64,000 nt of DNA from Idiomarina baltica OS145 (GTDB lineage Bacteria > Pseudomonadota > Gammaproteobacteria > Enterobacterales > Alteromonadaceae): the NCBI RefSeq assembly GCF_000152885.1, contig NZ_CH672404.1:113627-177626 (forward strand), given 5' to 3'. Below the pieces are notes generated by a model. It had not been told where the DNA came from, did not search any database, and was given only the letters and a program-made list of their open reading frames with translations. Below are positions 1-64,000 of this stretch, piece by piece. Numbering within the stretch: the stretch's first letter is position 1; each line of letters starts with the position of its first letter. Position numbers and translations under genes: made by a program.

Positions 1-1131
1 CTACAAAACGAGAAGAAGGCACTCACCGAACAAATCAACGAGCTGCCCGAGACCCAACAAGAGGTACTGCGCTTAACTCGGGATGTTGAGGTGAACCAAC
101 AAATTTACCTGCAGTTGCTGAACCGCATGCAAGAGTTGAATGTGATGAAAGCGGGAACGGTAGGTAATGTTAGAATTTTAGATGAGGCCGTAGTTCAACC
201 TGGTGTAGTCGAGCCGCAGAAAAAATTGATCGTATTGGCTGCAACTGTCTTCGGCTTTCTCATTTCAGTTGGTATTGTCGCGCTGAAGATTGTTTTCCAT
301 AGAGGAGTAGAGAATCCAGACGAGCTTGAGGAAGTAGGTATAAACGTCTACGCCAGTGTGCCTAAGTCGGATGTGCAGCTAAAACTTGAGGAACAAATTG
401 CACGACAACGCAAAGGCCGTAGCAGTAAATCGGTGCCCAGCTATGTGCCGCTACTGGCAGTCGCCGAGCCGACCGATTTAGCGGTTGAAGCCTTGCGCGG
501 CTTACGCACCAGCCTGCATTTTGCCATGCTCGAGGCGAAGAACAATATTTTAATGATCTCGGGCCCGAGCCCCGGGGTGGGTAAATCATTTATTACCGCG
601 AACCTAGCCGTAGTATTGGCACAGTCTGGTAAAAAAGTGGTGGTGATTGATGTCGACTTACGTCGCGGGTATCTCCATGCGCTATTACACTCCGGTAATG
701 AGGACGGGCTTTCTGACTATTTAGCCGGTGAAATCACTACCGAGCAGCTTATTAAAGGCACTGAGGTAGAGGGGCTGGATGCCATTAACCGTGGCACGGC
801 ACCGCCGAACCCGTCTGAGTTGCTCATGCATGAGCGATTTAAAAACCTACTCGACGAACTAAGTGCCAAGTATGATTACGTGCTCTGTGATACGCCACCG
901 ATTCTAGCAGTCACCGATGCAGCCATTGTTGGTCGCTACACGGGAACAAATCTACTGGTTACCGGCTTTGCACAAAACCCCGTAAAAGAAGTAGAGGCGA
1001 CGATAAGCCGTTTTGACCAGAACGGTGTAACGATAAAAGGCACTATATTGAATAAAGTAGTTCGCAAAGCGAGTAGTTACTATAACTATGGTTATGGATA
1101 TGGTTACTCATATAAGTCTATGACAGATTAG
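1..1131 (+). CDS. wzc: Wzc-type polysaccharide co-polymerase / BY-kinase (5' partial)
   Basis: The reading frame is open from base 1, so the start lies outside the window. This is the C-terminal half of an inner-membrane tyrosine autokinase that controls chain length and export of capsule or exopolysaccharide. Visible in order: a coiled segment, a GNVR-like motif, one membrane segment (ILAATVFGFLISVGIVAL region, near base 230), Walker A (GPSPGVGKS), Walker A' (VVVIDVDLRR) and Walker B (YVLCDTPP). The tail is tyrosine-rich (YYNYGYGYGYSY), the usual autophosphorylation cluster. Its partners Wza and Wzb are not in the window. It lies 92 bp upstream of the sugar-dehydrogenase gene and leads the whole locus. 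Confidence 0.95.
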   Translation, partial: LQNEKKALTEQINELPETQQEVLRLTRDVEVNQQIYLQLLNRMQELNVMKAGTVGNVRILDEAVVQPGVVEPQKKLIVLAATVFGFLISVGIVALKIVFHRGVENPDELEEVGINVYASVPKSDVQLKLEEQIARQRKGRSSKSVPSYVPLLAVAEPTDLAVEALRGLRTSLHFAMLEAKNNILMISGPSPGVGKSFITANLAVVLAQSGKKVVVIDVDLRRGYLHALLHSGNEDGLSDYLAGEITTEQLIKGTEVEGLDAINRGTAPPNPSELLMHERFKNLLDELSAKYDYVLCDTPPILAVTDAAIVGRYTGTNLLVTGFAQNPVKEVEATISRFDQNGVTIKGTILNKVVRKASSYYNYGYGYGYSYKSMTD

Positions 1132-1223
1132 CTTTCCGTGAACTATTATCTTACTGTAAAAATCGCTGAATCGGGTATAGAATTCCGAACGTATTCTAAA
1201 TTTCGTAATGTTGAGACTGGCAC

Positions 1224-2498
1224 ATGATATCGAATCAACTAAAAATCGCAGTAGTCGGACTAGGCTATGTCGGATTACCGCTCGCCGTGGAGTTTGGTAA
1301 AAAGTACGACACATTAGGCTTTGATATTAATAGCAAGCGAGTTGCGGAGCTCCAAGGTGGCACAGACCATACCAAGGAAGTGGAGCCAGAAGAACTAAAA
1401 AAGGCAGAACAACTAAAGTACAGTGCCGATGTAGTGGATCTTGACGAGGCAAACGTTTACATTGTCACAGTACCCACTCCGATAAATAAGTTTAAACAAC
1501 CCGATCTAACCCCGTTAATTAAAGCGTCTGAGACCATTGGTCAGACGTTGAAAAAGGGCGACACGGTGATCTACGAATCAACGGTATACCCGGGGGCTAC
1601 CGAGGAAGACTGTGTTCCTGTATTAGAACGGGTTTCAGGCTTAACCTTTAATCAAGACTTTTTTGTCGGCTATAGCCCGGAAAGGATCAACCCAGGTGAT
1701 AAAGAACACCGCGTAACGACCATATTAAAAGTAACCTCCGGTTCAAATCCAGAAACCGCAGAATTTGTAGATGCCTTATACCGTTCGGTTATTACTGCCG
1801 GTACCCACAAAGCGGAAAATATAAAAGTCGCTGAGGCGGCGAAGGTTATCGAAAATACACAACGTGATGTGAACATTGCGTTGATAAACGAACTTGCCAT
1901 GATTTTTAGCCGCATGGGAATCGATACTGAGGCGGTGTTAAAAGCCGCTGGCACCAAATGGAATTTTTTACCATTTAGACCAGGTCTTGTTGGCGGTCAT
2001 TGCATCGGTGTTGATCCGTATTACTTAACGCATAAGGCGGAGTCCATCGGTTATCACCCAGAGATGATTCTCGCCGGTCGACGTATTAATGACAACATGA
2101 GTCGCTACGTAGCATCGGAGTTTGTAAAAGCACTTCTGCAAAAGGGGATTACTGTTAAGGGTGCGAATGTATTGCTTATGGGGTTAACCTTTAAAGAGAA
2201 TTGCCCAGACATACGCAATACCAAAGTGGTTGATATCATCGACGAGCTCAAGCAGTACGGCGTTAATGTAGACGTTTATGATCCGTGGGTTAATAAGCAA
2301 GAAGCATTACATGAATATGGCGTTGAAGTGATCGAGCAACCAAACCAAGCGTCGTACGAAGGGGTTATCGTTGCAGTGGCTCATAACGAGTTTAAAACAC
2401 TTGGAATAGATGGCATTCGGGCGTTAGCGATGCCGACTCATGTAATCTACGACCTGAAGTACATTATTGACGCTAACTCCGTCGATATCCGTCTGTAA
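1224..2498 (+). CDS. tviB: UDP-HexNAc 6-dehydrogenase, TviB/WbpO type
   Basis: A 424-residue nucleotide-sugar dehydrogenase that oxidises UDP-GlcNAc or UDP-GalNAc to the uronic acid. The N-terminal Rossmann motif [12 protein letters not shown] is present, as is the central [10 protein letters not shown] segment. The catalytic cysteine sits in [17 protein letters not shown]. The C-terminal substrate-binding domain is complete. Length and the [13 protein letters not shown] segment fit the TviB/VipA branch better than Ugd or WecC. The next gene is a TviC-type epimerase, the usual partner for making UDP-GalNAcA. The ATG at 1224 is the first in-frame start after a 92-bp gap. Confidence 0.93.
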
Positions 2499-2545
2499 AG
2501 AGTTCTCACACATCAATTGTTAAAATCACCGAGGGAAGTTACCTT

Positions 2546-3583
2546 ATGTCACGGTACGAAGAAGTTAAGACACAACTTAAGTCTGAACCTAAGATTTGGT
2601 TAGTAACAGGCGTAGCGGGTTTTATTGGCTCAAACTTACTCGAAACCCTTCTAAAACTTAATCAAAAGGTAGTCGGGTTAGATAACTTCTCTACGGGATT
2701 TCAGCATAATTTAGACGAGGTTCAGTCACTGGTTACGGAAGAGCAGTGGGCAAATTTCGAGTTCGTTGAAGGCGATATTTGCGATCTCGAGACGTGCCGA
2801 AGCGTGATGACAACGGACAAAGGGCAAAAGATAAATTACGTTCTTCATCAAGCAGCACTGGGATCGGTACCGCGGTCCATCAACGATCCCATCACTAGCA
2901 ACAAAAGTAATATCGACGGCTTTTTGAATATGCTAGTCGCTGCGAAAGATGCAGAAGTCGATAGCTTTACTTATGCAGCCAGCAGCTCGACCTACGGCGA
3001 TCATCCTGCCTTACCAAAAGTCGAAGAAAATATAGGAAATCCGCTGTCACCCTATGCGGTAACGAAGTATGTAAATGAGCTATACGCCAGTGTGTTTGCA
3101 AAAGTATATGGCTTTAAAACGATTGGCCTACGCTATTTTAACGTATTCGGTCCTCGGCAAAATCCTGATGGCGCTTATGCAGCAGTTATTCCTAAATGGA
3201 CTGCGGCTATGATTAAAAACGAAGAAGTGTCTATTAATGGTGATGGCGAAACCAGCCGTGACTTCTCTTACGTTGAGAATGCAATTCAACTAAATGTTTT
3301 AGCTGCCACCAGTGACGATTCAGTTAAGGATGAAATCTATAACATGGCTTTAGGAGACAGGACGACTCTAAACCAACTGTTTCGGAGTATAAAGTTGTCT
3401 CTCGAAAAATATGGTATAGCCTATAGTCGCGAACCTTTGTTTGAAAATTTTCGAAGAGGTGATGTGAAACACTCTCAGGCGGAAATACAAAAATCAAAAC
3501 AAATGCTGTCTTACGAACCCCAGGTAAGGGTTGATAGAGGCATAGAGAAAACCTCACTTTGGTATATAGCGAAATCTAACTGA
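2546..3583 (+). CDS. tviC: UDP-HexNAc(A) 4-epimerase, TviC/WbpP type
   Basis: A 345-residue extended-SDR epimerase. The NAD motif [13 protein letters not shown] is near residue 21. The catalytic set is S-S-S-T-Y-G near residue 150 with YAVTK (YxxxK) near residue 173. The conserved [21 protein letters not shown] segment marks the WbpP/TviC group of UDP-GlcNAc(A) C4 epimerases. The enzyme would supply GalNAc or GalNAcA precursors in the cytoplasm together with the preceding dehydrogenase. Spacing to the next gene is 17 bp, consistent with one operon. Confidence 0.92.
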
Positions 3584-3600
3584 GGCAATCTGATAAGGCT

Positions 3601-4899
3601 ATGTTCTCTGAAGTGCAAAAGAAGATTTCAATAGACAATGCTAAGAAAGTCCAAAAGAATATTTTGACACTTATAAGTGGCAATCTTGGCGCGAGGGCCT
3701 TAGGGTTCATATTTCTCCCTCTAATTACGCGAGTCTATTCCCCAGAGGATTTCGGCGTTTTTTCTCTCTTTACAGCCGTTTTATCGATATTACTTCCGAT
3801 TGCCACGCTAAAATACGAAGTTACGGTACTTATTCCGAAAAGCAGTCGGCTAGCATTTAACCAACTCGTAGTTTCTGTACTCTTGACAATGGTAATGACC
3901 TTAATAGTCGCAGTTATATTGCTTCTATTCCGTGATTCTATTTTTAGGCTATTTGATTTAGAGCCTTTATTAGATTTTTGGTGGTTGCTGCCGTTAGGAA
4001 TATTCACTGCTAGTTCATACTCTATTTTATCGATGTGGGGAACACGTCTTCAAAACTTTAAAATATTAGCTATAACTAGTGTCTACCAATCATTTATAGG
4101 TGGTGCTAGCAAGTTAATTCTAGCGTATTTATTAGTAAATCCTCTTGGCCTTTTAGTTGGGCATGTTATGCAACAGGGAGGAGGGATATATAAGCTAAAA
4201 AACAAGTTTTGGCCGGATTTTAAATGCCAATTCACTAAACTTAGGTTAAACCGAATTTGGTTTGGTGTTAAGCTTTTTAGAAATGTTCCTTTAACTAGGT
4301 TTCCATCGCAGTTAATTTTAGTGTTAACGTCTAACAGTCCTATTCTATACTCATCAGTTGCTTATGAATCCGAAGTGACAGGGTTTATTGGTTTAGCATT
4401 TACCACTTTAGCACTTCCTATGGCTCTCGTGGGTCAATCCGTGGGTAAAGCTTATTTCTCAGAAATAGCTAAGATTGGCCGCAAAAATATTGTTTCAATT
4501 GGTAAAGTAACCAAATTTATAGTCAAAAGACTTTTTATAATAGCTATCATACCAACGTTAGTTTTAATCTTTTTCGGACCTTTTCTGTTTTCGATTACGT
4601 TTGGTAGTAAATGGGCAATGTCGGGAGAATATGTAAGCATTCTTGCTTGGATGTTAATATTTCAATTCATAACTGCACCAATTATAAATCTTTTCACGGT
4701 GTTGAATAAGCATCAGGTGTTTTTGTATCTGAATTTACTACGCCTTTGTATAGTTGCTACTGTTTTTACCACTAGTTTTAGTTTGAAGTTTTCTCCAATC
4801 TCTTGGTTAACGCTATATTCAGTTGGGCTTTCAGCACACTACTGCTTTCTTGGGCTGTATGTATACTGGACCCTAAAATCTCAAAAATCGAAAGGTTGA
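3601..4899 (+). CDS. wzx: Wzx-like oligosaccharide flippase
   Basis: A 432-residue protein with about twelve hydrophobic segments and the MATE-like N-terminal signature GARALGFIFLPLITRVYSPEDFG, typical of the Wzx/RfbX flippase family. It would move undecaprenyl-linked repeat units across the inner membrane before Wzy polymerisation. The DNA becomes clearly AT-richer from this gene onward than in the preceding sugar genes, as is common for serotype-specific wzx/wzy/glycosyltransferase blocks. The ATG at 3601 follows the preceding stop by 17 bp. Confidence 0.9.
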   Translation: MFSEVQKKISIDNAKKVQKNILTLISGNLGARALGFIFLPLITRVYSPEDFGVFSLFTAVLSILLPIATLKYEVTVLIPKSSRLAFNQLVVSVLLTMVMTLIVAVILLLFRDSIFRLFDLEPLLDFWWLLPLGIFTASSYSILSMWGTRLQNFKILAITSVYQSFIGGASKLILAYLLVNPLGLLVGHVMQQGGGIYKLKNKFWPDFKCQFTKLRLNRIWFGVKLFRNVPLTRFPSQLILVLTSNSPILYSSVAYESEVTGFIGLAFTTLALPMALVGQSVGKAYFSEIAKIGRKNIVSIGKVTKFIVKRLFIIAIIPTLVLIFFGPFLFSITFGSKWAMSGEYVSILAWMLIFQFITAPIINLFTVLNKHQVFLYLNLLRLCIVATVFTTSFSLKFSPISWLTLYSVGLSAHYCFLGLYVYWTLKSQKSKG

Positions 4900-4917
4900 T
4901 AAAAAGAGAAGATTAAA

Positions 4918-5424
4918 ATGAAGATTGTAGTTAGGATTATACGGAAGATCTACTTTTGGATTTTTTATCCAATACAAAGCCCACAATTAAAGCTACGTTG
5001 GAAGCTTCGGTTACTTAGCAAGGCTCAGAGGTTATCTAGCAAAAGACTAGCATGGATTGTTTGTAATAGAATACAAGCTACAACCGGATGCCACTTATCG
5101 CCACAACTTAAAATTCCCAGTACTGTCGCATTTCCCCATCCTACTGGAATCGTGATAGGCGGAGGGGTTTGTCTTGGGGAAAGAGTGAAAATTTTCCAAA
5201 ATGTTACTTTAGGCGGGGCAAGAATAGGTGATGCAAAAGAAAGTAAATACCCTGAGATTGGAGAAGGAACCGTTATTTTTGCAGGGGCGGTAATAGTTGG
5301 CAAAATTAAAGTCGGCTCAAACTGTATTGTCGGCGCTAACTCTGTTGTTACTAGAGACCTTCCTAACAATTGCGTTGCCGTTGGGGCGCCAGCTAGAATT
5401 ATTGAGGGTGGAGCTGAAAAATAG
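4918..5424 (+). CDS. Serine-acetyltransferase-like LbH acyltransferase
   Basis: 168 residues with left-handed beta-helix hexapeptide repeats in the second half. HPTGIVIGGGVCLGE and FQNVTLGG resemble the CysE/WcaB active-site segment (HATGVVIGE...QGVTLGG), including the catalytic His. The C-terminal GAPARIIEG is the usual end of such O- or N-acetyltransferases. In a polysaccharide locus it probably acetylates a sugar of the repeat unit rather than serine. It lies 18 bp after wzx and 39 bp before the murA paralogue. The acceptor cannot be told from sequence. Confidence 0.8.
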   Translation: MKIVVRIIRKIYFWIFYPIQSPQLKLRWKLRLLSKAQRLSSKRLAWIVCNRIQATTGCHLSPQLKIPSTVAFPHPTGIVIGGGVCLGERVKIFQNVTLGGARIGDAKESKYPEIGEGTVIFAGAVIVGKIKVGSNCIVGANSVVTRDLPNNCVAVGAPARIIEGGAEK

Positions 5425-5463
5425 CCAAGGCACGTTAAACACATTTACGTAAACATAAAAAAA

Positions 5464-6726
5464 GTGAAAAATATGAATAAGCTTGAAATTAAGCCAAGTA
5501 GATTAAATGGAGTTGTTAAGGTAGACGGGGCTAAGAACTCTGCACTTAGATTGTTGGCTGCATCTATATTAACAGAGCAGCAAATAGTACTCACTAATTA
5601 CCCCTCGAAGTTATTAGACACCCAGATTCATGTTGGCATGTTAGAAATGCTTGGTAAAGAATGTAACTTAACTTCAAGTAACTCTATACAAATAAGAGAA
5701 CAAGGTCGCATTCAGACAAAACTTGAGTGGCAGGAACGCTCAATAAGAAACACTTTACTAATTCTTGGAGCGTTAGTTACAAGGTTTGGCGAAGGTGCGG
5801 TTCCGCTTCCTGGCGGATGTAAGCTAGGGGAAAGAAAATACGACATCCACGTCTCAGTTTTAAACGCCTTGGGAGCGGAAGTTTGGGAGGACGAGACATA
5901 CCTATACGCAAAAGCAAAACAGCGCCTGAAAGGCTCTGACATCAAGTTGCCGCTTAGATCAACCGGGGCAACTGAAAATGCGATAATTACCGCAACGCTT
6001 GCATCTGGCACAACAAGAATATGGAATCCCCATGTACGCCCCGAGATACTAGATTTAATATCCATGCTAAGAAAAATGGGGGCTAAAATACGGGTGCACG
6101 GTCAAGAGCACATAGAGGTCTGCGGCGTCGGCTCACTTAGCGGCTGTGAGCATAGCGTAATTCCGGATAGCATGGAAGCCATTACTTGGCTAACTGCTGC
6201 GGTAACTAGTGATGGAGACGTCGAGATAGAAAACTTTCCAACGAAAGATTTAGAGGTTGTTCTCGCACATGTGAAGGCTGCCGGGGCACGTATATTCGAA
6301 GGCGAGAGCTCCGTAATCGTGAGAGGCGGACGCTGCTACCCTATTGAAATTAGCACTGGTCCACATCCAGGAATAAATTCGGATGTGCAACCGCTACTTG
6401 CTGCTTGGGCAACGAAAGCAAACGGTCAATCAAAAATAATTGATTTGAGGTTTCCAGGGCGTTACGGATACGCAGAAGAGATGGCTAAAATGGGTCTGAA
6501 ATATCGAGTTGAGGGCGACCTTTTAGTAATAGATGGTGGGGCGTCATCAATGGTTGGAAGCGAAGTAAAAGCACTTGATTTGCGCGCTGGGGCTGCATTA
6601 GCTATTTGCGGACTGTTTGCTGAAGGAAAGACAGTTATAACTGACGCATGGCAAATATCGAGAGGCTATGTCGATTTCGTAGAGAAAGTACAAAGATTAG
6701 GAGGACATGCGACTTGGATAGAATAG
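5464..6726 (+). CDS. murA: MurA paralogue (UDP-GlcNAc enolpyruvyl transferase)
   Basis: 420 residues, normal MurA length, inside a polysaccharide locus. The key residues are all visible: the Lys-Asn pair in GAKNSALR, the active-site Cys in PGGCKLGERKYD with the matching Arg five residues later, the Asp in GINSDVQPL, and the Arg in DLRAGAAL. It should therefore transfer enolpyruvate from PEP to UDP-GlcNAc. It is immediately followed by a MurB paralogue, so the pair can make UDP-MurNAc. This placement suggests a lactyl sugar in the surface polymer. A back-up for peptidoglycan synthesis is the alternative. The start is GTG at 5464, or ATG at 5473. Confidence 0.9.
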   Translation: MKNMNKLEIKPSRLNGVVKVDGAKNSALRLLAASILTEQQIVLTNYPSKLLDTQIHVGMLEMLGKECNLTSSNSIQIREQGRIQTKLEWQERSIRNTLLILGALVTRFGEGAVPLPGGCKLGERKYDIHVSVLNALGAEVWEDETYLYAKAKQRLKGSDIKLPLRSTGATENAIITATLASGTTRIWNPHVRPEILDLISMLRKMGAKIRVHGQEHIEVCGVGSLSGCEHSVIPDSMEAITWLTAAVTSDGDVEIENFPTKDLEVVLAHVKAAGARIFEGESSVIVRGGRCYPIEISTGPHPGINSDVQPLLAAWATKANGQSKIIDLRFPGRYGYAEEMAKMGLKYRVEGDLLVIDGGASSMVGSEVKALDLRAGAALAICGLFAEGKTVITDAWQISRGYVDFVEKVQRLGGHATWIE

Positions 6727-6737
6727 TTACAAAAGAC

Positions 6738-7673
6738 ATGGTGCAATATGTTGAGTCAATCTGTCCGAATACGACGTTTGTTGATGAAGAATTATCAAAA
6801 ATAAGCCGGTGGAAGACTGGCGGTAACGCTGATCTTATAATAAAACCCAAGAGTTTAAAAAATCTTTCAAATCTTGTAGCGGGTTTCAAAAAGCAACAAG
6901 TAGAATATATTATAATAGGTGAAACTAGCAACTTACTATTCGATGATAAAGGACTTCGAGTTCCGTGCATTCAAATTGATAGTGCCTTTAATAATATAAA
7001 ACTTACGTCTACAGGAGTGATAGTTGAAAGCGGATATTGGGTTCCGAAGCTCTCACGATTTCTTATGCTAAATAACTTTACTGGCGCTGAGCATATATGT
7101 GGTATCCCCGGCACAATTGGCGGATTAGTCTATATGAACGGCGGAAGTATGAGACGCTCTATCGGTGACAATGTAATCAAGGTTACAAGCCTTACTAAGA
7201 ATGGCGATATAGTTACTAGAAGCAAGAGTGAGTGCTTTTTTAACTATCGTGAATCTATTTTCCAAAATATATCTGAAATAATCGTTGAAGTAGAGTTTGA
7301 GTTCGACAAGATAGACGATAGAGCAGAAGTGCGGAGAAAAATGCTTCATATACTAAAGGATAGACGAAATAAATTTCCGAGAAAGCTTCCTAACTGCGGT
7401 TCGGTATTTAAAAGTAACCCCAAAATGTATGAAAAGTATGGCCCGCCAGGAAAGGTAATTGAAGACTTATGCTTTAAGGGGTTTTCGATTGGAAACTCAA
7501 GAGTCTCAGAACAACATGCAAACTTCATTACTCACAATGGAAAGGGCAAGTCCTCAGAAATTCGAGACTTGATTCGCTTGGTACATGTAACTGCATTTGA
7601 AAAACTAGGTCTAAAAATGGATATTGAAGTTTCCAGCTTGGATGAGTATGGTAGAAAAATCAATTTTGTTTGA
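6738..7673 (+). CDS. murB: MurB paralogue (UDP-MurNAc dehydrogenase)
   Basis: About 311 residues from the ATG at 6738. The open frame extends back to 6648 inside murA, but those residues do not look like MurB. FAD-binding and catalytic motifs are present: GIPGTIGGLVYMNGG, FNYRESIF (Arg), NCGSVFKSNP (catalytic Ser region) and a final IEV that fits the conserved Glu. It would reduce UDP-GlcNAc-enolpyruvate to UDP-MurNAc using NADPH. It starts 11 bp after the murA stop, so the two are surely co-transcribed. Sequence is AT-rich like its neighbours, unlike a typical housekeeping murB. Confidence 0.88.
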   Translation: MVQYVESICPNTTFVDEELSKISRWKTGGNADLIIKPKSLKNLSNLVAGFKKQQVEYIIIGETSNLLFDDKGLRVPCIQIDSAFNNIKLTSTGVIVESGYWVPKLSRFLMLNNFTGAEHICGIPGTIGGLVYMNGGSMRRSIGDNVIKVTSLTKNGDIVTRSKSECFFNYRESIFQNISEIIVEVEFEFDKIDDRAEVRRKMLHILKDRRNKFPRKLPNCGSVFKSNPKMYEKYGPPGKVIEDLCFKGFSIGNSRVSEQHANFITHNGKGKSSEIRDLIRLVHVTAFEKLGLKMDIEVSSLDEYGRKINFV

Positions 7674-8122
7674 CTGTTTTTAATTTTTTCTCGGTAATGA
7701 ATGAACAGTTACAAAGAATTTTTAACCAGGCTAATTCAAATTGAGTATGACTAGCATCAAATAAATATATTCTATTCCCCAAATTAATCGGATTATCTAA
7801 ATTCAGGATTAATAGCCTACAATTTTTTAGTTGGGCTTTCATGTAGCAGTTAGATAATATGACCAGAAAAATGTTGGGGATTATAACAAAAACAAACTCA
7901 CCTCTAGAATTTCTATTAAGAGTAGCAGAATGTTACTTGACAATTTTAGCTTAAATCTATTAATTGACTAAAGTGGCTTTATAAGACTTTAGGTACGACT
8001 GCCGGATAAAACTTCAAATTAAACTGTCTAAATTCAACTAGGTTTTGGTTGTAAAACGATAGAACAAAGAATTCCTAACCAAACCAGCAAGAAAGGATAT
8101 TTTAAGTTTAAGTTAAAAGATT
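7674..8122. other. AT-rich intergenic stretch, no gene recognised
   Basis: About 450 bases with stops in all frames. A 60-codon frame on the minus strand (7660-7842) overlaps the end of murB and matches nothing I recognise. No terminator or tRNA is visible. The stretch may be the residue of a lost gene. Confidence 0.5.
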
Positions 8123-9013
8123 TTGAAATCGTTATTTTTAGAAAACCGATTAAGGAATAAAGCTTTGAAAGAAAGTACAAAGGTTACGGTAATATCAGTT
8201 TTTCATAATAGGAAAGATAACGTTGCTGAATCGGTAAGCAGCCTACTAAGCCAAACAATTTCTAACTATGCGATTGTATTAGTCGACGATGCTTCGACGG
8301 ATGAGACATTTTTAGAACTAGAGAAAGTAACAAGTGGTTATGACAATGTAAGACTCATTAGAAATAACACCAACATCGGTTTTACTAACTCGTTAATTAA
8401 AACAATTAACGAAGTCAATTCTGATTATGTAGCAATCCATGGGGCAGGGGATATTTCTTTGCCAGAAAGGTTAAAAATGCAATCTGAATTTCTGGATTCA
8501 AATTGTGGCGTAGGTCTATGTTCAACGTCGATTACAAATGGTAATACAAGAAAAAAAATAACGGGGTTTGTAACATTAAATGATTTGTTAAAAAAAAATC
8601 AAATAACACATGGTTCTGTTATGTTCAGACGCGACCTGTACGAAAAGGTTGGTGGTTATAGATCCTTTTTCACGATGAGACAAGATAAGGACTTGTGGTT
8701 TAGACTATTGAGTATTTCGGAGGCTTATATTTTGCCTGACTGTTTATATACATTGAGAAAAATAAAAAACTCAGTATCCTCATCGGCAAGTAAAAATATT
8801 TTAAGTGTAAAGTTAAGCTGCTTTGCTACACAACTGGCAAGAGAACGCGCTAAAAGTGGCGTTGATAATTTGGAAAAGCATGGTGAACGAGCCGGTCTCT
8901 TCTGTAAAAAGAGATATTGCTATATGCAGATCTTTCGGTTGATGCATCATGCTGTGGTTAGAGCAAATTTAAAAGCGTTTTTTGACTACATTAGAATGCT
9001 GGGAAAAATATAA
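8123..9013 (+). CDS. Family 2 glycosyltransferase
   Basis: 296 residues with a GT-A fold. The start is TVISVFHNRKDNVAESVSSLLSQ, followed by VLVDDASTDET (nucleotide-binding Asp), then VAIHGAGD in place of the DxD-type metal site, and RQDKDLWFRLL as the ED-type catalytic segment. It adds a sugar to the lipid-linked repeat unit on the cytoplasmic face. No ATG precedes the conserved domain, so TTG at 8123 is taken as start without a strong ribosome site. It overlaps the next gene by one base (TAATG). Confidence 0.82.
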   Translation: MKSLFLENRLRNKALKESTKVTVISVFHNRKDNVAESVSSLLSQTISNYAIVLVDDASTDETFLELEKVTSGYDNVRLIRNNTNIGFTNSLIKTINEVNSDYVAIHGAGDISLPERLKMQSEFLDSNCGVGLCSTSITNGNTRKKITGFVTLNDLLKKNQITHGSVMFRRDLYEKVGGYRSFFTMRQDKDLWFRLLSISEAYILPDCLYTLRKIKNSVSSSASKNILSVKLSCFATQLARERAKSGVDNLEKHGERAGLFCKKRYCYMQIFRLMHHAVVRANLKAFFDYIRMLGKI

Positions 9014-9540
9014 TGATCAAGCATATGGTTTTAAGGGCATTAAATTTTTTTCTAAAAAAAGTAATGTCTCGAGAAAAATATGCCAGGCGTTTAGGAGTTA
9101 CTATCGGAGCCAACTGTAACATAGCAACTCTTGAATTTGGCAGTGAACCTTACTTAATTACAATTGGAAATCGAGTACAAGTTACAAATAATGTTAAATT
9201 CATAACACATACCGGAGGATGGGTTTTTAGATCACGGAACCCAAAGTTCGATGCGTTTGGTAAGATACTGATTCACGACAACGTATATATAGGCAATAAT
9301 TCAATTATACTTCCCGGAGTTGAGATTGGTCAAAATGTTATAGTGGGGGCGGGTTCGGTAGTAACCAAGTCGATTCCTCAGAATTCTGTCGTTGGCGGAA
9401 ATCCAGCTAGAATAATTACTTCTGTAGACGAACTCGAAACTCGAATGCGTCGATATGATTTATCGACTAAACTTTTATCTCCTCAGGAAAAAAGACGGTA
9501 TTTGTTACAATTGAGCGACGAACAATTTATTAGGAAGTGA
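9013..9540 (+). CDS. WbbJ-like LbH acyltransferase
   Basis: 175 residues. Hexapeptide repeats (ILIHDNVYIGNNSIILPG, IGQNVIVGAGSVVTKSI) end in GGNPARIIT, the hallmark of the maltose/galactoside acetyltransferase branch. ITHTGGW carries the probable catalytic His. It likely O- or N-acetylates a repeat-unit sugar. The start codon overlaps the stop of the preceding glycosyltransferase, indicating translational coupling. Confidence 0.82.
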   Translation: MIKHMVLRALNFFLKKVMSREKYARRLGVTIGANCNIATLEFGSEPYLITIGNRVQVTNNVKFITHTGGWVFRSRNPKFDAFGKILIHDNVYIGNNSIILPGVEIGQNVIVGAGSVVTKSIPQNSVVGGNPARIITSVDELETRMRRYDLSTKLLSPQEKRRYLLQLSDEQFIRK

Positions 9541-9541
9541 A

Positions 9542-10963
9542 ATGATATCTATTCCTGTCTATATCGCGTTGGCTACTGCCTTTAGTATTTTTTACAGCAT
9601 TTCCAATCTTGATTTGGATAAGGCAACAGCATTATTAATAATTTTAGTCGCATTTTTTTGTTCTTTATCATACTTTAAAAGTTTATTATTTAAGAAAAAT
9701 AGTAAAGGAGTAATAATAAATGCATCATTTATTTTTTTACTCTCTTATTTTATTGTTCATTTTCAATTTGCAATCGATTATTTGATTGGTTTTAAGGACC
9801 TTTCAAATTTGAGATTGTGGACTAGCCCCCAAATAGCTCTCAAAGCATTAATTCTATCTATTATTGGCTTGTTATCATTTTTGATTGGTTTTAAAATTAT
9901 TAAACCTAGAACATACAATCAAGAAAAAAAACTGTCTCAAGTCGACACTAGACTTCTTTTAATTGGCTTTGCTATATTCTTCATACTATATTTTTTCACT
10001 GTGGATCGAAGTTATTTAGCCGGTAATTACGGTTCAGTTAGATTAAGTTCTGGCGCAGCGTATTCAGTCCTATTGCTAAAATGTTTCGCGTTCGCATTTC
10101 TAATACAAACAACAAGAAATGACATCAAGATAGGTGAAACTTATAGAAGCTTTTTTCGTTTTTTTATTAGTAAAGGATGGATTTTCAACGGCATAGCGTT
10201 TTTATACTTGTTATCAGTAATTGTTAGTGGAGATCGCGGACCTATAATCTATTGGTTAGCGGCGTATTACGCGAATTATATGTTTGTCGCTGAGAATAAG
10301 AGCGCAAAAGTCTTCGAATCTTTAGCGCTAATTTTAGTTGGCGTTACTGTCATTTGGGGGCTTGGACACGTCAGAAGTGTTGGTGGCGAGCTTTCTTTCA
10401 TTGAAAAGGTAAAAGCGAGCGTGAGCACTGAAAGTAGGTTTGAGTCAAAGTCTATTGTGCCGATAACGCAAGATCTGGCTAGTTCGATTCGTACGGTCAC
10501 GATGGCGATTGATGCGGTTCCAAACGAATATGACTACTTTTTGGGAAGATTACAGTTTCAGCAAGCAATAAGTATTATTCCATTCGTTTCGTCTTTTGAT
10601 AGCGTTATATTCGACGATAATTCCTATCAATACGGTGGTTCTAGTCGCTTTTTAACTTGGCTGGAACAAGGGGATAATCGATATTCTGGTGTGGGGAGTT
10701 CGGCAGTTGCAGATTTTTATTTGGATTTCGGATTATTGGGTGTAGTAGTCGGACTTTTCGTAATAGGTTCAATTATGCGAAAAGTCGACTTTGTTTTGAA
10801 TTCAAATTCTCCGCCATCTTACTTTTGGCACGTTACGGCGGTGTGTCTATTTAGTGTTGCTATCTACATCCCTCGCTCAACTTTCTTAATTGAATTCAAG
10901 TTAGTTGTATGGGTTTTTGTAATTCTTATTTTAAATAGGACGTTGATAAAATCACTTCGTTAG
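9542..10963 (+). CDS. wzy: Wzy-like O-antigen/capsule polymerase
   Basis: 473 residues, strongly hydrophobic with ten or more predicted membrane segments and a long periplasmic loop in the second half (about residues 270-400). This is the topology of Wzy and the oligosaccharide-repeat-unit polymerases. Wzy proteins share little sequence, so the call rests on topology and position among wzx, glycosyltransferase and acyltransferase genes. It would join repeat units at the periplasmic face. It follows the acyltransferase by one base and is AT-rich. Confidence 0.72.
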   Translation: MISIPVYIALATAFSIFYSISNLDLDKATALLIILVAFFCSLSYFKSLLFKKNSKGVIINASFIFLLSYFIVHFQFAIDYLIGFKDLSNLRLWTSPQIALKALILSIIGLLSFLIGFKIIKPRTYNQEKKLSQVDTRLLLIGFAIFFILYFFTVDRSYLAGNYGSVRLSSGAAYSVLLLKCFAFAFLIQTTRNDIKIGETYRSFFRFFISKGWIFNGIAFLYLLSVIVSGDRGPIIYWLAAYYANYMFVAENKSAKVFESLALILVGVTVIWGLGHVRSVGGELSFIEKVKASVSTESRFESKSIVPITQDLASSIRTVTMAIDAVPNEYDYFLGRLQFQQAISIIPFVSSFDSVIFDDNSYQYGGSSRFLTWLEQGDNRYSGVGSSAVADFYLDFGLLGVVVGLFVIGSIMRKVDFVLNSNSPPSYFWHVTAVCLFSVAIYIPRSTFLIEFKLVVWVFVILILNRTLIKSLR

Positions 10964-10994
10964 TTTATTAACTGAGCCCTTTAGGATCTTTTGA

Positions 10995-12086
10995 ATGAAA
11001 GATTTAAATAATAAGTCAAAAAAGAAGGTTACACTGATTATTCCAACGCTTTTAGCTGGAGGCGCCGAGAGGGTAATAAGTGAAATAGCAAATGAACTAG
11101 CTAAAAATTATCAGGTTTCCGTTGAGTTAGTTGTGCTAGTGAATGAACCTAATTTTTATGACATCAATGAAAAAGTTGTTGTAAGACAGCTGGATTTTAA
11201 GACGAATAAGCGCGGTTTTAGTAAGTTCAAAGAGATTTTTAAAGTTTTATTTAGACTTCGAAGTGTCCTTAGAAATAATAATACTGACTCTATCGTTAGT
11301 TTCATGGACAAAACCAATTTAATAGTTTTGATTTCAACTTTAGGTTTGAAAAGCAACGTCTTCATTTCTGATAGATCAAATCCTTTTAGACCTCGACCGT
11401 TAGTTGTTCGTTTCCTTAAAAAGGCTATATATCCAAGTGCTAAGGGTATCATTGCACAAACGAAGCGTTCGGCATTAGCGATCCAAAATGAAACGGGCCA
11501 TGGGAATGTAAGTATTATCCCAAATCCTGTTAGAAAATTCGAATCTAAAGAAAATCTAACTAAAAGTAAGGTGATAATTAGTATAGGTCGGCTTGTCCCA
11601 GAGAAGGGGCACAAGTATCTTTTGAGAGCTTTCTCTAAACTAAGTGCTACTGGCTGGAAGTTAATAATTTTAGGAGATGGCCCCCTTAAGGAGAGCCTTT
11701 TCAAAGAAGCGAGAGATTTGGGGCTTGATCCTAGCAGCATTTTTTTGGGAGTTCATAAAGACGTAGATAATTGGGTGAGGAGCTCGTCAATTTTCGTACT
11801 TCCTTCAATATCAGAAGGGTTTCCGAATGCGTTGTTAGAGGCAATGGTGTTAGGGACTGCTTGTATTAGTTTTAATTGTGATGTCGGACCGAGCGATATA
11901 ATAAAACACCGCCAAAACGGTTTACTGGTAGATACGGGTGACGTCGAGGAATTAAGTAAAAGCATGCAGTTACTAATTAAAGATGAGGAGTACCGATCAT
12001 TCCTTGCAGAAAACGCGTTACAGTCAGTTTCTCGTTTTAATATTAATAAAATAGTCGAAGAGTATCGCAAGTTTATATTGGACTGA
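10995..12086 (+). CDS. Family 4 glycosyltransferase
   Basis: 363 residues of GT-B fold. LLAGGAERVISEIANELA is the N-terminal acceptor motif. SIGRLVPEKGHKYLLRAF and the donor site SISEGFPNALLEAMVLGT (E-x7-E) mark GT4 retaining enzymes. It acts on the inner face of the cytoplasmic membrane. A good AGGA-type ribosome site lies upstream of the ATG at 10995. The next gene begins one base after its stop. Confidence 0.88.
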   Translation: MKDLNNKSKKKVTLIIPTLLAGGAERVISEIANELAKNYQVSVELVVLVNEPNFYDINEKVVVRQLDFKTNKRGFSKFKEIFKVLFRLRSVLRNNNTDSIVSFMDKTNLIVLISTLGLKSNVFISDRSNPFRPRPLVVRFLKKAIYPSAKGIIAQTKRSALAIQNETGHGNVSIIPNPVRKFESKENLTKSKVIISIGRLVPEKGHKYLLRAFSKLSATGWKLIILGDGPLKESLFKEARDLGLDPSSIFLGVHKDVDNWVRSSSIFVLPSISEGFPNALLEAMVLGTACISFNCDVGPSDIIKHRQNGLLVDTGDVEELSKSMQLLIKDEEYRSFLAENALQSVSRFNINKIVEEYRKFILD

Positions 12087-12087
12087 T

Positions 12088-13227
12088 ATGAAAATATTAT
12101 TGAATTTATTTGCAGTGAGTTCTGGAGGAGGTCAGCAGGTTGCATTAAACTTGCTGCGGAGTTTATCACTCGACTCCAGGAACCACAATTGGTATATCTT
12201 GGTTTCTGAGGGCAGTGAGTTGGAAAAAGTTGCATCAGAACTTTTTCCTAGTGATAGCCTGTGTGTTTATGGCTATTCATATTTTAATCGTCTATTGGTT
12301 ATTCCAAAAATCAGGAAATTAATTCGTTTACATAATATAGGGTTAGTATATAACTTTGGTCCTTGTATACCTTTTATAAGATGTAAGCAAGTCGTACGTA
12401 CTGTGTACAGCAATTTATATTACCCAGAGGTTGATTTTTGGAAAGATTATTCTTTTAGGAAAAGATGTGTAAAAAAGATAATTGACTTTTTTAGACTTAG
12501 AGGAACCTTGTCGGCCGATGCTTTAATATTCGAAAATGAGGATATGCTCTATCGTGCTAGTCGGCTACATGACTATCCATCAGAACGAGCGACTTATGTT
12601 GCGCCAAGCGTTACTCAGTTTGAACAAAGCTGGACCGATTCACGTTTTGAACAAGACGGTTCCGATGAAAGTTACAAAATACTATACCTTTCTTCTTGGC
12701 ACTTAAATAAGCAAATACATATTCTTCCAGCAGTGGCTAGTAAATTGAAATCTAAGGGTGTTAAAGTCAAGTTTTTGCTGTCCCTTTCTGATGACTCAAC
12801 CGAAGTTGAGAGATTTTTAACACCTAAAATAGAATATTACAAAGTCAATGATTATTTTAAATTTTTAGGAAAAGTTGAGGCTAAATACGTACATCAGGTG
12901 GTAAAAGGAGCTGATGCGATGATTTTGCTGAGCAAACTCGAGTGTTTTTCTAGCAATGTTATAGAAGCGTTTTTCTTTGGTAAACCTCTAATAATTTCTG
13001 ATGAGGCGTGGGCAAGGAGTGCGTGTGACGATGCAGCTCTTTTTGTCGACAGAGATTCAGTTGAATCTATTGGTAAAGCCGTTGAGTCTCTAAATAGCGA
13101 TATTGAATTGCAAGAGGACCTAAAAAGGCGGGGAAAAGCTAGATTATCGTCTTTTAACTCACCGGAGGAGAAGGTCGATGCTCAAATTGAGTTTTTAGAG
13201 AGATTTTTTTCTGAGAGTGCAAAATGA
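12088..13227 (+). CDS. GT4-like glycosyltransferase
   Basis: 379 residues of GT-B type. [16 protein letters not shown] at the N-terminus and [26 protein letters not shown] as the C-terminal E-x7-E donor motif support family 4. The middle is divergent, so sugar specificity cannot be read. The stop overlaps the start of the next acyltransferase (ATGA), so they are coupled. AT-rich like the surrounding block. Confidence 0.82.
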
Positions 13228-13736
13228 AAAACTTCTTGGTTTGTACATACGAGCTTGTAATGTCTTTAGTATTTCTTCTTCCTAGGCACCGTGTATTTGG
13301 CATATTAAAGGCCTTATTTATACGTTCTTTAGGGGGAAGTGTTGGGAGGCGAGTCACCTTATATCCCGGGATCAAGATAAACCCATGCAAAGGAATTTGT
13401 CTTGGAGATGACGTAGATTTGGCGTGGGGAGTTATTGTAACTACTACGGGGGGAGTAGAAATTGGCGCTCGAACCCTTGTGGGTTATGGAACTGTAATAT
13501 CATCAGCGAATCATAAAATACCGGAAGGTCTGGGACAAATTTTTAACGCAGGACATGTAGCTAGACCTGTTGCAATTGGTGCTGATGTTTGGATTGGGGC
13601 AAATTGTGTTATTACAGCTGGAGTAACTATAGGGGAAGGAGCTGTGATCGCTGCGGGCAGCGTAGTAACGAAAGATGTAGAGGCTTTTACAATTGTTGGT
13701 GGAGTTCCAGCAAAGTTTATTAAAACAAGAGTTTAG
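13224..13736 (+). CDS. LbH acyltransferase (WcaF-like)
   Basis: 170 residues with hexapeptide repeats ([50 protein letters not shown]) and terminal [17 protein letters not shown] carries the probable catalytic His. It is the third acyltransferase of the locus, so the polymer is likely multiply acylated. It is the last intact gene before the transposase remnant and 1.2-kb gap. Confidence 0.82.
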
Positions 13737-14254
13737 GATGGCAACTCCCAGACTTTGCCTAATACTTTTATCAGTACAACGACAGTGAAACTGAAGTTGA
13801 TTTTGAGTAAAGCGGCGTTAGTGTAGCAGGTATATAAATACTATATAAATACGAAGTAAGGCTAATGCGTGTTAATAAGGGTCTGTGTATTTTAAAGGAA
13901 GTCGTAAAGTATTTCGCAGGTGAGTCTCGGTGAATTACATGACCATCAGTACACATCGAAATCAGCTTGTTGTTTCCGCCATGTTCAGGATGTTGAAACT
14001 AAACCGTAGTGTTAGTTAAAAATTTTAGCTATCGAGCAATATAGGAGTCGCTATTTGTAAAGCGTTGCGCGTCATAGCACTATTCCGAATAAACTACATA
14101 CAGAACTTCGAAAAAAGACGACCTCACTATTCAGGCGATGGCCAATAGCTGCCTATACTGATGGTCTATGATTTACCGGGGGCTATAAATTCTTGCAATT
14201 AACACATTGGGGAAATAACTAAATCGACTCCCGTTGCTGACTAGTTATACCTAA
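13737..14254. other. Non-coding stretch left of IS3 remnant
   Basis: About 520 bases with stops in every frame. It is probably the decayed 5' part of the IS3-family element whose 3' part is readable from 14255, but I could not recognise convincing motifs here. Confidence 0.4.
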
Positions 14255-14761
14255 AACGGACCCAATCAGGTCTTTAGCGTGGACATCACTTATTGCCCCT
14301 CAAACGCCGAAAGCGTTTTCTGATACAAGTACTTAATATTCTATTTTTATAGCCGCAAAACTGATTGTTAGGAAGTCCTTTAAGCTCAGATCACAGGTGG
14401 TCAAACTGGGCATTTCGATATCCGATAGCCGGCCGCGAATGAGTTACGATACTATGTAATCAGATTAGTTGTTCCGTACTGTAAAATATCGTTCAAAATG
14501 ATCACGTAACGGACATAATTTACTTAGCTATGTTTGTTACTAGAGGATGTGACCCCTTAAAATTTGCAATGAACAGCATCTACACAGCGATATTGCACTT
14601 GTTAGACTAGCCAGCATGTTTCGGAAGATAATGCGATAATGGCAGTATGTGTCTGATTATATTAATATAAAAAACGCAATCGCTCGGTGCGTTTGTCAGG
14701 CCATATTGGAGACTGGACACCTGTTGGTGAGGTTGCGTTGAATTCTTCAAACGTCAAGTAA
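14255..14761 (+). pseudogene. Decayed IS3-family transposase (OrfB) remnant
   Basis: Read across shifted frames, this stretch gives pieces of the IS3 OrfB integrase core in the right order: GPNQVFSVDITY near 14258, FYSRKTD about 95 bases later, LGISISDSRPRMS then LFRTVKYR near 14469, QHVSEDNAIMAV near 14612, and the C-terminal DWTPVGEVALN ending at 14761. These correspond to the family motifs PNQVWS-DITY, YSRKIVGW, SRPRVSND, LFRTxKYRP and NWTPVGxVALNP. Several stops and at least two frameshifts make it non-functional. Terminal inverted repeats were not found. It marks a past insertion at the edge of the AT-rich block. Confidence 0.82.
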
Positions 14762-14926
14762 ATCAAGCGTAATACTGCAGTTGCTTAGAACAGATTTTTT
14801 GGGACAACTCGGTGTAAAAAAAACCATAGTGTATGTCTAAAATAATTCACGTAATATTTCGTCAGTCTTTGTTAGGCAGAAGGCTGATTTGATGTAGTCG
14901 CGATTTGATACAAAGAGAATAATTTT

Positions 14927-17074
14927 ATGAAACAGGTATTGCAGGATCTATCTAGTGGAGCAACGATTCTAACTGAGGCTCCTAAGCCGTCCATATCAAG
15001 AAACTGTATATTAGTTAACTCTAAGGTCTCACTTATATCGGCTGGAACTGAGAGAAGTTTAGTAGCGTTCGGAAAAGGTTCACTAATTAAGAAGGCCAAA
15101 CAGCAGCCAGACAAAGTAAAAATGGTTTTAGAAAAGCTAAGAACAGATGGTTTCGCTGCAACGTTCGATGCTGTCGCATCGAAATTATCGCAACCGCTTC
15201 AATTGGGCTACTGCAATGTAGGTGAAGTTGCTGAAACGACTGCAGGTTCCAATTTCAACGTTGGAGATAGAGTCGTTTCTAATGGTCCGCACGCAGATAT
15301 TATTCGAGTCGCTGAAAATTTGTGTGCGAAAATACCAGATAATGTGTCAAATGAACAAGCGGCATTTACGGTAGTCGGAAGTATTGGCCTTCAAGGTATT
15401 CGCTTGGTTAAGCCTACTTTAGGTGAGTCGATTGTAGTGACTGGAGTAGGTTTAATCGGTCTCTTAGTCGTTCAGCTTCTGAGAGCTAATGGGTGTAGAG
15501 TGCTAGCAATTGATTTTGATGATACTAAGCTTGCTTTAGCTAGGGAGTTTGGCGCGCATACTTGTAATCCCAGTAGAGGCGAAGAGCCAATCGATTTTGG
15601 CCTCTCCTTTAGCAATGGACGAGGCGTGGACGCAGTGATTGTCACTGCTTCTACTCAGTCTTCAGATCCTATTACACAAGCTGCTCGAATGAGTAGGAAA
15701 AGAGGGCGTATCGTTCTGGTGGGAGTAACAGGCTTAGAGTTGAATCGAGCCGACTTTTACGAAAAAGAGCTAACATTTCAAGTTTCTTGCTCGTACGGAC
15801 CAGGTCGCTATGATCCCCTTTACGAAGAAAAAGGCCAAGATTATCCATTAGGTTTCGTTAGATGGACCGAACAACGTAATTTTGAAGCGATCCTGGACAT
15901 GATGTCATCTGGTTATTTAAATGTAGAGCCGCTTATTTCCCATCGTTACGCATTTTTAAACGCTGAGAAAGCCTATGAGACCCTTAATAATGATGAACGA
16001 GTCTTAGGTATACTACTTACATATGATCATGCTTTAGAGGAACGACATAAGCGCACTGTAAAATTAATTGACAAAGTCAGTTATGATGCTAAAGACCCAG
16101 TAGTAGGCTTTATAGGAGCAGGGAACTATGCTTCTAGGAGTTTAATTCCAGCTTTTAAACTTGCGAATGCAAGTCTATATTCTGTCGCAACCTCAAGCGG
16201 TATAAATGGAGTTATTCATGGTAAAAAAGCAGGCTTTAAAGAAACGACCACGGATACTGATGGATTAATTCAAAGTAATAAAATAAATACAGTTGCGATA
16301 GTTACTCGTCATAATAGTCATGCTCAATTTGTGTCGAAAGCTTTAAAAGCTGGAAAGCATACGTTTGTTGAAAAGCCGCTTGCGATAGATATTGATGAGC
16401 TTGAAGAGATCGAGTCAGTATATAGAGAAATCGAAAAGCCGCCTTTATTGATGGTAGGCTTTAATCGTAGGTTTTCTCCACATGTAAAAAAGATGAAGTC
16501 ATTACTGGACTCCGTCAAGCAGCCCAAAACACTTATTTTGACTATGAATGCAGGTCGCATACCGGCTGATCATTGGACTCAAGATATCCGTGTAGGTGGA
16601 GGTCGTATAATTGGAGAAGCCTGTCACTTCATTGATTTAGCAAGATTTTTAGTCGACTCAAAGATAGTTTCAGTTCAATCGCGAAGAATAGGGGAAACTC
16701 GTAATGGTGATATTGCGGAAGATAAAGCATCCATCATGTTGGGATTCGCAGACGGGTCGCTAGCAACTGTACACTATTTTGCAAATGGTTCGAACAGCTT
16801 CCCGAAAGAAAGACTCGAAGTATTCACTGAGGGACGTGTTTTACAGTTAGATAACTTTAGAAAGTTAAAAGGTTATGGCTGGCCTGGGTTCCGTAAAATG
16901 AATCTATGGCGTCAAGACAAGGGGCAAAAAGCTTGCGCTAAAGCATTTCTTGATGCGGTTCGTAGCGGCACATTGAGTCCAATTGCTGTAAATGAACTAT
17001 TCGAGGTTGCGCGAGTGTCAATAGAGGCGGGAGCGCAACTACGCTCTCAACAGACAAACCATATTGGAAACTAA
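14927..17074 (+). CDS. Bi-domain oxidoreductase (MDR + Gfo/Idh/MocA)
   Basis: 715 residues made of two dehydrogenase modules. Residues 1-370 are a zinc-alcohol-dehydrogenase-like (MDR) domain with GVGLIGLLVVQLL as NAD-binding motif. Residues about 385-700 are a Gfo/Idh/MocA domain with VGFIGAGNYASRSLIPAFK and EKPLAIDIDELEEI. This fusion is common in exopolysaccharide loci beside heparinase-like and GT4 genes, as here. The sugar substrate is unknown. It opens the second half of the locus after the IS remnant. Confidence 0.85.
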   Translation: MKQVLQDLSSGATILTEAPKPSISRNCILVNSKVSLISAGTERSLVAFGKGSLIKKAKQQPDKVKMVLEKLRTDGFAATFDAVASKLSQPLQLGYCNVGEVAETTAGSNFNVGDRVVSNGPHADIIRVAENLCAKIPDNVSNEQAAFTVVGSIGLQGIRLVKPTLGESIVVTGVGLIGLLVVQLLRANGCRVLAIDFDDTKLALAREFGAHTCNPSRGEEPIDFGLSFSNGRGVDAVIVTASTQSSDPITQAARMSRKRGRIVLVGVTGLELNRADFYEKELTFQVSCSYGPGRYDPLYEEKGQDYPLGFVRWTEQRNFEAILDMMSSGYLNVEPLISHRYAFLNAEKAYETLNNDERVLGILLTYDHALEERHKRTVKLIDKVSYDAKDPVVGFIGAGNYASRSLIPAFKLANASLYSVATSSGINGVIHGKKAGFKETTTDTDGLIQSNKINTVAIVTRHNSHAQFVSKALKAGKHTFVEKPLAIDIDELEEIESVYREIEKPPLLMVGFNRRFSPHVKKMKSLLDSVKQPKTLILTMNAGRIPADHWTQDIRVGGGRIIGEACHFIDLARFLVDSKIVSVQSRRIGETRNGDIAEDKASIMLGFADGSLATVHYFANGSNSFPKERLEVFTEGRVLQLDNFRKLKGYGWPGFRKMNLWRQDKGQKACAKAFLDAVRSGTLSPIAVNELFEVARVSIEAGAQLRSQQTNHIGN

Positions 17075-17287
17075 GCCTAACGAAGCTTTTATGCGACTCT
17101 GTAATTTCTCGTTTGAATAAACTCTTACACTAACTTGGCTTACTAGAGCTATTTTGTTTGGCTAGGCTGGAAAAATAGCACGCAAAATTTTAATTGAATT
17201 CAGTCTTATCAGTACCCCTATAAGTTGAAAGTGATTGAAAATGCTGACTATTGCTTTGAGACTGGATGAACAGGAGACATACTATTT

Positions 17288-18340
17288 ATGAAAGTTTTGG
17301 TCACAGGGACTGCCGGCTTCATTGGTCATTTTACGGCACTACGTTTAATTGACATGGGTCATGAAGTGGTAGGGCTGGATAGTATTAATGATTATTATGA
17401 CATTAACCTCAAGTATGGGCGTCTGAGGGAAGCTGGATTTGATGTTGCGGAAATAAAGCGGCAAAGATTAATAAGGTCAAAAAAACACCCTAAATATCAA
17501 TTTTGCCAAGCAAAGCTTGAGGAAGGTGATTATTTAAAGTCTTTATTCGAAAGTGAAAACTTTGATGCTGTTTGTAATCTTGCAGCGCAAGCCGGTGTGC
17601 GACATTCACTAGAAAAACCCCAAGCGTATGTTGAGTCAAATATTGTCGGCTTCGTGAATATTTTAGAGGCTTGCAGAGATAGTGGAGTTAAAAACTTAAG
17701 CTATGCTTCAAGTTCTTCGGTTTATGGTTTAAATGAATCAATGCCCTTTTGCACTTCAGATAGCGTAAATCACCCAGTAAGTCTTTATGCAGCCTCAAAA
17801 AAGTCAAATGAATTGTTGGCGCATACATATGCGCATTTATTTGGGATTAGCTGTACAGGGCTACGATTCTTTACGGTTTATGGTCCGTGGGGAAGACCGG
17901 ATATGGCACCTTACATTTTCACAAAGGCAGCATTTAATGAAGAAACTATCAAAGTTTTCAATCATGGAAAAATGAAACGTGATTTTACTTACATTGATGA
18001 TATTGTCGATGGGGTAGTTCGAGTAATAGAAAACCCATGTAAGGCTGATAAATCCTGGGATCCGCAATCACCAACTGCATCTACTTCGTCAGCTCCGTAC
18101 AAGATATATAATATTGGAAATAATGAACCAGTTGAGTTACTTGACTTTATCAATGCAGTTGAGAGTGCCGTCGGAAAGAAAATAAGAAAGGAATATACTC
18201 CTATGCAACCCGGCGATGTCGTGGCAACTTATGCGGACGTGTCAGACATGATTACATGTTTGGGTTATAAGCCGTCCACATCAGTTAAGGATGGTATGGT
18301 TAAAACTGTAGAGTGGTATCGCAGTTTTTATAACGTATAA
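17288..18340 (+). CDS. UDP-glucuronate 4-epimerase-like
   Basis: 350 residues, extended SDR. The NAD motif is GTAGFIGHFTA. DSINDYYDINLKYGRL is characteristic of UDP-GlcA 4-epimerases (CapI/LspL). SSSSVYG and YAASKKS supply the catalytic Ser and YxxxK. GLRFFTVYGPWGRPDMAPY is also typical. It would convert UDP-GlcA, made by the next gene, to UDP-GalA in the cytoplasm. It sits 22 bp upstream of ugd. Confidence 0.92.
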   Translation: MKVLVTGTAGFIGHFTALRLIDMGHEVVGLDSINDYYDINLKYGRLREAGFDVAEIKRQRLIRSKKHPKYQFCQAKLEEGDYLKSLFESENFDAVCNLAAQAGVRHSLEKPQAYVESNIVGFVNILEACRDSGVKNLSYASSSSVYGLNESMPFCTSDSVNHPVSLYAASKKSNELLAHTYAHLFGISCTGLRFFTVYGPWGRPDMAPYIFTKAAFNEETIKVFNHGKMKRDFTYIDDIVDGVVRVIENPCKADKSWDPQSPTASTSSAPYKIYNIGNNEPVELLDFINAVESAVGKKIRKEYTPMQPGDVVATYADVSDMITCLGYKPSTSVKDGMVKTVEWYRSFYNV

Positions 18341-18361
18341 AAGTTTTTTTAGAGAAGTATT

Positions 18362-19528
18362 ATGAGAATAGCTGTTGTGGGAATCGGATACGTCGGTTTA
18401 GCAAATGCTGCTTTATTAGCTCAACATAATGATGTTATCGCATTTGATCTGATAAAAAGTAAAGTTGATAAAATTAATAGTCGCGAATCTCCAATTGCAG
18501 ACAGAGAGCTTTCAGAAATTTTGGCCCAAGGAAAGCTCAAGTTAACAGCGACTACCGACGCCATGAAAGCTTATAAGTCTGCAGACTATGTAATAGTTGC
18601 GACCCCAACTAATTACGATCCAAAGAGTAATTTTTTCGACACTAGTTCAGTGGAATCGGTTCTAAGTGATGTTCTAGAGATAAATCCCAGTGCTATAGTT
18701 GTGATCAAGTCGACCGTTCCGGTTGGATTTACTAAGCTGTTGCGGACTCGGTTTCCAGACTTAAATATTTTCTTTTCTCCAGAGTTTTTACGCGAGGGTA
18801 GTGCTTTGCATGATAACCTATACCCCTCGCGAATTATCGTTGGAGGAAAAGGAGAGCAAGCGTCTAAATTCGCTGAGCTACTTGTGCAAGGTGCTAGTAA
18901 AAAGGACGTGAACGTATTACTTACGGACTCTACGGAAGCTGAAGCGATAAAGTTATTTGCGAATACTTATTTAGCGATGCGTGTGGCGTATTTTAATGAG
19001 CTGGATACTTTTTCACAAACTCACGGTTTGGATGCTAGACAAATTATTGATGGCGTTTGCTTAGACCCCCGCATTGGAGACCATTATAATAACCCTTCGT
19101 TTGGCTATGGAGGCTATTGTTTACCAAAAGATACTAAGCAATTGTTAGCCAACTATAATGATGTACCTCAAACGCTGATATCAGCTATTGTAGAGGCAAA
19201 CCGAACTCGCAAAGATTTTATATCAGAATGTATAATTCGACGGGCACCCAAAGTTGTTGGTGTATATCGCCTAGTAATGAAGCAAGGCTCTGATAACTTT
19301 CGAGCATCTGCCGTGCAGGGGGTAATGAAGCGAGTAAAAGCGAAAGGAATTGAGGTTATTATTTATGAACCTTCTTTATCGGAAGTTAAGTTTTTCAACT
19401 CACGAGTCATTCGTGATTTAAATGCCTTCAAAGCCGAAGCTGACCTAATTATTTCTAACCGCTTATGTGACAACCTAGAGGATGTTGCACATAAGGTTTT
19501 TACACGGGATCTGTTTGGGAATGATTAG
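18362..19528 (+). CDS. ugd: UDP-glucose 6-dehydrogenase
   Basis: 388 residues, the short Ugd form. [16 protein letters not shown] is the NAD motif, [16 protein letters not shown] the substrate loop, and [15 protein letters not shown] carries the catalytic Cys. It oxidises UDP-glucose to UDP-glucuronate, feeding the epimerase just upstream. It is the second of three nucleotide-sugar dehydrogenases in the locus. Confidence 0.95.
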
Positions 19529-19560
19529 CGATATGTACAGAGAATTTTGGTAACTAGAGA

Positions 19561-20778
19561 ATGGAATTTAGAATGTCAAGAAGCATTTGCATACTGGGCC
19601 TAGGCTACATAGGCCTGCCGACTGCCGCACTTCTCGCTAACCAAGGCTATAAAGTATTGGGTATTGATGTCTCAGAGGACGTTGTTAATACCGTGAATAA
19701 TGGCGAAATTCACATCGTTGAGCCGGAGCTTGATGCTTATGTGGCTAAAGCGGTTCAGAATAAGATGTTAACCGCTGCTCTTGAGCCTCAAGAAGCAGAC
19801 GTGTTTGTCATTGCTGTACCGACACCTTTTCATGAGGGCCACGTCCCTAATATCGATTATGTCGAGTCGGCTACCCGTGCTATTGCTCCGGTCGTTAAAA
19901 GTGGCGATATGATTATTCTCGAATCTACGTCACCAGTTGGTACAACAGAACGAGTCGAAGCCGTATTAAAGGAAAGCGGTGTAAACACAGCCGATCTACA
20001 TATTGCGCACTGTCCTGAGCGAGTGCTCCCGGGGCATATCATGCGTGAGCTCACGGAAAACGACCGCATTGTGGGTGGAATTACCGCCGAAGCGGGGGAG
20101 AAGGTCGCTGCGTTTTATCGCACTTTCGTTACGGGCGATGTGCTAGTGACTGACGCACGTACCGCAGAGATGGCTAAGTTGACAGAAAATAGCTTCCGTG
20201 ATGTTAATATTGCGTTTGCTAATGAACTGTCTATTTTATGCGACAAGTTTAAGATTGACGTTTGGGAGCTCATTCGTTTAGCTAACCGTCACCCTCGTGT
20301 CAATATATTGCAACCCGGAACGGGTGTTGGCGGACATTGTATCGCTGTTGATCCTTGGTTTATTGTCCACGCAGGCGGCGAAGATGCCCGCATCATTCGT
20401 GCGGCACGTGAAATCAATGATTATAAAACCGAGTGGGTTACTCAACGTGTTGTCGAAGAAGTGGAAAAGTTCAAGGCGACCCATGATAGATTGCCTACTG
20501 TTGCGTGTATGGGCTTGGCATTTAAGCCAAACATCGATGACCTTCGCGAATCTCCAGCGCTTGAAGTCTTTCAGGCACTGATTGCAGCGGGCGTTGAGCC
20601 GATGGCCGTTGAACCGAATTTAAAGAGTCATAAAAGCATCACCCTAACTGATTATAATCAGGCGGCAACAGAGGCTGATCTCGTTGTGTATTTAGTTGCG
20701 CACAACGAGTTTAAAAATCTATCAGTGACTGGAGAAGTACTCGACTTCTGCGGCGTAACCGTTGCAAATAATAAATAG
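19561..20778 (+). CDS. wecC: UDP-ManNAc dehydrogenase
   Basis: 405 residues. ILGLGYIGLPTAALLANQGY opens the NAD domain, STSPVGTTERVE and CPERVLPGHIMRE are WecC signatures, and GVGGHCIAVDPWF carries the catalytic Cys. It makes UDP-ManNAcA from the WecB product encoded immediately downstream. The start is ATG 19561 or ATG 19573; the second fits the conserved N-terminus better. The DNA is less AT-rich than in the 3.6-13.7 kb block. Confidence 0.95.
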   Translation: MEFRMSRSICILGLGYIGLPTAALLANQGYKVLGIDVSEDVVNTVNNGEIHIVEPELDAYVAKAVQNKMLTAALEPQEADVFVIAVPTPFHEGHVPNIDYVESATRAIAPVVKSGDMIILESTSPVGTTERVEAVLKESGVNTADLHIAHCPERVLPGHIMRELTENDRIVGGITAEAGEKVAAFYRTFVTGDVLVTDARTAEMAKLTENSFRDVNIAFANELSILCDKFKIDVWELIRLANRHPRVNILQPGTGVGGHCIAVDPWFIVHAGGEDARIIRAAREINDYKTEWVTQRVVEEVEKFKATHDRLPTVACMGLAFKPNIDDLRESPALEVFQALIAAGVEPMAVEPNLKSHKSITLTDYNQAATEADLVVYLVAHNEFKNLSVTGEVLDFCGVTVANNK

Positions 20779-20787
20779 GCTTTACCC

Positions 20788-21924
20788 ATGAAAGTTTTAC
20801 TCGCATTTGGCACCCGTCCAGAAGCCATTAAAATGGCACCATTAGTTAAAGTGCTTGAAAGTGATCCTGCATTTAACGTTGTTGTTGCCGTTACTGCACA
20901 GCATCGAGAAATGCTGGATCAGGTGCTAGAGTTGTTTGAGATAACGCCTGACTACGATTTAAATATTATGAAGTCGGGACAAGACCTTTACGATGTATCC
21001 AGCGCAGTGCTTCTCGGCATGCGGGATGTATTAAAAGAGTCACAACCTGACATCGTATTAGTTCACGGTGATACGGCGACAACGTTTGCTGCATCCTTAG
21101 CCGCTTTCTATGCGCGTATTCCAGTGGGTCACGTTGAAGCAGGCTTGAGAACCCATGACCTCTATTCACCTTGGCCCGAAGAAGCTAACCGCCAATTAAC
21201 AGGTCGTATTGCGCAATGGCACTTCGCACCGACGGCAAGAAATCGTCGCGATCTACTCGCCGAGCAAGTCAACGAAAATCAAATTTTAGAAACCGGTAAC
21301 ACCGTCATCGATGCATTGCAGTGGGTTACTCAAAAAATAGAAAGTTCTGATGAGCTTAAAGCGGCTATCAGTGAAAAACTGCAACAAGCGGGCCTTACAA
21401 CCTCATTGTCTGATAAACGGTATGTGCTCATTACCGGACATCGACGCGAAAACTTTGGCCAAGGCTTTGACAACATCTGCTCAGCTCTTAAGCAACTAGC
21501 CGAAAGCTATCCGGATGTTCATTTTGTTTATCCAGTTCATTTGAACCCGAATGTACAGAAGCCCGTTCGTTCGCTACTCGCCGATCTCAGCAACGTTCAT
21601 CTGATTGAACCACTCGGATATGAACCCTTCGTATGGCTGATGCAAAACTGTCAGTTAGTGCTCACCGATAGCGGTGGCGTTCAAGAAGAAGCGCCGGGTC
21701 TGGGTAAACCTGTATTGGTGATGCGCGATACGACAGAGCGCCCAGAAGCGGTTGAAGCTGGCACAGTGAAACTCGTCGGCACCGCGGCTGACACCATCGT
21801 TTCGGAAGTCTCACGCTTACTCAGTGACGATGACGCATACGCCGTCATGTCTCGCGCCCATAATCCTTATGGTGATGGGAAGGCGTGTGAGCGTATTGCT
21901 AAATTTCTAAAGTCTAAGATGTAA
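20788..21924 (+). CDS. wecB: UDP-GlcNAc 2-epimerase (non-hydrolysing)
   Basis: 378 residues, standard WecB length. [15 protein letters not shown] at the N-terminus, [35 protein letters not shown] and [21 protein letters not shown] are all family signatures. It interconverts UDP-GlcNAc and UDP-ManNAc in the cytoplasm. It sits nine bases after wecC, an order opposite to the enterobacterial wecBC, and supplies the substrate for it. Confidence 0.96.
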
Positions 21925-21931
21925 ACTGACA

Positions 21932-23575
21932 ATGAGCTTGGTCGCAACGCTGTTCAAATATTACTTCACACTGAAGCCGCTAAAGTTTGAACAAATATAC
22001 TTTCGCTTAAAATATCGCTTTTTCCCGGTTCGCAAACTCTCTGTATCTAGCAGTAGATCGTTAGAAACCAATCAGTGGTTTATTGAAACACCCGTATTTC
22101 AACCACAGAGTTTTGTAGATAGACATAAAGTTAAGTTTCTTAATCAAGAAGCCCAAATTTCCACTCCCAATGACTGGAATTCATCGAAGCAAGAAAAGTT
22201 GTGGCTATACAATTTACATTATTTTGATGACTTAAACGGAGTCGGACACGAAGCTCGATTTGAATTACAAAAAGCTTTCGTTCATCGTTGGATAAACGAA
22301 AACCCTCCTGTTATGGGCAACGGCTGGGAGCCCTATCCAATTTCTCTTCGGCTAGTGAACTGGATTAAGTGGTACCAAAGACATCGGCTAGAAGATGAAG
22401 TCATAGTGAGCAGCATTTATGCGCAGGCTATAGCGCTTAAAAAGCAACTTGAATACCATATACTTGGTAATCATTTATTTGCTAACGCTAAGGCGCTTAT
22501 TTTTGTTGGTGTTTTTTTTAAAGGAGCCACTGGAGAAGACTTTTTAAACCTTGGACTCAAAATCCTGAAAGAGCAGCTGAAAGAACAGTTCCTTGATGAC
22601 GGAGGGCATTTCGAACTAAGCCCAATGTATCATAGTATCTTGCTCTGGGACCTCCTAGATTTAATTAATTTAGCGCAGAGCTCAAAGCACGAAGTGCTAT
22701 TGGAAAAGGTCCTCGACTGGAAAATTTTGGCTTCAAAAGCATTAAGCTACTTAGTTGTAATGACTCATCCTGACGGCGAAATCAGTTTTTTCAATGATGC
22801 CGCCACTGGAATTGCTCCCTCTCCAGAAACTCTATTTCGGTATGCCGAGTATTTAGATTTAGACAGGACAGCTGGAAATAAGTCGAAACTAATAACTTTA
22901 AAGTCCTCGTCATACACTCGAGCAGAAGTTGGAGCTTTTGTTCTATTTTTTGACCACGCTGAGATCGGACCAAGTTATTTACCCGCCCATGGTCATGCTG
23001 ACGCGTTAAGCATCGAAATGTCATTGGGGGAGTCTCGAATCTTAGTTAACTCTGGAACATCTGTTTACGGTACTGGGCCAGAAAGAGCAAGACAACGTTC
23101 CACAAATGCACACAATACTGTCGAAATTGATGGACAAGACTCATCTGAGGTTTGGGGAGGTTTTCGTGTTGCTCGAAGTGCGAAGATAATTTCATTCGAA
23201 GCAAGCGAAGAAGATGATAGCGTTTGTATCGCATCTTCGCATAATGGATATGCGAGATTAAGACGAGGCTTGATTCATTCAAGGAAGTGCCGTTTAACTG
23301 CTACTTATCTCGAATGCGAGGATACGATTAAGGGCTCCTTTGATGAAGCTAAAGTCCTGTATCATTTGCATCCGGAAACACATATACAGAGGCTTGCAAC
23401 AAATGAGTTGCTAATAGAAGCGAAAGGTGGTCAACAGCTTATTTTTAAGTGTAGCCACCCATACAAAATTGAAGAGTCTACATGGCATCCCGAATTTGGG
23501 GTGACTATTTCCAATCAGCGAATTGTCATTACGACTTCGGACTCTATAATAACCTCTAGGTTTTGTTTAAGGTGA
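21932..23575 (+). CDS. Heparinase II/III-family protein
   Basis: 547 residues. An N-terminal alpha/alpha toroid with WLYNLHYFDDL, NGWEPYPISLRLVNWIKW and NHLFANAKAL is followed by a beta-sandwich with HGHADALSIEM and an RQRSTNAHNTVEIDGQDSSEVWG segment, the classic heparinase II/III pattern. Such proteins occur widely in exopolysaccharide loci with the bi-domain oxidoreductase and a GT4 gene. They may be uronan lyases or modify the polymer. No signal peptide is obvious. Confidence 0.88.
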   Translation: MSLVATLFKYYFTLKPLKFEQIYFRLKYRFFPVRKLSVSSSRSLETNQWFIETPVFQPQSFVDRHKVKFLNQEAQISTPNDWNSSKQEKLWLYNLHYFDDLNGVGHEARFELQKAFVHRWINENPPVMGNGWEPYPISLRLVNWIKWYQRHRLEDEVIVSSIYAQAIALKKQLEYHILGNHLFANAKALIFVGVFFKGATGEDFLNLGLKILKEQLKEQFLDDGGHFELSPMYHSILLWDLLDLINLAQSSKHEVLLEKVLDWKILASKALSYLVVMTHPDGEISFFNDAATGIAPSPETLFRYAEYLDLDRTAGNKSKLITLKSSSYTRAEVGAFVLFFDHAEIGPSYLPAHGHADALSIEMSLGESRILVNSGTSVYGTGPERARQRSTNAHNTVEIDGQDSSEVWGGFRVARSAKIISFEASEEDDSVCIASSHNGYARLRRGLIHSRKCRLTATYLECEDTIKGSFDEAKVLYHLHPETHIQRLATNELLIEAKGGQQLIFKCSHPYKIEESTWHPEFGVTISNQRIVITTSDSIITSRFCLR

Positions 23576-23579
23576 TTTT

Positions 23580-24758
23580 TTGAAACTACTTGTTTTATCT
23601 TTTTATTTTTCTCCTGATCTAAGTGCGGGTTCTTTTCGATGCCGAGCTTTGGTCGATAAGTTAGTTGAAAAAGGAGTTGAAGTTGAGGTAGTTACCACTC
23701 TGCCTAATCGATATTCCAGTTATGAAACTGAAGCTCAAGAGTTCGAAAGTTCGGCGGGACTAACAGTTCGTCGTATTCCAATACCCCAGCATAAAAGTGG
23801 GATGATTGACCAAACGAAAGCTTTTTTTAGGTTTTACCGTAAGGCTAAAGAGCTAACTCGTCATCACAAGTACGATGCTGTTTTTGCTACTTCTTCTCGT
23901 TTATTTACTGCGTTTTTAGGGGCAAGAATCTCAAAGGCGAAAGCTATCCCCTTGTATTTAGATATTAGAGACATCTTCGTCGATACCTTAAATGACGTTT
24001 TGTCAGCTAAGCTATCGACAGTTATGCTGCCTGTTTTAAAGCAAATAGAGAGCTATACTTTCTCGCGCGCTCGCAGAATTAATTTAGTTTCAGAAGGCTT
24101 TAAAAGCTATTTTCAGTCAAGGTTCAGAAAAACCGAGTACCGTTATTTTACAAATGGTATCGATAGCGAATTCCTTGAGGCATCTCCCAAGACACGGGTT
24201 CCTTTCACGGGAAACACGAAATTAAAGGTAGTGTATGCTGGTAATATAGGGGAGGGACAAGGACTTCACAAAATCGTTCCGCAGCTAGCGAGTCAGCTTA
24301 AAGATCGGATAGACTTCACGATCATTGGTGCTGGAGGGCGGTTAGATGAATTAACCTCACGAGTTGCCGAACTAGATAATGTTGAAATAAAACCACCAGT
24401 CAAACGTACTGAGCTCCTATCCGAGTATAAAAAAGCAGATATTCTCTTTCTTCATTTGAATGATTATGAGGCCTTTAAAAAGGTACTACCCTCCAAAATC
24501 TTCGAGTATGCAGCTCTCGGCAAGCCATTGTGGGCTGGAGTCTCTGGGTATGCTGCTCAGTTTTTGAATGAAAATGTCGCAAACTGTGGCGTTTTTTATC
24601 CTGGTAATGTAAATGAAGGTATAAATGTACTGTCGTCGCTGCAGCTAGTAGAGGAACCTCGTGCTGAATTTATAGAACGATATTCTAGACAGAGAATAAT
24701 GAGCGACATGGCTGTTGATGTAATAAGCTTTGTTAATGAGGAATGTAATGCTCAATAG
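23580..24758 (+). CDS. Family 4 glycosyltransferase
   Basis: 392 residues. SFYFSPDLSAGSFRCRALVDKL at the N-terminus, VVYAGNIGEGQGLHKIVPQLA, and the donor-site segment LPSKIFEYAALGKPLWAGVSG support a WbuB-like GT4. The start is TTG at 23580, four bases after the heparinase stop. The last 11 bases overlap the next gene's start. It belongs with the heparinase and bi-domain oxidoreductase module. Confidence 0.87.
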   Translation: MKLLVLSFYFSPDLSAGSFRCRALVDKLVEKGVEVEVVTTLPNRYSSYETEAQEFESSAGLTVRRIPIPQHKSGMIDQTKAFFRFYRKAKELTRHHKYDAVFATSSRLFTAFLGARISKAKAIPLYLDIRDIFVDTLNDVLSAKLSTVMLPVLKQIESYTFSRARRINLVSEGFKSYFQSRFRKTEYRYFTNGIDSEFLEASPKTRVPFTGNTKLKVVYAGNIGEGQGLHKIVPQLASQLKDRIDFTIIGAGGRLDELTSRVAELDNVEIKPPVKRTELLSEYKKADILFLHLNDYEAFKKVLPSKIFEYAALGKPLWAGVSGYAAQFLNENVANCGVFYPGNVNEGINVLSSLQLVEEPRAEFIERYSRQRIMSDMAVDVISFVNEECNAQ

Positions 24759-25692
24759 CCCAGATACTATAGCAGTTACCGGAGTTACGGGGTTTGTAGG
24801 TGGCCAGTTAACTCAATACCTAATAGCAGAAAATTTAAAAGTTTTGTCTTTAGGCCGAACGCCGAGTGACTTAGAAGCAGAACACGTATACCTTGATTTT
24901 AATGATGACAATTTTGATGCATCTGAGGAGTTTTCTAAGTCATCTCAAGTAATCCATTGCGCTGCGAGAGCGCATGTTATGGATGAGTCAGAAGCGAACC
25001 CTTTAGATACGTATTTAAAGGCAAATACGTACTCAACATTAAGGCTGGCTGAGCAAGCGGCAGCCGCTGGAGTAAAACGCTTTATTTATCTGAGCTCAAT
25101 AAAGGCATTGGGTGAGTCGACTAGTTTAGGCTCACCATTCTCTCATGAGTCGCCTTTAGCACCAGAAGATGACTATGGCGTTTCTAAAGCGCGAGCGGAG
25201 GAAGGACTGCAAGACATAGCTGAAAGAACGGGGATGGAAGTCACGATAATTCGACCTCCCTTAGTTTATGGAAAAGGAGTTAAGGCTAACTTTGCCGCCA
25301 TGATGTCTTTAGCCAAAAAGAATCTTCCTTTGCCTCTCGGCTCAATAAAAAATAAGCGTAGTATGGTCGCGCTCGATAACCTAGTTGACTTGATCGTTAC
25401 TTGCATTGATCACGAGAATGCGGGTAATCGAACTTTCATGGTGAGTGATGATAGAGATGTATCGACCACAGAGCTGTTACAAGCAATGACTCGTGCTCAT
25501 GGGAAAACGCCTCGACTGATTCCTTGTCCGCCATCGTTGATTCGTTTGGCTGCCACTACGCTTGGTAAAAAGGCCGTTGCTGAACGTCTTCTTGGCTCAT
25601 TACAAGTTGACATTGAATACACCAAGGAACAACTCAACTGGACACCCAAAGTAAAGATGGAAGATGTTTTGACGGAGATGGTCAATGATTAG
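24748..25692 (+). CDS. NAD-dependent sugar epimerase/reductase (WbpV/WreQ-like)
   Basis: About 314 residues from ATG 24748, which has a GAGGAA ribosome site; the frame opens earlier at 24730. VTGVTGFVGGQLTQYL is the NAD motif. SSIKALGE and YGVSKARAEE supply the catalytic Ser and YxxxK. The protein resembles the 4-keto-sugar reductase/epimerases that sit directly beside the initiating phosphotransferase and make UDP-QuiNAc- or FucNAc-type donors. It overlaps the next gene by eight bases. Exact product not determinable. Confidence 0.8.
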   Translation: MLNSPDTIAVTGVTGFVGGQLTQYLIAENLKVLSLGRTPSDLEAEHVYLDFNDDNFDASEEFSKSSQVIHCAARAHVMDESEANPLDTYLKANTYSTLRLAEQAAAAGVKRFIYLSSIKALGESTSLGSPFSHESPLAPEDDYGVSKARAEEGLQDIAERTGMEVTIIRPPLVYGKGVKANFAAMMSLAKKNLPLPLGSIKNKRSMVALDNLVDLIVTCIDHENAGNRTFMVSDDRDVSTTELLQAMTRAHGKTPRLIPCPPSLIRLAATTLGKKAVAERLLGSLQVDIEYTKEQLNWTPKVKMEDVLTEMVND

Positions 25693-26233
25693 GCTGCTGG
25701 ATTTTTTGTTTTCATTATTTGGTTTAGTTGTTGGCTTTCCAATTTTGATTCTTTTGTTTGTTATTGGTCTTTTCGACACGGGCTCGCCCTTGTTCCGACA
25801 AACTCGCGTTGGACGTAATGAAAAAGCTTTTACGTTAGTAAAGTTTCGAACCATGAAAAAGGATACGGCTTCGGTGGCGAGTCACCTCGCTAGCTCTTCG
25901 TCAATCACCCGTTTTGGTCACTTTTTACGAAAAACTAAACTGGACGAGCTTCCGCAGCTCTGGAACGTGCTAAAAGGGGAAATGAGTTTGGTCGGACCAA
26001 GACCGTGCTTGTTTAATCAAGAAGAGCTTATTGCAGAGCGTAAAAAGCGCGGCGTGCTTAATTATCGTCCTGGTATCACCGGTTTAGCACAGGTTAAAGA
26101 AATCGATATGTCGACCCCTGAGTTGCTCGCGAAAACTGATGCAAAGATGCTTGAGTCGTTAACTATCAGTGACTATTTTAAATACATTCTTATGACAGTA
26201 ACCGGTAGCGGTAGTGGCGACCGAGTTCGCTGA
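25685..26233 (+). CDS. Initiating phosphoglycosyl transferase (PglC/WcaJ C-domain type)
   Basis: 182 residues, the small monotopic PGT form with one N-terminal hydrophobic reentrant helix. FRQTRVGRNEKAFTLVKFRTMK, KLDELPQLWNVLKGEMSLVGPRP (catalytic Asp-Glu) and YRPGITGLAQV are the family motifs. It transfers a sugar-1-phosphate to undecaprenyl phosphate and so starts the repeat unit. It is the last gene of the polysaccharide locus and overlaps the preceding reductase, which probably makes its donor. Confidence 0.93.
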   Translation: MIRLLDFLFSLFGLVVGFPILILLFVIGLFDTGSPLFRQTRVGRNEKAFTLVKFRTMKKDTASVASHLASSSSITRFGHFLRKTKLDELPQLWNVLKGEMSLVGPRPCLFNQEELIAERKKRGVLNYRPGITGLAQVKEIDMSTPELLAKTDAKMLESLTISDYFKYILMTVTGSGSGDRVR

Positions 26234-26258
26234 CTTACAATTTGGGTGACGCTTAACC

Positions 26259-26513
26259 ATGCAAACCTACGAATTTTCCCTCACCTTTAGTCTTGCGGGA
26301 GTCGATGATCCTAAGCGTGTGGTACAGCATCTGTACCACACCACTTGTCACGATGCGTTAATTTGTATCATTGACGAGGAGCACATTGAGGTGTGTTTTG
26401 AGCGCGAAGCACCGTCGTTATCGCTCGCGCAAGAGCACGCTATATCCGATGTGGTCGACTCTGTCTCTTATGCCAGCTTTATTGGTGCGGGTACGAAGCG
26501 TAAGCACGCTTAA
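26259..26513 (+). CDS. Small hypothetical protein
   Basis: 84 residues, soluble, acidic. The pattern (YEFSLTFSLAGVDDP..., DALICIIDEEHIEVCFEREAPSL, AISDVV) resembles the N-terminal part of a family of about 100-residue proteins that normally ends in a helix-turn-helix; that tail is missing here. The likeness is from memory, so no function is assigned. It may be co-transcribed with the following channel gene (14 bp gap to its ATG). Confidence 0.55.
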   Translation: MQTYEFSLTFSLAGVDDPKRVVQHLYHTTCHDALICIIDEEHIEVCFEREAPSLSLAQEHAISDVVDSVSYASFIGAGTKRKHA

Positions 26514-26527
26514 CGGATTTTTTGATT

Positions 26528-27184
26528 ATGTCTCAACAAAACGCCACATTTATCGTTCAGTTTTGGGAAGTGATTTTCCGCTTTCTGTCGAAGTTATCGG
26601 TGTTTTTTGTTGTCCGTAAAGTGGTTAATCGCTTTTTAAGTAAACACCAACAGCATATATTTGTTGAGGGGTGGGCGCTGGGTCATTTGTTCTTGTCCAT
26701 TTTGGCAATACCCGGTGTGCTGTATATCCCTTATGCGTGGGTCGGATGGGCGATAAGCTTGTACGGCTTAGTGCGCGTATTTGAAGTTGTGGTGTACCAA
26801 GTTAATGTTTTGCTGTTTGACCAGTTTCGACAGCCCAACCGAAGCCAACCCTATGAGGTATTAAGCTATCGTCGGTTGATTATTCTGCTCATCCAAAATT
26901 ATTTTGAGATTATCTTTTGGTTTGCAGCACAGTATGTGTTCTTTGGACAACTGTTTAGCTTTTTAGTAGAAGGCACCGCCGATAGTGTATTGGGTGCTGT
27001 GTATACGTCATTTGTTGTGATGACAAGCTTCGGTGTCGAGAACATCTCTCCCTCAGGCGTCTTGGCGTATACCATCGTCATTGCTCAAGCGATGATAGGT
27101 CTGTTTATGACGCTACTCAGCCTCGCTCGTTTTATTGGACTTCTCCCCGCCCCAGGCACGATGACGAAAGAAGAGCAGTCGTAG
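26528..27184 (+). CDS. Ion-channel-like membrane protein
   Basis: 218 residues from ATG 26528. There are three to four hydrophobic segments; the last two flank a pore-like loop, VVMTSFGVENISP, followed by VLAYTIVIAQAMIGLFMTLLSLARF. This is the Ion_trans_2 layout of two-helix channels, but the K+ filter TxGYG is replaced by TSFGV, so selectivity may differ or be lost. It is followed by a strong terminator. Function inferred from topology only. Confidence 0.65.
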   Translation: MSQQNATFIVQFWEVIFRFLSKLSVFFVVRKVVNRFLSKHQQHIFVEGWALGHLFLSILAIPGVLYIPYAWVGWAISLYGLVRVFEVVVYQVNVLLFDQFRQPNRSQPYEVLSYRRLIILLIQNYFEIIFWFAAQYVFFGQLFSFLVEGTADSVLGAVYTSFVVMTSFGVENISPSGVLAYTIVIAQAMIGLFMTLLSLARFIGLLPAPGTMTKEEQS

Positions 27185-27206
27185 CTATCTCCCAACTATA
27201 AAAAAG

Positions 27207-27258
27207 AGCCCCTCTGCGAGAGCGGCAACCATGGATTATGAAAGTTTGCAGAGGGGCT
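27207..27258 (+). terminator. Stem-loop after channel gene
   Basis: An 11-bp perfect inverted repeat, AGCCCCTCTGC (27207-27217) and GCAGAGGGGCT (27248-27258), encloses a 30-nt loop. It lies 23 bp after the channel stop and probably ends transcription from the polysaccharide/channel side together with the next hairpin. Confidence 0.6.
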
Positions 27259-27262
27259 AAAG

Positions 27263-27306
27263 GCTTCAACGTTCATCCGTGAACATCGTGTTGAAGCTTC
27301 TTTATT
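27263..27306 (+). terminator. Second nested stem-loop terminator
   Basis: GCTTCAAC (27263) pairs with GTTGAAGC (27290), and an inner stem GTTCA/TGAAC with a TCCG tetraloop is nested within. A TTCTTTATT tract follows. It works for the + strand and lies just before the minus-strand peroxidase remnant. Confidence 0.65.
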
Positions 27307-27372
27307 AAAAGCCATCGTAGGTCATAAGTCTTTAGGTGTTCGTCGTATCGTGATGTAGGACGATGTCACTGT

Positions 27373-28336
27373 TTAGAGGGCTTTGATAAATGCCAGTAAT
27401 GCTTGCCGCTCGGCGGGTGTGAGGTTAAAGGGTGTGAGCAACTGCGTGGTGGTTGGGTAGTATTGCTCTGCTGGGAGTGTTGCTGGTCGACGGGGTCGTG
27501 CGCCGCCGTGCTCGTACATCCGTATAATGCCTTCGAGTTGGGTAAACAAGCCATTGTGCATCCAGGGCTTGGTTGCCATTAAATGACGCAACGAGGGTGT
27601 TCTGAACGCGCCCATGTCTTGATTCTTACCTGTGATCTCGTAGCGTCCGAGATCTTCAAACTTCCTTCCAAAATAGTGCAACCCGGTATTATGAAAGCGT
27701 TGGTCCGACAGTAACGGTCCGTTATGACACTTGATGCAACCGGCTTTGGTACGAAACAAGTGTAAGCCTTGCAATTGCTGGTCTGTGAGTGCGTTTTTGG
27801 CTTTTTGCCAGTCACCTGCCTCTATCGCTAATAAAAAAGAATCGAGCGGTTGTGTCTTGGGGTCATCCATTAACGTGCGTTGGAACTCTGCTAACGATTC
27901 GGCAAGCAGTTCCCAACTTATGTCCTGAGGTGTGCGTGTCAACGGTGCGAGTAGGTCGCGATAGTCCGAGTATTGTGCGACTTGTCGTGCGATGGTGCGG
28001 GTATTATGTGCCATCTCGAGGGGGTCTTCGACCGGCATCGTGACACGAGGCACAACTGACTTCACCGGTCGCTGATAAGCGGGTATCGTGAAACAGCTTT
28101 TTACCGAGCGCCACACGATCGCGATTAAGCTGACCGCGCAGTGGCTTTGGATCGGGCAGCGGTGCGAGGTCATCGGTTGCTGCTCGTGCACGTGCTGGCC
28201 ACTGGGATTGCGGCTTGAGATAGCGTTGCCAAAGTGTCTCGGGTGTGGGTGACTGCTGGGCTGCCTGAGCGGGGACGACGAGTCCGATAGCAACGACCAA
28301 CGGATAGCCGATATGTGTTAAGCACTTCTTCACCAT
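27373..28336 (-). pseudogene. Di-haem cytochrome c peroxidase-like, deleted and frameshifted
   Basis: The start at 28336 gives MVKKCLTH... with a signal peptide ending near PAQAA, then the first haem site CASCH (about base 28090). Just after it the frame changes near 28045. The downstream frame resumes at PVEDPLEMAHNT and runs through the second haem site CIKCH, AFRTPSLRHL and a normal C-terminus. Family members have roughly 50-60 more residues between CxxCH and the xxPLEM segment, so an internal deletion with frameshift is inferred. The intact gene would be a periplasmic MauG/CcpA-type peroxidase. Its start overlaps the stop of the TonB-receptor remnant (ATGGTGA). Confidence 0.85.
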
Positions 28337-28990
28337 GTGTACTCCAGTCCTACCCAAAAACTTCTGCCTGTTTCCACGCCTTGCTGATTATTCGCCACTG
28401 CGTATGTGCGTTGGTCGAGTAGGTTATCGATTTCTAAGCTCAACTTAATGGCTTGGTTAAACGCACGCAGTTGATATTGCAGGTTCGCGTTGACTAATGT
28501 CCGTGCTGGCCGATGTATGTCCTGATAGACCGGATACGCGAGTTCTAGATCTTCACACTGTGTACAAAAGGTATTGCGCTCGGCAAAGTACCATTCGCCG
28601 GTATCCACCGCACTGGTGTAAGCGCCTTGATAACTGACGTTGAGACTGGTTTTAAACGCGTCTGTCCATTGGCTGTGTATGGATAAGTTCGCGGTAGCGG
28701 GGCGACTAAAGTCATCATTCAGCCGACCTAGATCATCGAGACTGATAAGGTCGATGCGGCTGTTGATACTCGCCCCGCTGACGTAGGCGACGATTTCATC
28801 CTCGGGTACGGCATCGACACTGCTGTCGTACGAGCGACTGGAGGTGAGGTTTTCACTATGACTGGTGTGTAACCAAAACTCGTGATCGCCCCAGCGATAT
28901 TGATATGAAAGCGTGAGCCTTTGGTATTCGCCGCTTCCGGCATTGGTGGCGGTGATGTAAGTGATACCGTCGGCGGCACGGGTGTCGCCT
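28330..28990 (-). pseudogene. TonB-dependent receptor, C-terminal remnant
   Basis: The last 220 or so residues of an outer-membrane beta-barrel: alternating strands (LTLSYQYRWGDHEFWLHTSHS, SLNVSYQGAYTS, NLQYQLRAFNQAIKLSLEIDNLLDQRTY) and the terminal aromatic-ending strand FWVGLEYTW. The frame is cut at 28990 exactly where the REP array begins, so plug and most of the barrel are gone. It was probably an operon with the peroxidase, which suggests a metal or copper/iron-related uptake function, but that is inference. Confidence 0.85.
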
Positions 28991-29384
28991 CGCGACAATC
29001 GATGTCGCTCCGTGCGCACAATGCGCACGCTACGGTGGGGGTTGATACGACGTACGTCGCGCCTTTGGCGCGACAATCGATGCCGCTCCGTGCGCACAAT
29101 GCGCACGCTACGGTGGGGGTTGATACGTCGTACGTCGCGCATTCTGCGCGACAATCGATGCCGCCCCGTGCGCACAATGCGCACGCTACGGTGGGGTTGA
29201 TACGACGTACGTCGCGCCTTTGGCGCGACAATCGATGCCGCTCCGTGCGCACAATGCGCACGCTACGGTGGGGGTTGATACGTCGTACGTCGCGCCTTAG
29301 GCGCGACAATCGATGCCGCCCCGTGCGCACAATGCGCACGTTACGGTGGGGTTGATACGACGTACGTCGCGCCTTAGGCGCGAC
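28991..29384. repeat. REP/BIME tandem array 1
   Basis: About five copies of an 81-84 bp unit. Each holds a type-a hairpin (GTCGCGC-N5-GCGCGAC) and an inverted type-b hairpin (CGTGCGC-N5-GCGCACG), here with the b head GCTAC and the a head mostly GTAC rather than GTAG. Loops vary (CTTTG, ATTCT, CTTAG) with matching closing pairs. The array replaces the 5' part of the TonB-receptor gene. Confidence 0.93.
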
Positions 29385-29483
29385 AATCGATATCTGATGA
29401 CAACAAAAAATTGAACGATATCAGGATGATAATATTGTTAAATCTATGTTATAATCCTATTTTTTTTGAATGGGAAATTTAAT

Positions 29484-30041
29484 ATGTTTCGTTGGTTTTT
29501 AATCGTTTCGGTATTACTTATCACCCCTCGTGCATTCGCTGTCGACGAATATTCGACTGCGTCAGACGGTGAAAAGAAACTGATTAAGCAAATTGTAGAA
29601 GTACTTAAACTCGAACCGAGTACAGAGGTTGAGAAAAAAATATATGACCGTATCGACTTTGTATTTGATACAAAAAACTGGAACTCATATTGGTTAGGCT
29701 ATAACGACCTAGAGTCATCAAAAATAAAAGATCCGGGCGTTACGTTTGTCGAACAATATATCAACACCAGCGATAGCGGCACATTTATCATCGGCTTTTT
29801 ATACGATAAAGAAGCCAAACAAATTTTGGTGACCTCTAAGCAAATTCGCTATGCCTCAAAAGACATTGCATTAGATGCTTTCAAAACCACCAAAGCCGAC
29901 GAAGAAAAATTTTCCGTGCTTCATGAAACCGCCAACTACGCCTTATTACAAGAAAAAGGAAAAGTCAGCTATTCTAATTTCCACATCGGCGGCAACGCCG
30001 GCATAGTCGTCTACATCGAACAAGGCATCATCGACCTGTAG
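29484..30041 (+). CDS. Exported hypothetical protein
   Basis: 185 residues from ATG 29484. It has a Sec signal peptide (FRWFLIVSVLLITPRAFA) and a mature part rich in Lys, Asp and Thr with no motif I recognise. The upstream region 29385-29483 is AT-rich and could hold its promoter. The stop TAG (30039-30041) is the TAG of the GTAG head of a type-a REP. It is the first of a series of small exported proteins between REP units. Confidence 0.7.
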   Translation: MFRWFLIVSVLLITPRAFAVDEYSTASDGEKKLIKQIVEVLKLEPSTEVEKKIYDRIDFVFDTKNWNSYWLGYNDLESSKIKDPGVTFVEQYINTSDSGTFIIGFLYDKEAKQILVTSKQIRYASKDIALDAFKTTKADEEKFSVLHETANYALLQEKGKVSYSNFHIGGNAGIVVYIEQGIIDL

Positions 30042-30133
30042 GTCGCGTCTTTGGCGCGACGATCGACACCGCCCCGTGCGCCGGTGTGCGATACCACCAC
30101 CACCCCGTACGTCGCGCCTTTGGCGCGACAATC
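30038..30133. repeat. REP unit 2
   Basis: Type-a hairpin (with a TCTTTG loop side, one stem mismatch), then a truncated b element (CGTGCGCCGG...), then a second type-a copy with GTAC head. It ends 27 bp before the GFA-family start. Confidence 0.88.
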
Positions 30134-30160
30134 GATGTTGGCACGATAAGGAGAGAACAA

Positions 30161-30562
30161 ATGAATAAACATCAAGGTTCTTGTTTATGTGGGGCCGTGA
30201 AATTCGAGGTCCAAGGCGCGTTTGATAGCTTTTATCTGTGCCATTGCCAGCATTGTCAAAAGGATAGCGGCTCTGCCCACGCGGCTAATTTGTTCTCTCA
30301 ATCGGCTCGTCTTTTTTGGCATTCTGGCGCCGACGCAGTCACCTCTTTCACATTAACCGGTACGCGGCATCATAAAAGCTTTTGTAAGCACTGCGGATCG
30401 GCCGTGCCGAACACACAAATCGCGGGTTTGCTCGTGGTTCCAGCCGGTAGCCTAGACACAGATCTCGACATCCGTCCGACCGCACATATTTTCTCATCCA
30501 GCCGCGCACATTGGGATAACCCCAACATCAAAACCCCCGTGTTCGACCGTTTACCCCGGTAG
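30161..30562 (+). CDS. GFA/CENP-V family zinc protein
   Basis: 133 residues from ATG 30161 (AAGGAGAG ribosome site). GSCLCGAVKFEV, YLCHCQHCQKDSGSAHAANLF and CKHCGSAVP are the zinc-binding Cys clusters of the glutathione-dependent formaldehyde-activating-enzyme-like fold. FSSSRAHWD near the end is also typical. It is a cytoplasmic carbon-sulfur lyase-like enzyme of uncertain substrate. The stop TAG is supplied by the GTAG head of the following REP. Confidence 0.88.
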   Translation: MNKHQGSCLCGAVKFEVQGAFDSFYLCHCQHCQKDSGSAHAANLFSQSARLFWHSGADAVTSFTLTGTRHHKSFCKHCGSAVPNTQIAGLLVVPAGSLDTDLDIRPTAHIFSSSRAHWDNPNIKTPVFDRLPR

Positions 30563-30678
30563 GTCGCGCCTTTGGCGCGACATCAAATATCGCCCGTGCG
30601 CATAATGCGCACGCTACGCGGGTGTTGTACGTCGCGCATTGTGCGCGACATCAAATATCGCCCCATGCGCACGCAACA
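30559..30678. repeat. REP unit 3
   Basis: One complete 59-bp a/b BIME starting at the GFA stop codon, followed by a GTAC-headed a copy and a degenerate half of a b element. AT-rich DNA follows. Confidence 0.88.
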
Positions 30679-30776
30679 CGCGACGATCATGATGGAAACT
30701 TTTCAGTTTATTTACAGTCACACCTTTCTCAAAAAACATTTCTTCAACAATTTTTTATAATAATTTAGGATGCACT

Positions 30777-31343
30777 GTGAATAATTTAAAAACGTTCTTG
30801 CTTGTAGGTATGGTCTCGCTTGTTTCTGCTTGTAGCAGTATTCCGTTAAGCACCATGGTCAAATTGATGGATCTTAACCCTTTAGAGGCGGACCCGAACC
30901 AGATTATTGTGGCAGTGAAATCTCCGGATGGAGTCAGTGTTAACGACGGTGATGTAGTGCTAGATTTTAGTTTTAGAACAGGCGAACCTGAAAGCAGCTT
31001 TAAGCATACTTTTCCGGTTATAGTTGATTCAGATTACGCGTTATCCGCGGAGCTGAAAGACGAGCTTGAGAACGATGAGCAGTTTACCGTAATGCGTTTA
31101 TCTGAGGCTGATGCTCAACGCATGAAGAGTGGACAAAAAGCAATTCGTGAGTATCGTAGTCAGCATGAGGAAGGCGGAGCTGGCAGCATAAATGTCAGAT
31201 TAATCTCGGCATGTCAAAGCGGTGGTTCTGCTTGGAAGGATTCGGAGCTTGACGTTTATCTAAAAACCGACCAAAGCGATGAATTTTTATTGTTTTTAGA
31301 CGACATAGATCTTAGCGAGTTGGACGTCAAAAACGGTTGTTAA
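30777..31343 (+). CDS. Putative lipoprotein, unknown function
   Basis: 188 residues. The N-terminus (NNLKTFLLVGMVSLVSAC) is a type II signal peptide with a lipobox and Cys at about residue 20. The mature part is acidic with predicted beta structure and two later Cys. No family recognised. GTG 30777 has a TTAGGA ribosome site. Stop TAA, 14 bp before the next REP array. Confidence 0.72.
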   Translation: MNNLKTFLLVGMVSLVSACSSIPLSTMVKLMDLNPLEADPNQIIVAVKSPDGVSVNDGDVVLDFSFRTGEPESSFKHTFPVIVDSDYALSAELKDELENDEQFTVMRLSEADAQRMKSGQKAIREYRSQHEEGGAGSINVRLISACQSGGSAWKDSELDVYLKTDQSDEFLLFLDDIDLSELDVKNGC

Positions 31344-31357
31344 CCGTATTACGAGCC

Positions 31358-31663
31358 CGTGCGCATAATGCGCACGCTACGGTGATGTCGAACGTTTAAC
31401 CCGACGTAGGTCGCGCCTTTGGCGCGACGCCAGCTTTCCCCCGTGCGCACAATGCGCACGCTACGGCGATGTCGAACGTTTAACCCGACGTAGGTCGCGC
31501 CTTTGGCGCGACGCCAGCTTCCCCCCGTGCGCATAATGCGCACGCTACGGTGATGTTGAACGTTTAACCCGACGTAGGTCGCGCCTTTGGCGCGACGCCA
31601 GCTTCCCCCCGTGCGCACAATGCGCACGTTACGTTGGTGCGTAGGTCGCGCATTTTGCGCGAC
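31358..31663. repeat. REP/BIME tandem array 4
   Basis: Four b and four a hairpins alternate with a period of about 84 bp. The linker between units contains GTCGAACGTTTAACCCGAC, itself a short palindrome. The last a copy has an ATTTT loop. Confidence 0.93.
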
Positions 31664-31707
31664 ATCAGATCTATTAAAAAATTCTAATAACAAATGGAAA
31701 CAATAGT

Positions 31708-32625
31708 TTGAAACTAAAAATAATTTTATTAAGTCTCGTTGTGCTTGTGTTGTTAGGTATTGGTAACGCCTATTTTTTAGCGCCCCAAGTAAACGGCGAC
31801 GGTCAAGTGGTTGCATATCGTGGCGGCGGTAGTCAGGTTGATTACGAAAAATTAAGTGATACGTCGTGCACAGCAAAATCGCTGTCGGAAGTGGGTCTGA
31901 CAACGGTGGAAAATACCCTACAAGCGGCCTCGGCATCGGTTTCTGCTGGCGCGGATATTATTCATTTAAACGTTCACCTGATAAATGATAATGAATTGGT
32001 TGTATTTCACGATTGGAATCTTAGTTGTGCAACGAACGAGAATCGTCTTGTAAGTGATTTAAACGTTGATCAATTACAATCGATTGATGCGGGTTACGGC
32101 TATACGGCGGATTATGGTCGAACATTTCCCTTTCGTGGAAAAGGTTTTCGTATCGATCGGCTTGATGCGTTTTATGAACGGTTTCCTAACCAAACGTTTT
32201 GGTTGAATCTAAAGACTAATAACGAGGATGCGTTTCTAACGTTAAGTCGTTTTATAAGCGAAAAAAATAATAAAACAGTTGTCATTACGTCTGCCAAGGG
32301 CAATGAGTGGTTTGCTAACGAGACTCCGTCGCTGCAAACATTTTCAGTGAATACAGTGAAAAACTGTGGCATAGATTACTTGCTGGTTGGATGGGCTGGC
32401 GTTATCCCTGATTCATGTAAAAATACGGTTGTATTGGTGCCTCCTGACATGGCCAAGTTTATTTGGGGTTACCCCGATCGGCTTGCAGCTCGACTGGCCC
32501 AACATAACACACAGATTTACTTATGGAATAAGCACGACATTGTTCCGCCAGAACAGGCAAATATCATTAAACAGGGTGTTGGCGTTGTTACGGGTAATAT
32601 CGATTTCATCGAATCAGTGAAGTAG
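31708..32625 (+). CDS. GDPD-like protein with altered active site
   Basis: 305 residues. An N-terminal membrane anchor or signal (KIILLSLVVLVLLGIGNAYF) is followed by a TIM-barrel domain of the glycerophosphodiester phosphodiesterase family. Family markers are RGGG, VENTLQAA, and ELVVFHDWNL. Compared with UgpQ, the first His of HRG is Tyr (AYRGGG), the metal ligands ExD are H-L-N (IIHLNV), and the later E-x-K site reads LNLKT. The HD motif is kept. It is therefore probably not a normal metal-dependent phosphodiesterase. TTG start with a GGAAA site. The stop TAG lies in a REP head. Confidence 0.78.
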   Translation: MKLKIILLSLVVLVLLGIGNAYFLAPQVNGDGQVVAYRGGGSQVDYEKLSDTSCTAKSLSEVGLTTVENTLQAASASVSAGADIIHLNVHLINDNELVVFHDWNLSCATNENRLVSDLNVDQLQSIDAGYGYTADYGRTFPFRGKGFRIDRLDAFYERFPNQTFWLNLKTNNEDAFLTLSRFISEKNNKTVVITSAKGNEWFANETPSLQTFSVNTVKNCGIDYLLVGWAGVIPDSCKNTVVLVPPDMAKFIWGYPDRLAARLAQHNTQIYLWNKHDIVPPEQANIIKQGVGVVTGNIDFIESVK

Positions 32626-32680
32626 GTCGCGCCTGTGGCGCGACCTCAGATGCCGCCCGTGCGCCCAAGGCGCACGCTAC
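32622..32680. repeat. 59-bp BIME joining two convergent stop codons
   Basis: GTAG-headed a hairpin (32622), 13-bp spacer, inverted b hairpin ending CTAC (32680). The left TAG ends the GDPD-like gene and the right CTA is the complement of the TAG that ends the RAYT gene. This is the minimal complete unit of the family. Confidence 0.95.
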
Positions 32681-33231
32681 CACATGTCGTAATCGGCGAA
32701 ACTGTCGTCCACCCATGCATCTGTGATGTATTGCCATGATTCTGGGTAACGACCTTGCTTTAAATACGTGTTAAGGGTTGAGTAAGGCCATTCTAAGGCA
32801 TTCTTGACATAGCCGTGTTTGACAGGATTAAAGCAGCAATACAGCGTATACATGTAGAGCTCTTGCTCATTACGAATGATTCGGTCGTAGAATCTATTGT
32901 GCCAAAGGCTCCCTTGCCGTCGTCGGCGTTTTGAAAAATTAGATTGTGAGTTTTTATAGGAAAACTCGGGTAGGGCGCGCGTGGTGAGCGCTTTAATTTT
33001 TCTAATGCGCAGATCGACTTTTTGGTCGGCAACGCCAATCAACAAATGCATATGATCGGGCAAAACAACCCACGCCTGAATATCAAAAGGGTGCGATACC
33101 ATGGTCGTGCGCACAGCATTGCGCAGCGCCTGAATAACCGGCTGGCGCGTTAGGTGAGGCTTGCGACCTTGAGTAGCGACGGTAATAAAAAAATAGTAAC
33201 CGTCTTCGAAATAGCGACGAACATTTTTCAT
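32677..33231 (-). CDS. REP-associated tyrosine transposase (RAYT, Y1 family)
   Basis: 184 residues. YFFITVATQGR at the N-terminus, AWVVLPDHMHLLIGV with the HUH motif (HMH), LWHNRFYDRIIRNEQEL, and LYCCFNPVKHG holding the catalytic Tyr, then WPYSTL. This is the RAYT/TnpA-REP pattern; the usual YIHxNPVKHG has Cys instead of His here. RAYTs are single-copy enzymes that bind and cut the REP hairpins surrounding them. This one ends in a type-b REP and has a seven-copy array upstream, so it is the likely mobiliser of the repeats in this window. Confidence 0.95.
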   Translation of the reverse strand: MKNVRRYFEDGYYFFITVATQGRKPHLTRQPVIQALRNAVRTTMVSHPFDIQAWVVLPDHMHLLIGVADQKVDLRIRKIKALTTRALPEFSYKNSQSNFSKRRRRQGSLWHNRFYDRIIRNEQELYMYTLYCCFNPVKHGYVKNALEWPYSTLNTYLKQGRYPESWQYITDAWVDDSFADYDMW

Positions 33232-33282
33232 GCCGCTTATTTAAGACCAAAAACCACGTTACAGCATTTTAAAATCGTGTAC

Positions 33283-33807
33283 GTAGGTCGCGCATTGTGC
33301 GCGACGATGGGTTTGTCCCCGTGCGCCAAAGGCGCACGTTACGTCGGAGGTTGATATCACCGCCATTCCGTAGGTCGCGCATTGTGCGCGACATTGCGTT
33401 TGCCCCGTGCGCCAAAGGCGCACGTTACGTCGGAGGTTGATATCACCGCCATTCCGTAGGTCGCGCCTTTGGCGCGACGATGGGTTTGTCCCCGTGCGCC
33501 AAAGGCGCACGTTACGCCGGTGGTTGATACCACCTCCGTGCTGTACGTCGCGCATTGTGCGCGACGATGGGTTTGTCCCCGTGCGCCCAAGGCGCACGCT
33601 ACGTCGGTGTTGTACGTCGCGCATTGTGCGCGACATCAGATGCCGCCCGTGCGCCCAAGGCGCACGCTACGTCGGTGTTGTACGTCGCGCATTGTGCGCG
33701 ACATCAGATGCCGCCCGTGCGCCCAAGGCGCACGCTACGTCGGTGTTGTACGTCGCGCATTTTGCGCGACATCAAATCCCGTTCCGTGCGCCCAAGGCGC
33801 ACGCTAC
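33283..33807. repeat. REP/BIME tandem array 6 upstream of RAYT
   Basis: Seven a and seven b hairpins alternate. The first four units have a period of about 86 bp with the linker GGTTGATAnCACC; the last three are shorter (about 66 bp). Loop variants CTTTG, ATTGT, ATTTT on the a side and CAAAG, CCAAG on the b side. Possibly carries RAYT promoter elements at its left edge. Confidence 0.94.
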
Positions 33808-33809
33808 GC

Positions 33810-34175
33810 CTAAATTTTATATTGGTAATCGGTTGTTTCCATGTGTTTTGTGAAAATATCACGAGAGATGGCGATGATTTCGGCGCCTTTTTCATCGTTC
33901 GTTTCGTGTGGAGGCTTCATAACTACCGCGCCTAAGTCGCTGCCACATTCGTTGTCTTTGGTGTTATAGCTTACACCGAAGCCTGGACGGCCATCTGTTC
34001 TCAGCCGATATTCGCGAAGCATATCGTTTATTACTTTTGAACCTGCTGCGACGGCTGCTTGTTCAGTTGAATAACAATAGGTTGCTACATTATTTTCTTT
34101 AGTTGTTGTGCAAGCTACTAAATTGGTTAATAGTAAACAGATAATAAAAATATGAAGTTTCAATTGATTAATCAT
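33810..34175 (-). CDS. Small putative lipoprotein
   Basis: 121 residues with a type II signal peptide (LHIFIICLLLTNLVAC, lipobox VAC). The mature part has three further Cys and no recognised domain. Its stop lies three bases from the b REP of the neighbouring array. The gene diverges from the SIMPL gene across 82 bp that probably contains both promoters. Confidence 0.7.
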   Translation of the reverse strand: MINQLKLHIFIICLLLTNLVACTTTKENNVATYCYSTEQAAVAAGSKVINDMLREYRLRTDGRPGFGVSYNTKDNECGSDLGAVVMKPPHETNDEKGAEIIAISRDIFTKHMETTDYQYKI

Positions 34176-34257
34176 TATATTGAGTCACTTATATAACAAA
34201 CATGATTTTTAACTTAGCAACTTTGTGCAGCTATTAAAAATAAATGGAGTGTATACA

Positions 34258-34992
34258 TTGAAAAAATATTTATTTTTTTTGTTCTTGGTGAGTTGTTCAG
34301 CATGGAGTGATGTAATTCCAAATGATCCTCATATCTATGTTGAAGGGTATGCTGAACAACGTGTTAAGCCGGAAATAATCGTCATTAGCGCGTACTTGAG
34401 GCATACCGACAAGGACGCCTTCGTCGCCAAAAGTGAAGTTGATCGGCGGTCAGTTGAGCTGTTTGAAGTAGTCAAAAAAATGGGAATAGCTCAAGAAGAT
34501 ATTCGAGCGACGCCACTTAGAATTGCGCCGCATAATGAGTATAAGAACGGCGAGGAAATTAATTTAGGCACGCGCGTCGTGCGCAGTATCGATATTACGT
34601 TACGTGATCTTTCCTTATATAACGAACTCAATCAATCGCTGGTTGATGCGGGCGTGTCAGAGACATTAGATGCTGAAGTTAAGGTTGAGAATCCGCGAGA
34701 GATTAAGAAAAAAGTGCTGTTTGAGGCATTAAAAAACGCGCGTCAAAAAGCCGAACAACTTGCTGAGCTAAATGGTAAGAAGATAAAAGATGTGTATTCA
34801 ATCTCAGAATTTAAAACACGTGATGAAAGTGTTTACGATTTGATACCCTCGCAAGAAATTTACGGTCAGTCTTCTAGCGAACTCGCTGGTGTATCGGTAA
34901 GGTTTCGTGCTCCGCCCCAGCAAAGCGGGCTTTTTGAAATAGGCGAAATGACCGCATCCGCCACCGTATATGTCGTGTTCACCATACAGTAG
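34258..34992 (+). CDS. SIMPL-domain (DUF541) periplasmic protein
   Basis: About 244 residues from TTG 34258, chosen for its GGAG site; the open frame begins at 34225. Signal peptide (KKYLFFLFLVSCSAWS). The mature part has the SIMPL/BP26 pattern: IYVEGYAEQRVKPEIIVISAYLR, a helical central region, and ENPREIKKKVLFEALKNARQKAEQLAELNGKKI. Such proteins form periplasmic or outer-membrane oligomers of unclear role. The stop TAG is provided by a REP head. Confidence 0.85.
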   Translation: MKKYLFFLFLVSCSAWSDVIPNDPHIYVEGYAEQRVKPEIIVISAYLRHTDKDAFVAKSEVDRRSVELFEVVKKMGIAQEDIRATPLRIAPHNEYKNGEEINLGTRVVRSIDITLRDLSLYNELNQSLVDAGVSETLDAEVKVENPREIKKKVLFEALKNARQKAEQLAELNGKKIKDVYSISEFKTRDESVYDLIPSQEIYGQSSSELAGVSVRFRAPPQQSGLFEIGEMTASATVYVVFTIQ

Positions 34993-35105
34993 GTCGCGCC
35001 TTTGGCGCGACGTTGGGTTGTCCCCGTGCGCCCAAGGCGCACGTTACGTTGGTGATGTAGGTCGCGCATTGTGCGCGACGATGAGGTTGGCCCGTGCGCC
35101 CAAGG
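34989..35105. repeat. REP unit 7
   Basis: A complete a/b BIME starting at the SIMPL stop, then a second a hairpin and a b copy that is cut after its left half (CGTGCGCCCAAGG) just before the next gene's leader. Confidence 0.9.
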
Positions 35106-35157
35106 CTTGATATTGGTTCGTGTCTCATCATGGCTTGTGAAAATGGAGGCTTTTTAT

Positions 35158-35730
35158 ATGCGTTTAGTTTTGATTTTAATATCTTTGTTTCCGTTGCTTG
35201 TGGATGCTCAAAGCAATCCAAATTTACAAAGTGAGCTGGTTAATATGGCTAGAGTTGACCAGTCTATTCGTCAGGAAGTGGGAGAAGCGGGTTGGTCTAA
35301 TGCGCCCCGAGCTTTGCTTGATAAACTTGCTAATGTCGATAAAAAAAATACAGAAAGACTGAAAGAGATCTTTGCAAAAAAAGGGTGGGTTAACTCAGAA
35401 CAAGTGGGAAAAAAGGGTGTTAGTGCCGCTTTTTTAATTATTCAGCATTCACCTGATACAGAGTTTCAAAAAAGAATGTTGCCAAAAATAAAGCAATCTT
35501 ATTTGGCTGATGAAGGTATTTCGGGTGAACAAGTGGCTTTGCTTACGGACCGTGTTTATGTACGCGATGGAAAACAGCAAATTTACGGTACACAGGCTAG
35601 AGTGGTTTCGGGAGAAATTATGTTTGAACCCATTAAAGACCCAGAAACCGTTGACGAGCGACGTGCTGAAATGAATATGTCGACCCTGAGCACATATAAA
35701 AAGCTACTCGAAGAAGCATACGGTATGTAG
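35158..35730 (+). CDS. DUF6624-like exported protein
   Basis: 190 residues from ATG 35158 with a GGAGG site. A signal peptide (LVLILISLFPLLVDA) leads into a helical protein with DQSIRQE, NTERLKEIFAKKGWVNSEQVGKKGVSAAFLIIQHS, LLTDRVYVRDGKQQIYGTQ and PIKDPETVDERRAEM, the pattern I associate with DUF6624. Function unknown. The stop TAG belongs to a REP head. Confidence 0.75.
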   Translation: MRLVLILISLFPLLVDAQSNPNLQSELVNMARVDQSIRQEVGEAGWSNAPRALLDKLANVDKKNTERLKEIFAKKGWVNSEQVGKKGVSAAFLIIQHSPDTEFQKRMLPKIKQSYLADEGISGEQVALLTDRVYVRDGKQQIYGTQARVVSGEIMFEPIKDPETVDERRAEMNMSTLSTYKKLLEEAYGM

Positions 35731-35971
35731 GTCGCGCCTTTGGCGCGACGACCCGTGACCGATATCACCGCCATCCCGTAGGTCGCGCATTGTGCGCGAC
35801 ATCGAATTCCGCCCGTGCGCCAAAGGCGCACGCTACGCCGGTGGTTGATACCGCCGCCATCGTAGGTCGCGCCTTTGGCGCGACGACCCGTGACCGATAT
35901 CGCCGCCATCCCGTAGGTCGCGCATTGTGCGCGACATCCAATCCCGCCCGTGCGCCAAAGGCGCACGCTAC
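35727..35971. repeat. REP/BIME array 8
   Basis: Four type-a and two type-b hairpins. Two a copies are separated by GACCCGTGACCGATAT..CGCC, a linker in which a b hairpin is missing, so the array alternates full and half units. Confidence 0.9.
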
Positions 35972-36038
35972 GGGACCGATCCAATCGGCAGGTGATGCCG
36001 TAGGTATAGGTGAATGGAATTTAAAGGAAGGAGGAATA

Positions 36039-36560
36039 ATGAGCAATACTGAGAATGCAAAAGTCGCTGGATTTACTGCTCCGGGTTTGAAAGAGGATGC
36101 TGCTCAAAAGGCTATCGCTCTGCTCGATGACCGCTTGGTTGCGCTTATCGACCTTCAACTGACTTTGAAACATGTTCACTGGAATGTGGTGGGTCCGAAT
36201 TTCATCGGTGTGCATGAGATGCTTGATCCGCAGGTTGATGCGGTGCGTGAAATGACAGACACCATTGCAGAGCGAATCGCGACCTTAGGCGGTGTACCTG
36301 AAGGAACACCAGAGGCAGTTGTGAGAAAGCGCTCTTGGAAGGATTATTCAATCGGCAAAGGGCTTGTAGCTGAACATTTATCCGAACTGGATAAGGTTTA
36401 CAATGGTGTTAATGGTGACCATCGCAAAGCCATTGATGAGCTGAGCGAGATTGATCCGGTGTCAGAGGATATGCTGACAGGTCAGCTCGGCGACTTAGAA
36501 CAGTTCCAGTGGTTTGTCCGTGCGCACATTGAATCGTCTTCGGGCGAGTTGAAGCGGTAA
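36039..36560 (+). CDS. dps: Dps-family DNA-protecting ferritin
   Basis: 173 residues from ATG 36039 with a strong AGGAAGGAGG site. KHVHWNVVGPNFIGVHEMLDPQVDAV carries the ferroxidase His/Asp residues, and MTDTIAERIATLGGVPEG follows, as in Dps. It stores iron and shields DNA in stationary phase or oxidative stress. An a/b REP unit in the opposite orientation starts two bases after the stop. Upstream, 67 bp separate it from a REP array. Confidence 0.94.
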   Translation: MSNTENAKVAGFTAPGLKEDAAQKAIALLDDRLVALIDLQLTLKHVHWNVVGPNFIGVHEMLDPQVDAVREMTDTIAERIATLGGVPEGTPEAVVRKRSWKDYSIGKGLVAEHLSELDKVYNGVNGDHRKAIDELSEIDPVSEDMLTGQLGDLEQFQWFVRAHIESSSGELKR

Positions 36561-36561
36561 C

Positions 36562-36706
36562 GTAGCGTGCGCCTTTGGCGCACGAACGGGATCTGATGTC
36601 GCGCACAATGCGCGACTTACGGCATGGCGGTGATATCAACCACCGACGTGACGTGCGCATTTTGCGCACGGGCGGGATCTGATGTCGCGCACAATGCGCG
36701 ACTTAC
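36562..36706. repeat. REP/BIME array 9 (reverse orientation)
   Basis: Two units, each b then inverted a, the reverse of the order seen in arrays 1-8. The a heads read CTTAC, a one-base change from CTAC. Confidence 0.9.
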
Positions 36707-36753
36707 GATATCGGCGGTATCAACCACCGAGGTACGTCGACGGGCGGGGCGGC

Positions 36754-37398
36754 CTAGCCGTAATATTGGACGCCGATTTCGATGCGTTTGCGGTCGTTTT
36801 TGACTCGCCATCGGTTGGTGTCGCGCAAGGAATAGATACATCCGCAGTATTCTTGCTGGTAAAACCGTTCGCGTTTTGCCAGCTCTACCATCCTGCTGGA
36901 CCCCCCTTGCTTGCGCCAGTTGAATGTCCAGTATGTCACATCATCGTATCGAGCTGCTGCGCGTTCGCCACAGTCGTTGATTTGTTGCATGTTCTTCCAA
37001 CGCGAGATTCCCAAACAGCTCGTAATGACGTCAAACCCGTGCTCATGAGCGTACAGGGCGGTGCGTTCAAACCGCATATCAAAGCAAACCGTGCAACGTT
37101 CGCCCCGTTCTGGTTCCCACTCTAAACCACGCACACGCTCAAACCAGTTTTGGCTGTCGTAATCGGCATCAATAAACGGAATGCCCAACTTCTCGGCAAA
37201 GCGAATGTTCTCTTCTTTGCGAATCAAATACTCCTTTTCGGGATGAATATTCGGATTGTAGAAGAAGATGGTGATATCGATACCGGCATCCACCATTCTT
37301 TGCATGACGTCGCCCGCGCAGGGGGCACAGCACGAGTGCAGTAAGACTTTATTTGATTCGGTGGGTGCTTCAAGCACGATGCTTTGTTGCTTTGCCAT
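36754..37398 (-). CDS. queH: Epoxyqueuosine reductase QueH
   Basis: 214 residues. [67 protein letters not shown] and [11 protein letters not shown] are the QueH (DUF208) signatures with the metal-binding Cys pairs. It reduces epoxyqueuosine to queuosine in tRNA and replaces QueG. Single gene between REP arrays. Confidence 0.94.
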
Positions 37399-37464
37399 GG
37401 TGGATTCCAGTTATTTGAGCATAAGGTCAGTATTGTGCATTTTTCGGGGCAAAAATAAAGTCAG

Positions 37465-37905
37465 CGTGCGCATTTTGCGCACGGGCGGGATTTGATGTCG
37501 CGCACAATGCGCGACGTACGATGCCGGCGGTATCAACCACCGACGTAGCGTGCGCATTTTGCGCACGGGGCGATATTTGATGTCGCGCACAATGCGCGAC
37601 GTACGATGCTCGCGGTATCAACCACCGACGTAGCGTGCGCATTTTGCGCACGGGGCGATATTTGATGTCGCGCCAAAGGCGCGACGTACGATGCTGGCGG
37701 TACCAACCACAGACGTAGCGTGCGCATTTTGCGCACGGGCGGGATTTGATGTCGCGCCAAAGGCGCGACGTACGATGCTGGCGGTATCAACCACCGACGT
37801 AGCGTGCGCATTTTGCGCACGGGGAGATATTTGATGTCGCGCACAATGCGCGACCTACGATGCTGGCGGTACCAACCACCGCGTAGCGTGCGCATTTTGC
37901 GCACG
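37465..37905. repeat. REP/BIME tandem array 10
   Basis: Six b hairpins (CGTGCGC-ATTTT-GCGCACG) alternate with five inverted a hairpins at a period of about 84 bp. Early a loops are ACAAT, later ones CAAAG. The linker contains GGCGGTATCAACCACCGAC. Lies between queH and the peptidase gene, downstream of the peptidase. Confidence 0.94.
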
Positions 37906-37915
37906 AGACTGTGAT

Positions 37916-39178
37916 TTATGGGGTTTTTTGAGCCAGTTGATGCGTGAACCAAACCTGCGTTTCCTTGGAGGTCAGTGCCCCGATTTTATTAAGCAATTGT
38001 TCAGTTTGTGTTACCTCATGAGCCGTATACCACGCCAACAATTGCTCAAAATTATCAGCCCCCATGCGATCGGCAAGCCGCTTAAGCAGTAAAGGGCCTA
38101 ACCCATAGTTGACGCGATGGGAGGCTCGTTTGGGGTCATCTGAACGCCATACAAACTCGACGCCTTTCGCTAAGTTTTGCCAACGTTTAACAGCATCGGC
38201 GTAGGCCTCTTTGCCAAAGCGTTGTTTGAGCTGTTGTGCGGAAATGTACTCAGCAAATGACTCCATCATCCAATAGTCATGAGACATGGCATCCGCAAAG
38301 GGGGTCCAGTTGTGTGCGAGTTCGTGGCAGATGTATTGATAGTCCGCCTCCCGAGAGGAAAGGCTACTTTTACTCATTGATATGTAGGGCCCCCGTGCAA
38401 AGCTGGGTCCGCTGCGGTCAAGAATGATTAAATCGGCATGATCGAGTGTATTTTCTGCACGCATTGTAGCGTTCAGAGAGGTGAGGCACTGAGTAGCGTC
38501 ATCGGCTAGATGTTGTGCTTGTTTTGCTTCAATGCCTTGGTAAATCACCTCTACATGCTCGGTTGTTATGATTTGAGGAGATTGCTGAGCAAATAATACA
38601 ACATCAATCGCAGGCATTTGGTTGCGGATCATGACGGTGTTTTGGGTCGGTCTCTCTTGCTGTCCAGGCGAGTAGACGCGCCAATTGGAGGGGACGGTGA
38701 GTGCAAGCGTCCCCGTCATTTTAGTCGCAAAATCAGCAATAAACGGATGCCATGCCGAATCGAGGCTCAAGTGCGCGCCTTGTGCGTTAATATAGTTGCC
38801 GTGCCCAGCTTCCTCATCGATCGCACCGCTGTATTTTAGCCTGACCTTATAATTGCTTTGATCGGTGTTTTTAAAGTTCAGTGTAATGCGGTTCCAAGGT
38901 GGCACGCGAGGTGATGACTCGATATTTGAGGATGCCAGTTGTGCACCGGATATTTCGGTCACTGACTGTTGTTTGCTGAGTAATAGGGCGATCGCTTGGT
39001 GCGTCAGTTTTTCTGCTGGGATCGTGAGTGTTGTGTCGGCCGTGAAGCGCGAATCGTTGGGTTGGAAGACAACGTTGGTATGGTATTTAATCGTGGTGTC
39101 GGCTTGTTGCTGGGTATTGGCTAAAAGTTGCGCCGGCATAACCAAAGCAAGCAATGCGGTCATTAAATAAATTTTCAT
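37916..39178 (-). CDS. M1-like (gluzincin) exported metallopeptidase
   Basis: 420 residues from ATG 39178 (GGAGA site). Signal peptide (KIYLMTALLALVMPAQLLA), an N-terminal beta-sandwich of the aminopeptidase-N type, then HELAHNW with a downstream ESFAEYI, the HExxH...E zinc site of M1-type enzymes. The spacing between the motifs is slightly shorter than the usual 18 residues. A C-terminal helical part follows. Probably a periplasmic peptidase or a relative with lost specificity. Confidence 0.82.
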   Translation of the reverse strand: MKIYLMTALLALVMPAQLLANTQQQADTTIKYHTNVVFQPNDSRFTADTTLTIPAEKLTHQAIALLLSKQQSVTEISGAQLASSNIESSPRVPPWNRITLNFKNTDQSNYKVRLKYSGAIDEEAGHGNYINAQGAHLSLDSAWHPFIADFATKMTGTLALTVPSNWRVYSPGQQERPTQNTVMIRNQMPAIDVVLFAQQSPQIITTEHVEVIYQGIEAKQAQHLADDATQCLTSLNATMRAENTLDHADLIILDRSGPSFARGPYISMSKSSLSSREADYQYICHELAHNWTPFADAMSHDYWMMESFAEYISAQQLKQRFGKEAYADAVKRWQNLAKGVEFVWRSDDPKRASHRVNYGLGPLLLKRLADRMGADNFEQLLAWYTAHEVTQTEQLLNKIGALTSKETQVWFTHQLAQKTP

Positions 39179-39200
39179 TGTTGTCTCCGATAAATTTGAT

Positions 39201-39847
39201 GTCGCGCACAATGCGCGACGTACGACGATGGTGATATCGTACACGGGCCGGCATCGGATGTCGCGCCAAAGGCGCGACGTACGATGGTTGCGGTATCAAC
39301 CGCCGACGTAGCGTGCGCATTTTGCGCACGGGGCGATATTTGATGTCGCGCCAAAGGCGCGACGTACGATGGTTGCGGTATCAACCGCCGACGTAGCGTG
39401 CGCATTTTGCGCACGGGGCGATATTTGATGTCGCGCCAAAGGCGCGACGTACGATGGTTGCGGTATCAACCACCGACGTAGCGTGCGCATTTTGCGCACG
39501 GAACGATATTTGATGTCGCGCCAAAGGCGCGACGTACGATGGTTGCGGTATCAACCACAGACGTAGCGTGCGCATTTTGCGCACGGAACGATATTTGTTG
39601 TCGCGCCAAAGGCGCGACGTACGATGGTGGCGGTATCAACCACCGACGTAGCGTGCGCATTTTGCGCACGGGGCGATATTTGATGTCGCGCCAAAGGCGC
39701 GACGTACGATGGTGGCGGTACCAACCACCGACGTAGCGTGCGCATTTTGCGCACGGGGTAATCCGCGTGTCGCGCCAAAGGCGCGACGTACGACGATGAT
39801 GATATCGTACACGGGCCGGCATCGGATGTCGCGCGCAAAGGCGCGGC
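39201..39847. repeat. REP/BIME tandem array 11
   Basis: Six 85-bp units of b then inverted a (b heads GTAGCG near 39308, 39393, 39478, 39563, 39648 and 39733) with linkers GATGGTTGCGGTATCAACC. Both edges of the array carry the same extra segment (GATATCGTACACGGGCC followed by GGCATCGGATGTCGCG), so the tandem block sits between direct repeats. The last a hairpin is damaged. Confidence 0.94.
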
Positions 39848-39916
39848 GGATTAAATTAGGTATTTCTCCCAATGTTTAAATTTTAACCATGTGTCTATTA
39901 TCTCGCCATCATTCGT

Positions 39917-41983
39917 GTGTGGGATAAGCTGGTGGAAAAAAATTCAATTTCTGTGTTGATACTAGATGACGAGCCACTGGTATGTCAGACGGTCGAAACC
40001 ATGCTGAATGCCATTGGTTGTTTAGCACAATCAACGTGTAATCCGACTCAATTTATTGATCTTGCCTGCGCCGAGTCCTTTGACCTATTGATTGTTGATT
40101 TAATGATGCCGCTGTTGAGTGGCGAAGAGGTCGCCGCGTTATTGGCCGCGGAATCTGTCAACACTCCTTTAATCATCATGAGCGGGAGTGACTCTAATTT
40201 ATTAAAGACTGCCGCGCTTTCCGCTAGAGAAAAAGGGCTACAAGTTATTGGTACGCTTCGAAAGCCATTCTTTGTTAATCAGCTACAAACCGTTTTACAA
40301 CGTCTGACGTCATCTTTGAATAGCACTGTTCATCAGCCTGCTGCTCAGAGTTACACGCGTGATGATGTGCTAAAAGGTATTCGTGACCACGAATTTTTTT
40401 GTGTTTACCAACCCAAGGTTGGACTGCCGACTCACGAGCCTGAGGGGGTTGAGGTGCTTTTACGGTGGCAACACCCCATACTAGACGCCATTCCGCCGAG
40501 TGAATTCATTACTTTTGCGGAGCGTGAAGGACTGATTGACGACTTGACTCAATTCGCCATCGCTGAGTCACTCACGTGGTTCTCCGAGATAATTCAACGT
40601 GTTGCGTTAAATAGTTTATCGATCGCGATTAATATTTCGGCACTTGTATTTAGTAAAGACTGGTTGCTCGATTTTCTCATGGCGACGTGTCAGCAAAATG
40701 CCGTGCCACCGCAACGGATCATATTAGAAATTACTGAGAGCGCGGTGCTGGATGATCAGGCCGATGTGTTAAAGCGTGCACTTGATCTAAGGCTGCGTGG
40801 GTTTAGATTTTCGCTAGATGACTTTGGCACAGGTTACTCGTCGCTTAAACAGTTAGTCCGGTTACCGCTGAGTGAACTTAAAATTGATAAAAGCTTTGTG
40901 CTTTCCTATGAAGACAGCGACGAATCAAAACAGATTATGCGCGCGACCGTGGAGTTGGCGCAATCATTGGGCTTGAAGACGGTGGCTGAAGGGGTTGAGT
41001 GCGAAGAGACAGCCACTTATTTGCGTCAAATTGGCTGTGATACGTTACAAGGCTATTTGTTTGCAAAGCCCTTAGAGGGGAGCCGTGCCGAAGCGTGGTT
41101 AATGAAGCAAGCCGCCGCGACGAGTCAACGACGAAGCAGTTTAGCGCGCGCTATTGTTGGTCCTTGCGAGAAACGTAGTGTTAATTTTAGCTATATCACG
41201 CATTTTATTCAGTATTTTTTGCGATTTGATGTGGCATTTATATCGTTAGTCGAAGGCGATCATGTATTTGTGCGTTCCGCGGTGGGAGTCGAGGAAACGA
41301 TTATTCCGCTTAACCAATCGCTCGTACAGTATGTTATGAAGAATAACCGTACCACGACGTTCGACAACTTTACCGCTTTGCCAGGAATGAAAGTCAACCT
41401 GTCGCCTTTGTTGAGTCATGGTCTCAACTTTTATGCCGGTTTTCCGTTGTACAATTCGAACGGTCTGTTTATTGGTTCTTTGTGCGCATTACACCGAAGC
41501 GCTCGACGTTTGAGTTTAAAAACAATTGAGGCCTTGGAAAAGCTGGCGCACTTGGTTGAATTCGAAATACATCATTTTATCGAGACTTCTAAACATGAGC
41601 ATATGTTGGCGCGTCTTGATGAAGAGCGCTATAAGCGATTGCTTGCGATCGTGAAGGATACTGATTTGTCAGCGACACTGATTCGATTGACCCCTAAAGA
41701 TAGTGCACTGTTTCCTGTCGCTCCGCTTAATGAGGCTTTGCGACAATCTGTGCAGGCATGGGATTACGTATGTTCTTTGGATAATGTATCAGCGTTGGTG
41801 TTATTGATTCATCCGACTGGTGAGTCACCCGTTGAATTCGTCTTGCAGCGCCTTGAAACACGTTTAGCCGATATGCATGACAACATCTCCATTGAAATAG
41901 CTTGGACCGAACAACAAACACAACAACCCCATTCATTACAATCATTATTCGGCCGCCTCGCCGACATCAACACCATCGCGTAG
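39917..41983 (+). CDS. Response regulator receiver-EAL-GAF protein
   Basis: 688 residues. Residues 10-125 are a receiver (LILDDE, LLIVDLMMP, IIMSGSD, LRKPF). Residues 150-395 are an EAL c-di-GMP phosphodiesterase with the E of EVLLRW, NIS, LEITES, DDFGTGYSSL, LKIDKSFV, AEGVE and QGYLFAKPL, so all catalytic residues seem present. Residues 410-560 are GAF-like (YAGFPLYNSNGLFIGSLCAL). A decayed paralogue lies at 44.3-45.8 kb. The start is uncertain (GTG 39917 or a later GTG). Its stop TAG is in a REP head shared with the convergent cyclase gene. Confidence 0.88.
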   Translation: MWDKLVEKNSISVLILDDEPLVCQTVETMLNAIGCLAQSTCNPTQFIDLACAESFDLLIVDLMMPLLSGEEVAALLAAESVNTPLIIMSGSDSNLLKTAALSAREKGLQVIGTLRKPFFVNQLQTVLQRLTSSLNSTVHQPAAQSYTRDDVLKGIRDHEFFCVYQPKVGLPTHEPEGVEVLLRWQHPILDAIPPSEFITFAEREGLIDDLTQFAIAESLTWFSEIIQRVALNSLSIAINISALVFSKDWLLDFLMATCQQNAVPPQRIILEITESAVLDDQADVLKRALDLRLRGFRFSLDDFGTGYSSLKQLVRLPLSELKIDKSFVLSYEDSDESKQIMRATVELAQSLGLKTVAEGVECEETATYLRQIGCDTLQGYLFAKPLEGSRAEAWLMKQAAATSQRRSSLARAIVGPCEKRSVNFSYITHFIQYFLRFDVAFISLVEGDHVFVRSAVGVEETIIPLNQSLVQYVMKNNRTTTFDNFTALPGMKVNLSPLLSHGLNFYAGFPLYNSNGLFIGSLCALHRSARRLSLKTIEALEKLAHLVEFEIHHFIETSKHEHMLARLDEERYKRLLAIVKDTDLSATLIRLTPKDSALFPVAPLNEALRQSVQAWDYVCSLDNVSALVLLIHPTGESPVEFVLQRLETRLADMHDNISIEIAWTEQQTQQPHSLQSLFGRLADINTIA

Positions 41984-42038
41984 GTCGCGCCTTTGGCGCG
42001 ACATGCGGATTTGCCCGTGCGCAAAATGCGCACGCTAC
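41980..42038. repeat. 59-bp BIME joining phosphodiesterase and cyclase stops
   Basis: Same layout and exact length as the unit at 32622-32680: a GTAG-headed a hairpin, 13-bp spacer and inverted b hairpin ending CTAC. Its two TAGs end the convergent EAL and GGDEF genes. Confidence 0.95.
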
Positions 42039-42946
42039 GTTGCGATTTCGGTGCGGGCGCGGCCGGCGGCTTTGGCGCGGTAGAGGGCGTGGTCGGCGTG
42101 ACGCATGATTTGGTTAATGTCTGGTGATTGTGTGTTGGTTGTGGCAATGCCGACGCTTGCGGTACAACTGAGGGTGGCATCGAAGTAATTTAATGTGATG
42201 TCTGAAATAAGCGCTTGCACCTGGTGGGCAACAGCGACGAGTGCATCTTGTGAAGCTCCGGTTACCGCGATGGTAAATTCCTCGCCCCCGGTTCGGGCAA
42301 CAACGCTATTTTTATTATTTAGACTACGCAGCGCTTTACCAATTGCGGAAAGCAATTTATCGCCAGCTTCGTGACCAAAGCGATCGTTGATCAATTTAAA
42401 ATGATCGATATCCAATAAGATAATCGCAAAATAAGCGGTTTGTACTCTTAACTTTATCAATTCATCGACATAGCGAAAAAATGCACGTCGATTATACAAG
42501 CCAGTCAGACTGTCTGTTTCGGCCAGGGTTGTCAGTTCTTTTTGAGCGCGCTGCAAAGCCTCTTCGGCTTTCTTACGTTCGCTAATATCGGTCGCCACCT
42601 CGAGTCTAACCAAGCGGCCGTCATGCCACTCAATTAATCTATCGCGGCACTGGTACCAGCATTGACTACGTGTGTTTTTAAACTCCCAGACTAGCACATC
42701 ACCATTGGCGGGTAGCTTTGCGTTTGTGCAAAAATCGCACGGACGTGTCTGATTTTTTTGCAAGACCGCATAGCAGGGTAAATGAGCAATATCTGAGAAG
42801 TTATCGGCATGAGCGATATGACGCAGTGCGTAGGTGTTCATGAACAACAATTCGTGCGTATCCGTATCAGCCACGTATACGACAGCGTCTAAGTTGTTCA
42901 GTATATTTTCGAAATCGGCAGGTTTTATTTGCCGTTCTTCATGCAT
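42035..42946 (-). CDS. PAS-GGDEF diguanylate cyclase
   Basis: 303 residues from ATG 42946 (AGGAGCAGGT site); the longer open frame is REP sequence. A PAS domain (NNLDAVVYVADTDTHELLFMN, then CYAVLQKNQTRPCDFC with three Cys) leads to a short coiled coil and a GGDEF domain with RTGGEEF as active site. No RxxD inhibitory site is seen five residues upstream. It makes c-di-GMP and faces the EAL enzyme tail to tail across one BIME. Its stop TAG is in the b REP head. Confidence 0.92.
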   Translation of the reverse strand: MHEERQIKPADFENILNNLDAVVYVADTDTHELLFMNTYALRHIAHADNFSDIAHLPCYAVLQKNQTRPCDFCTNAKLPANGDVLVWEFKNTRSQCWYQCRDRLIEWHDGRLVRLEVATDISERKKAEEALQRAQKELTTLAETDSLTGLYNRRAFFRYVDELIKLRVQTAYFAIILLDIDHFKLINDRFGHEAGDKLLSAIGKALRSLNNKNSVVARTGGEEFTIAVTGASQDALVAVAHQVQALISDITLNYFDATLSCTASVGIATTNTQSPDINQIMRHADHALYRAKAAGRARTEIAT

Positions 42947-42993
42947 ACCTGCTCCTATGGCCCCGTGCGTTTTGGGTGGATACCGCCACCATC

Positions 42994-43443
42994 GTAGGTC
43001 GCGCCTTTGGCGCGACATGTGGATCTTTCCGTGCGCCAAAGGCGCACGCTACGTCGGTGTGGTGGATACCACCGCCACCGTAGGTCGCGCATTATGCGCG
43101 ACGTCAGATTTGCCCCGTGCGCCGATGGTGGATACCGCCACCATCGTAGGTCGCGCCTTTGGCGCGACATGTGGATCTTTCCGTGCGCAAAATGCGCACG
43201 CTACGCCGGTGTGGTGGATACCGCCGCCACCGTAGGTCGCGCATTATGCGCGACATCAGATTTGCCCCGTGCGCCGATGGTGGATACCGCCACCATCGTA
43301 GGTCGCGCCTTTGGCGCGACATGTGGATCTTTCCGTGCGCAAAATGCGCACGCTACGCCGGTGTGGGTGGATACCGCCGGCACCGTAGGTCGCGCCTTTG
43401 GCGCGACATCAAATTTGCCCCGTGCGCAAAATGCGCACGCTAC
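42994..43443. repeat. REP array 13 with 152-bp higher-order period
   Basis: GTAG-headed a hairpins at 42994, 43146 and 43298 are exactly 152 bp apart. Each 152-bp unit holds a full a/b BIME plus an extra a hairpin (ATTAT loop) followed by a b copy cut after CGTGCGC. The final BIME (43385-43443, 59 bp) supplies the csrA stop codon. Confidence 0.93.
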
Positions 43444-43607
43444 GTCGTGTTTTTTATTTCATGGTACACTTCTTCGCGGTGAACGGGCACTTCTTTCGGT
43501 GCTTCGATGCCCAATGTGACCTGCCTTTCTGTCGCGTTAACCACAATAATTTTGATTTCGTCATTGATAATCAGTGATTCACCAATTTTTCGGCTTAATA
43601 TCAGCAT
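43440..43607 (-). CDS. csrA: Carbon storage regulator CsrA
   Basis: 55 residues read directly from the minus strand: starts [16 protein letters not shown], contains [26 protein letters not shown], the full RNA-binding CsrA dimer fold. Length is near the usual 60-65. It regulates mRNA translation globally (motility, biofilm, c-di-GMP genes). The last codons run into the b REP: the TAG stop is the TAG of its GTAG head, so the 3' UTR is a REP hairpin array. Its promoter should lie in 43608-43860. Confidence 0.95.
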
Positions 43608-43985
43608 AGCCACCTAAAAGTTGAATGATTGTTTTATCACTATATGCAAGATCACGATATAAGTTTACGACTATATGAGTAAAAAGCGGTTAATGTGTCA
43701 ACTGACGTCAAACAACGCCTAACAGTAAACTACGAGGTATGTTTCATCAAAGTCACACGACTAAATGTTGATTTAACCCGACAAAAACAGGTGCGAAAAA
43801 TACGGTTTCGGTTTATAAAATAAAAATTAGGCACTGATGCCGTGTTTGTAATGAGATTTTTGAATTGAAGCCATACCAATTTACTCGCAGCGGGTTACGC
43901 ACGCTTAAATCCTTTATCGATAAAGGTACTGGCAGCGGCTGAACTAGAGCAAGCACCGGTTAAGTCGGATCGATCTCAAGGTCGT
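43608..43985. other. Upstream region of csrA with a possible sensor-kinase scar
   Basis: The left part is AT-rich and probably holds the csrA promoter. From about 43872 an open + frame (AAGYARLNPLSIKV..., then ELEQAPVKSDRSQG) runs without a start codon into the receiver at 43986, as if a hybrid kinase had been truncated here. Confidence 0.4.
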
Positions 43986-44324
43986 TTGCTGGTGGTCGAA
44001 GATGAGGACTTGCTACTTGAAACAACGGCTAAAACATTAATGCGTTTCGGCCATGAAGTCGCGACTGCTCGGGATGGTCAAGAAGCACTGGCTATCCTCG
44101 CAGAGGACGATCAGTTCGATGTAGTGTTTTCCGACGTGGTGATGCCCGGTGGGGTCTCTGGTTTTGATTTGAAGCGCCATTGTGATACCCACTATCCGCA
44201 CCTAATAGTGTTGTTAACCAGTGGCTATAACGACTTTTCGAACCGTGAAGCGGTCGATGTTCTGACCAAGCCTTACACCCATGATCAGCTCATTCAGCTG
44301 ATTAATAGGCATTTACTAAGTTAA
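43986..44324 (+). CDS. Lone receiver domain, likely remnant of a hybrid kinase
   Basis: 112 residues: VVEDEDLLLE, VVFSDVVMPGGVSGFDL with the phosphoacceptor Asp, LLTSGY and LTKPY. All receiver residues are present. The VLTKPY...LIQLINRHL ending is typical of receivers at the end of hybrid histidine kinases. Only a TTG start is available and the frame continues upstream without one, so it may be a truncated gene. It overlaps the next pseudogene tail to tail by nine bases. Confidence 0.6.
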   Translation: MLVVEDEDLLLETTAKTLMRFGHEVATARDGQEALAILAEDDQFDVVFSDVVMPGGVSGFDLKRHCDTHYPHLIVLLTSGYNDFSNREAVDVLTKPYTHDQLIQLINRHLLS

Positions 44325-45803
44325 TAGACCCGTGAGTGGTTGGGGTTTCAGTGCAAGCAGCATGGTCTGAATATGGGCGATACTGCTCGCATTAAAGGTC
44401 TCAGCCTCAACCTGTAGCAGTCCCGCTGAAGCACTGTTGAATGCAAAAACGCGCTGACAAATGTCGGCAATGTCTACATGTGACGCCCGATGTTGGAGTG
44501 TGAGTAAAACCGCTTTGTCCGATAAGCGCGTGAGCGTATCCCAAGGACGAATACGTTGACTTAACGCTTCCATGGAGCTGATTTCAGCGCCTGGGTGCGC
44601 AAACGTAACGCGAATCAGCGTCACGTTAAGATTCAGATCACGAGCGATATCCGTGATGCGATTAAGTCGTTTGAATGAAAATGCCAAGCTGGTTTGTTCA
44701 CTTTCTCGCGGAATTAATGAGTGGGCTATGTCAAATTCTACAAGCCGAGCTAGCTGTGACAGGGTGCGGTACTCTCGCTGACTCAGTTGATGCGGTTGCG
44801 AATTCATCACGCAAACGGACCCAATAAATAGATTGTTGGCACTCCAAAAAGGAAAGCCAGCGTAAAAGCGTACCCGCTCACGCATGGATGATAGCATTCC
44901 TTTAGTCACCTCGGGGAGTTGCTTTAAGTCTTCAAATACAGTGATATCGTTATTGTTCATCACATGTAGACACAGACTATTTTCAACCGCAACGCACTCA
45001 ACATTAAGGCCAATAGGGGCTTTTAAATAGACCGTGCTTTTCTCGAGTAACGACACGAGCACGATTTCAAACCCCAGAAATTCATGAATAAACTCGGTGA
45101 CATAACCAAATCGCACTGAGTCATTGGCTGCGAGTGTATCAAACACACGGGTTCGCCGCGCTGTTTCATTGCTGAGTTTGCGCAGGTACCAATGCTCGGC
45201 TTGGGCGGCTGACATGGGTTTAGCGTGATAGAATCCCTGTACCTGTTGGCATCCGAGTGATTTCAGCTTATCAATGGTTTCATAGTCTTCTGCCCCTTCC
45301 GCGACGACTTGTAAATTGAGCGATTGTGCGAGCTCAATCGTTGTGCGCGTAATCTGGTGAGATTCATGGGACTGCGTTAGGGTATTGATAATACCGACAG
45401 ATTAATCGCCATGGTGATCGACGAGTTACCACTGACTGACTGTAATCGAGCTAACCAAGCGAGTGATTCGCGTATCGTATAATAGGTCAGGGTATCGATG
45501 ACACCCGTTGCTTCAGCTTTGGGTATAAACAGGTCCGGTGGTATTAATCCGTAATCGGGTCGCTCCCAACGCAATAGACACTCAAAACCGACCACTTCAT
45601 CGGTGATGAGGTTCAACTTGGGTTGATATACACAGTAAAATTGATGTCGTGAGAGTGCGAACTTGATGTCGACGGCATCAAATTGAGCTGCGCGGTTGCC
45701 TGATGGGATTATCAGGTCGGTTTGACGACGCTTAAGCTCAAGCATCGCCAATAAAGACTTGGTCATCAAGAATCAATACGCGGTCCGTTAGTGCGTGAGA
45801 CAT
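44316..45803 (-). pseudogene. Receiver-EAL-GAF paralogue with two internal deletions
   Basis: A decayed relative of the gene at 39917. From 45803 the receiver starts (HALTDRVLILDDQ) but breaks almost at once. The frame at 45769 resumes near the end of the receiver and runs through the EAL start (GFECLLRWERPDYGLIPP, MAINLSVLSI). Then the central part of the EAL domain, including the DDFGTG site, is missing. The frame from about 45380 resumes at ITRTTIELAQSLNLQVVAEG and continues into an intact GAF-like part (YAGFPFWSANNLFIGSVCVM) to 44316. It cannot make an active phosphodiesterase. Confidence 0.85.
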
Positions 45804-45882
45804 AGCCACATAAACTCCCTATTCAGATAATCTGATAATAGAGCGGGCTTTGCCTTTACGGTATTCGTGAAAATACCGATTT

Positions 45883-46500
45883 TTAGTCGTGCGTTTCGGC
45901 TAGAGCGAAGTACTGGGCCAAGGTCGCCACTGAGTTAATGTCGAGTTTAGTAAAAATATTCGACTTATGGGCCTCTGCGGTACGCGGACTGATAAAAAGC
46001 GTGTCAGCGACTTTTTGTGCTGAGAACCCCTGGGCGGCCAGTTTGGCCACATCGCGTTCGCGTTTGGAGAGCTTACTTATCTGTTCTGTTGCCTCTTTGA
46101 CACGTTGACGCTGTACTTGGGTCGCCGAAAAAGCATCAATGGCTTGTTGTACCGTCTTGATGAGGGTGGTTATAGATACCGGGTTTTGTAATAACGTATA
46201 CGCGCCCTGGGTCAGTGCTTGTACGGTATGGGGAACATCTGCCGTGCCCGAATACACAATAATCGGCAAGCTCATACCGAGTTTGGCTAAACGGCTTTGT
46301 ACTTCCAGCCCATGCATATCGGGTAGGCTTAAATCCAATACTAATGCCGAATGCTCTGCCAACGTGTGCTGCTCCAAGTGCGTAAGGTATTCGTTTGCCG
46401 TCGAAAAACATGCAACGGCATAATCTTGCTGTTCAAAAGCCAACATCAATGACTCTTGAATGAGCTCATCATCGTCCACGATGTACACGGTCTGCTGCAT
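45883..46500 (-). CDS. LuxR/FixJ-type response regulator
   Basis: 205 residues. Receiver with YIVDDDE, LVLDLSLPDMHG (phosphoacceptor Asp) and YSGTADV. The usual Lys of the KP motif is replaced: the segment reads LLQNPVS, so phosphorylation switching may be altered. The C-terminal LuxR helix-turn-helix is LSKRERDVAKLAAQGFSAQKVADTLFISPRTAEAHKSNIFTKL (positions about 145-190). It may have worked with the neighbouring signalling genes, now partly broken. Confidence 0.9.
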   Translation of the reverse strand: MQQTVYIVDDDELIQESLMLAFEQQDYAVACFSTANEYLTHLEQHTLAEHSALVLDLSLPDMHGLEVQSRLAKLGMSLPIIVYSGTADVPHTVQALTQGAYTLLQNPVSITTLIKTVQQAIDAFSATQVQRQRVKEATEQISKLSKRERDVAKLAAQGFSAQKVADTLFISPRTAEAHKSNIFTKLDINSVATLAQYFALAETHD

Positions 46501-46643
46501 GATTAATTGCAGGTGTTCGACATATTTTTAGCAAGTATACAACATCGATGCAACATCCCCTAAAGATTTTAAAAAATAGGTATTTTCATGAGTAGGACAA
46601 GTACACTGTGCTATTGCCTAGCATACGAAATGGGGCAAATCCT

Positions 46644-47663
46644 ATGATGATTAGACGCATTCTATTTTTAGTGGTTTTAAGTGGTGGTATCACTGCGGTG
46701 ATTATTACTGCGCCGTTAACTTCGGCATTGGTTCTCATGCTGGCAGGGGTCGCGTTGGTGTCACTCTTTTGGCTGATGGAACAGGACAGTATCAACCGCT
46801 TGCAGCACGTTGAGCGAATAAAGCAACTGCAAGAAGAGAACCAGGCTTTAAGGGCGGTTCAAATCAGTGACGATGCACTTAAAGGTTATGAGACTGGATT
46901 GTCAGAAGCGTTGGGCTACATGCTGAGTACGCTCGAGGCCTGTCAGACGGATATTGACACTTCAGGTAACTCGTTAAGCGCAAACTTTGCACAAAAACAT
47001 CAGCTTTTATCTGATGTTTCTGACTCTATTGATGAATCGTCGGTCAACGATAGGCATCAAACCATTACGCAAGTATTGCGCGGATTATCCAGTGCGTTTA
47101 GCGATCTTTGGCACAAGCTTGAACAGGCTTCACAGCACGAACATCAGGTCATTGACGCACTCGCGGGGATCGATAGTCGGCTTGCCTCTTTATCGAGCTC
47201 ATCCTCCGAAGTGACCAAAATTGCTGAGCAAATTAATCTCTTGGCGCTTAATGTAGCCATTGAAGCGGCACGCGCGGGCGATGCCAGACGTGGCTTCTCG
47301 GTTGTCGCTGATGAAGTGCGCGTTTTGGCGAACCGCTCGGCACAAGTGGGTGAGAGTATCGACCACTCGGTATCTGAGTTTTCGAGCACGATATATAGCC
47401 TGAGCTCGATGGTGCGTGCTGAATTTGCCGCCGCGCGAGACAGTCGCGAACTGCTGAAAGCCAAATTGGAAGGGTTGTTGACGGATGTAAAAAGCGGCCT
47501 TACCAGCATGGATAATGACACACAGGTGTTATTGGATTGCCAGAGTCAAATCGATAGTACTATTGCCGATGTCACATACCACTTGCAGTTTCAGGATCGC
47601 GTGAGCCAGATCCTCGCTCATTTTAACCAGCTTTCAAGGGCTACGAGCGACAGACAGTATTAA
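46644..47663 (+). CDS. Small MCP-like chemoreceptor
   Basis: 339 residues from ATG 46644 (GGGG site); an earlier GTG at 46608 is less likely. Two hydrophobic helices at residues about 3-50 lack a long periplasmic loop between them. The signalling tip is [37 protein letters not shown]. The C-terminus [22 protein letters not shown] is seen in short cytosol-sensing MCPs. It heads the chemotaxis operon. Its last codons lie only seven bases from the next MCP frame, and the 3' end may itself be a deletion junction. Confidence 0.82.
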
Positions 47664-47670
47664 CAGCTCA

Positions 47671-49398
47671 ATGACCCGTCTGGTTAATGGGCCGGCCGAG
47701 CAAGCGCGAAAGTCGGCGCGCCTAGAGCGGGATATGCAAGAGCTTGCGAGTCTTGCCAAAAGCTTTATTTTGGAACGCAACGCAACGGCGATGCAGCAGC
47801 TCAAAAGTGATATTTTGACCAAAGCCGCAAGTATGGAGCAGCGAGCTGCAAGTATAAAACCATTGTTGTCTGCAGAGGAGCTCAATGAATTCACTGTGAT
47901 TGAGCAGAGTATCACTCGTTACCGCGCGATTGTCGATCAAGTCATGTCGCTTTCTCTGCTTAACTCGAACGTGCGTGCGCGCTCCATTTCCAATGAACAA
48001 ATCAGTCCTTTAGTCGATGAGTTACAAGGTGGTATTAGCCAACTCAACCTCACACTTGAGCAACAACGGGTGCTGTTAGTGAAGCTGGGCGATATTCAGG
48101 CGCTTCAGAAAGAGGTGATCTTGGCACAACAACAATCGACCATGGTTCGTCTGCAAAACCGTATTGATGATAACTTGCAACAAATCATGATGTTGCTTCG
48201 CTCGCTCCCAGAGAGTGCGGCGGTCAAGCAATACTCGGATAAACTGAACGGCCTGGAAGCTCACTTACAACAGTTAGCCACAACTAGCCAAGAAAACGGC
48301 AATAACCGTGCCTTTGATTTATTGACAGGCGAGGGCGCGCAGATACTTGCTGAGGCACAGACTCAATTAGCACAGTTAGTAACCAGTAGTAACGATAAGA
48401 TGACGCGTGCGGTAGCACAGACGGATGCTGATTATCAGCAAACCCGGGCGGTATTACTCACGTCGGTCATTATTGCCATTATTCTGGGTGTGATCGCGGC
48501 TGCAATTGTGGTTCTGCGTGTTAACGAGGTCAGCCGAATCGCACAAATTATTGGCAACGGTAACCTTAATCAGAACTTTTCTAATGCAGCGAGTGACTCC
48601 GACATTTATGGCGTGCTTCGTAATATGAACCACCGCTTGCGCGGTATTGTTGGTGAAGTGAAAGAGTCGGCGGGTAACGTGTCGTCGGGTTCGATTCAGT
48701 TATCAAGTACTAGCCAGCAAGTGGCGCAGGGGGCAACTGAGTAGGCTGCTTCACTGGAAGAGATATCGTCTTCGATGGAGCAAATGACCGCGAATATTGG
48801 TCATAGCGCCGACAATGCTAAGCAAACTGAGCAAATCGCGCGCCAAACAAATCTCTTGGCATTAAACGCGGCGATTGAAGCTGCACGTGCTGGCGAACAC
48901 GGCAAAGGTTTTACGGTTGTGGCGGCCGAGGTGCGTAAGTTGGCCGAGCGGAGCCAGGTTGCGGCAGGTGAGATCGTGGAAGAATCACGCAATAGCTTGG
49001 AAGTGTCCGAACGTGCCGGTGAGATGTTAACTGCGTTAGTCCCTAATATCACTAAAACCTCGGATCTGATTCAAGACATTAGCGCTTCGGCACTCGAGCA
49101 AGACAAGGGCGCTAGCGAAATCAATAAAGCCCTGCAGCAGTTGGATGAAGTGGTACAACAGTCGGCGGCTGCGGCAGAAGAGCTGTCTGCGCAAGCTGAG
49201 CAAATGAACTCAGCGATGGAGTTCTTTGTTGTTGACGAACAAGCTCGTGGTCAACACGCGGTCGCAAAAAAGCAACCGAGCGCGAGTAAAAAGGCAAATT
49301 CGACGGGGAGTAAAAAGTCTGCTGCTGAGCCGCGTGCGAAGCAAGAGCCTGGGTTTGCCATTGACTTAAGCGACGACACCGAGTTTGTGCGTTATTAA
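47671..49398 (+). pseudogene. MCP with in-frame amber codon and shortened signalling domain
   Basis: One frame from 47671 to 49398 interrupted by a single TAG at 48742-48744, where related MCPs have CAG (GATEQAASLEE becomes GATE-stop-AASLEE). Visible: periplasmic helices, a membrane segment near residue 262, HAMP, and the tip [36 protein letters not shown]. Before the tip, [14 protein letters not shown] is directly followed by TNLLAL; related receptors have about 40 more residues there. The first membrane helix is also missing. Reading through the amber would still give a shortened receptor. Confidence 0.82.
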
Positions 49399-49409
49399 TG
49401 GGAGGCAAT

Positions 49410-49922
49410 ATGTCTGCAGTGAAACAGATTCTCTCATTTATCCTGCATGAAGAGCATTTTGGTTTGACGATAAGTCATATTCAGGAAGTACTGGAGTACC
49501 GTCGTGTTACGGCGGTACCGCGTACACCGGCGTTTTTATTGGGCGTTACCAATTTGCGTGGACAAGTGGTGCCGGTGGTTGATCTGCGCGCTTTGTTTGG
49601 TCTGGAGCAACAGCCGCTGACCATTGATAGTTGTATCATCATTGTGGATATCGCGTTGGGAGACGAGCAGGTGGCTGTTGGTCTACTCGCGGATCGGGTG
49701 TGTGAAGTCATGGAAATTGATGAGGCGTGTTTGAACAAGCCGCCGCGTTTAGGCAATCAGATTAATACGGATTATATCGAGGCGATCGCGCGGCAAGAGG
49801 ATGACTTTATTATTCTTCTTGATTTAGCGCGCGTATTTTCGGGTGATGAGATTAGTGCGGTCACGCAAGCCGTGCAGTTGATGGGAGCGGGCGTGGATGA
49901 GTCTAGCGAAGTCGACAGCTGA
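49410..49922 (+). CDS. cheW: Chemotaxis coupling protein CheW
   Basis: 170 residues from ATG 49410, preceded by GGGAGG. FILHEEHFGLTISHIQEVLEYRRVTAVPRTPAFLLGVTNLRGQVVPVVDLRALFGL is the CheW SH3-like fold, and LLADRVCEVMEID follows. It links receptors to CheA. It sits directly after the MCP pseudogene, and its end overlaps the cheR start by 26 bases. No cheA is present nearby. Confidence 0.94.
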   Translation: MSAVKQILSFILHEEHFGLTISHIQEVLEYRRVTAVPRTPAFLLGVTNLRGQVVPVVDLRALFGLEQQPLTIDSCIIIVDIALGDEQVAVGLLADRVCEVMEIDEACLNKPPRLGNQINTDYIEAIARQEDDFIILLDLARVFSGDEISAVTQAVQLMGAGVDESSEVDS

Positions 49923-50731
49923 TACGTTGACACCGACCGCACATCAAAAGCTGGCGCGTTTTATTGATACACAGGTGGGTATTCAATTACCGGCCCATAA
50001 AAAGAGCTTGATCGAAGCGCGTCTTAGAAAACTTCAAGCACGCAGTGAGGCGCAGTCTGAGTGATTATATCGATTATGTGACTGAACGTGGCACACAGGA
50101 TGACGTGCTGAGTATGATTGATGCATTGACCACCAATAAAACGGACTTTTTTCGTGAACCCGCGCACTTCAAAGTGCTGACGGATCAGCTTCCGCGACTG
50201 GTGCAAAAGGGACGACCCTTGCGTATTTGGAGTGCCGGCTGCTCCTCTGGCGAAGAGCCGTACACCATTGCAATGGTGATGGAGGAGTTTGCTCGCCAGC
50301 ATGGTGATGTGGACTATCAAATTACCGCAACGGATATCTCGAAAGAGTGTTTGTTTAAAGCCCAGCGGGGGATTTATCCAAGTGCGCGAATAGAGCCCGT
50401 ATCGGAGACATTACGCAAGCGTTACTTACTTCGCAGCAAAGATTCGAGCAAGCAACTTATTAAGGTGTCGGACGCGCTGCGACGTCGAGTTAGCTTTAGT
50501 GACTTTAACTTTATTACGGGTGATTTTAGTCAATTTAAACTCTTTGACGTGATTTTTTGTCGCAACGTGATGATTTACTTTGACGCGGCACAGCGCGCTC
50601 GGTTGCTCAACCTATTTCGTCAACAACTGGTCATGGGAGGCGTGTTCTTTCTTGGTTTATCGGAGGGGATATCCGCTGAGCGCAACCAATTTGAGCAGTT
50701 AAGCCCCAGTGCTTATAAGCGAGTTATTTAA
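49897..50731 (+). pseudogene. cheR: CheR methyltransferase, frameshifted
   Basis: The start ATG 49897 lies within cheW and gives a normal CheR N-terminus (AHQKLARFIDTQVGIQLPAHKKSLIEARLRKLQ). That frame ends at a TGA near 50063. The downstream frame, open from 50045, carries the rest: LSDYIDYV, TTNKTDFFREPAHF, IWSAGCSSGEEPYTIAM (SAM site), ITATDISKE, FDVIFCRNVMIYFD. A one-base shift between about 50020 and 50065 would join them. As read, the gene is broken unless this is a sequencing error. Confidence 0.87.
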
Positions 50732-51780
50732 TGGCTGGATCGATTAAAGTACTTATCGTTGATGACTCGGCGCTGGTACGACGGACACTTAGCGAAATTT
50801 TAGCCGAACATGCGGATATCGACATTGTCGGGACGGCGACCGAACCTTTTGCTGCGGTTGATATTATTCGTCATTGTGTACCGGATGTGATCATTTTAGA
50901 TGTTGAAATGCCGCGCATGGATGGTTTGACGTTTTTACGAAAAATCATGGCGCAACGGCCTATTCCGGTGGTGATCTGTTCGACGCTTGTAGGTGACAAC
51001 AATGAGACACACATGCGAGCGCTTGAGTATGGTGCTGTCGAAATTATTCAGAAGCCAACGCTCAATACACAACAGTTTTTGCGTGATGCTAAAGTCCGCT
51101 TTATTGATGCGGTACGCGCAGCCGCTAATGCTGATTTACGAAAACTTAAGCGTCAAGCCGCTGCGCCAGCGGTCAAGGCCGCCTTTAGACCACGCAGTGC
51201 GGCAATGGCGAAAACCACGGAAAAAGTAATCGTGGTCGGGGCTTCAACCGGAGGCACTGAGGCGATTAAACGTTTCTTAGAGGCGATGCCGCTCGACTGT
51301 CCTGCTATCGTGATCGTGCAACACATGCCGGAAAACTTCACCCGTAGTTTTGCGCAGCGGATGAACCAATTGTGTGGCATTGCGGTTAAAGAGGCGGCCC
51401 ATGGGGATTCGCTATTGCGCGGTCATGCACTCATTGCACCGGGAAACTTTCATATGACGGTGGCTCGAAGCGGTGCCCGTTATCATGTGGATGTAAAACA
51501 GGGACCGCTCGTATCGCGCCACCGCCCGTCGGTTGATGTGCTGTTTCGTTCCGCCGCGCAGTACTTGGGGTCGAACGGGATCGGGGTGATTCTAACCGGA
51601 ATGGGTAATGATGGTGCTGCGGGACTTTTGGCGATGCGCCAAGCGGGCGCGATGACCTTTGGTCAGGATGAAGCCAGTAGTGTGGTCTATGGCATGCCCA
51701 AGGCCGCCAATGACTTAGGTGCTGTCACCAAAGAGTTACCGCTGATGCAGTTGCCGCAAGCGGTTTTGAATGTCTGTTAG
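50731..51780 (+). CDS. cheB: Chemotaxis methylesterase CheB
   Basis: 349 residues. A receiver ([34 protein letters not shown]) is joined by a linker to a methylesterase domain. The catalytic triad is visible: Ser in [10 protein letters not shown], His in VQHMPENFT, Asp in [10 protein letters not shown]. It demethylates or deamidates MCP glutamates. The start overlaps the cheR stop (TAATG), so expression is coupled. Confidence 0.95.
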
Positions 51781-51797
51781 TCAAGGAGTGCAAAGCC

Positions 51798-52286
51798 ATG
51801 AACATAAAGCAAGAAGTGATACATAGCGGCGAGCTGGTTTTTGGTCGAGGTCCTCGCAAGATTGCTACTTTACTAGGTTCATGTGTGGCTATCGTGTTAT
51901 GGCATCCGCAATCGGGGTACGGTGGCATGTGTCATTTTGTGCTGCCTACACAACCGACTAATGAACCAGACAACGTGCCGGCACGCTATTGCGATAAAGC
52001 AATGGCATTATTTGCTCAGTTGGCAGAGGAACGAAATTTAAAACTTAGTCAGTTCGACGGGCGCATTTTTGGCGGTGGTCAACTGACCGCAGGTGAGCGC
52101 ATGCGTAGCGTTTTAGGCGAAGAACAACTACGCCCAGTGGGGCAAAAAAATGCTACGGCAGCCTTTCAGGCATTACTTGCGCATGGGGTCAATATTAAGG
52201 AAGCGGATGTAGGCGAGTTCGGTTATCGAAAAGTGCGTTTGAACTTACTGAATGGTGAGTGTGAAGTGCAGTTCGAGGCCTGTTAA
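51798..52286 (+). CDS. cheD: Chemoreceptor glutamine deamidase CheD
   Basis: 162 residues. LLGSCVAIVLWHP with the catalytic Cys, GGMCHFVLPT with the His, and FGGG then GQKNA segments fit CheD. It deamidates receptor glutamines and tunes adaptation. It lies 17 bp after cheB and closes the operon, with an inverted repeat over its stop codon. Confidence 0.95.
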   Translation: MNIKQEVIHSGELVFGRGPRKIATLLGSCVAIVLWHPQSGYGGMCHFVLPTQPTNEPDNVPARYCDKAMALFAQLAEERNLKLSQFDGRIFGGGQLTAGERMRSVLGEEQLRPVGQKNATAAFQALLAHGVNIKEADVGEFGYRKVRLNLLNGECEVQFEAC

Positions 52287-52298
52287 TGCCTCGAACTG
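52269..52298. terminator. Inverted repeat spanning the cheD stop
   Basis: CAGTTCGAGGC (52269) and GCCTCGAACTG (52288) form a perfect 11-bp stem with an 8-nt loop containing the TAA stop. No T tract follows, so it may be a bidirectional, imperfect terminator between convergent genes. Confidence 0.5.
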
Positions 52299-52305
52299 AA
52301 TAACG

Positions 52306-52800
52306 TTAACGAACAGTTACATTGCGTCGTGCTAAAAAGTCGAGTAACCAACCATGCCCCTCGACTGACTTCGAGATACGAATGACGGTGCCGTCGGCGA
52401 ACTTCAAAATATAACGACCGGTTAATGATGAAAAACGCGCACTTTTAAGCTCACTCCATTGACCACTTTGCGGCTTACGCCAGGGGGTGGAGTAGCTTAT
52501 GGTTCGCTCATCAAATGAACCTTTGACTAATATCGACTCAGCGATTAAATAACCGAGCAAGAGAACGGCCAATACTAAAAGACCAATACCGATACCGCTG
52601 TCGGTGACAAAGGCTTCAGTCACCGAGCTCATGTTCACGATCGCCAAAATGACCACGAGGATGAGTAAACCAAGAATAACGTTGGAAACGAGGCCTGAAC
52701 GGAGCTCTCCATACTTAACGCTATAACGTCGTTGGTGCGCAATAGCATGGAGTAGTGGCGTGCAGGCTATTAGGAGCAACGCAGTAATTATTAGAATCAT
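52306..52800 (-). CDS. Membrane protein of unknown function
   Basis: About 164 residues from ATG 52800 (a TTG at 52821 is the alternative). Three hydrophobic helices in the first 100 residues are followed by a soluble beta-rich tail (GQWSELKSARFSSLTGRYILKFADGTVIRIS) that resembles small PH-like membrane-associated domains. No specific family recognised. It converges on cheD. Confidence 0.65.
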   Translation of the reverse strand: MILIITALLLIACTPLLHAIAHQRRYSVKYGELRSGLVSNVILGLLILVVILAIVNMSSVTEAFVTDSGIGIGLLVLAVLLLGYLIAESILVKGSFDERTISYSTPWRKPQSGQWSELKSARFSSLTGRYILKFADGTVIRISKSVEGHGWLLDFLARRNVTVR

Positions 52801-53078
52801 TGTAACATACCCAGTGTGCAAGCAACGAGAAAACGATCCAGTAGAGAAAAGCTCTACTAGTCACAGGGTGCGCTAATATACATAGCACACTTTAGTATAG
52901 CAAACATTAAAAAAAAGACTCGCTATATAATGTGTTATAAAACGAAGGTCGACGTCAAAGGTCGTCAAGTTCTTGAGTTTAGGTTCTGTAAACGCCTGCT
53001 CGTTGACTTGTCGCGTTATGGCAATGATGGTATTTTGTCACGCCTTAAAATTGCTGTCGGTGGCTAGAATGAATCAAG

Positions 53079-54356
53079 ATGCACGGGAATTCGCCTTTGA
53101 ATCGTAAACTGATCCTACTTGTAGCGATTGTGACGTTATTAGGTGTTTGGTTAGTTGATGACCCTCACCCGTCATTCCAATCCGCATCTATTCCCCAACC
53201 GATCACGCCTTTTTCTGCCGAGCTTGACGCCGAATATGGGCAAGCTCCCACCAATACGATCCGTGGCTCACGTTCGGGGACGCTAGTGACATTAGCCCCA
53301 GGTCAGAACCTCACAACCTTGTTAGGTAAGCAGGGTATTTCGCAACGGCAGGTTGCGTTGTTGGCGATGGCGGCTGAATCTGTGATTGACTTGGGACGAC
53401 TACAGGTTGGCATCAATATTGCGGTCGCACAGCCCGCTCCGGGTCAACATCGTGTCCGGCTGGCGCGTGAGTACGGTGAGCTGGTGCAAGCCACTTATGT
53501 CGAGGGTCAATGGCATGTCGAGCTATTGCATGTGCCAACCGAGCAATTGGCTGAAGAGCATGACTTGGTGATCCACAATAGCTTGTATCAAGATGCTGAA
53601 CAAAATGGAATACCCAATGCTGTGATCAACAGCTCAGTGATGGCGCTTTCGCATTTTGTTGATTTCCAACGCCAAGTGCAGCCCGGGGATCTGATGGAAG
53701 TGCGCTTTGAACGCACAGAGGTGGTGAGTTTTAAACCGCTTTTCAGCCATTTACAAAACCCGCTACTACTGACTTATTTGCGGTTTACTAATGCTGGAGA
53801 AGACTATCGTTTAATTCGCTATAAGGGCTCGTTTTATTTCCCCGATGGCCGTTTAGCACAGAGTTTCTTGTTGAAAACACCTCTTAATGGTGCGCGTCTA
53901 TCATCGTATTATGGTAATCGTCATCATCCCGTATTGGGCTATGATCGCATGCATAAAGGAATTGATTTTAGCGCGCCGATAGGCACCCCCATCATGGCTG
54001 CGGGTCGCGGCGTGGTTAAGCGCGCGAATCGATACGGGAGTTTTGGTAATGCGGTGGTCATCGATCACGGTGATGGTTATGAGACTTTATACGCGCATCT
54101 GAATGGTTTTGCTGAAGGGCTCAAACCCGGTGACCACGTTCAACAAGGGGATGTGATTGGCTATTTAGGTAGAACCGGTCTCTCCGCGGGGCGTCATTTG
54201 CATTACGAAGTACATCGTCATGGCCGCGCTATAAATCCTCTCGATATCAAAGCGCCGGCTCAAGCGCGGTTACAAGGTTCCGCGCTTGAGGGCTTCAAGC
54301 AACAGCTGGCACAACTTAAATCTTCTGACAGTCAATTGGCCAGCTTGGCGCCTTAG
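53079..54356 (+). CDS. M23 family peptidoglycan endopeptidase (MepM-like)
   Basis: 425 residues. An N-terminal signal anchor (LILLVAIVTLLGVWL), a LysM/OapA-like middle region, then a LytM domain with HKGIDFSAPIGTPIMAAGRG, DHGDGYETLYAHL and AGRHLHYEVH, which supply the zinc ligands (HxxxD...HxH). It should cut peptide cross-links of peptidoglycan in the periplasm. Length matches MepM/YebA. Confidence 0.9.
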   Translation: MHGNSPLNRKLILLVAIVTLLGVWLVDDPHPSFQSASIPQPITPFSAELDAEYGQAPTNTIRGSRSGTLVTLAPGQNLTTLLGKQGISQRQVALLAMAAESVIDLGRLQVGINIAVAQPAPGQHRVRLAREYGELVQATYVEGQWHVELLHVPTEQLAEEHDLVIHNSLYQDAEQNGIPNAVINSSVMALSHFVDFQRQVQPGDLMEVRFERTEVVSFKPLFSHLQNPLLLTYLRFTNAGEDYRLIRYKGSFYFPDGRLAQSFLLKTPLNGARLSSYYGNRHHPVLGYDRMHKGIDFSAPIGTPIMAAGRGVVKRANRYGSFGNAVVIDHGDGYETLYAHLNGFAEGLKPGDHVQQGDVIGYLGRTGLSAGRHLHYEVHRHGRAINPLDIKAPAQARLQGSALEGFKQQLAQLKSSDSQLASLAP

Positions 54357-54375
54357 TAAGCGCCATCGCTGTAGG

Positions 54376-54471
54376 TTAACCGAGTACTTCAGTATAAAAC
54401 TCTACCGCTTTATCGAGATCGGGAACAGACAATCCAATATGTGAGAAAGCTTTGGGAAATACGTTGCTCAT
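54376..54471 (-). pseudogene. VOC/glyoxalase-family 5' remnant
   Basis: 31 codons with a proper ribosome site (GAGGTAATA): SNVFPKAFSHIGLSVPDL then DKAVEFYTEVLG and stop. This is the first beta-alpha unit of a vicinal-oxygen-chelate protein including the first metal His (SHIGL). The rest of the gene is gone. Confidence 0.8.
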
Positions 54472-54600
54472 TATTACCTCATTCATCGATTACCACAGCC
54501 CGTGACTGAACCCATCTACTGTGTAACGCGCAAAGGTCCGCAGCTGCCTAGTCGTATTTCGCGCGTGGTGCGCCATATTGAAAGAAGTTTACAACGCTAA
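54472..54600 (+). pseudogene. LysR-type regulator 3' remnant
   Basis: An open frame without start gives RLPQPVTEPIYCVTRKG then PQLPSRISRVVRHIERSL and a stop at 54598. This looks like the last strand and helix of a LysR effector domain. It abuts the VOC remnant head to head, as if a divergent regulator/target pair had been deleted between. Confidence 0.6.
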
Positions 54601-54668
54601 ATAAGGGTGGTACCCGCATTCGTTTGGTTACCTGCGTTGCCCCTCTCGACCATTAAAGTCGCGAGCGG

Positions 54669-54791
54669 TATTATTGCTTGGGTGCCACGGTGCGTGCGAA
54701 AAATAATACTGCCACGGCGATATTAAAGCGTGCTGACGAAAATCTTTACAGCGTCAAGATGGCTGGACGTAACCGTGTTGTATTGCGCTAA
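54669..54791 (+). pseudogene. GGDEF domain 3' remnant
   Basis: An open frame without start reads LGATVRAKNNTATA, then ILKRADENLYSVKMAGRNRV and a stop at 54789. That is the characteristic last helix of a diguanylate cyclase (ADxALYxAKxxGRNRV). The upstream domain is missing. Confidence 0.78.
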
Positions 54792-54841
54792 ACTTTTGCT
54801 CGGTGGATAATGCGACCTCGCTTTTCTAATAGGAGAATGTT

Positions 54842-55621
54842 GTGCAACTAACTGTAACGGCCCTGGTAACCACTTTAAGTCTAACTTTATTGAGTGCCTG
54901 TAGTACAAAGCCAAACCACGAGGTAAGTTCGGCATCGACCGTTTTGCCTCCGTCAGTAAAGTGGCAAACGCAAAGCAAAGAATACCCACTCATCACTCGA
55001 GCCATATACCGAGACGCAGCGTTACAGCTTATGCAGCGTGAGCTACCGACAAACTGGGTTGTGGTGATGGATGTCGACGAGACGGTGCTGGATAACAGCG
55101 GTTATCAAGCGATGCTGAGTCAATCGGGGCAATCGTACTCGACAGCAAGCTGGAATCAGTGGGTCAAAAGTAAACAGGCGAAACTGGTGCCAGGAGCGAG
55201 TGACTTTATTACGTCCGTGGTGAGCGCGGGAGGCAAAGTCGCGTTGGTTACCAATAGAAACAAGCAATTGGATAGTTATACTTGGCAAAATCTTGAAGCC
55301 ATGGGCTTGCCGATTAACACTGACAATACGTGCCTGATGGGGCGTAGCCAAGCGGACAAGGACGCGGTCGATGGTCAGCAGATTGTGAATGACAAAGATC
55401 TGCGTCGCCAACAGCTAATGACCGGCGATGTTGATTGTTATAACCCTTCTGATGAGGCGGTCGCCGAATGGTCACAGCCGCATAACATCGTGATGCAAGT
55501 AGGCGACAATATTGAAGATATTGCGAAAACTACGCAAGCGTCTGCGGATCCGAGCGCCTTATTGCCTCGCTTTGGCAAGGATATCGTTATTTTACCTAAT
55601 CCGATGTACGGCTCGTGGTAG
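54842..55621 (+). CDS. Class C acid phosphatase / e(P4)-type lipoprotein nucleotidase
   Basis: 259 residues. A lipobox signal (TTLSLTLLSAC) is followed by a HAD domain: VVMDVDETVLDNS (motif I DxDxT), VALVTNRN (motif II), and QVGDNIEDI near the end. This fits the outer-membrane 5'-nucleotidase, lipoprotein e(P4) family, which releases phosphate from nucleotides or NMN. GTG start with an AGGAG site. The stop TAG is in the head of an isolated REP. Confidence 0.9.
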   Translation: MQLTVTALVTTLSLTLLSACSTKPNHEVSSASTVLPPSVKWQTQSKEYPLITRAIYRDAALQLMQRELPTNWVVVMDVDETVLDNSGYQAMLSQSGQSYSTASWNQWVKSKQAKLVPGASDFITSVVSAGGKVALVTNRNKQLDSYTWQNLEAMGLPINTDNTCLMGRSQADKDAVDGQQIVNDKDLRRQQLMTGDVDCYNPSDEAVAEWSQPHNIVMQVGDNIEDIAKTTQASADPSALLPRFGKDIVILPNPMYGSW

Positions 55622-55640
55622 GTCGCGCATTACGCGCGAC
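55618..55640. repeat. Isolated type-a REP at a stop codon
   Basis: Single GTAG-headed a hairpin with a variant ATTAC loop, whose closing pair is mismatched. It is the only copy seen outside 28.9-43.5 kb, and again its TAG is the stop codon of the gene before it. Confidence 0.92.
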
Positions 55641-55648
55641 TCCGTCGT

Positions 55649-57124
55649 TTAATCGATAACGCGCAGTGAACGATATTCATCATATGCAAACTGGTCGGTC
55701 ATACCGCTAATATAATCTTGAATTAAGCGACAGCGATAGTAGCGTTCCCAAAGTGGCGAGACGTCGGCATCGGTTGCTTTGACATAAGCGCGCACGTGTT
55801 TACCTGATAGTTTATGACATAAACGGCTTGCTAGTGGGTAAGCGCGTTGTATTTTAGCCTCTTCACGCACCAGCCCTTGAAAGTCTTCCGTAGAGAGTTT
55901 GAGTAACGGGGCATAGATATCGAGTAAGCCGAGAATAATGGTATGACCGCGTAGCTCCTGTTGCTCGACTTCGGGTTGATTAAATACTCGTTTGAGGGCG
56001 AGGTTTTGCAGCGCTTCGCTAAGCCGGTGAGCAGGGCTGTCATCCTCCAGTAAAGCCTGATTAAAGTGACCATCAACTACAGCGTCAAAGTTGTCGATAA
56101 AGCGCTGCGCAGCGTGATTGACCAATATATTATGGATGTAGACGCGTAGCCAGATAAAAAACTGATTATCGGTATCAATGCTATCGTTTGCCGCGTATTG
56201 GTTGGCTTTTTTTAAAATGTCGTTTACTGAAATCGCTTTACCGTTGTACAAAAGTTCGGCTTGGTCGGGGTCGCCGCCTAAGCGGCTGAAGTGTTCTCGA
56301 ATGCCTTCGGCAACTTGTTCGCGGTTAAGAACGTGTTTTTCGACGGCATCCTCAAGATCCGCGATGCCGTAAGAGATATCGTCGGCCGCCTCCATTATGT
56401 AGCTTAGGAAGTGACGGTGCCCTTGAGGAAGCTCGAGCACCTGATAGAGATCTTTAATAAGTTGTTGCTCTGCTAAGTAATAGCCGGGCTTTTTGCCCAA
56501 ATAACTCAATGGGTCATTTTTACTGGGCTTCGGCTGGCTCGCTAAGCGTGTGTATTTTAAAACCGCCGCGATCTGGGTGTACGTCAGATTTAGACCCATG
56601 AGTGAGTGAATTAAACGAATCGCCTGGGCGTTACCTTCGAAACTCTGCAATTCATTTTTAATATCGGCGGCATCCGGTTCATCGAAATTGGCAAATAGTT
56701 CATCATTATGCGTCGCAAACCAGCTACTGATTGCTGCCTCGCCAAAGTGACCAAAAGGCGGATTGCCGATATCGTGCATGATACACGCCATTTCGACACA
56801 GCTCTCCATCACTCGAAATAGTTCATGGGGTGAAGAGCCTTGTTCTGTTAACGTCTCAAAGTGGCCACCTTGTTTGAGCCGCTCACCTATCTCGCGCGTA
56901 ATATAACGCCCATTTTGTTGGACCTCGAGTGAGTGCGTTAAACGGCTACGTACCGCTGCGTTGCGTTCTAGCGGAAAAACTTGTGTTTTCTGTTGCAAAC
57001 GGCGTACCGCCGCCGAATTAATAATCCGACCGCGATCACTTTCGGCTGCGATGACCCAGTTCCCCGCGTGGCGGGAGTAGGGGCGGTCGGCTTTCATTCG
57101 GGTGACGAGACGGGCTAAATTCAC
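55649..57124 (-). CDS. dgt: dGTPase (dNTP triphosphohydrolase)
   Basis: 491 residues. RSRLTHSLEVQQ, CIMHDIGNPPFGHFGE and YIMEAADDISYGIADLEDAV give the HD-domain metal ligands (H...HD...D) of the Dgt family; the length matches E. coli-type dGTPases. It hydrolyses dGTP to deoxyguanosine and triphosphate. GTG start at 57124 with a GGAGT site. Confidence 0.93.
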   Translation of the reverse strand: MNLARLVTRMKADRPYSRHAGNWVIAAESDRGRIINSAAVRRLQQKTQVFPLERNAAVRSRLTHSLEVQQNGRYITREIGERLKQGGHFETLTEQGSSPHELFRVMESCVEMACIMHDIGNPPFGHFGEAAISSWFATHNDELFANFDEPDAADIKNELQSFEGNAQAIRLIHSLMGLNLTYTQIAAVLKYTRLASQPKPSKNDPLSYLGKKPGYYLAEQQLIKDLYQVLELPQGHRHFLSYIMEAADDISYGIADLEDAVEKHVLNREQVAEGIREHFSRLGGDPDQAELLYNGKAISVNDILKKANQYAANDSIDTDNQFFIWLRVYIHNILVNHAAQRFIDNFDAVVDGHFNQALLEDDSPAHRLSEALQNLALKRVFNQPEVEQQELRGHTIILGLLDIYAPLLKLSTEDFQGLVREEAKIQRAYPLASRLCHKLSGKHVRAYVKATDADVSPLWERYYRCRLIQDYISGMTDQFAYDEYRSLRVID

Positions 57125-57194
57125 GGTGACTCCGCAGTTAAACGACTAAAGCCCCGTTTTATCAGCCCGCTTAACGCGAAGCAAGCATCGATGA

Positions 57195-57476
57195 TTAGTT
57201 GCATACGTCCTCTACCAGCGCTTTTAGACGTTTGATACGTTTTGCATCACCTTCACTTTCCGCTTTGGCAAGGTCTATTTGTGCTTGTTGGCAGGCTTCA
57301 GATTTGTCTGTTTTCATCCGCTCGAGTTCATCTTTTTGGTACTGATCCATGCCTTCAAAACCGTTGTATTCATCTCGAGACTCGACCGAGCGGTCTTTTT
57401 GATATGGCTCAGCTTGATGGCTTTCGCAAGCTGATAGACTGGCGAGCAGTGCAAATACGAAGATGACTTTTTTCAT
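57195..57476 (-). CDS. Small putative lipoprotein
   Basis: 93 residues from ATG 57476 with an AAGGA site. Signal II sequence KKVIFVFALLASLSAC, then a charged, helical mature part (YQKDELERMKTDKSEACQQAQ, AKRIKRLKALVEDVC) with two further Cys. No family recognised. Confidence 0.7.
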   Translation of the reverse strand: MKKVIFVFALLASLSACESHQAEPYQKDRSVESRDEYNGFEGMDQYQKDELERMKTDKSEACQQAQIDLAKAESEGDAKRIKRLKALVEDVCN

Positions 57477-57614
57477 TGGACGTCCTTGATTTTGTAATCT
57501 TGTTCCTACAATATGAATGATTGTTATTTTAATGTAAACACTATCTGGTTGCTCGTTCAACTATTTACTCGATGTTTACAATGGTGTGTGTAATTACAAC
57601 AATAATAATGTCGT

Positions 57615-57905
57615 ATGTTGAATTTAAAAATTTTAATGGTCGCGCTTAATGCGATAAAAGGCGAGCTGATGCTCGTTTCTGTAGCGCTGTGCTGCGTACT
57701 TACTTTGAGTGTCTACCCGTTACCACTGATTACTTTCATGATTTTGCTGCCTGTTTTAACGGCGGTCACCCTCGCTGCTTACATTTCTGTTAATATATTT
57801 TTGCTTCGACGTAAGTTGATTAAGCAAAACCTCTATCAATTGTTTTTAGCGCAAAGCGAACATGAACGAGGTGAAGAAATCGCGGGTTACTTTAAAGGCT
57901 ATTAA
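57615..57905 (+). CDS. Small membrane protein, unknown
   Basis: 96 residues with two strong membrane helices (LMLVSVALCCVLTLSVY; ITFMILLPVLTAVTLAAYISV) and a basic then acidic cytoplasmic tail. No motif recognised. Probably transcribed with the next small gene. Confidence 0.55.
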   Translation: MLNLKILMVALNAIKGELMLVSVALCCVLTLSVYPLPLITFMILLPVLTAVTLAAYISVNIFLLRRKLIKQNLYQLFLAQSEHERGEEIAGYFKGY

Positions 57906-57944
57906 TTTAGGGCTGTTAGTGATGATGGCTTGTGGAGAGGTGGT

Positions 57945-58148
57945 ATGGCTGACCAGGAAAAGGGTGCGTGGGTAAAACGTGCTTTGTTTGAACTATTTGT
58001 TGTTTGTTTTCCGTTGATTATTTTTGGCATGGTGGTGCTGGCCGATGGGTCTTTCCCAACGATGGCGGGCTACATGTTGGTGCAGTTGATAACGCTCATC
58101 GGCTATATTCTATTTAAAAATAAGTCGACTGCACGTGAACACGAGTAG
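57945..58148 (+). CDS. Small membrane protein, unknown
   Basis: 67 residues from ATG 57945 (GAGAGG site). Two membrane helices (LFELFVVCFPLIIFGMVVL; MLVQLITLIGYILF) and charged ends. No family recognised. It sits 39 bp after the previous small membrane gene. Confidence 0.55.
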   Translation: MADQEKGAWVKRALFELFVVCFPLIIFGMVVLADGSFPTMAGYMLVQLITLIGYILFKNKSTAREHE

Positions 58149-58281
58149 GAGGCGAGTGAGTTAAAGTAACTTTAAAATAACCTTTTACTCATTGTAATAA
58201 TTTTTGTAATAAAGGCATCAGTCGCAGTTTTAAACGTATGCTTCAAAATAATCGAAACTTGGGTGAGCATTTGGTGCCGGT

Positions 58282-59625
58282 GTGAAGAAACAGCAGTACA
58301 TAGTTAGTATCATCATTTTTATTGTCTACATGCTCGCCGTGATACAAGCGACTGATATCATCGTCGGTTTGTTAAAAGAGCGCGAGCAGACCAAACAAAA
58401 CGAGCGCCTACGCGAAGTGGTCTCGTTGGCAAAATCAAAGTTAGAAGCCGAACTTTTTCGCGATGTCTTCTTGGCCGATAGCCTCGCCACCGTTATCACC
58501 ATTGACCCCCAGATTGCGATTGAAAATTGGACCTCGCTTGGAAAAAAATTAATGGGTAAGTCGACTCATGTTCGGAACGTGGGTATTGCGCCTAATGACG
58601 TCATTTTATTGAATTACCCACCCAAAGGTAACGAGAAAGCGATAGGGCTTGATTTTAGAACCGTACCTAAACAGTACCGAACGGTGCTTAAGGCGCGCCA
58701 ATTACAAGACGTGTTTCTATCTGGGCCATTGGAGTTGGTGCAAGGTGGGATGGCGGTGATTGCTCGATTCCCCGTTTTCAACGACTATCCCCAAAATAAG
58801 GACTATTGGGGCAGTATCAGTGTTGTTATCGACTACCAATCGCTCATGCGCGTGTCGGGCTTTTCTGCGTTGTCTAACGCGCCTATTGCTATTCGAGGTG
58901 TTGATGCAGAGGGGGACAACGGCGAGGTGTTTTTTGGCGACAAGCAGATTTTTCAAAATGCCGACTTCACAACCTCGATTAATATCCCTAATGGTGAATG
59001 GATTGTCGGGGCCCAGTTTGATCGCGGTGTTCCTTTAAATCTCTCTCGACAGCTGTTGGCACTGCGTATTGGTTTGATTTCACTGGGTTTACTGATTTTC
59101 GCCGCCGTTTTTGCCTTATGGCGTTCATATCGCGTGGTGCGTCGATTTGCGCACGAGGATGAACTGACCGGCTTGTATAACCGTCGATATACGATGAACC
59201 ACTTAAATCAGCTGACTGCAGGCAGTTATAAACGTCAGTCGTTTGCCGTATTGAATATCGATTTAAATGGTTTTAAAGCAGTCAATGATATCTACGGGCA
59301 TGAAGCAGGCGATCAATTGCTTAAGTTGGTCGCTAACGAAATTTTGAATGGCGTGCGTATGACCGATGTAGTTGCAAGAGTTGGGGGCGATGAATTTATT
59401 GTAATTATGCATCGTGTAAAGCATGAGGATAGCGCACAACGTCTCGCTGATTGCTTGCGCCAAAAAATTGAACATCGCGTTTTACATTGGGGCACGGCGA
59501 CGATTCAACCCTCACTGAGTATTGGCGTAGCTGTTTTTAATGCATCCGAACACACAGTTAAAGATGTTTTGATTCGCGCTGATGAAGCGATGTATCGGGA
59601 CAAAGCTCAGCAACGAACCTCTTAG
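58282..59625 (+). CDS. CHASE-GGDEF diguanylate cyclase
   Basis: 447 residues. A first membrane helix (residues 7-28), a periplasmic CHASE sensor (VRNVGIAPNDVILLNYPP, GNEKAIGLDF), a second helix (about 250-272), then a GGDEF domain: DELTGLYNRRY, NIDLNGFKAVNDIYGHEAGD and RVGGDEF. An RMTD inhibitory I-site lies five residues before the active site, so product inhibition is expected. GTG start. Overlaps the DUF502 gene tail to tail by four bases. Confidence 0.92.
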   Translation: MKKQQYIVSIIIFIVYMLAVIQATDIIVGLLKEREQTKQNERLREVVSLAKSKLEAELFRDVFLADSLATVITIDPQIAIENWTSLGKKLMGKSTHVRNVGIAPNDVILLNYPPKGNEKAIGLDFRTVPKQYRTVLKARQLQDVFLSGPLELVQGGMAVIARFPVFNDYPQNKDYWGSISVVIDYQSLMRVSGFSALSNAPIAIRGVDAEGDNGEVFFGDKQIFQNADFTTSINIPNGEWIVGAQFDRGVPLNLSRQLLALRIGLISLGLLIFAAVFALWRSYRVVRRFAHEDELTGLYNRRYTMNHLNQLTAGSYKRQSFAVLNIDLNGFKAVNDIYGHEAGDQLLKLVANEILNGVRMTDVVARVGGDEFIVIMHRVKHEDSAQRLADCLRQKIEHRVLHWGTATIQPSLSIGVAVFNASEHTVKDVLIRADEAMYRDKAQQRTS

Positions 59626-60251
59626 TCATTTTCATCTGATTTGAAGTTGCCCTGACTCTTGCCAAGCCCCGCGCTGATCGTTAATTGCAGTGCATCAGCC
59701 GGCTTCATATCGATCGATTGAACGCAATCTTTTGGCACCATAATCATATAGCCACCGACGTTGTAAGCCATTGGTAGGAATACGGCAACGTGGTCGTCTG
59801 GCATGATATTCACTAACTTATCGTTATTGTCCTTGGCTTTTTTATCACTGCGTTTGGTGACGATACCGATCAGTTGCATTTTACTGCCCGGCATCGTCAC
59901 TAGCACGACCGACTCATCGGCAAAGTCTTTGCCCTGCATCATATCGAACACATCGTTAATGGTGCCGTATAAGTTGCGCAGGAGGGGTAACTTATTCATC
60001 AACTTGCCTGGTAATTGCCAAATAGACTGCAAAAACGACCACTGAGAGGTGAAACCGATGAGTACTGCAAGTAATAGAAAGCTAGCAAACGCGAGCCCCG
60101 GAAAGTAATAGCTCTCGCCTAATAATGCTTTCCAAATCGGGCTCAGCCAGGTCTCTACTGTGACGAGCAACCAACGCGCTAGCATGATGGTCACGATAAT
60201 CGGTAGCAGAATGGCTAACCCTTTGAGGAGGAATTGGAAAATACGTTTCAT
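59622..60251 (-). CDS. DUF502 family membrane protein
   Basis: 209 residues. Two N-terminal membrane helices (LLKGLAILLPIIVTIMLARWLL; FASFLLLAVLIGF) and a soluble domain with PLLRNLYGTINDVFDMM, VVLVTMPGSKMQLIGIVT, VAVFLPMAYNVGGYMIMVPKDCV. This is the conserved DUF502 pattern; function unknown. Confidence 0.9.
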   Translation of the reverse strand: MKRIFQFLLKGLAILLPIIVTIMLARWLLVTVETWLSPIWKALLGESYYFPGLAFASFLLLAVLIGFTSQWSFLQSIWQLPGKLMNKLPLLRNLYGTINDVFDMMQGKDFADESVVLVTMPGSKMQLIGIVTKRSDKKAKDNNDKLVNIMPDDHVAVFLPMAYNVGGYMIMVPKDCVQSIDMKPADALQLTISAGLGKSQGNFKSDEND

Positions 60252-60369
60252 AATTGGGTGACTTCCTTAATTTGTAGACCATTCGATACTAATGGCTAAT
60301 CAAAATCGTTCGTTATACGTAGTACACTGACACTACTTAGCTCGTTTTGGCAAATATTAAGGTGTAAAT

Positions 60370-61224
60370 ATGACACAGATTGCATTTTTAGGCTTAGGTG
60401 CGATGGGTATTCGCATGGCGCAGCATCTGATTGATGCAGGACATTCACTGACGGTTTGGAACCGCACTGAATCCCGAGCTGAGCCGTTGCTTGAACAAGG
60501 CGCTCAATGGGCTGATACCCCGGCTGAGGCAGCACAAGGCGCCGAACTCGTGATTGCGATGGTGCGCGATGATGATGCCTCTGCAGCGGTTTGGTTGGAT
60601 GAGCAAACTGGCGCTTTTAAAGGTATGAGCGACAATGCGATAGCGATTGAGAGCTCTACTTTGTCAGTGGACTGGGTAAAAGAGCTGGCGCAGCAGGCTC
60701 AACAACGCGGTAAACAATTGATTGAGGCGCCCGTGTCAGGTTCGCGTCCGCAAGCACAGAATGCAGAGTTGGTCTATTTAGTGGGCGGTGATGCCCATTT
60801 GGTAAACCGCGCCGAACCTGTCTTGTCGCTGATGGGTAAAAAAGTCAATCACACCGGTGAGATGGGCTCCGGCGCACTTGCCAAACTAGTCACTAACACC
60901 TTAATGGGTATTCAAGTAACGACGATTGCAGAGTTGATTGGCATGCTCAAGCGACAAGGGCAAGACCCGGATGCGATCCTCGAGGCGGTATCGACGACAC
61001 CGGTATGGAGCAAAACCGCAGGTATCGTGCGCAAATCCATGGTAAGCGAAGCGTACGATCCTCAGTTTCCGGTTGATTTGATTGAAAAAGATCTGGGCTA
61101 TTGTTTGCAAGCAGCCGACCAAGTCGCACCGATGACCTCAGCAGCACGCACGGTGTTTAATGAGGCGCAAGAGCAACAGTTGGGCGAATGGAACATGACG
61201 GTGGTCGCCAAGCTGTATGAATAG
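60370..61224 (+). CDS. 3-hydroxyisobutyrate dehydrogenase-family oxidoreductase
   Basis: 284 residues. FLGLGAMGIRMAQHLIDAGH is the NAD(P)-binding signature, IEAPVSGSRPQAQN the substrate loop, and GSGALAKLVTNTLMG contains the catalytic Lys. It belongs to the beta-hydroxyacid dehydrogenases (succinic-semialdehyde or glyoxylate reductase branch). The substrate is not certain. Followed by an intrinsic terminator. Confidence 0.9.
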   Translation: MTQIAFLGLGAMGIRMAQHLIDAGHSLTVWNRTESRAEPLLEQGAQWADTPAEAAQGAELVIAMVRDDDASAAVWLDEQTGAFKGMSDNAIAIESSTLSVDWVKELAQQAQQRGKQLIEAPVSGSRPQAQNAELVYLVGGDAHLVNRAEPVLSLMGKKVNHTGEMGSGALAKLVTNTLMGIQVTTIAELIGMLKRQGQDPDAILEAVSTTPVWSKTAGIVRKSMVSEAYDPQFPVDLIEKDLGYCLQAADQVAPMTSAARTVFNEAQEQQLGEWNMTVVAKLYE

Positions 61225-61232
61225 CAGCTGTA

Positions 61233-61266
61233 CCAGCGACTTCGGTTAAGAAGTCGCTGGTTTTTT
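61233..61266 (+). terminator. Intrinsic terminator
   Basis: CCAGCGACTTC and GAAGTCGCTGG form an 11-bp stem with a 6-nt loop, followed by TTTTTT. It serves the + strand dehydrogenase gene. The last codons and stop of the opposite DMT-transporter gene lie inside this stem. Confidence 0.9.
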
Positions 61267-62100
61267 CTGTAACGCCCAGCTTTGCCATATCAGTGGTGCA
61301 ACAATCATTGCTGAACCAATGTAGAAGTTTAGCCCTGGCTGTTCAGCGAAGAACACCATACCAATCGCAACGGCGCCAATCAGGCCTGTATATTCGGCGC
61401 TGGTGACTTTTGCGCTATCGACCGCCCGATAAGCGTAGATACAGGTAGCAGCATAAATCATGATAAACAGTGTTGAGCCGGTGGCAAATAACATACGTTG
61501 CCATTCAAACACTGCACCTTCCCAAATTGCCATCGCGATCCCGACTGGAAGCCCCAGCAGATTGGTTAGGAACAAGGTCTGTAAAATACCGTGCTCGCGC
61601 GGTAGCTTCTTGATCAGTAGGTTATTAACGGCCAAGCTCCCCGCCACTAGTAACGCCGCGACAGCAAATGGGTTAAATTCAGTGGGGTTCACAATGACCA
61701 ACACGCCCAGCATGCCGAGCCCGACAGTGACGGTACTGTGCCACGTAACGCGCTCTTTAAATGCCATGCGTGCGATGATGACCGTCAGCATGGGCGCTGC
61801 GTAAAATAACGCATTGGCGGTAGCAAGCGGCAGAGTAGTGAGTGACAGGACCATCAAGGCGGTGCCGAACAGCCAAATGTGAGCGCGCGCTGCATGCCAA
61901 CGCAAACCTTTGGGTGCCAAGCTTTCGCCACGCAGTTTGATAAATGGCAGAAGGATGAGTATCGCACTGACTTGCCGTAATAAGACAAATTGAAACGGCG
62001 CATCGAAGCTATCCAACATCTTAATCAGTGAGTCGGATAGAATCGCTACATTATTGCCTAACACCAACCATAACACTGCAGCAATTAACGCTTTATCCAT
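61246..62100 (-). CDS. EamA/DMT-superfamily transporter
   Basis: 284 residues with ten predicted membrane helices in two EamA repeats. DAPFQFVLLRQVSAILILLPFI in the first and TSAEYTGLIGAVAIGMVFFAEQP in the second are typical. Probably a drug/metabolite exporter in the inner membrane. It is divergent from the LysR gene across 109 bp, so that regulator likely controls it. Confidence 0.9.
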   Translation of the reverse strand: MDKALIAAVLWLVLGNNVAILSDSLIKMLDSFDAPFQFVLLRQVSAILILLPFIKLRGESLAPKGLRWHAARAHIWLFGTALMVLSLTTLPLATANALFYAAPMLTVIIARMAFKERVTWHSTVTVGLGMLGVLVIVNPTEFNPFAVAALLVAGSLAVNNLLIKKLPREHGILQTLFLTNLLGLPVGIAMAIWEGAVFEWQRMLFATGSTLFIMIYAATCIYAYRAVDSAKVTSAEYTGLIGAVAIGMVFFAEQPGLNFYIGSAMIVAPLIWQSWALQKKPATS

Positions 62101-62209
62101 GATGAACCCCCTGATGAGTTGTTGAAGATGGGGTTAGGATAAAGTGTGTTTGATATTATTAAAAATGATATTAAAATCTAGTAGCTATGAGTAATTTAGA
62201 TATTAATGT

Positions 62210-63121
62210 ATGAGTGTACCTTTTAGAGCGATCCATTATTTTGCCATGGTAGCTCGCCGTGGCAGCTTTTCTAAAGCCGCTGAAGAGTTATTCGTATCGC
62301 AAAGCGCCGTGAGCCACCAAATTAAACTGTTGGAGGAGCGGTTAGGGCAAGCTTTGTTTATTCGGAAAGGGCGACAACTGTTGCTCACCGCAGCGGGGGA
62401 AGCCTTTTACCAAAATATCGAGGAGCCGCTCGCGCAAATAGAGCGAGAGTTTTCGCAACTTCAGCACGGTGATGCAGGATTCGTGCGCCTTGCTTCTTAT
62501 GGTTCACTGGCGGTTAAGTGGTTAATCCCAGCGGTTGATCGCTTCCGGCAACGCTACCCAAATGTGGATTTAACGCTAACCATGCTCACCGAAGATGGTG
62601 GGTTCGAACGCGCGTTAGCGGATTGCTTTATAACGACACAACCCCCTAAGAGCGGTTTTGAAGTGACCCACTTGTACGACGAATATTTATATCCGTATTG
62701 CTCTTACGACATTCGGGCGCGGCTAAACGATCTGCGCGACCCAAGTGCCTTACTCGCCTTTCCATTACTCTCAGCAACTTATACGTTTGCCCATGCAACG
62801 CCCGGCTATGATTGGAAAATGTGGTTCAAGCAGGGCAGTGTGCGATTACCCAGCAGTGCCAAGGTGCATCATTTTAGCCACTTATTGCTGGCAGCGGAGG
62901 CGGCTAAACATAGCCACGGTATCGCGCTATTGAATGAGTTTATGACGACCCAGCGGGAGCGTGAGCAAGAGTTAGTCAGGTTACCTATGCATGGACTTAA
63001 AACGGGGGACAGTTTTTATTTTGTGGTGCCGAGCACGCTTTCCAATCGCAGTTCTATTCAAGTTTTGAGAGACTGGCTTGTTGAACTGTGTCAGTCGCAA
63101 CAAGCCATCAGTGCACCGTAA
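62210..63121 (+). CDS. LysR-type regulator (GcvA-like)
   Basis: 303 residues. The N-terminal helix-turn-helix MVARRGSFSKAAEELFVSQSAVSHQIKLLEERLG is intact, followed by an effector domain (FVRLASYGSLAVKWLIP). The PFRAIHYFAMVAR start is characteristic of the GcvA/AmpR branch. It likely regulates the divergent transporter and itself from the 62101-62209 interval. Confidence 0.92.
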   Translation: MSVPFRAIHYFAMVARRGSFSKAAEELFVSQSAVSHQIKLLEERLGQALFIRKGRQLLLTAAGEAFYQNIEEPLAQIEREFSQLQHGDAGFVRLASYGSLAVKWLIPAVDRFRQRYPNVDLTLTMLTEDGGFERALADCFITTQPPKSGFEVTHLYDEYLYPYCSYDIRARLNDLRDPSALLAFPLLSATYTFAHATPGYDWKMWFKQGSVRLPSSAKVHHFSHLLLAAEAAKHSHGIALLNEFMTTQREREQELVRLPMHGLKTGDSFYFVVPSTLSNRSSIQVLRDWLVELCQSQQAISAP

Positions 63122-63124
63122 TGC

Positions 63125-64000
63125 TTAACGACGCATTAGGTCGGGCTGTGACTCCCAATCGATCTCTTTACCGAGCTCGTTGGTTGGAATTGAGTCACGC
63201 ACAGCGAAACGTTTAGGTAACTCATGCGGTTCAAGCTTATCGGCAAGCCACGTACGCACTTGTGCGATCAACGTTTCTGCCTGACCTGAGCGTTGCTCTG
63301 GGTCGGCTATCAGCAGTGCTTTGAGGGAGTGGCTCTCTTGAGCATGATTAAGCCGCACCCGTGCATCACTGATATTGGGATGTTGACGGATTACGTCAGC
63401 GATAGCTTCGGGATGGACTGACTTTCCGCAGATTGAAAGTACCTCATCGTTGCGCTTTAGCGGCTCAAATAAGCCGGGGCCATGCCATTGAATGCTGTCG
63501 GGTAAATCAATGAGTTCGCGCGAGAGATTATCCATTAATTGTTCTTTGCCTTGCTTGATCCAGCGCGACAACAATTGGTAAGGCTGATTAGGATCATTTC
63601 TAATGCCAACACCTGCGGTTTCGGTACTACCGTAGATCTCGAATACACTGTTGAGTCCATTCCGAGTCAGTGCGTTCAATACTGCAGGTGCGCAGGGCCC
63701 CGTTGAGCAGACTGCATTGGCGGCTGGGGGAAAGGTCGTGTCCATCTGTACAAACTGTTCAAAAGCAGCGGGAAACCCAATCAGCAGGTCATTGTTTGTA
63801 AGCTGCTGTGCTTGGGTCATTGAAAACGCCTTGAGGCCTCTTACGACCGGTATATCCAGGAGTTCGGGTATGAGTACTGAAAAGATAAAACCGTAGATAT
63901 GGTGCGGTGGTACAAAACTAACGACGCGCTCAATTTCGACATCATGACGCTTAATAAAATCGACGAAAAATTGCGCTTCGGCAAGCAACGCCATCCAATC
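63125..64000 (-). CDS. AMP-binding acyl/aryl ligase (5' partial)
   Basis: About 292 C-terminal residues; the frame is open to the right edge. FEIYGSTETAGVGIRN is the adenylate-forming A5-like motif (YGSTE). VLSICGKSVHPEAIADVIRQHPNISDARVRL corresponds to the A8 hinge region. A C-terminal LPKRFAVRDSIPTNELGKEIDW contains a Lys in the A10 position. It activates a carboxylic acid as adenylate; aryl-polyene-type ligases look similar, but the substrate is not determinable. Confidence 0.85.
   Translation of the reverse strand, partial: DWMALLAEAQFFVDFIKRHDVEIERVVSFVPPHHIYGFIFSVLIPELLDIPVVRGLKAFSMTQAQQLTNNDLLIGFPAAFEQFVQMDTTFPPAANAVCSTGPCAPAVLNALTRNGLNSVFEIYGSTETAGVGIRNDPNQPYQLLSRWIKQGKEQLMDNLSRELIDLPDSIQWHGPGLFEPLKRNDEVLSICGKSVHPEAIADVIRQHPNISDARVRLNHAQESHSLKALLIADPEQRSGQAETLIAQVRTWLADKLEPHELPKRFAVRDSIPTNELGKEIDWESQPDLMRR

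Follow-up and report, generated by a model that had tools for sequence, protein, structure and literature searches.

Stop codons formed by the GTAG heads of REP elements in Idiomarina

In the RAYT/REPtron and REPIN systems, the gene of an IS200-like transposase lies beside its REPs, and a pair of REPs is described as the unit that probably moves (Nunvar 2010, PMC2817692; Bertels and Rainey 2011, PMC3116915). The former work also notes REPs directly after the stop codons of rayt genes. A coincidence of stop codons with REP heads has been noted before: Di Nocera, De Gregorio and Rocco (2013, PMC3733652) mention it in one sentence without numbers, and their treatment of the GTAG REP superfamily at this point offers neither a count nor an ancestral test, both of which are given here. 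In E. coli, REP/BIME hairpins with GTAG heads likewise lie downstream of genes, near their stop codons (Liang and Deutscher, cited in PMC12306157).

The repeats of Idiomarina baltica OS145 have the characteristics of GTAG REPs and REPINs. A short palindrome carries the tetranucleotide GTAG at its 5' foot, copies are numerous and often arranged as inverted pairs or arrays, both in the window (the whole stretch of 64,000 nt that was analysed) and in the genome, and a cognate RAYT (REP-associated tyrosine transposase) is flanked by REPs. Unlike the situation described by Nunvar (2010, PMC2817692), the rayt stop codon is here itself a REP head, as are those of unrelated genes. The exact letters of the a-type repeat had no match among the 294 other genomes of the order that were sampled, and these included no second Idiomarina genome; other genera of the order therefore provide no independent replicate.

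Ten stop codons in the window

The sequence-only reading had proposed that ten genes of the window end in the TAG of a GTAG head, and all ten coincidences are present. On the plus strand, the TAG of an a-type REP at 30038..30060 (head 30038-30041, stem 30042-30060) ends the 191-aa gene 29466-30041. Further a-type REPs end the GFA-family gene 30161-30562 (REP at 30559..30581), the SIMPL-family gene 34225-34992 (34989..35011), the DUF6624 gene (ORF 35071-35730; 35727..35749) and, as a single copy, the acid phosphatase-family gene (ORF 54842-55621; 55618..55640). Two a/b pairs each span the entire gap between convergent genes, and their heads are the stops of both. In the pair 32622..32680, the a head (32622-32625) terminates the GDPD gene 31708-32625 (plus strand) and the b head (32680-32677) the RAYT gene 32677-33231 (minus strand; Pfam Y1_Tnp), which has REPs on either side. 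In the pair 41980..42038, the a head ends the response-regulator/EAL/GAF gene 39917-41983 (plus strand) and the b head the GGDEF gene on the minus strand (ORF 42035-43039, called as 42035-42946). A b-type REP on the minus strand at 43421..43443 supplies the TAG (43442-43440) of the csrA gene 43440-43607. Pfam matches were obtained for nine of the ten genes. The exception is the 191-aa gene, whose orthologue in genome G009 has the same kind of end.

In the REP array near the left edge of the block (29011..29384), the a heads read GTAC and the b heads GTAG (four) or GTAA (one). Next to the array that adjoins the RAYT gene (33287..33803), the minus-strand gene 33810-34175 ends in TAG GC GTAG, with the stem 6 nt further on. 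The arrays at 36566..39847, which flank two genes in inverted order (b on plus, a on minus), contain no head that is a called stop.

The stem letters correspond to the exact core in nine of the ten cases, and the a-hairpin at 30042 differs by one base. RNA folding predicted a stem of at least 8 bp at all ten stops. The assertion that the stem begins directly after the stop codon held for eight of them; at 32625 and 55621 the predicted stem starts 2 and 1 nt earlier, within the stop codon. Judged by analogy, this position fits the range of at most 15 nt past the stop within which E. coli REPs are said to stall ribosomes (cited in PMC12306157). The hairpin might be selected as an RNA element that acts in ribosome stalling, trans-translation or shielding of the mRNA 3' end, with zero as the favoured spacing.

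Frequency, spacing and orientation of head stops

Genes were called with the dicodon caller of this analysis, without annotation. In the source genome, 9 of the 39 exact a-type GTAG heads coincide with the stop of a called gene genome-wide, as do 4 of the 51 exact b-type heads, which were counted only in the 15 stretches fetched. When all heads were displaced by 1-300 nt in either direction (600 shifts per type), the mean number of coincidences was 0.020 for a and 0.017 for b, with a maximum of 1. This large excess over displaced positions bears out the claim that the coincidence is far beyond chance; it is real. All 39 TAG-headed exact a stems of the genome carry GTAG, and among the 4-mers that precede stems GTAG is the most frequent (265 occurrences, followed by GTAA with 75 and GTAC with 62; both orientations counted).

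The comparison was extended to five Idiomarina genomes by means of stretches selected for REP content, which makes it a REP-centred sample. In these stretches, 87 genes are faced by the head of a REP at a distance of up to 60 nt, and in 54 of them this distance is zero (55 coincident genes with looser stems). As the coincident genes belong to 34 families, the species are not independent. The stop is preceded by G in 54 of 54 cases and is TAG in 49, TAA in 5 and TGA in none. Ten further genes form a second cluster at distances 4-6, where the head begins 0-2 nt past the stop. The names FlgJ, FlhF, RibF, PurL, CheA and NhaC-type are labels put on Pfam matches. SuhB is a provisional name.

Strict orientation, with plus genes meeting a and minus genes meeting b, had also been claimed. 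This turned out to be a property of the local array: minus genes with a heads occur in G000 (L068, L069) and plus genes with b heads in G014 (L086, L087), which rules out a strict pairing of type and strand. TAG is found only on the head strand, and the head therefore necessarily faces the gene.

Genes with a tail-facing REP only (within 60 nt, five genomes) provide the contrasting case for a selected RNA element. None of 29 has the hairpin at 0-3 nt; in 26 it lies at 4 nt or more and in 3 it overlaps the gene end. One tail-facing exception at 1 nt was seen in a sixth genome, G006. Moreover, pairing is not more often intact at stops, where 48 of 54 stems are perfect, compared to 263 of 276 elsewhere. 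Both observations argue against the proposed selection for a hairpin that touches the terminating ribosome. Some coincidences, such as those of GDPD and RAYT, are common to three or four species, which counts in favour of such selection; the rayt stop is a REP head in four genomes and the head of a variant stem in G006. Against it, the G009 orthologue of the 191-aa gene has lost the pairing and kept the stop, and the exact REP is absent from 12 of the 19 genomes of the genus. E. coli, from which the effect on ribosomes was described, came out negative as a positive control: in 410 kb of K-12, none of 37 heads is a stop, and the head-facing distances up to 60 nt are 14, 17, 17, 26 and 42. The analogy with E. 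coli is therefore weak, and selection of the hairpin as an RNA element is improbable.

Coincidences also occur at genes beyond the block (TamB, a dicarboxylate symporter, a histidine kinase). This speaks against the idea that recombination between arrays shuffles the block genes as cassettes, each with a REP attached at its 3' end. Such modules could account for the acid phosphatase gene, which keeps its terminal REP while its downstream neighbour in G000 differs from that in G009 and G014, and for a 686-aa GGDEF/EAL gene, which in G010 has a REP and a neighbour other than that in G009 and G014. They would explain how fused ends spread and not how they arose, and are very improbable as the cause.

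Stop positions in REP-free relatives and reading frames within genes

In 22 families, a carrier could be set against a REP-free relative. The 13 with at least 70% C-terminal identity were compared; this cut-off and the families were picked after inspection of the data. The question whether the ancestral stop lay at the same codon, raised by the sequence-only reading, received a divided answer: the stop is at the codon of the nearest REP-free relative in eight families and has moved by 1-6 codons in five. Of the nine families excluded for identities below 70%, GFA (0.56) and GDPD (0.52) show the same codon, csrA (0.58) was scored as the same with a doubtful alignment (55 versus 59 aa), acid phosphatase (0.61) has a shift of -1, and RAYT, DUF6624, GGDEF, f220 and f454 have identities of at most 0.43. 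Random gene truncation is ruled out as the sole cause, because 8 of 13 families retain the ancestral codon.

The nearest REP-free relative ends in G plus stop in seven of the eight same-codon families and in none of the five shifted ones (Fisher p 0.005 for these post hoc families), compared to a background of 105 in 474 genes; in one shifted family, a second relative (G009) does end in G plus stop. A preference for existing GTAG-like gene ends, and with it the insertion targeted at stop codons that the sequence-only reading suggested, is thus possible, although deletion scars confound the comparison. A clean pair of filled and empty REP sites was not found among the compared genomes. RibF (G000 versus G014) was considered as such a pair, and the alignment shows a remnant: a deletion within an older REP-bearing linker has left GTAGGTCGCGCC. 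GTAG in REP-free relatives may therefore be a scar instead of an ancestral landing site. The N-termini of PurL, Wzc and FlgJ did not yield a clean empty site either. Stems are decayed in FlgJ of G014 and in LuxR-type carriers, and some REP-free relatives look like former carriers. The end of the Na/Ca exchanger relative in G006 coincides with a contig end.

The five shifted families, the ten genes at distances 4-6, and two individual gene ends are what would be expected if REPs had landed a few nucleotides past stop codons and small deletions via short repeats (TAG...TAG) had then taken out the spacer, in many cases together with the old stop. TamB has TAG CGTAG before the stem in G010 and TAG directly before the stem in G009 and G014, a difference of the 5 bp TAGCG, so later slippage can also produce distance zero; a metallo-beta-lactamase-fold gene ends in TAGTAG in G000 and G010. 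However, the collapse of TAG...TAG would retain the base before the old stop, and this base is G in all 54 genes. In addition, the eight same-codon cases exceed those of any single shift size, which number at most two. Erosion of this kind is therefore a doubtful general explanation, albeit a better one than a selected RNA element.

Sense REPs more than 60 nt from both gene ends are read in the frame that contains GTA as a codon in 10 of 10 cases, in 8 genes; the list of 14 interior rows had included two antisense copies and two sense copies in gene starts that the caller had extended into arrays, and these were excluded. Without the 60-nt margin, there are 42 head stops and 19 sense rows, 14 in the GTA frame and 5 in the third frame. 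Removal of five doubtful gene-start rows (three GTA, two third) leaves 11 and 3, and the 3 of 14 in the third frame all lie within 67 nt of a stop. Read-through at gene ends in the other two frames is much rarer than head stops. A pure filter predicts that both are about equally common, and a filter alone is therefore insufficient.

Proposed origin of the coincidence

We consider it about an even chance that the coincidence originates in the DNA, through GTAG REPs spread by RAYT, and that the reading frame maintains it. The GTAG-type REPs of Idiomarina would be moved by RAYT, singly or as inverted pairs. Where a head lands with TAG in frame at the gene end or a few codons from it, a working stop would result and the unit, presumably neutral for the host, would survive; gene ends would thus be safe places for head-facing units. 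Where GTA is read as a codon, the mild peptide V-G-R-A-x-G-A-T would allow survival in linkers, and the third frame would be tolerated only near gene ends. The many units at the exact ancestral stop codon would be explained most simply if the unit joined DNA at a GTAG-like sequence, which some genes already possessed as their last base plus stop. The contact of hairpin and stop would then be a consequence, and the coincidence looks more like a by-product of harmless landing places than like a device for ribosome control.

The role of RAYT as the mover is suggested by a correlation of presence. All six genomes of the genus that have two or more exact a heads carry a RAYT, and the one genome with a single such head lacks it; five genomes contain a RAYT relative and no exact a head. 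RAYTs cleave at CT in single-stranded DNA, with GTAG as the guide in one case, and the mapped cuts lie near the hairpin at CT and not at the G of GTAG (PMC8266576), which counts against landing at GTAG. In P. fluorescens, excised REPINs lack the last approximately 6 bp of one end, so their symmetry must be re-established at the target (PMC3116915). It is tentatively proposed, as the less probable part of our reading, that the GTAG head, known as a guide of the transposase, also renders the element harmless to its host, the landing site being a GTAG-like gene end.

In the work cited here, the choice of insertion sites by REPINs is unsettled. Idiomarina includes species that have the repeat and species that lack it, which permits comparison, and heads that serve as stops are a readable footprint of insertion. 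The genus is therefore a test of whether REPs near stop codons act as regulators or are tolerated parasites. If the proposal is true, stop codons would naturally serve REPINs as docking sites, and the target choice of the element would be recorded in gene ends.

Gene stops at REP heads

Two types of REP crowd the block at 29-43 kb of the window, a GTAG head being followed by GTCGCGC-loop-GCGCGAC in the a type and by CGTGCGC-loop-GCGCACG in the b type. The gene of a REP-associated tyrosine transposase (RAYT; 32677-33231, minus strand) is located within this block; its product is 96% identical to RAYTs of Idiomarina fontislapidosi, Idiomarina sp. MD25a and an Idiomarinaceae MAG. The sequence-only reading had proposed that the TAG of a REP head is the stop codon of ten genes, and all ten match in coordinates and description (plus strand: 30041, 30562, 32625, 34992, 35730, 41983, 55621; minus strand: RAYT 32677, cyclase 42035, csrA 43440). 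In the gaps 32626-32676 and 41984-42034, a single a/b pair terminates both convergent genes, one head each. The stem was said to begin at the first base after the stop; this holds for the predicted fold in eight cases, and in two it begins 1-2 nt earlier. The strict pairing of plus genes with a and minus genes with b fails outside the window's block.

Genome-wide (2.77 Mb), nine of 39 exact a heads are stops. For the b type, 15 stretches were covered; they contain 51 exact heads, four of which are stops. In 600 shifted controls the mean is 0.02 and the maximum 1. The number of coincidences is therefore indeed far beyond chance. In REP-centred stretches from five species, 55 genes belonging to 34 families end at a REP head, and for 12 of these families a head stop was found in more than one species. 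The coincidence of head and stop is a real and strong pattern. It is already mentioned in the accessible text of Di Nocera et al. (PMC3733652), there with no number and with the stop termed opal. In the searched open-access literature, neither a count of head stops nor any report on Idiomarina REPs was found; here, the pattern is counted and compared with relatives. In contrast to the 13/90 heads of the window's genome, none of the 37 GTAG REP heads in a 410-kb portion of E. coli K-12 is a stop (Fisher p 0.011).

RAYT relatives were found in 11 of 19 genus genomes, including each of the six that contain multiple exact a heads; five genomes possess a RAYT relative and zero exact a heads. Genome G001, with its own, distant RAYT, contains a different REP variant, CTTGCGTC...GACGCAAG, at distance zero from its NhaC-type antiporter and FlgJ genes (stretches L193, L136). 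Heads of the a type are often GTAC instead of GTAG (29056-29384, 33547-33770, 37497-39787). In the accessible text on a Marinomonas RAYT, a head change of this kind moves the cut site in vitro (PMC8266576); the GTAC-headed REPs may therefore be a sub-line with a different target. An acid phosphatase gene (window 55031-55621; L078:17526; L085:13381) has a terminal REP in three species and a differing downstream neighbour (55649-57124 in the window), which would fit a joint move of gene and REP. Species seem to differ in gene order within the REP-dense block.

Head letters and hairpin

For 87 genes the nearest REP within 60 nt faces the gene with its head. In 54 of them the distance is zero, that is, the head supplies the stop; the remaining 33 distances spread from -31 to 57. 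At distance zero the stop is always preceded by G (54/54) and is TAG in 49 cases, TAA in five and never TGA. Among 29 genes with only a tail-facing REP, in a scan of stems bearing a GTA head at one end, no hairpin lies at 0-3 nt (26 at 4 nt or more, three overlapping the gene end). Since the spike is restricted to head-facing REPs and to G plus TAG or TAA, it is the head letters and not the hairpin that coincide with the stop. The suggestion of a hairpin acting on the terminating ribosome is unsupported by these tail-facing genes, and stems at stops are no better preserved: 48/54 are perfect versus 263/276 elsewhere (Fisher p 0.10, the direction being worse at stops). In a sixth genome, I. aquatica, a tail-facing hairpin lies 1 nt past the TAG of SuhB (L151), the sole observed case so near.

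Gene ends in REP-free relatives

The 3' ends of orthologous genes were compared in up to 19 genus genomes. For 22 families a carrier could be paired with a REP-free relative, and 13 of these were kept at 70% identity or more over the last 100 residues. Eight families keep the stop at the same codon (TamB, dicarboxylate symporter, histidine kinase, Na/Ca exchanger, FlgJ, LuxR-type regulator, NhaC-type antiporter, SIMPL). The stop moved in five: SuhB (+4 codons), the family to which the window gene with its stop at 31343 belongs (+1; I. fontislapidosi and the MAG being the carriers), a 57-aa gene (+1), peptidase M19 (-2) and a GGDEF/EAL gene (-6). G precedes the stop of the nearest REP-free relative in 7/8 same-codon versus 0/5 moved families (Fisher p 0.005; background 105/474); in the GGDEF/EAL family a second relative, that of MD25a, does have G plus stop at its end. 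GTAG forms the gene end in 4/8 same-codon relatives versus 27/474 in the background. These gene ends suggest that GTAG-like sequences are landing sites. Stems are decayed in FlgJ of the MAG and in LuxR-type carriers, and half a REP remains after a deletion in RibF of the MAG. Some REP-free relatives may accordingly be former carriers that lost the REP, which makes the landing-site test only suggestive. The TamB gene ends in TAG CGTAG stem in I. fontislapidosi (L103) and in TAG stem in MD25a and the MAG (L101, L102); this 5-bp TAGCG repeat difference creates or abolishes the coincidence.

Reading frame and insertion

Ten sense REPs lie deeper than 60 nt inside a gene, counted from either end, and all ten are read in the GTA-codon frame, yielding V-G-R-A-x-G-A-T or close variants. 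Their hosts are RibF, CheA (two species), Wzc, PurL, FlgJ, FlhF (three copies) and one further gene; in-frame REPs within the six named, conserved genes lie at L065:7077-7095 and L066:6418-6436 (own genome), at L075:6559-6577 and in L091, L092 and L215. Without the 60-nt margin, and excluding doubtful gene starts, 11/14 are in the GTA-codon frame and 3/14 in the third frame. The latter are read by the last codons, with the stop at most 67 nt past the head (L086:7104-8315 and L087:12576-13238, MAG; L093:6205-7029, genome G004). The interior sites reveal a strong reading-frame filter. At gene ends, read-through in each other frame is far rarer than head stops, unlike what a filter alone would leave; the model is therefore extended by a preference for gene ends resembling GTAG or by fusion at a later stage.

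According to the accessible text of PMC8266576, RAYTs cleave single-stranded DNA at CT, and for the Marinomonas RAYT the GTAG guide was shown to direct the cut. In that of Bertels and Rainey (PMC3116915), excised REPINs lack about 6 bp at one end, and their symmetry must be restored at the target. If the target supplied CTAC, the opposite strand would give a GTAG adjoining the hairpin, and a gene ending in G-TAG would suit as target. The best fit is a mobile repeat that is filtered by reading frame and may also prefer GTAG-like gene ends.
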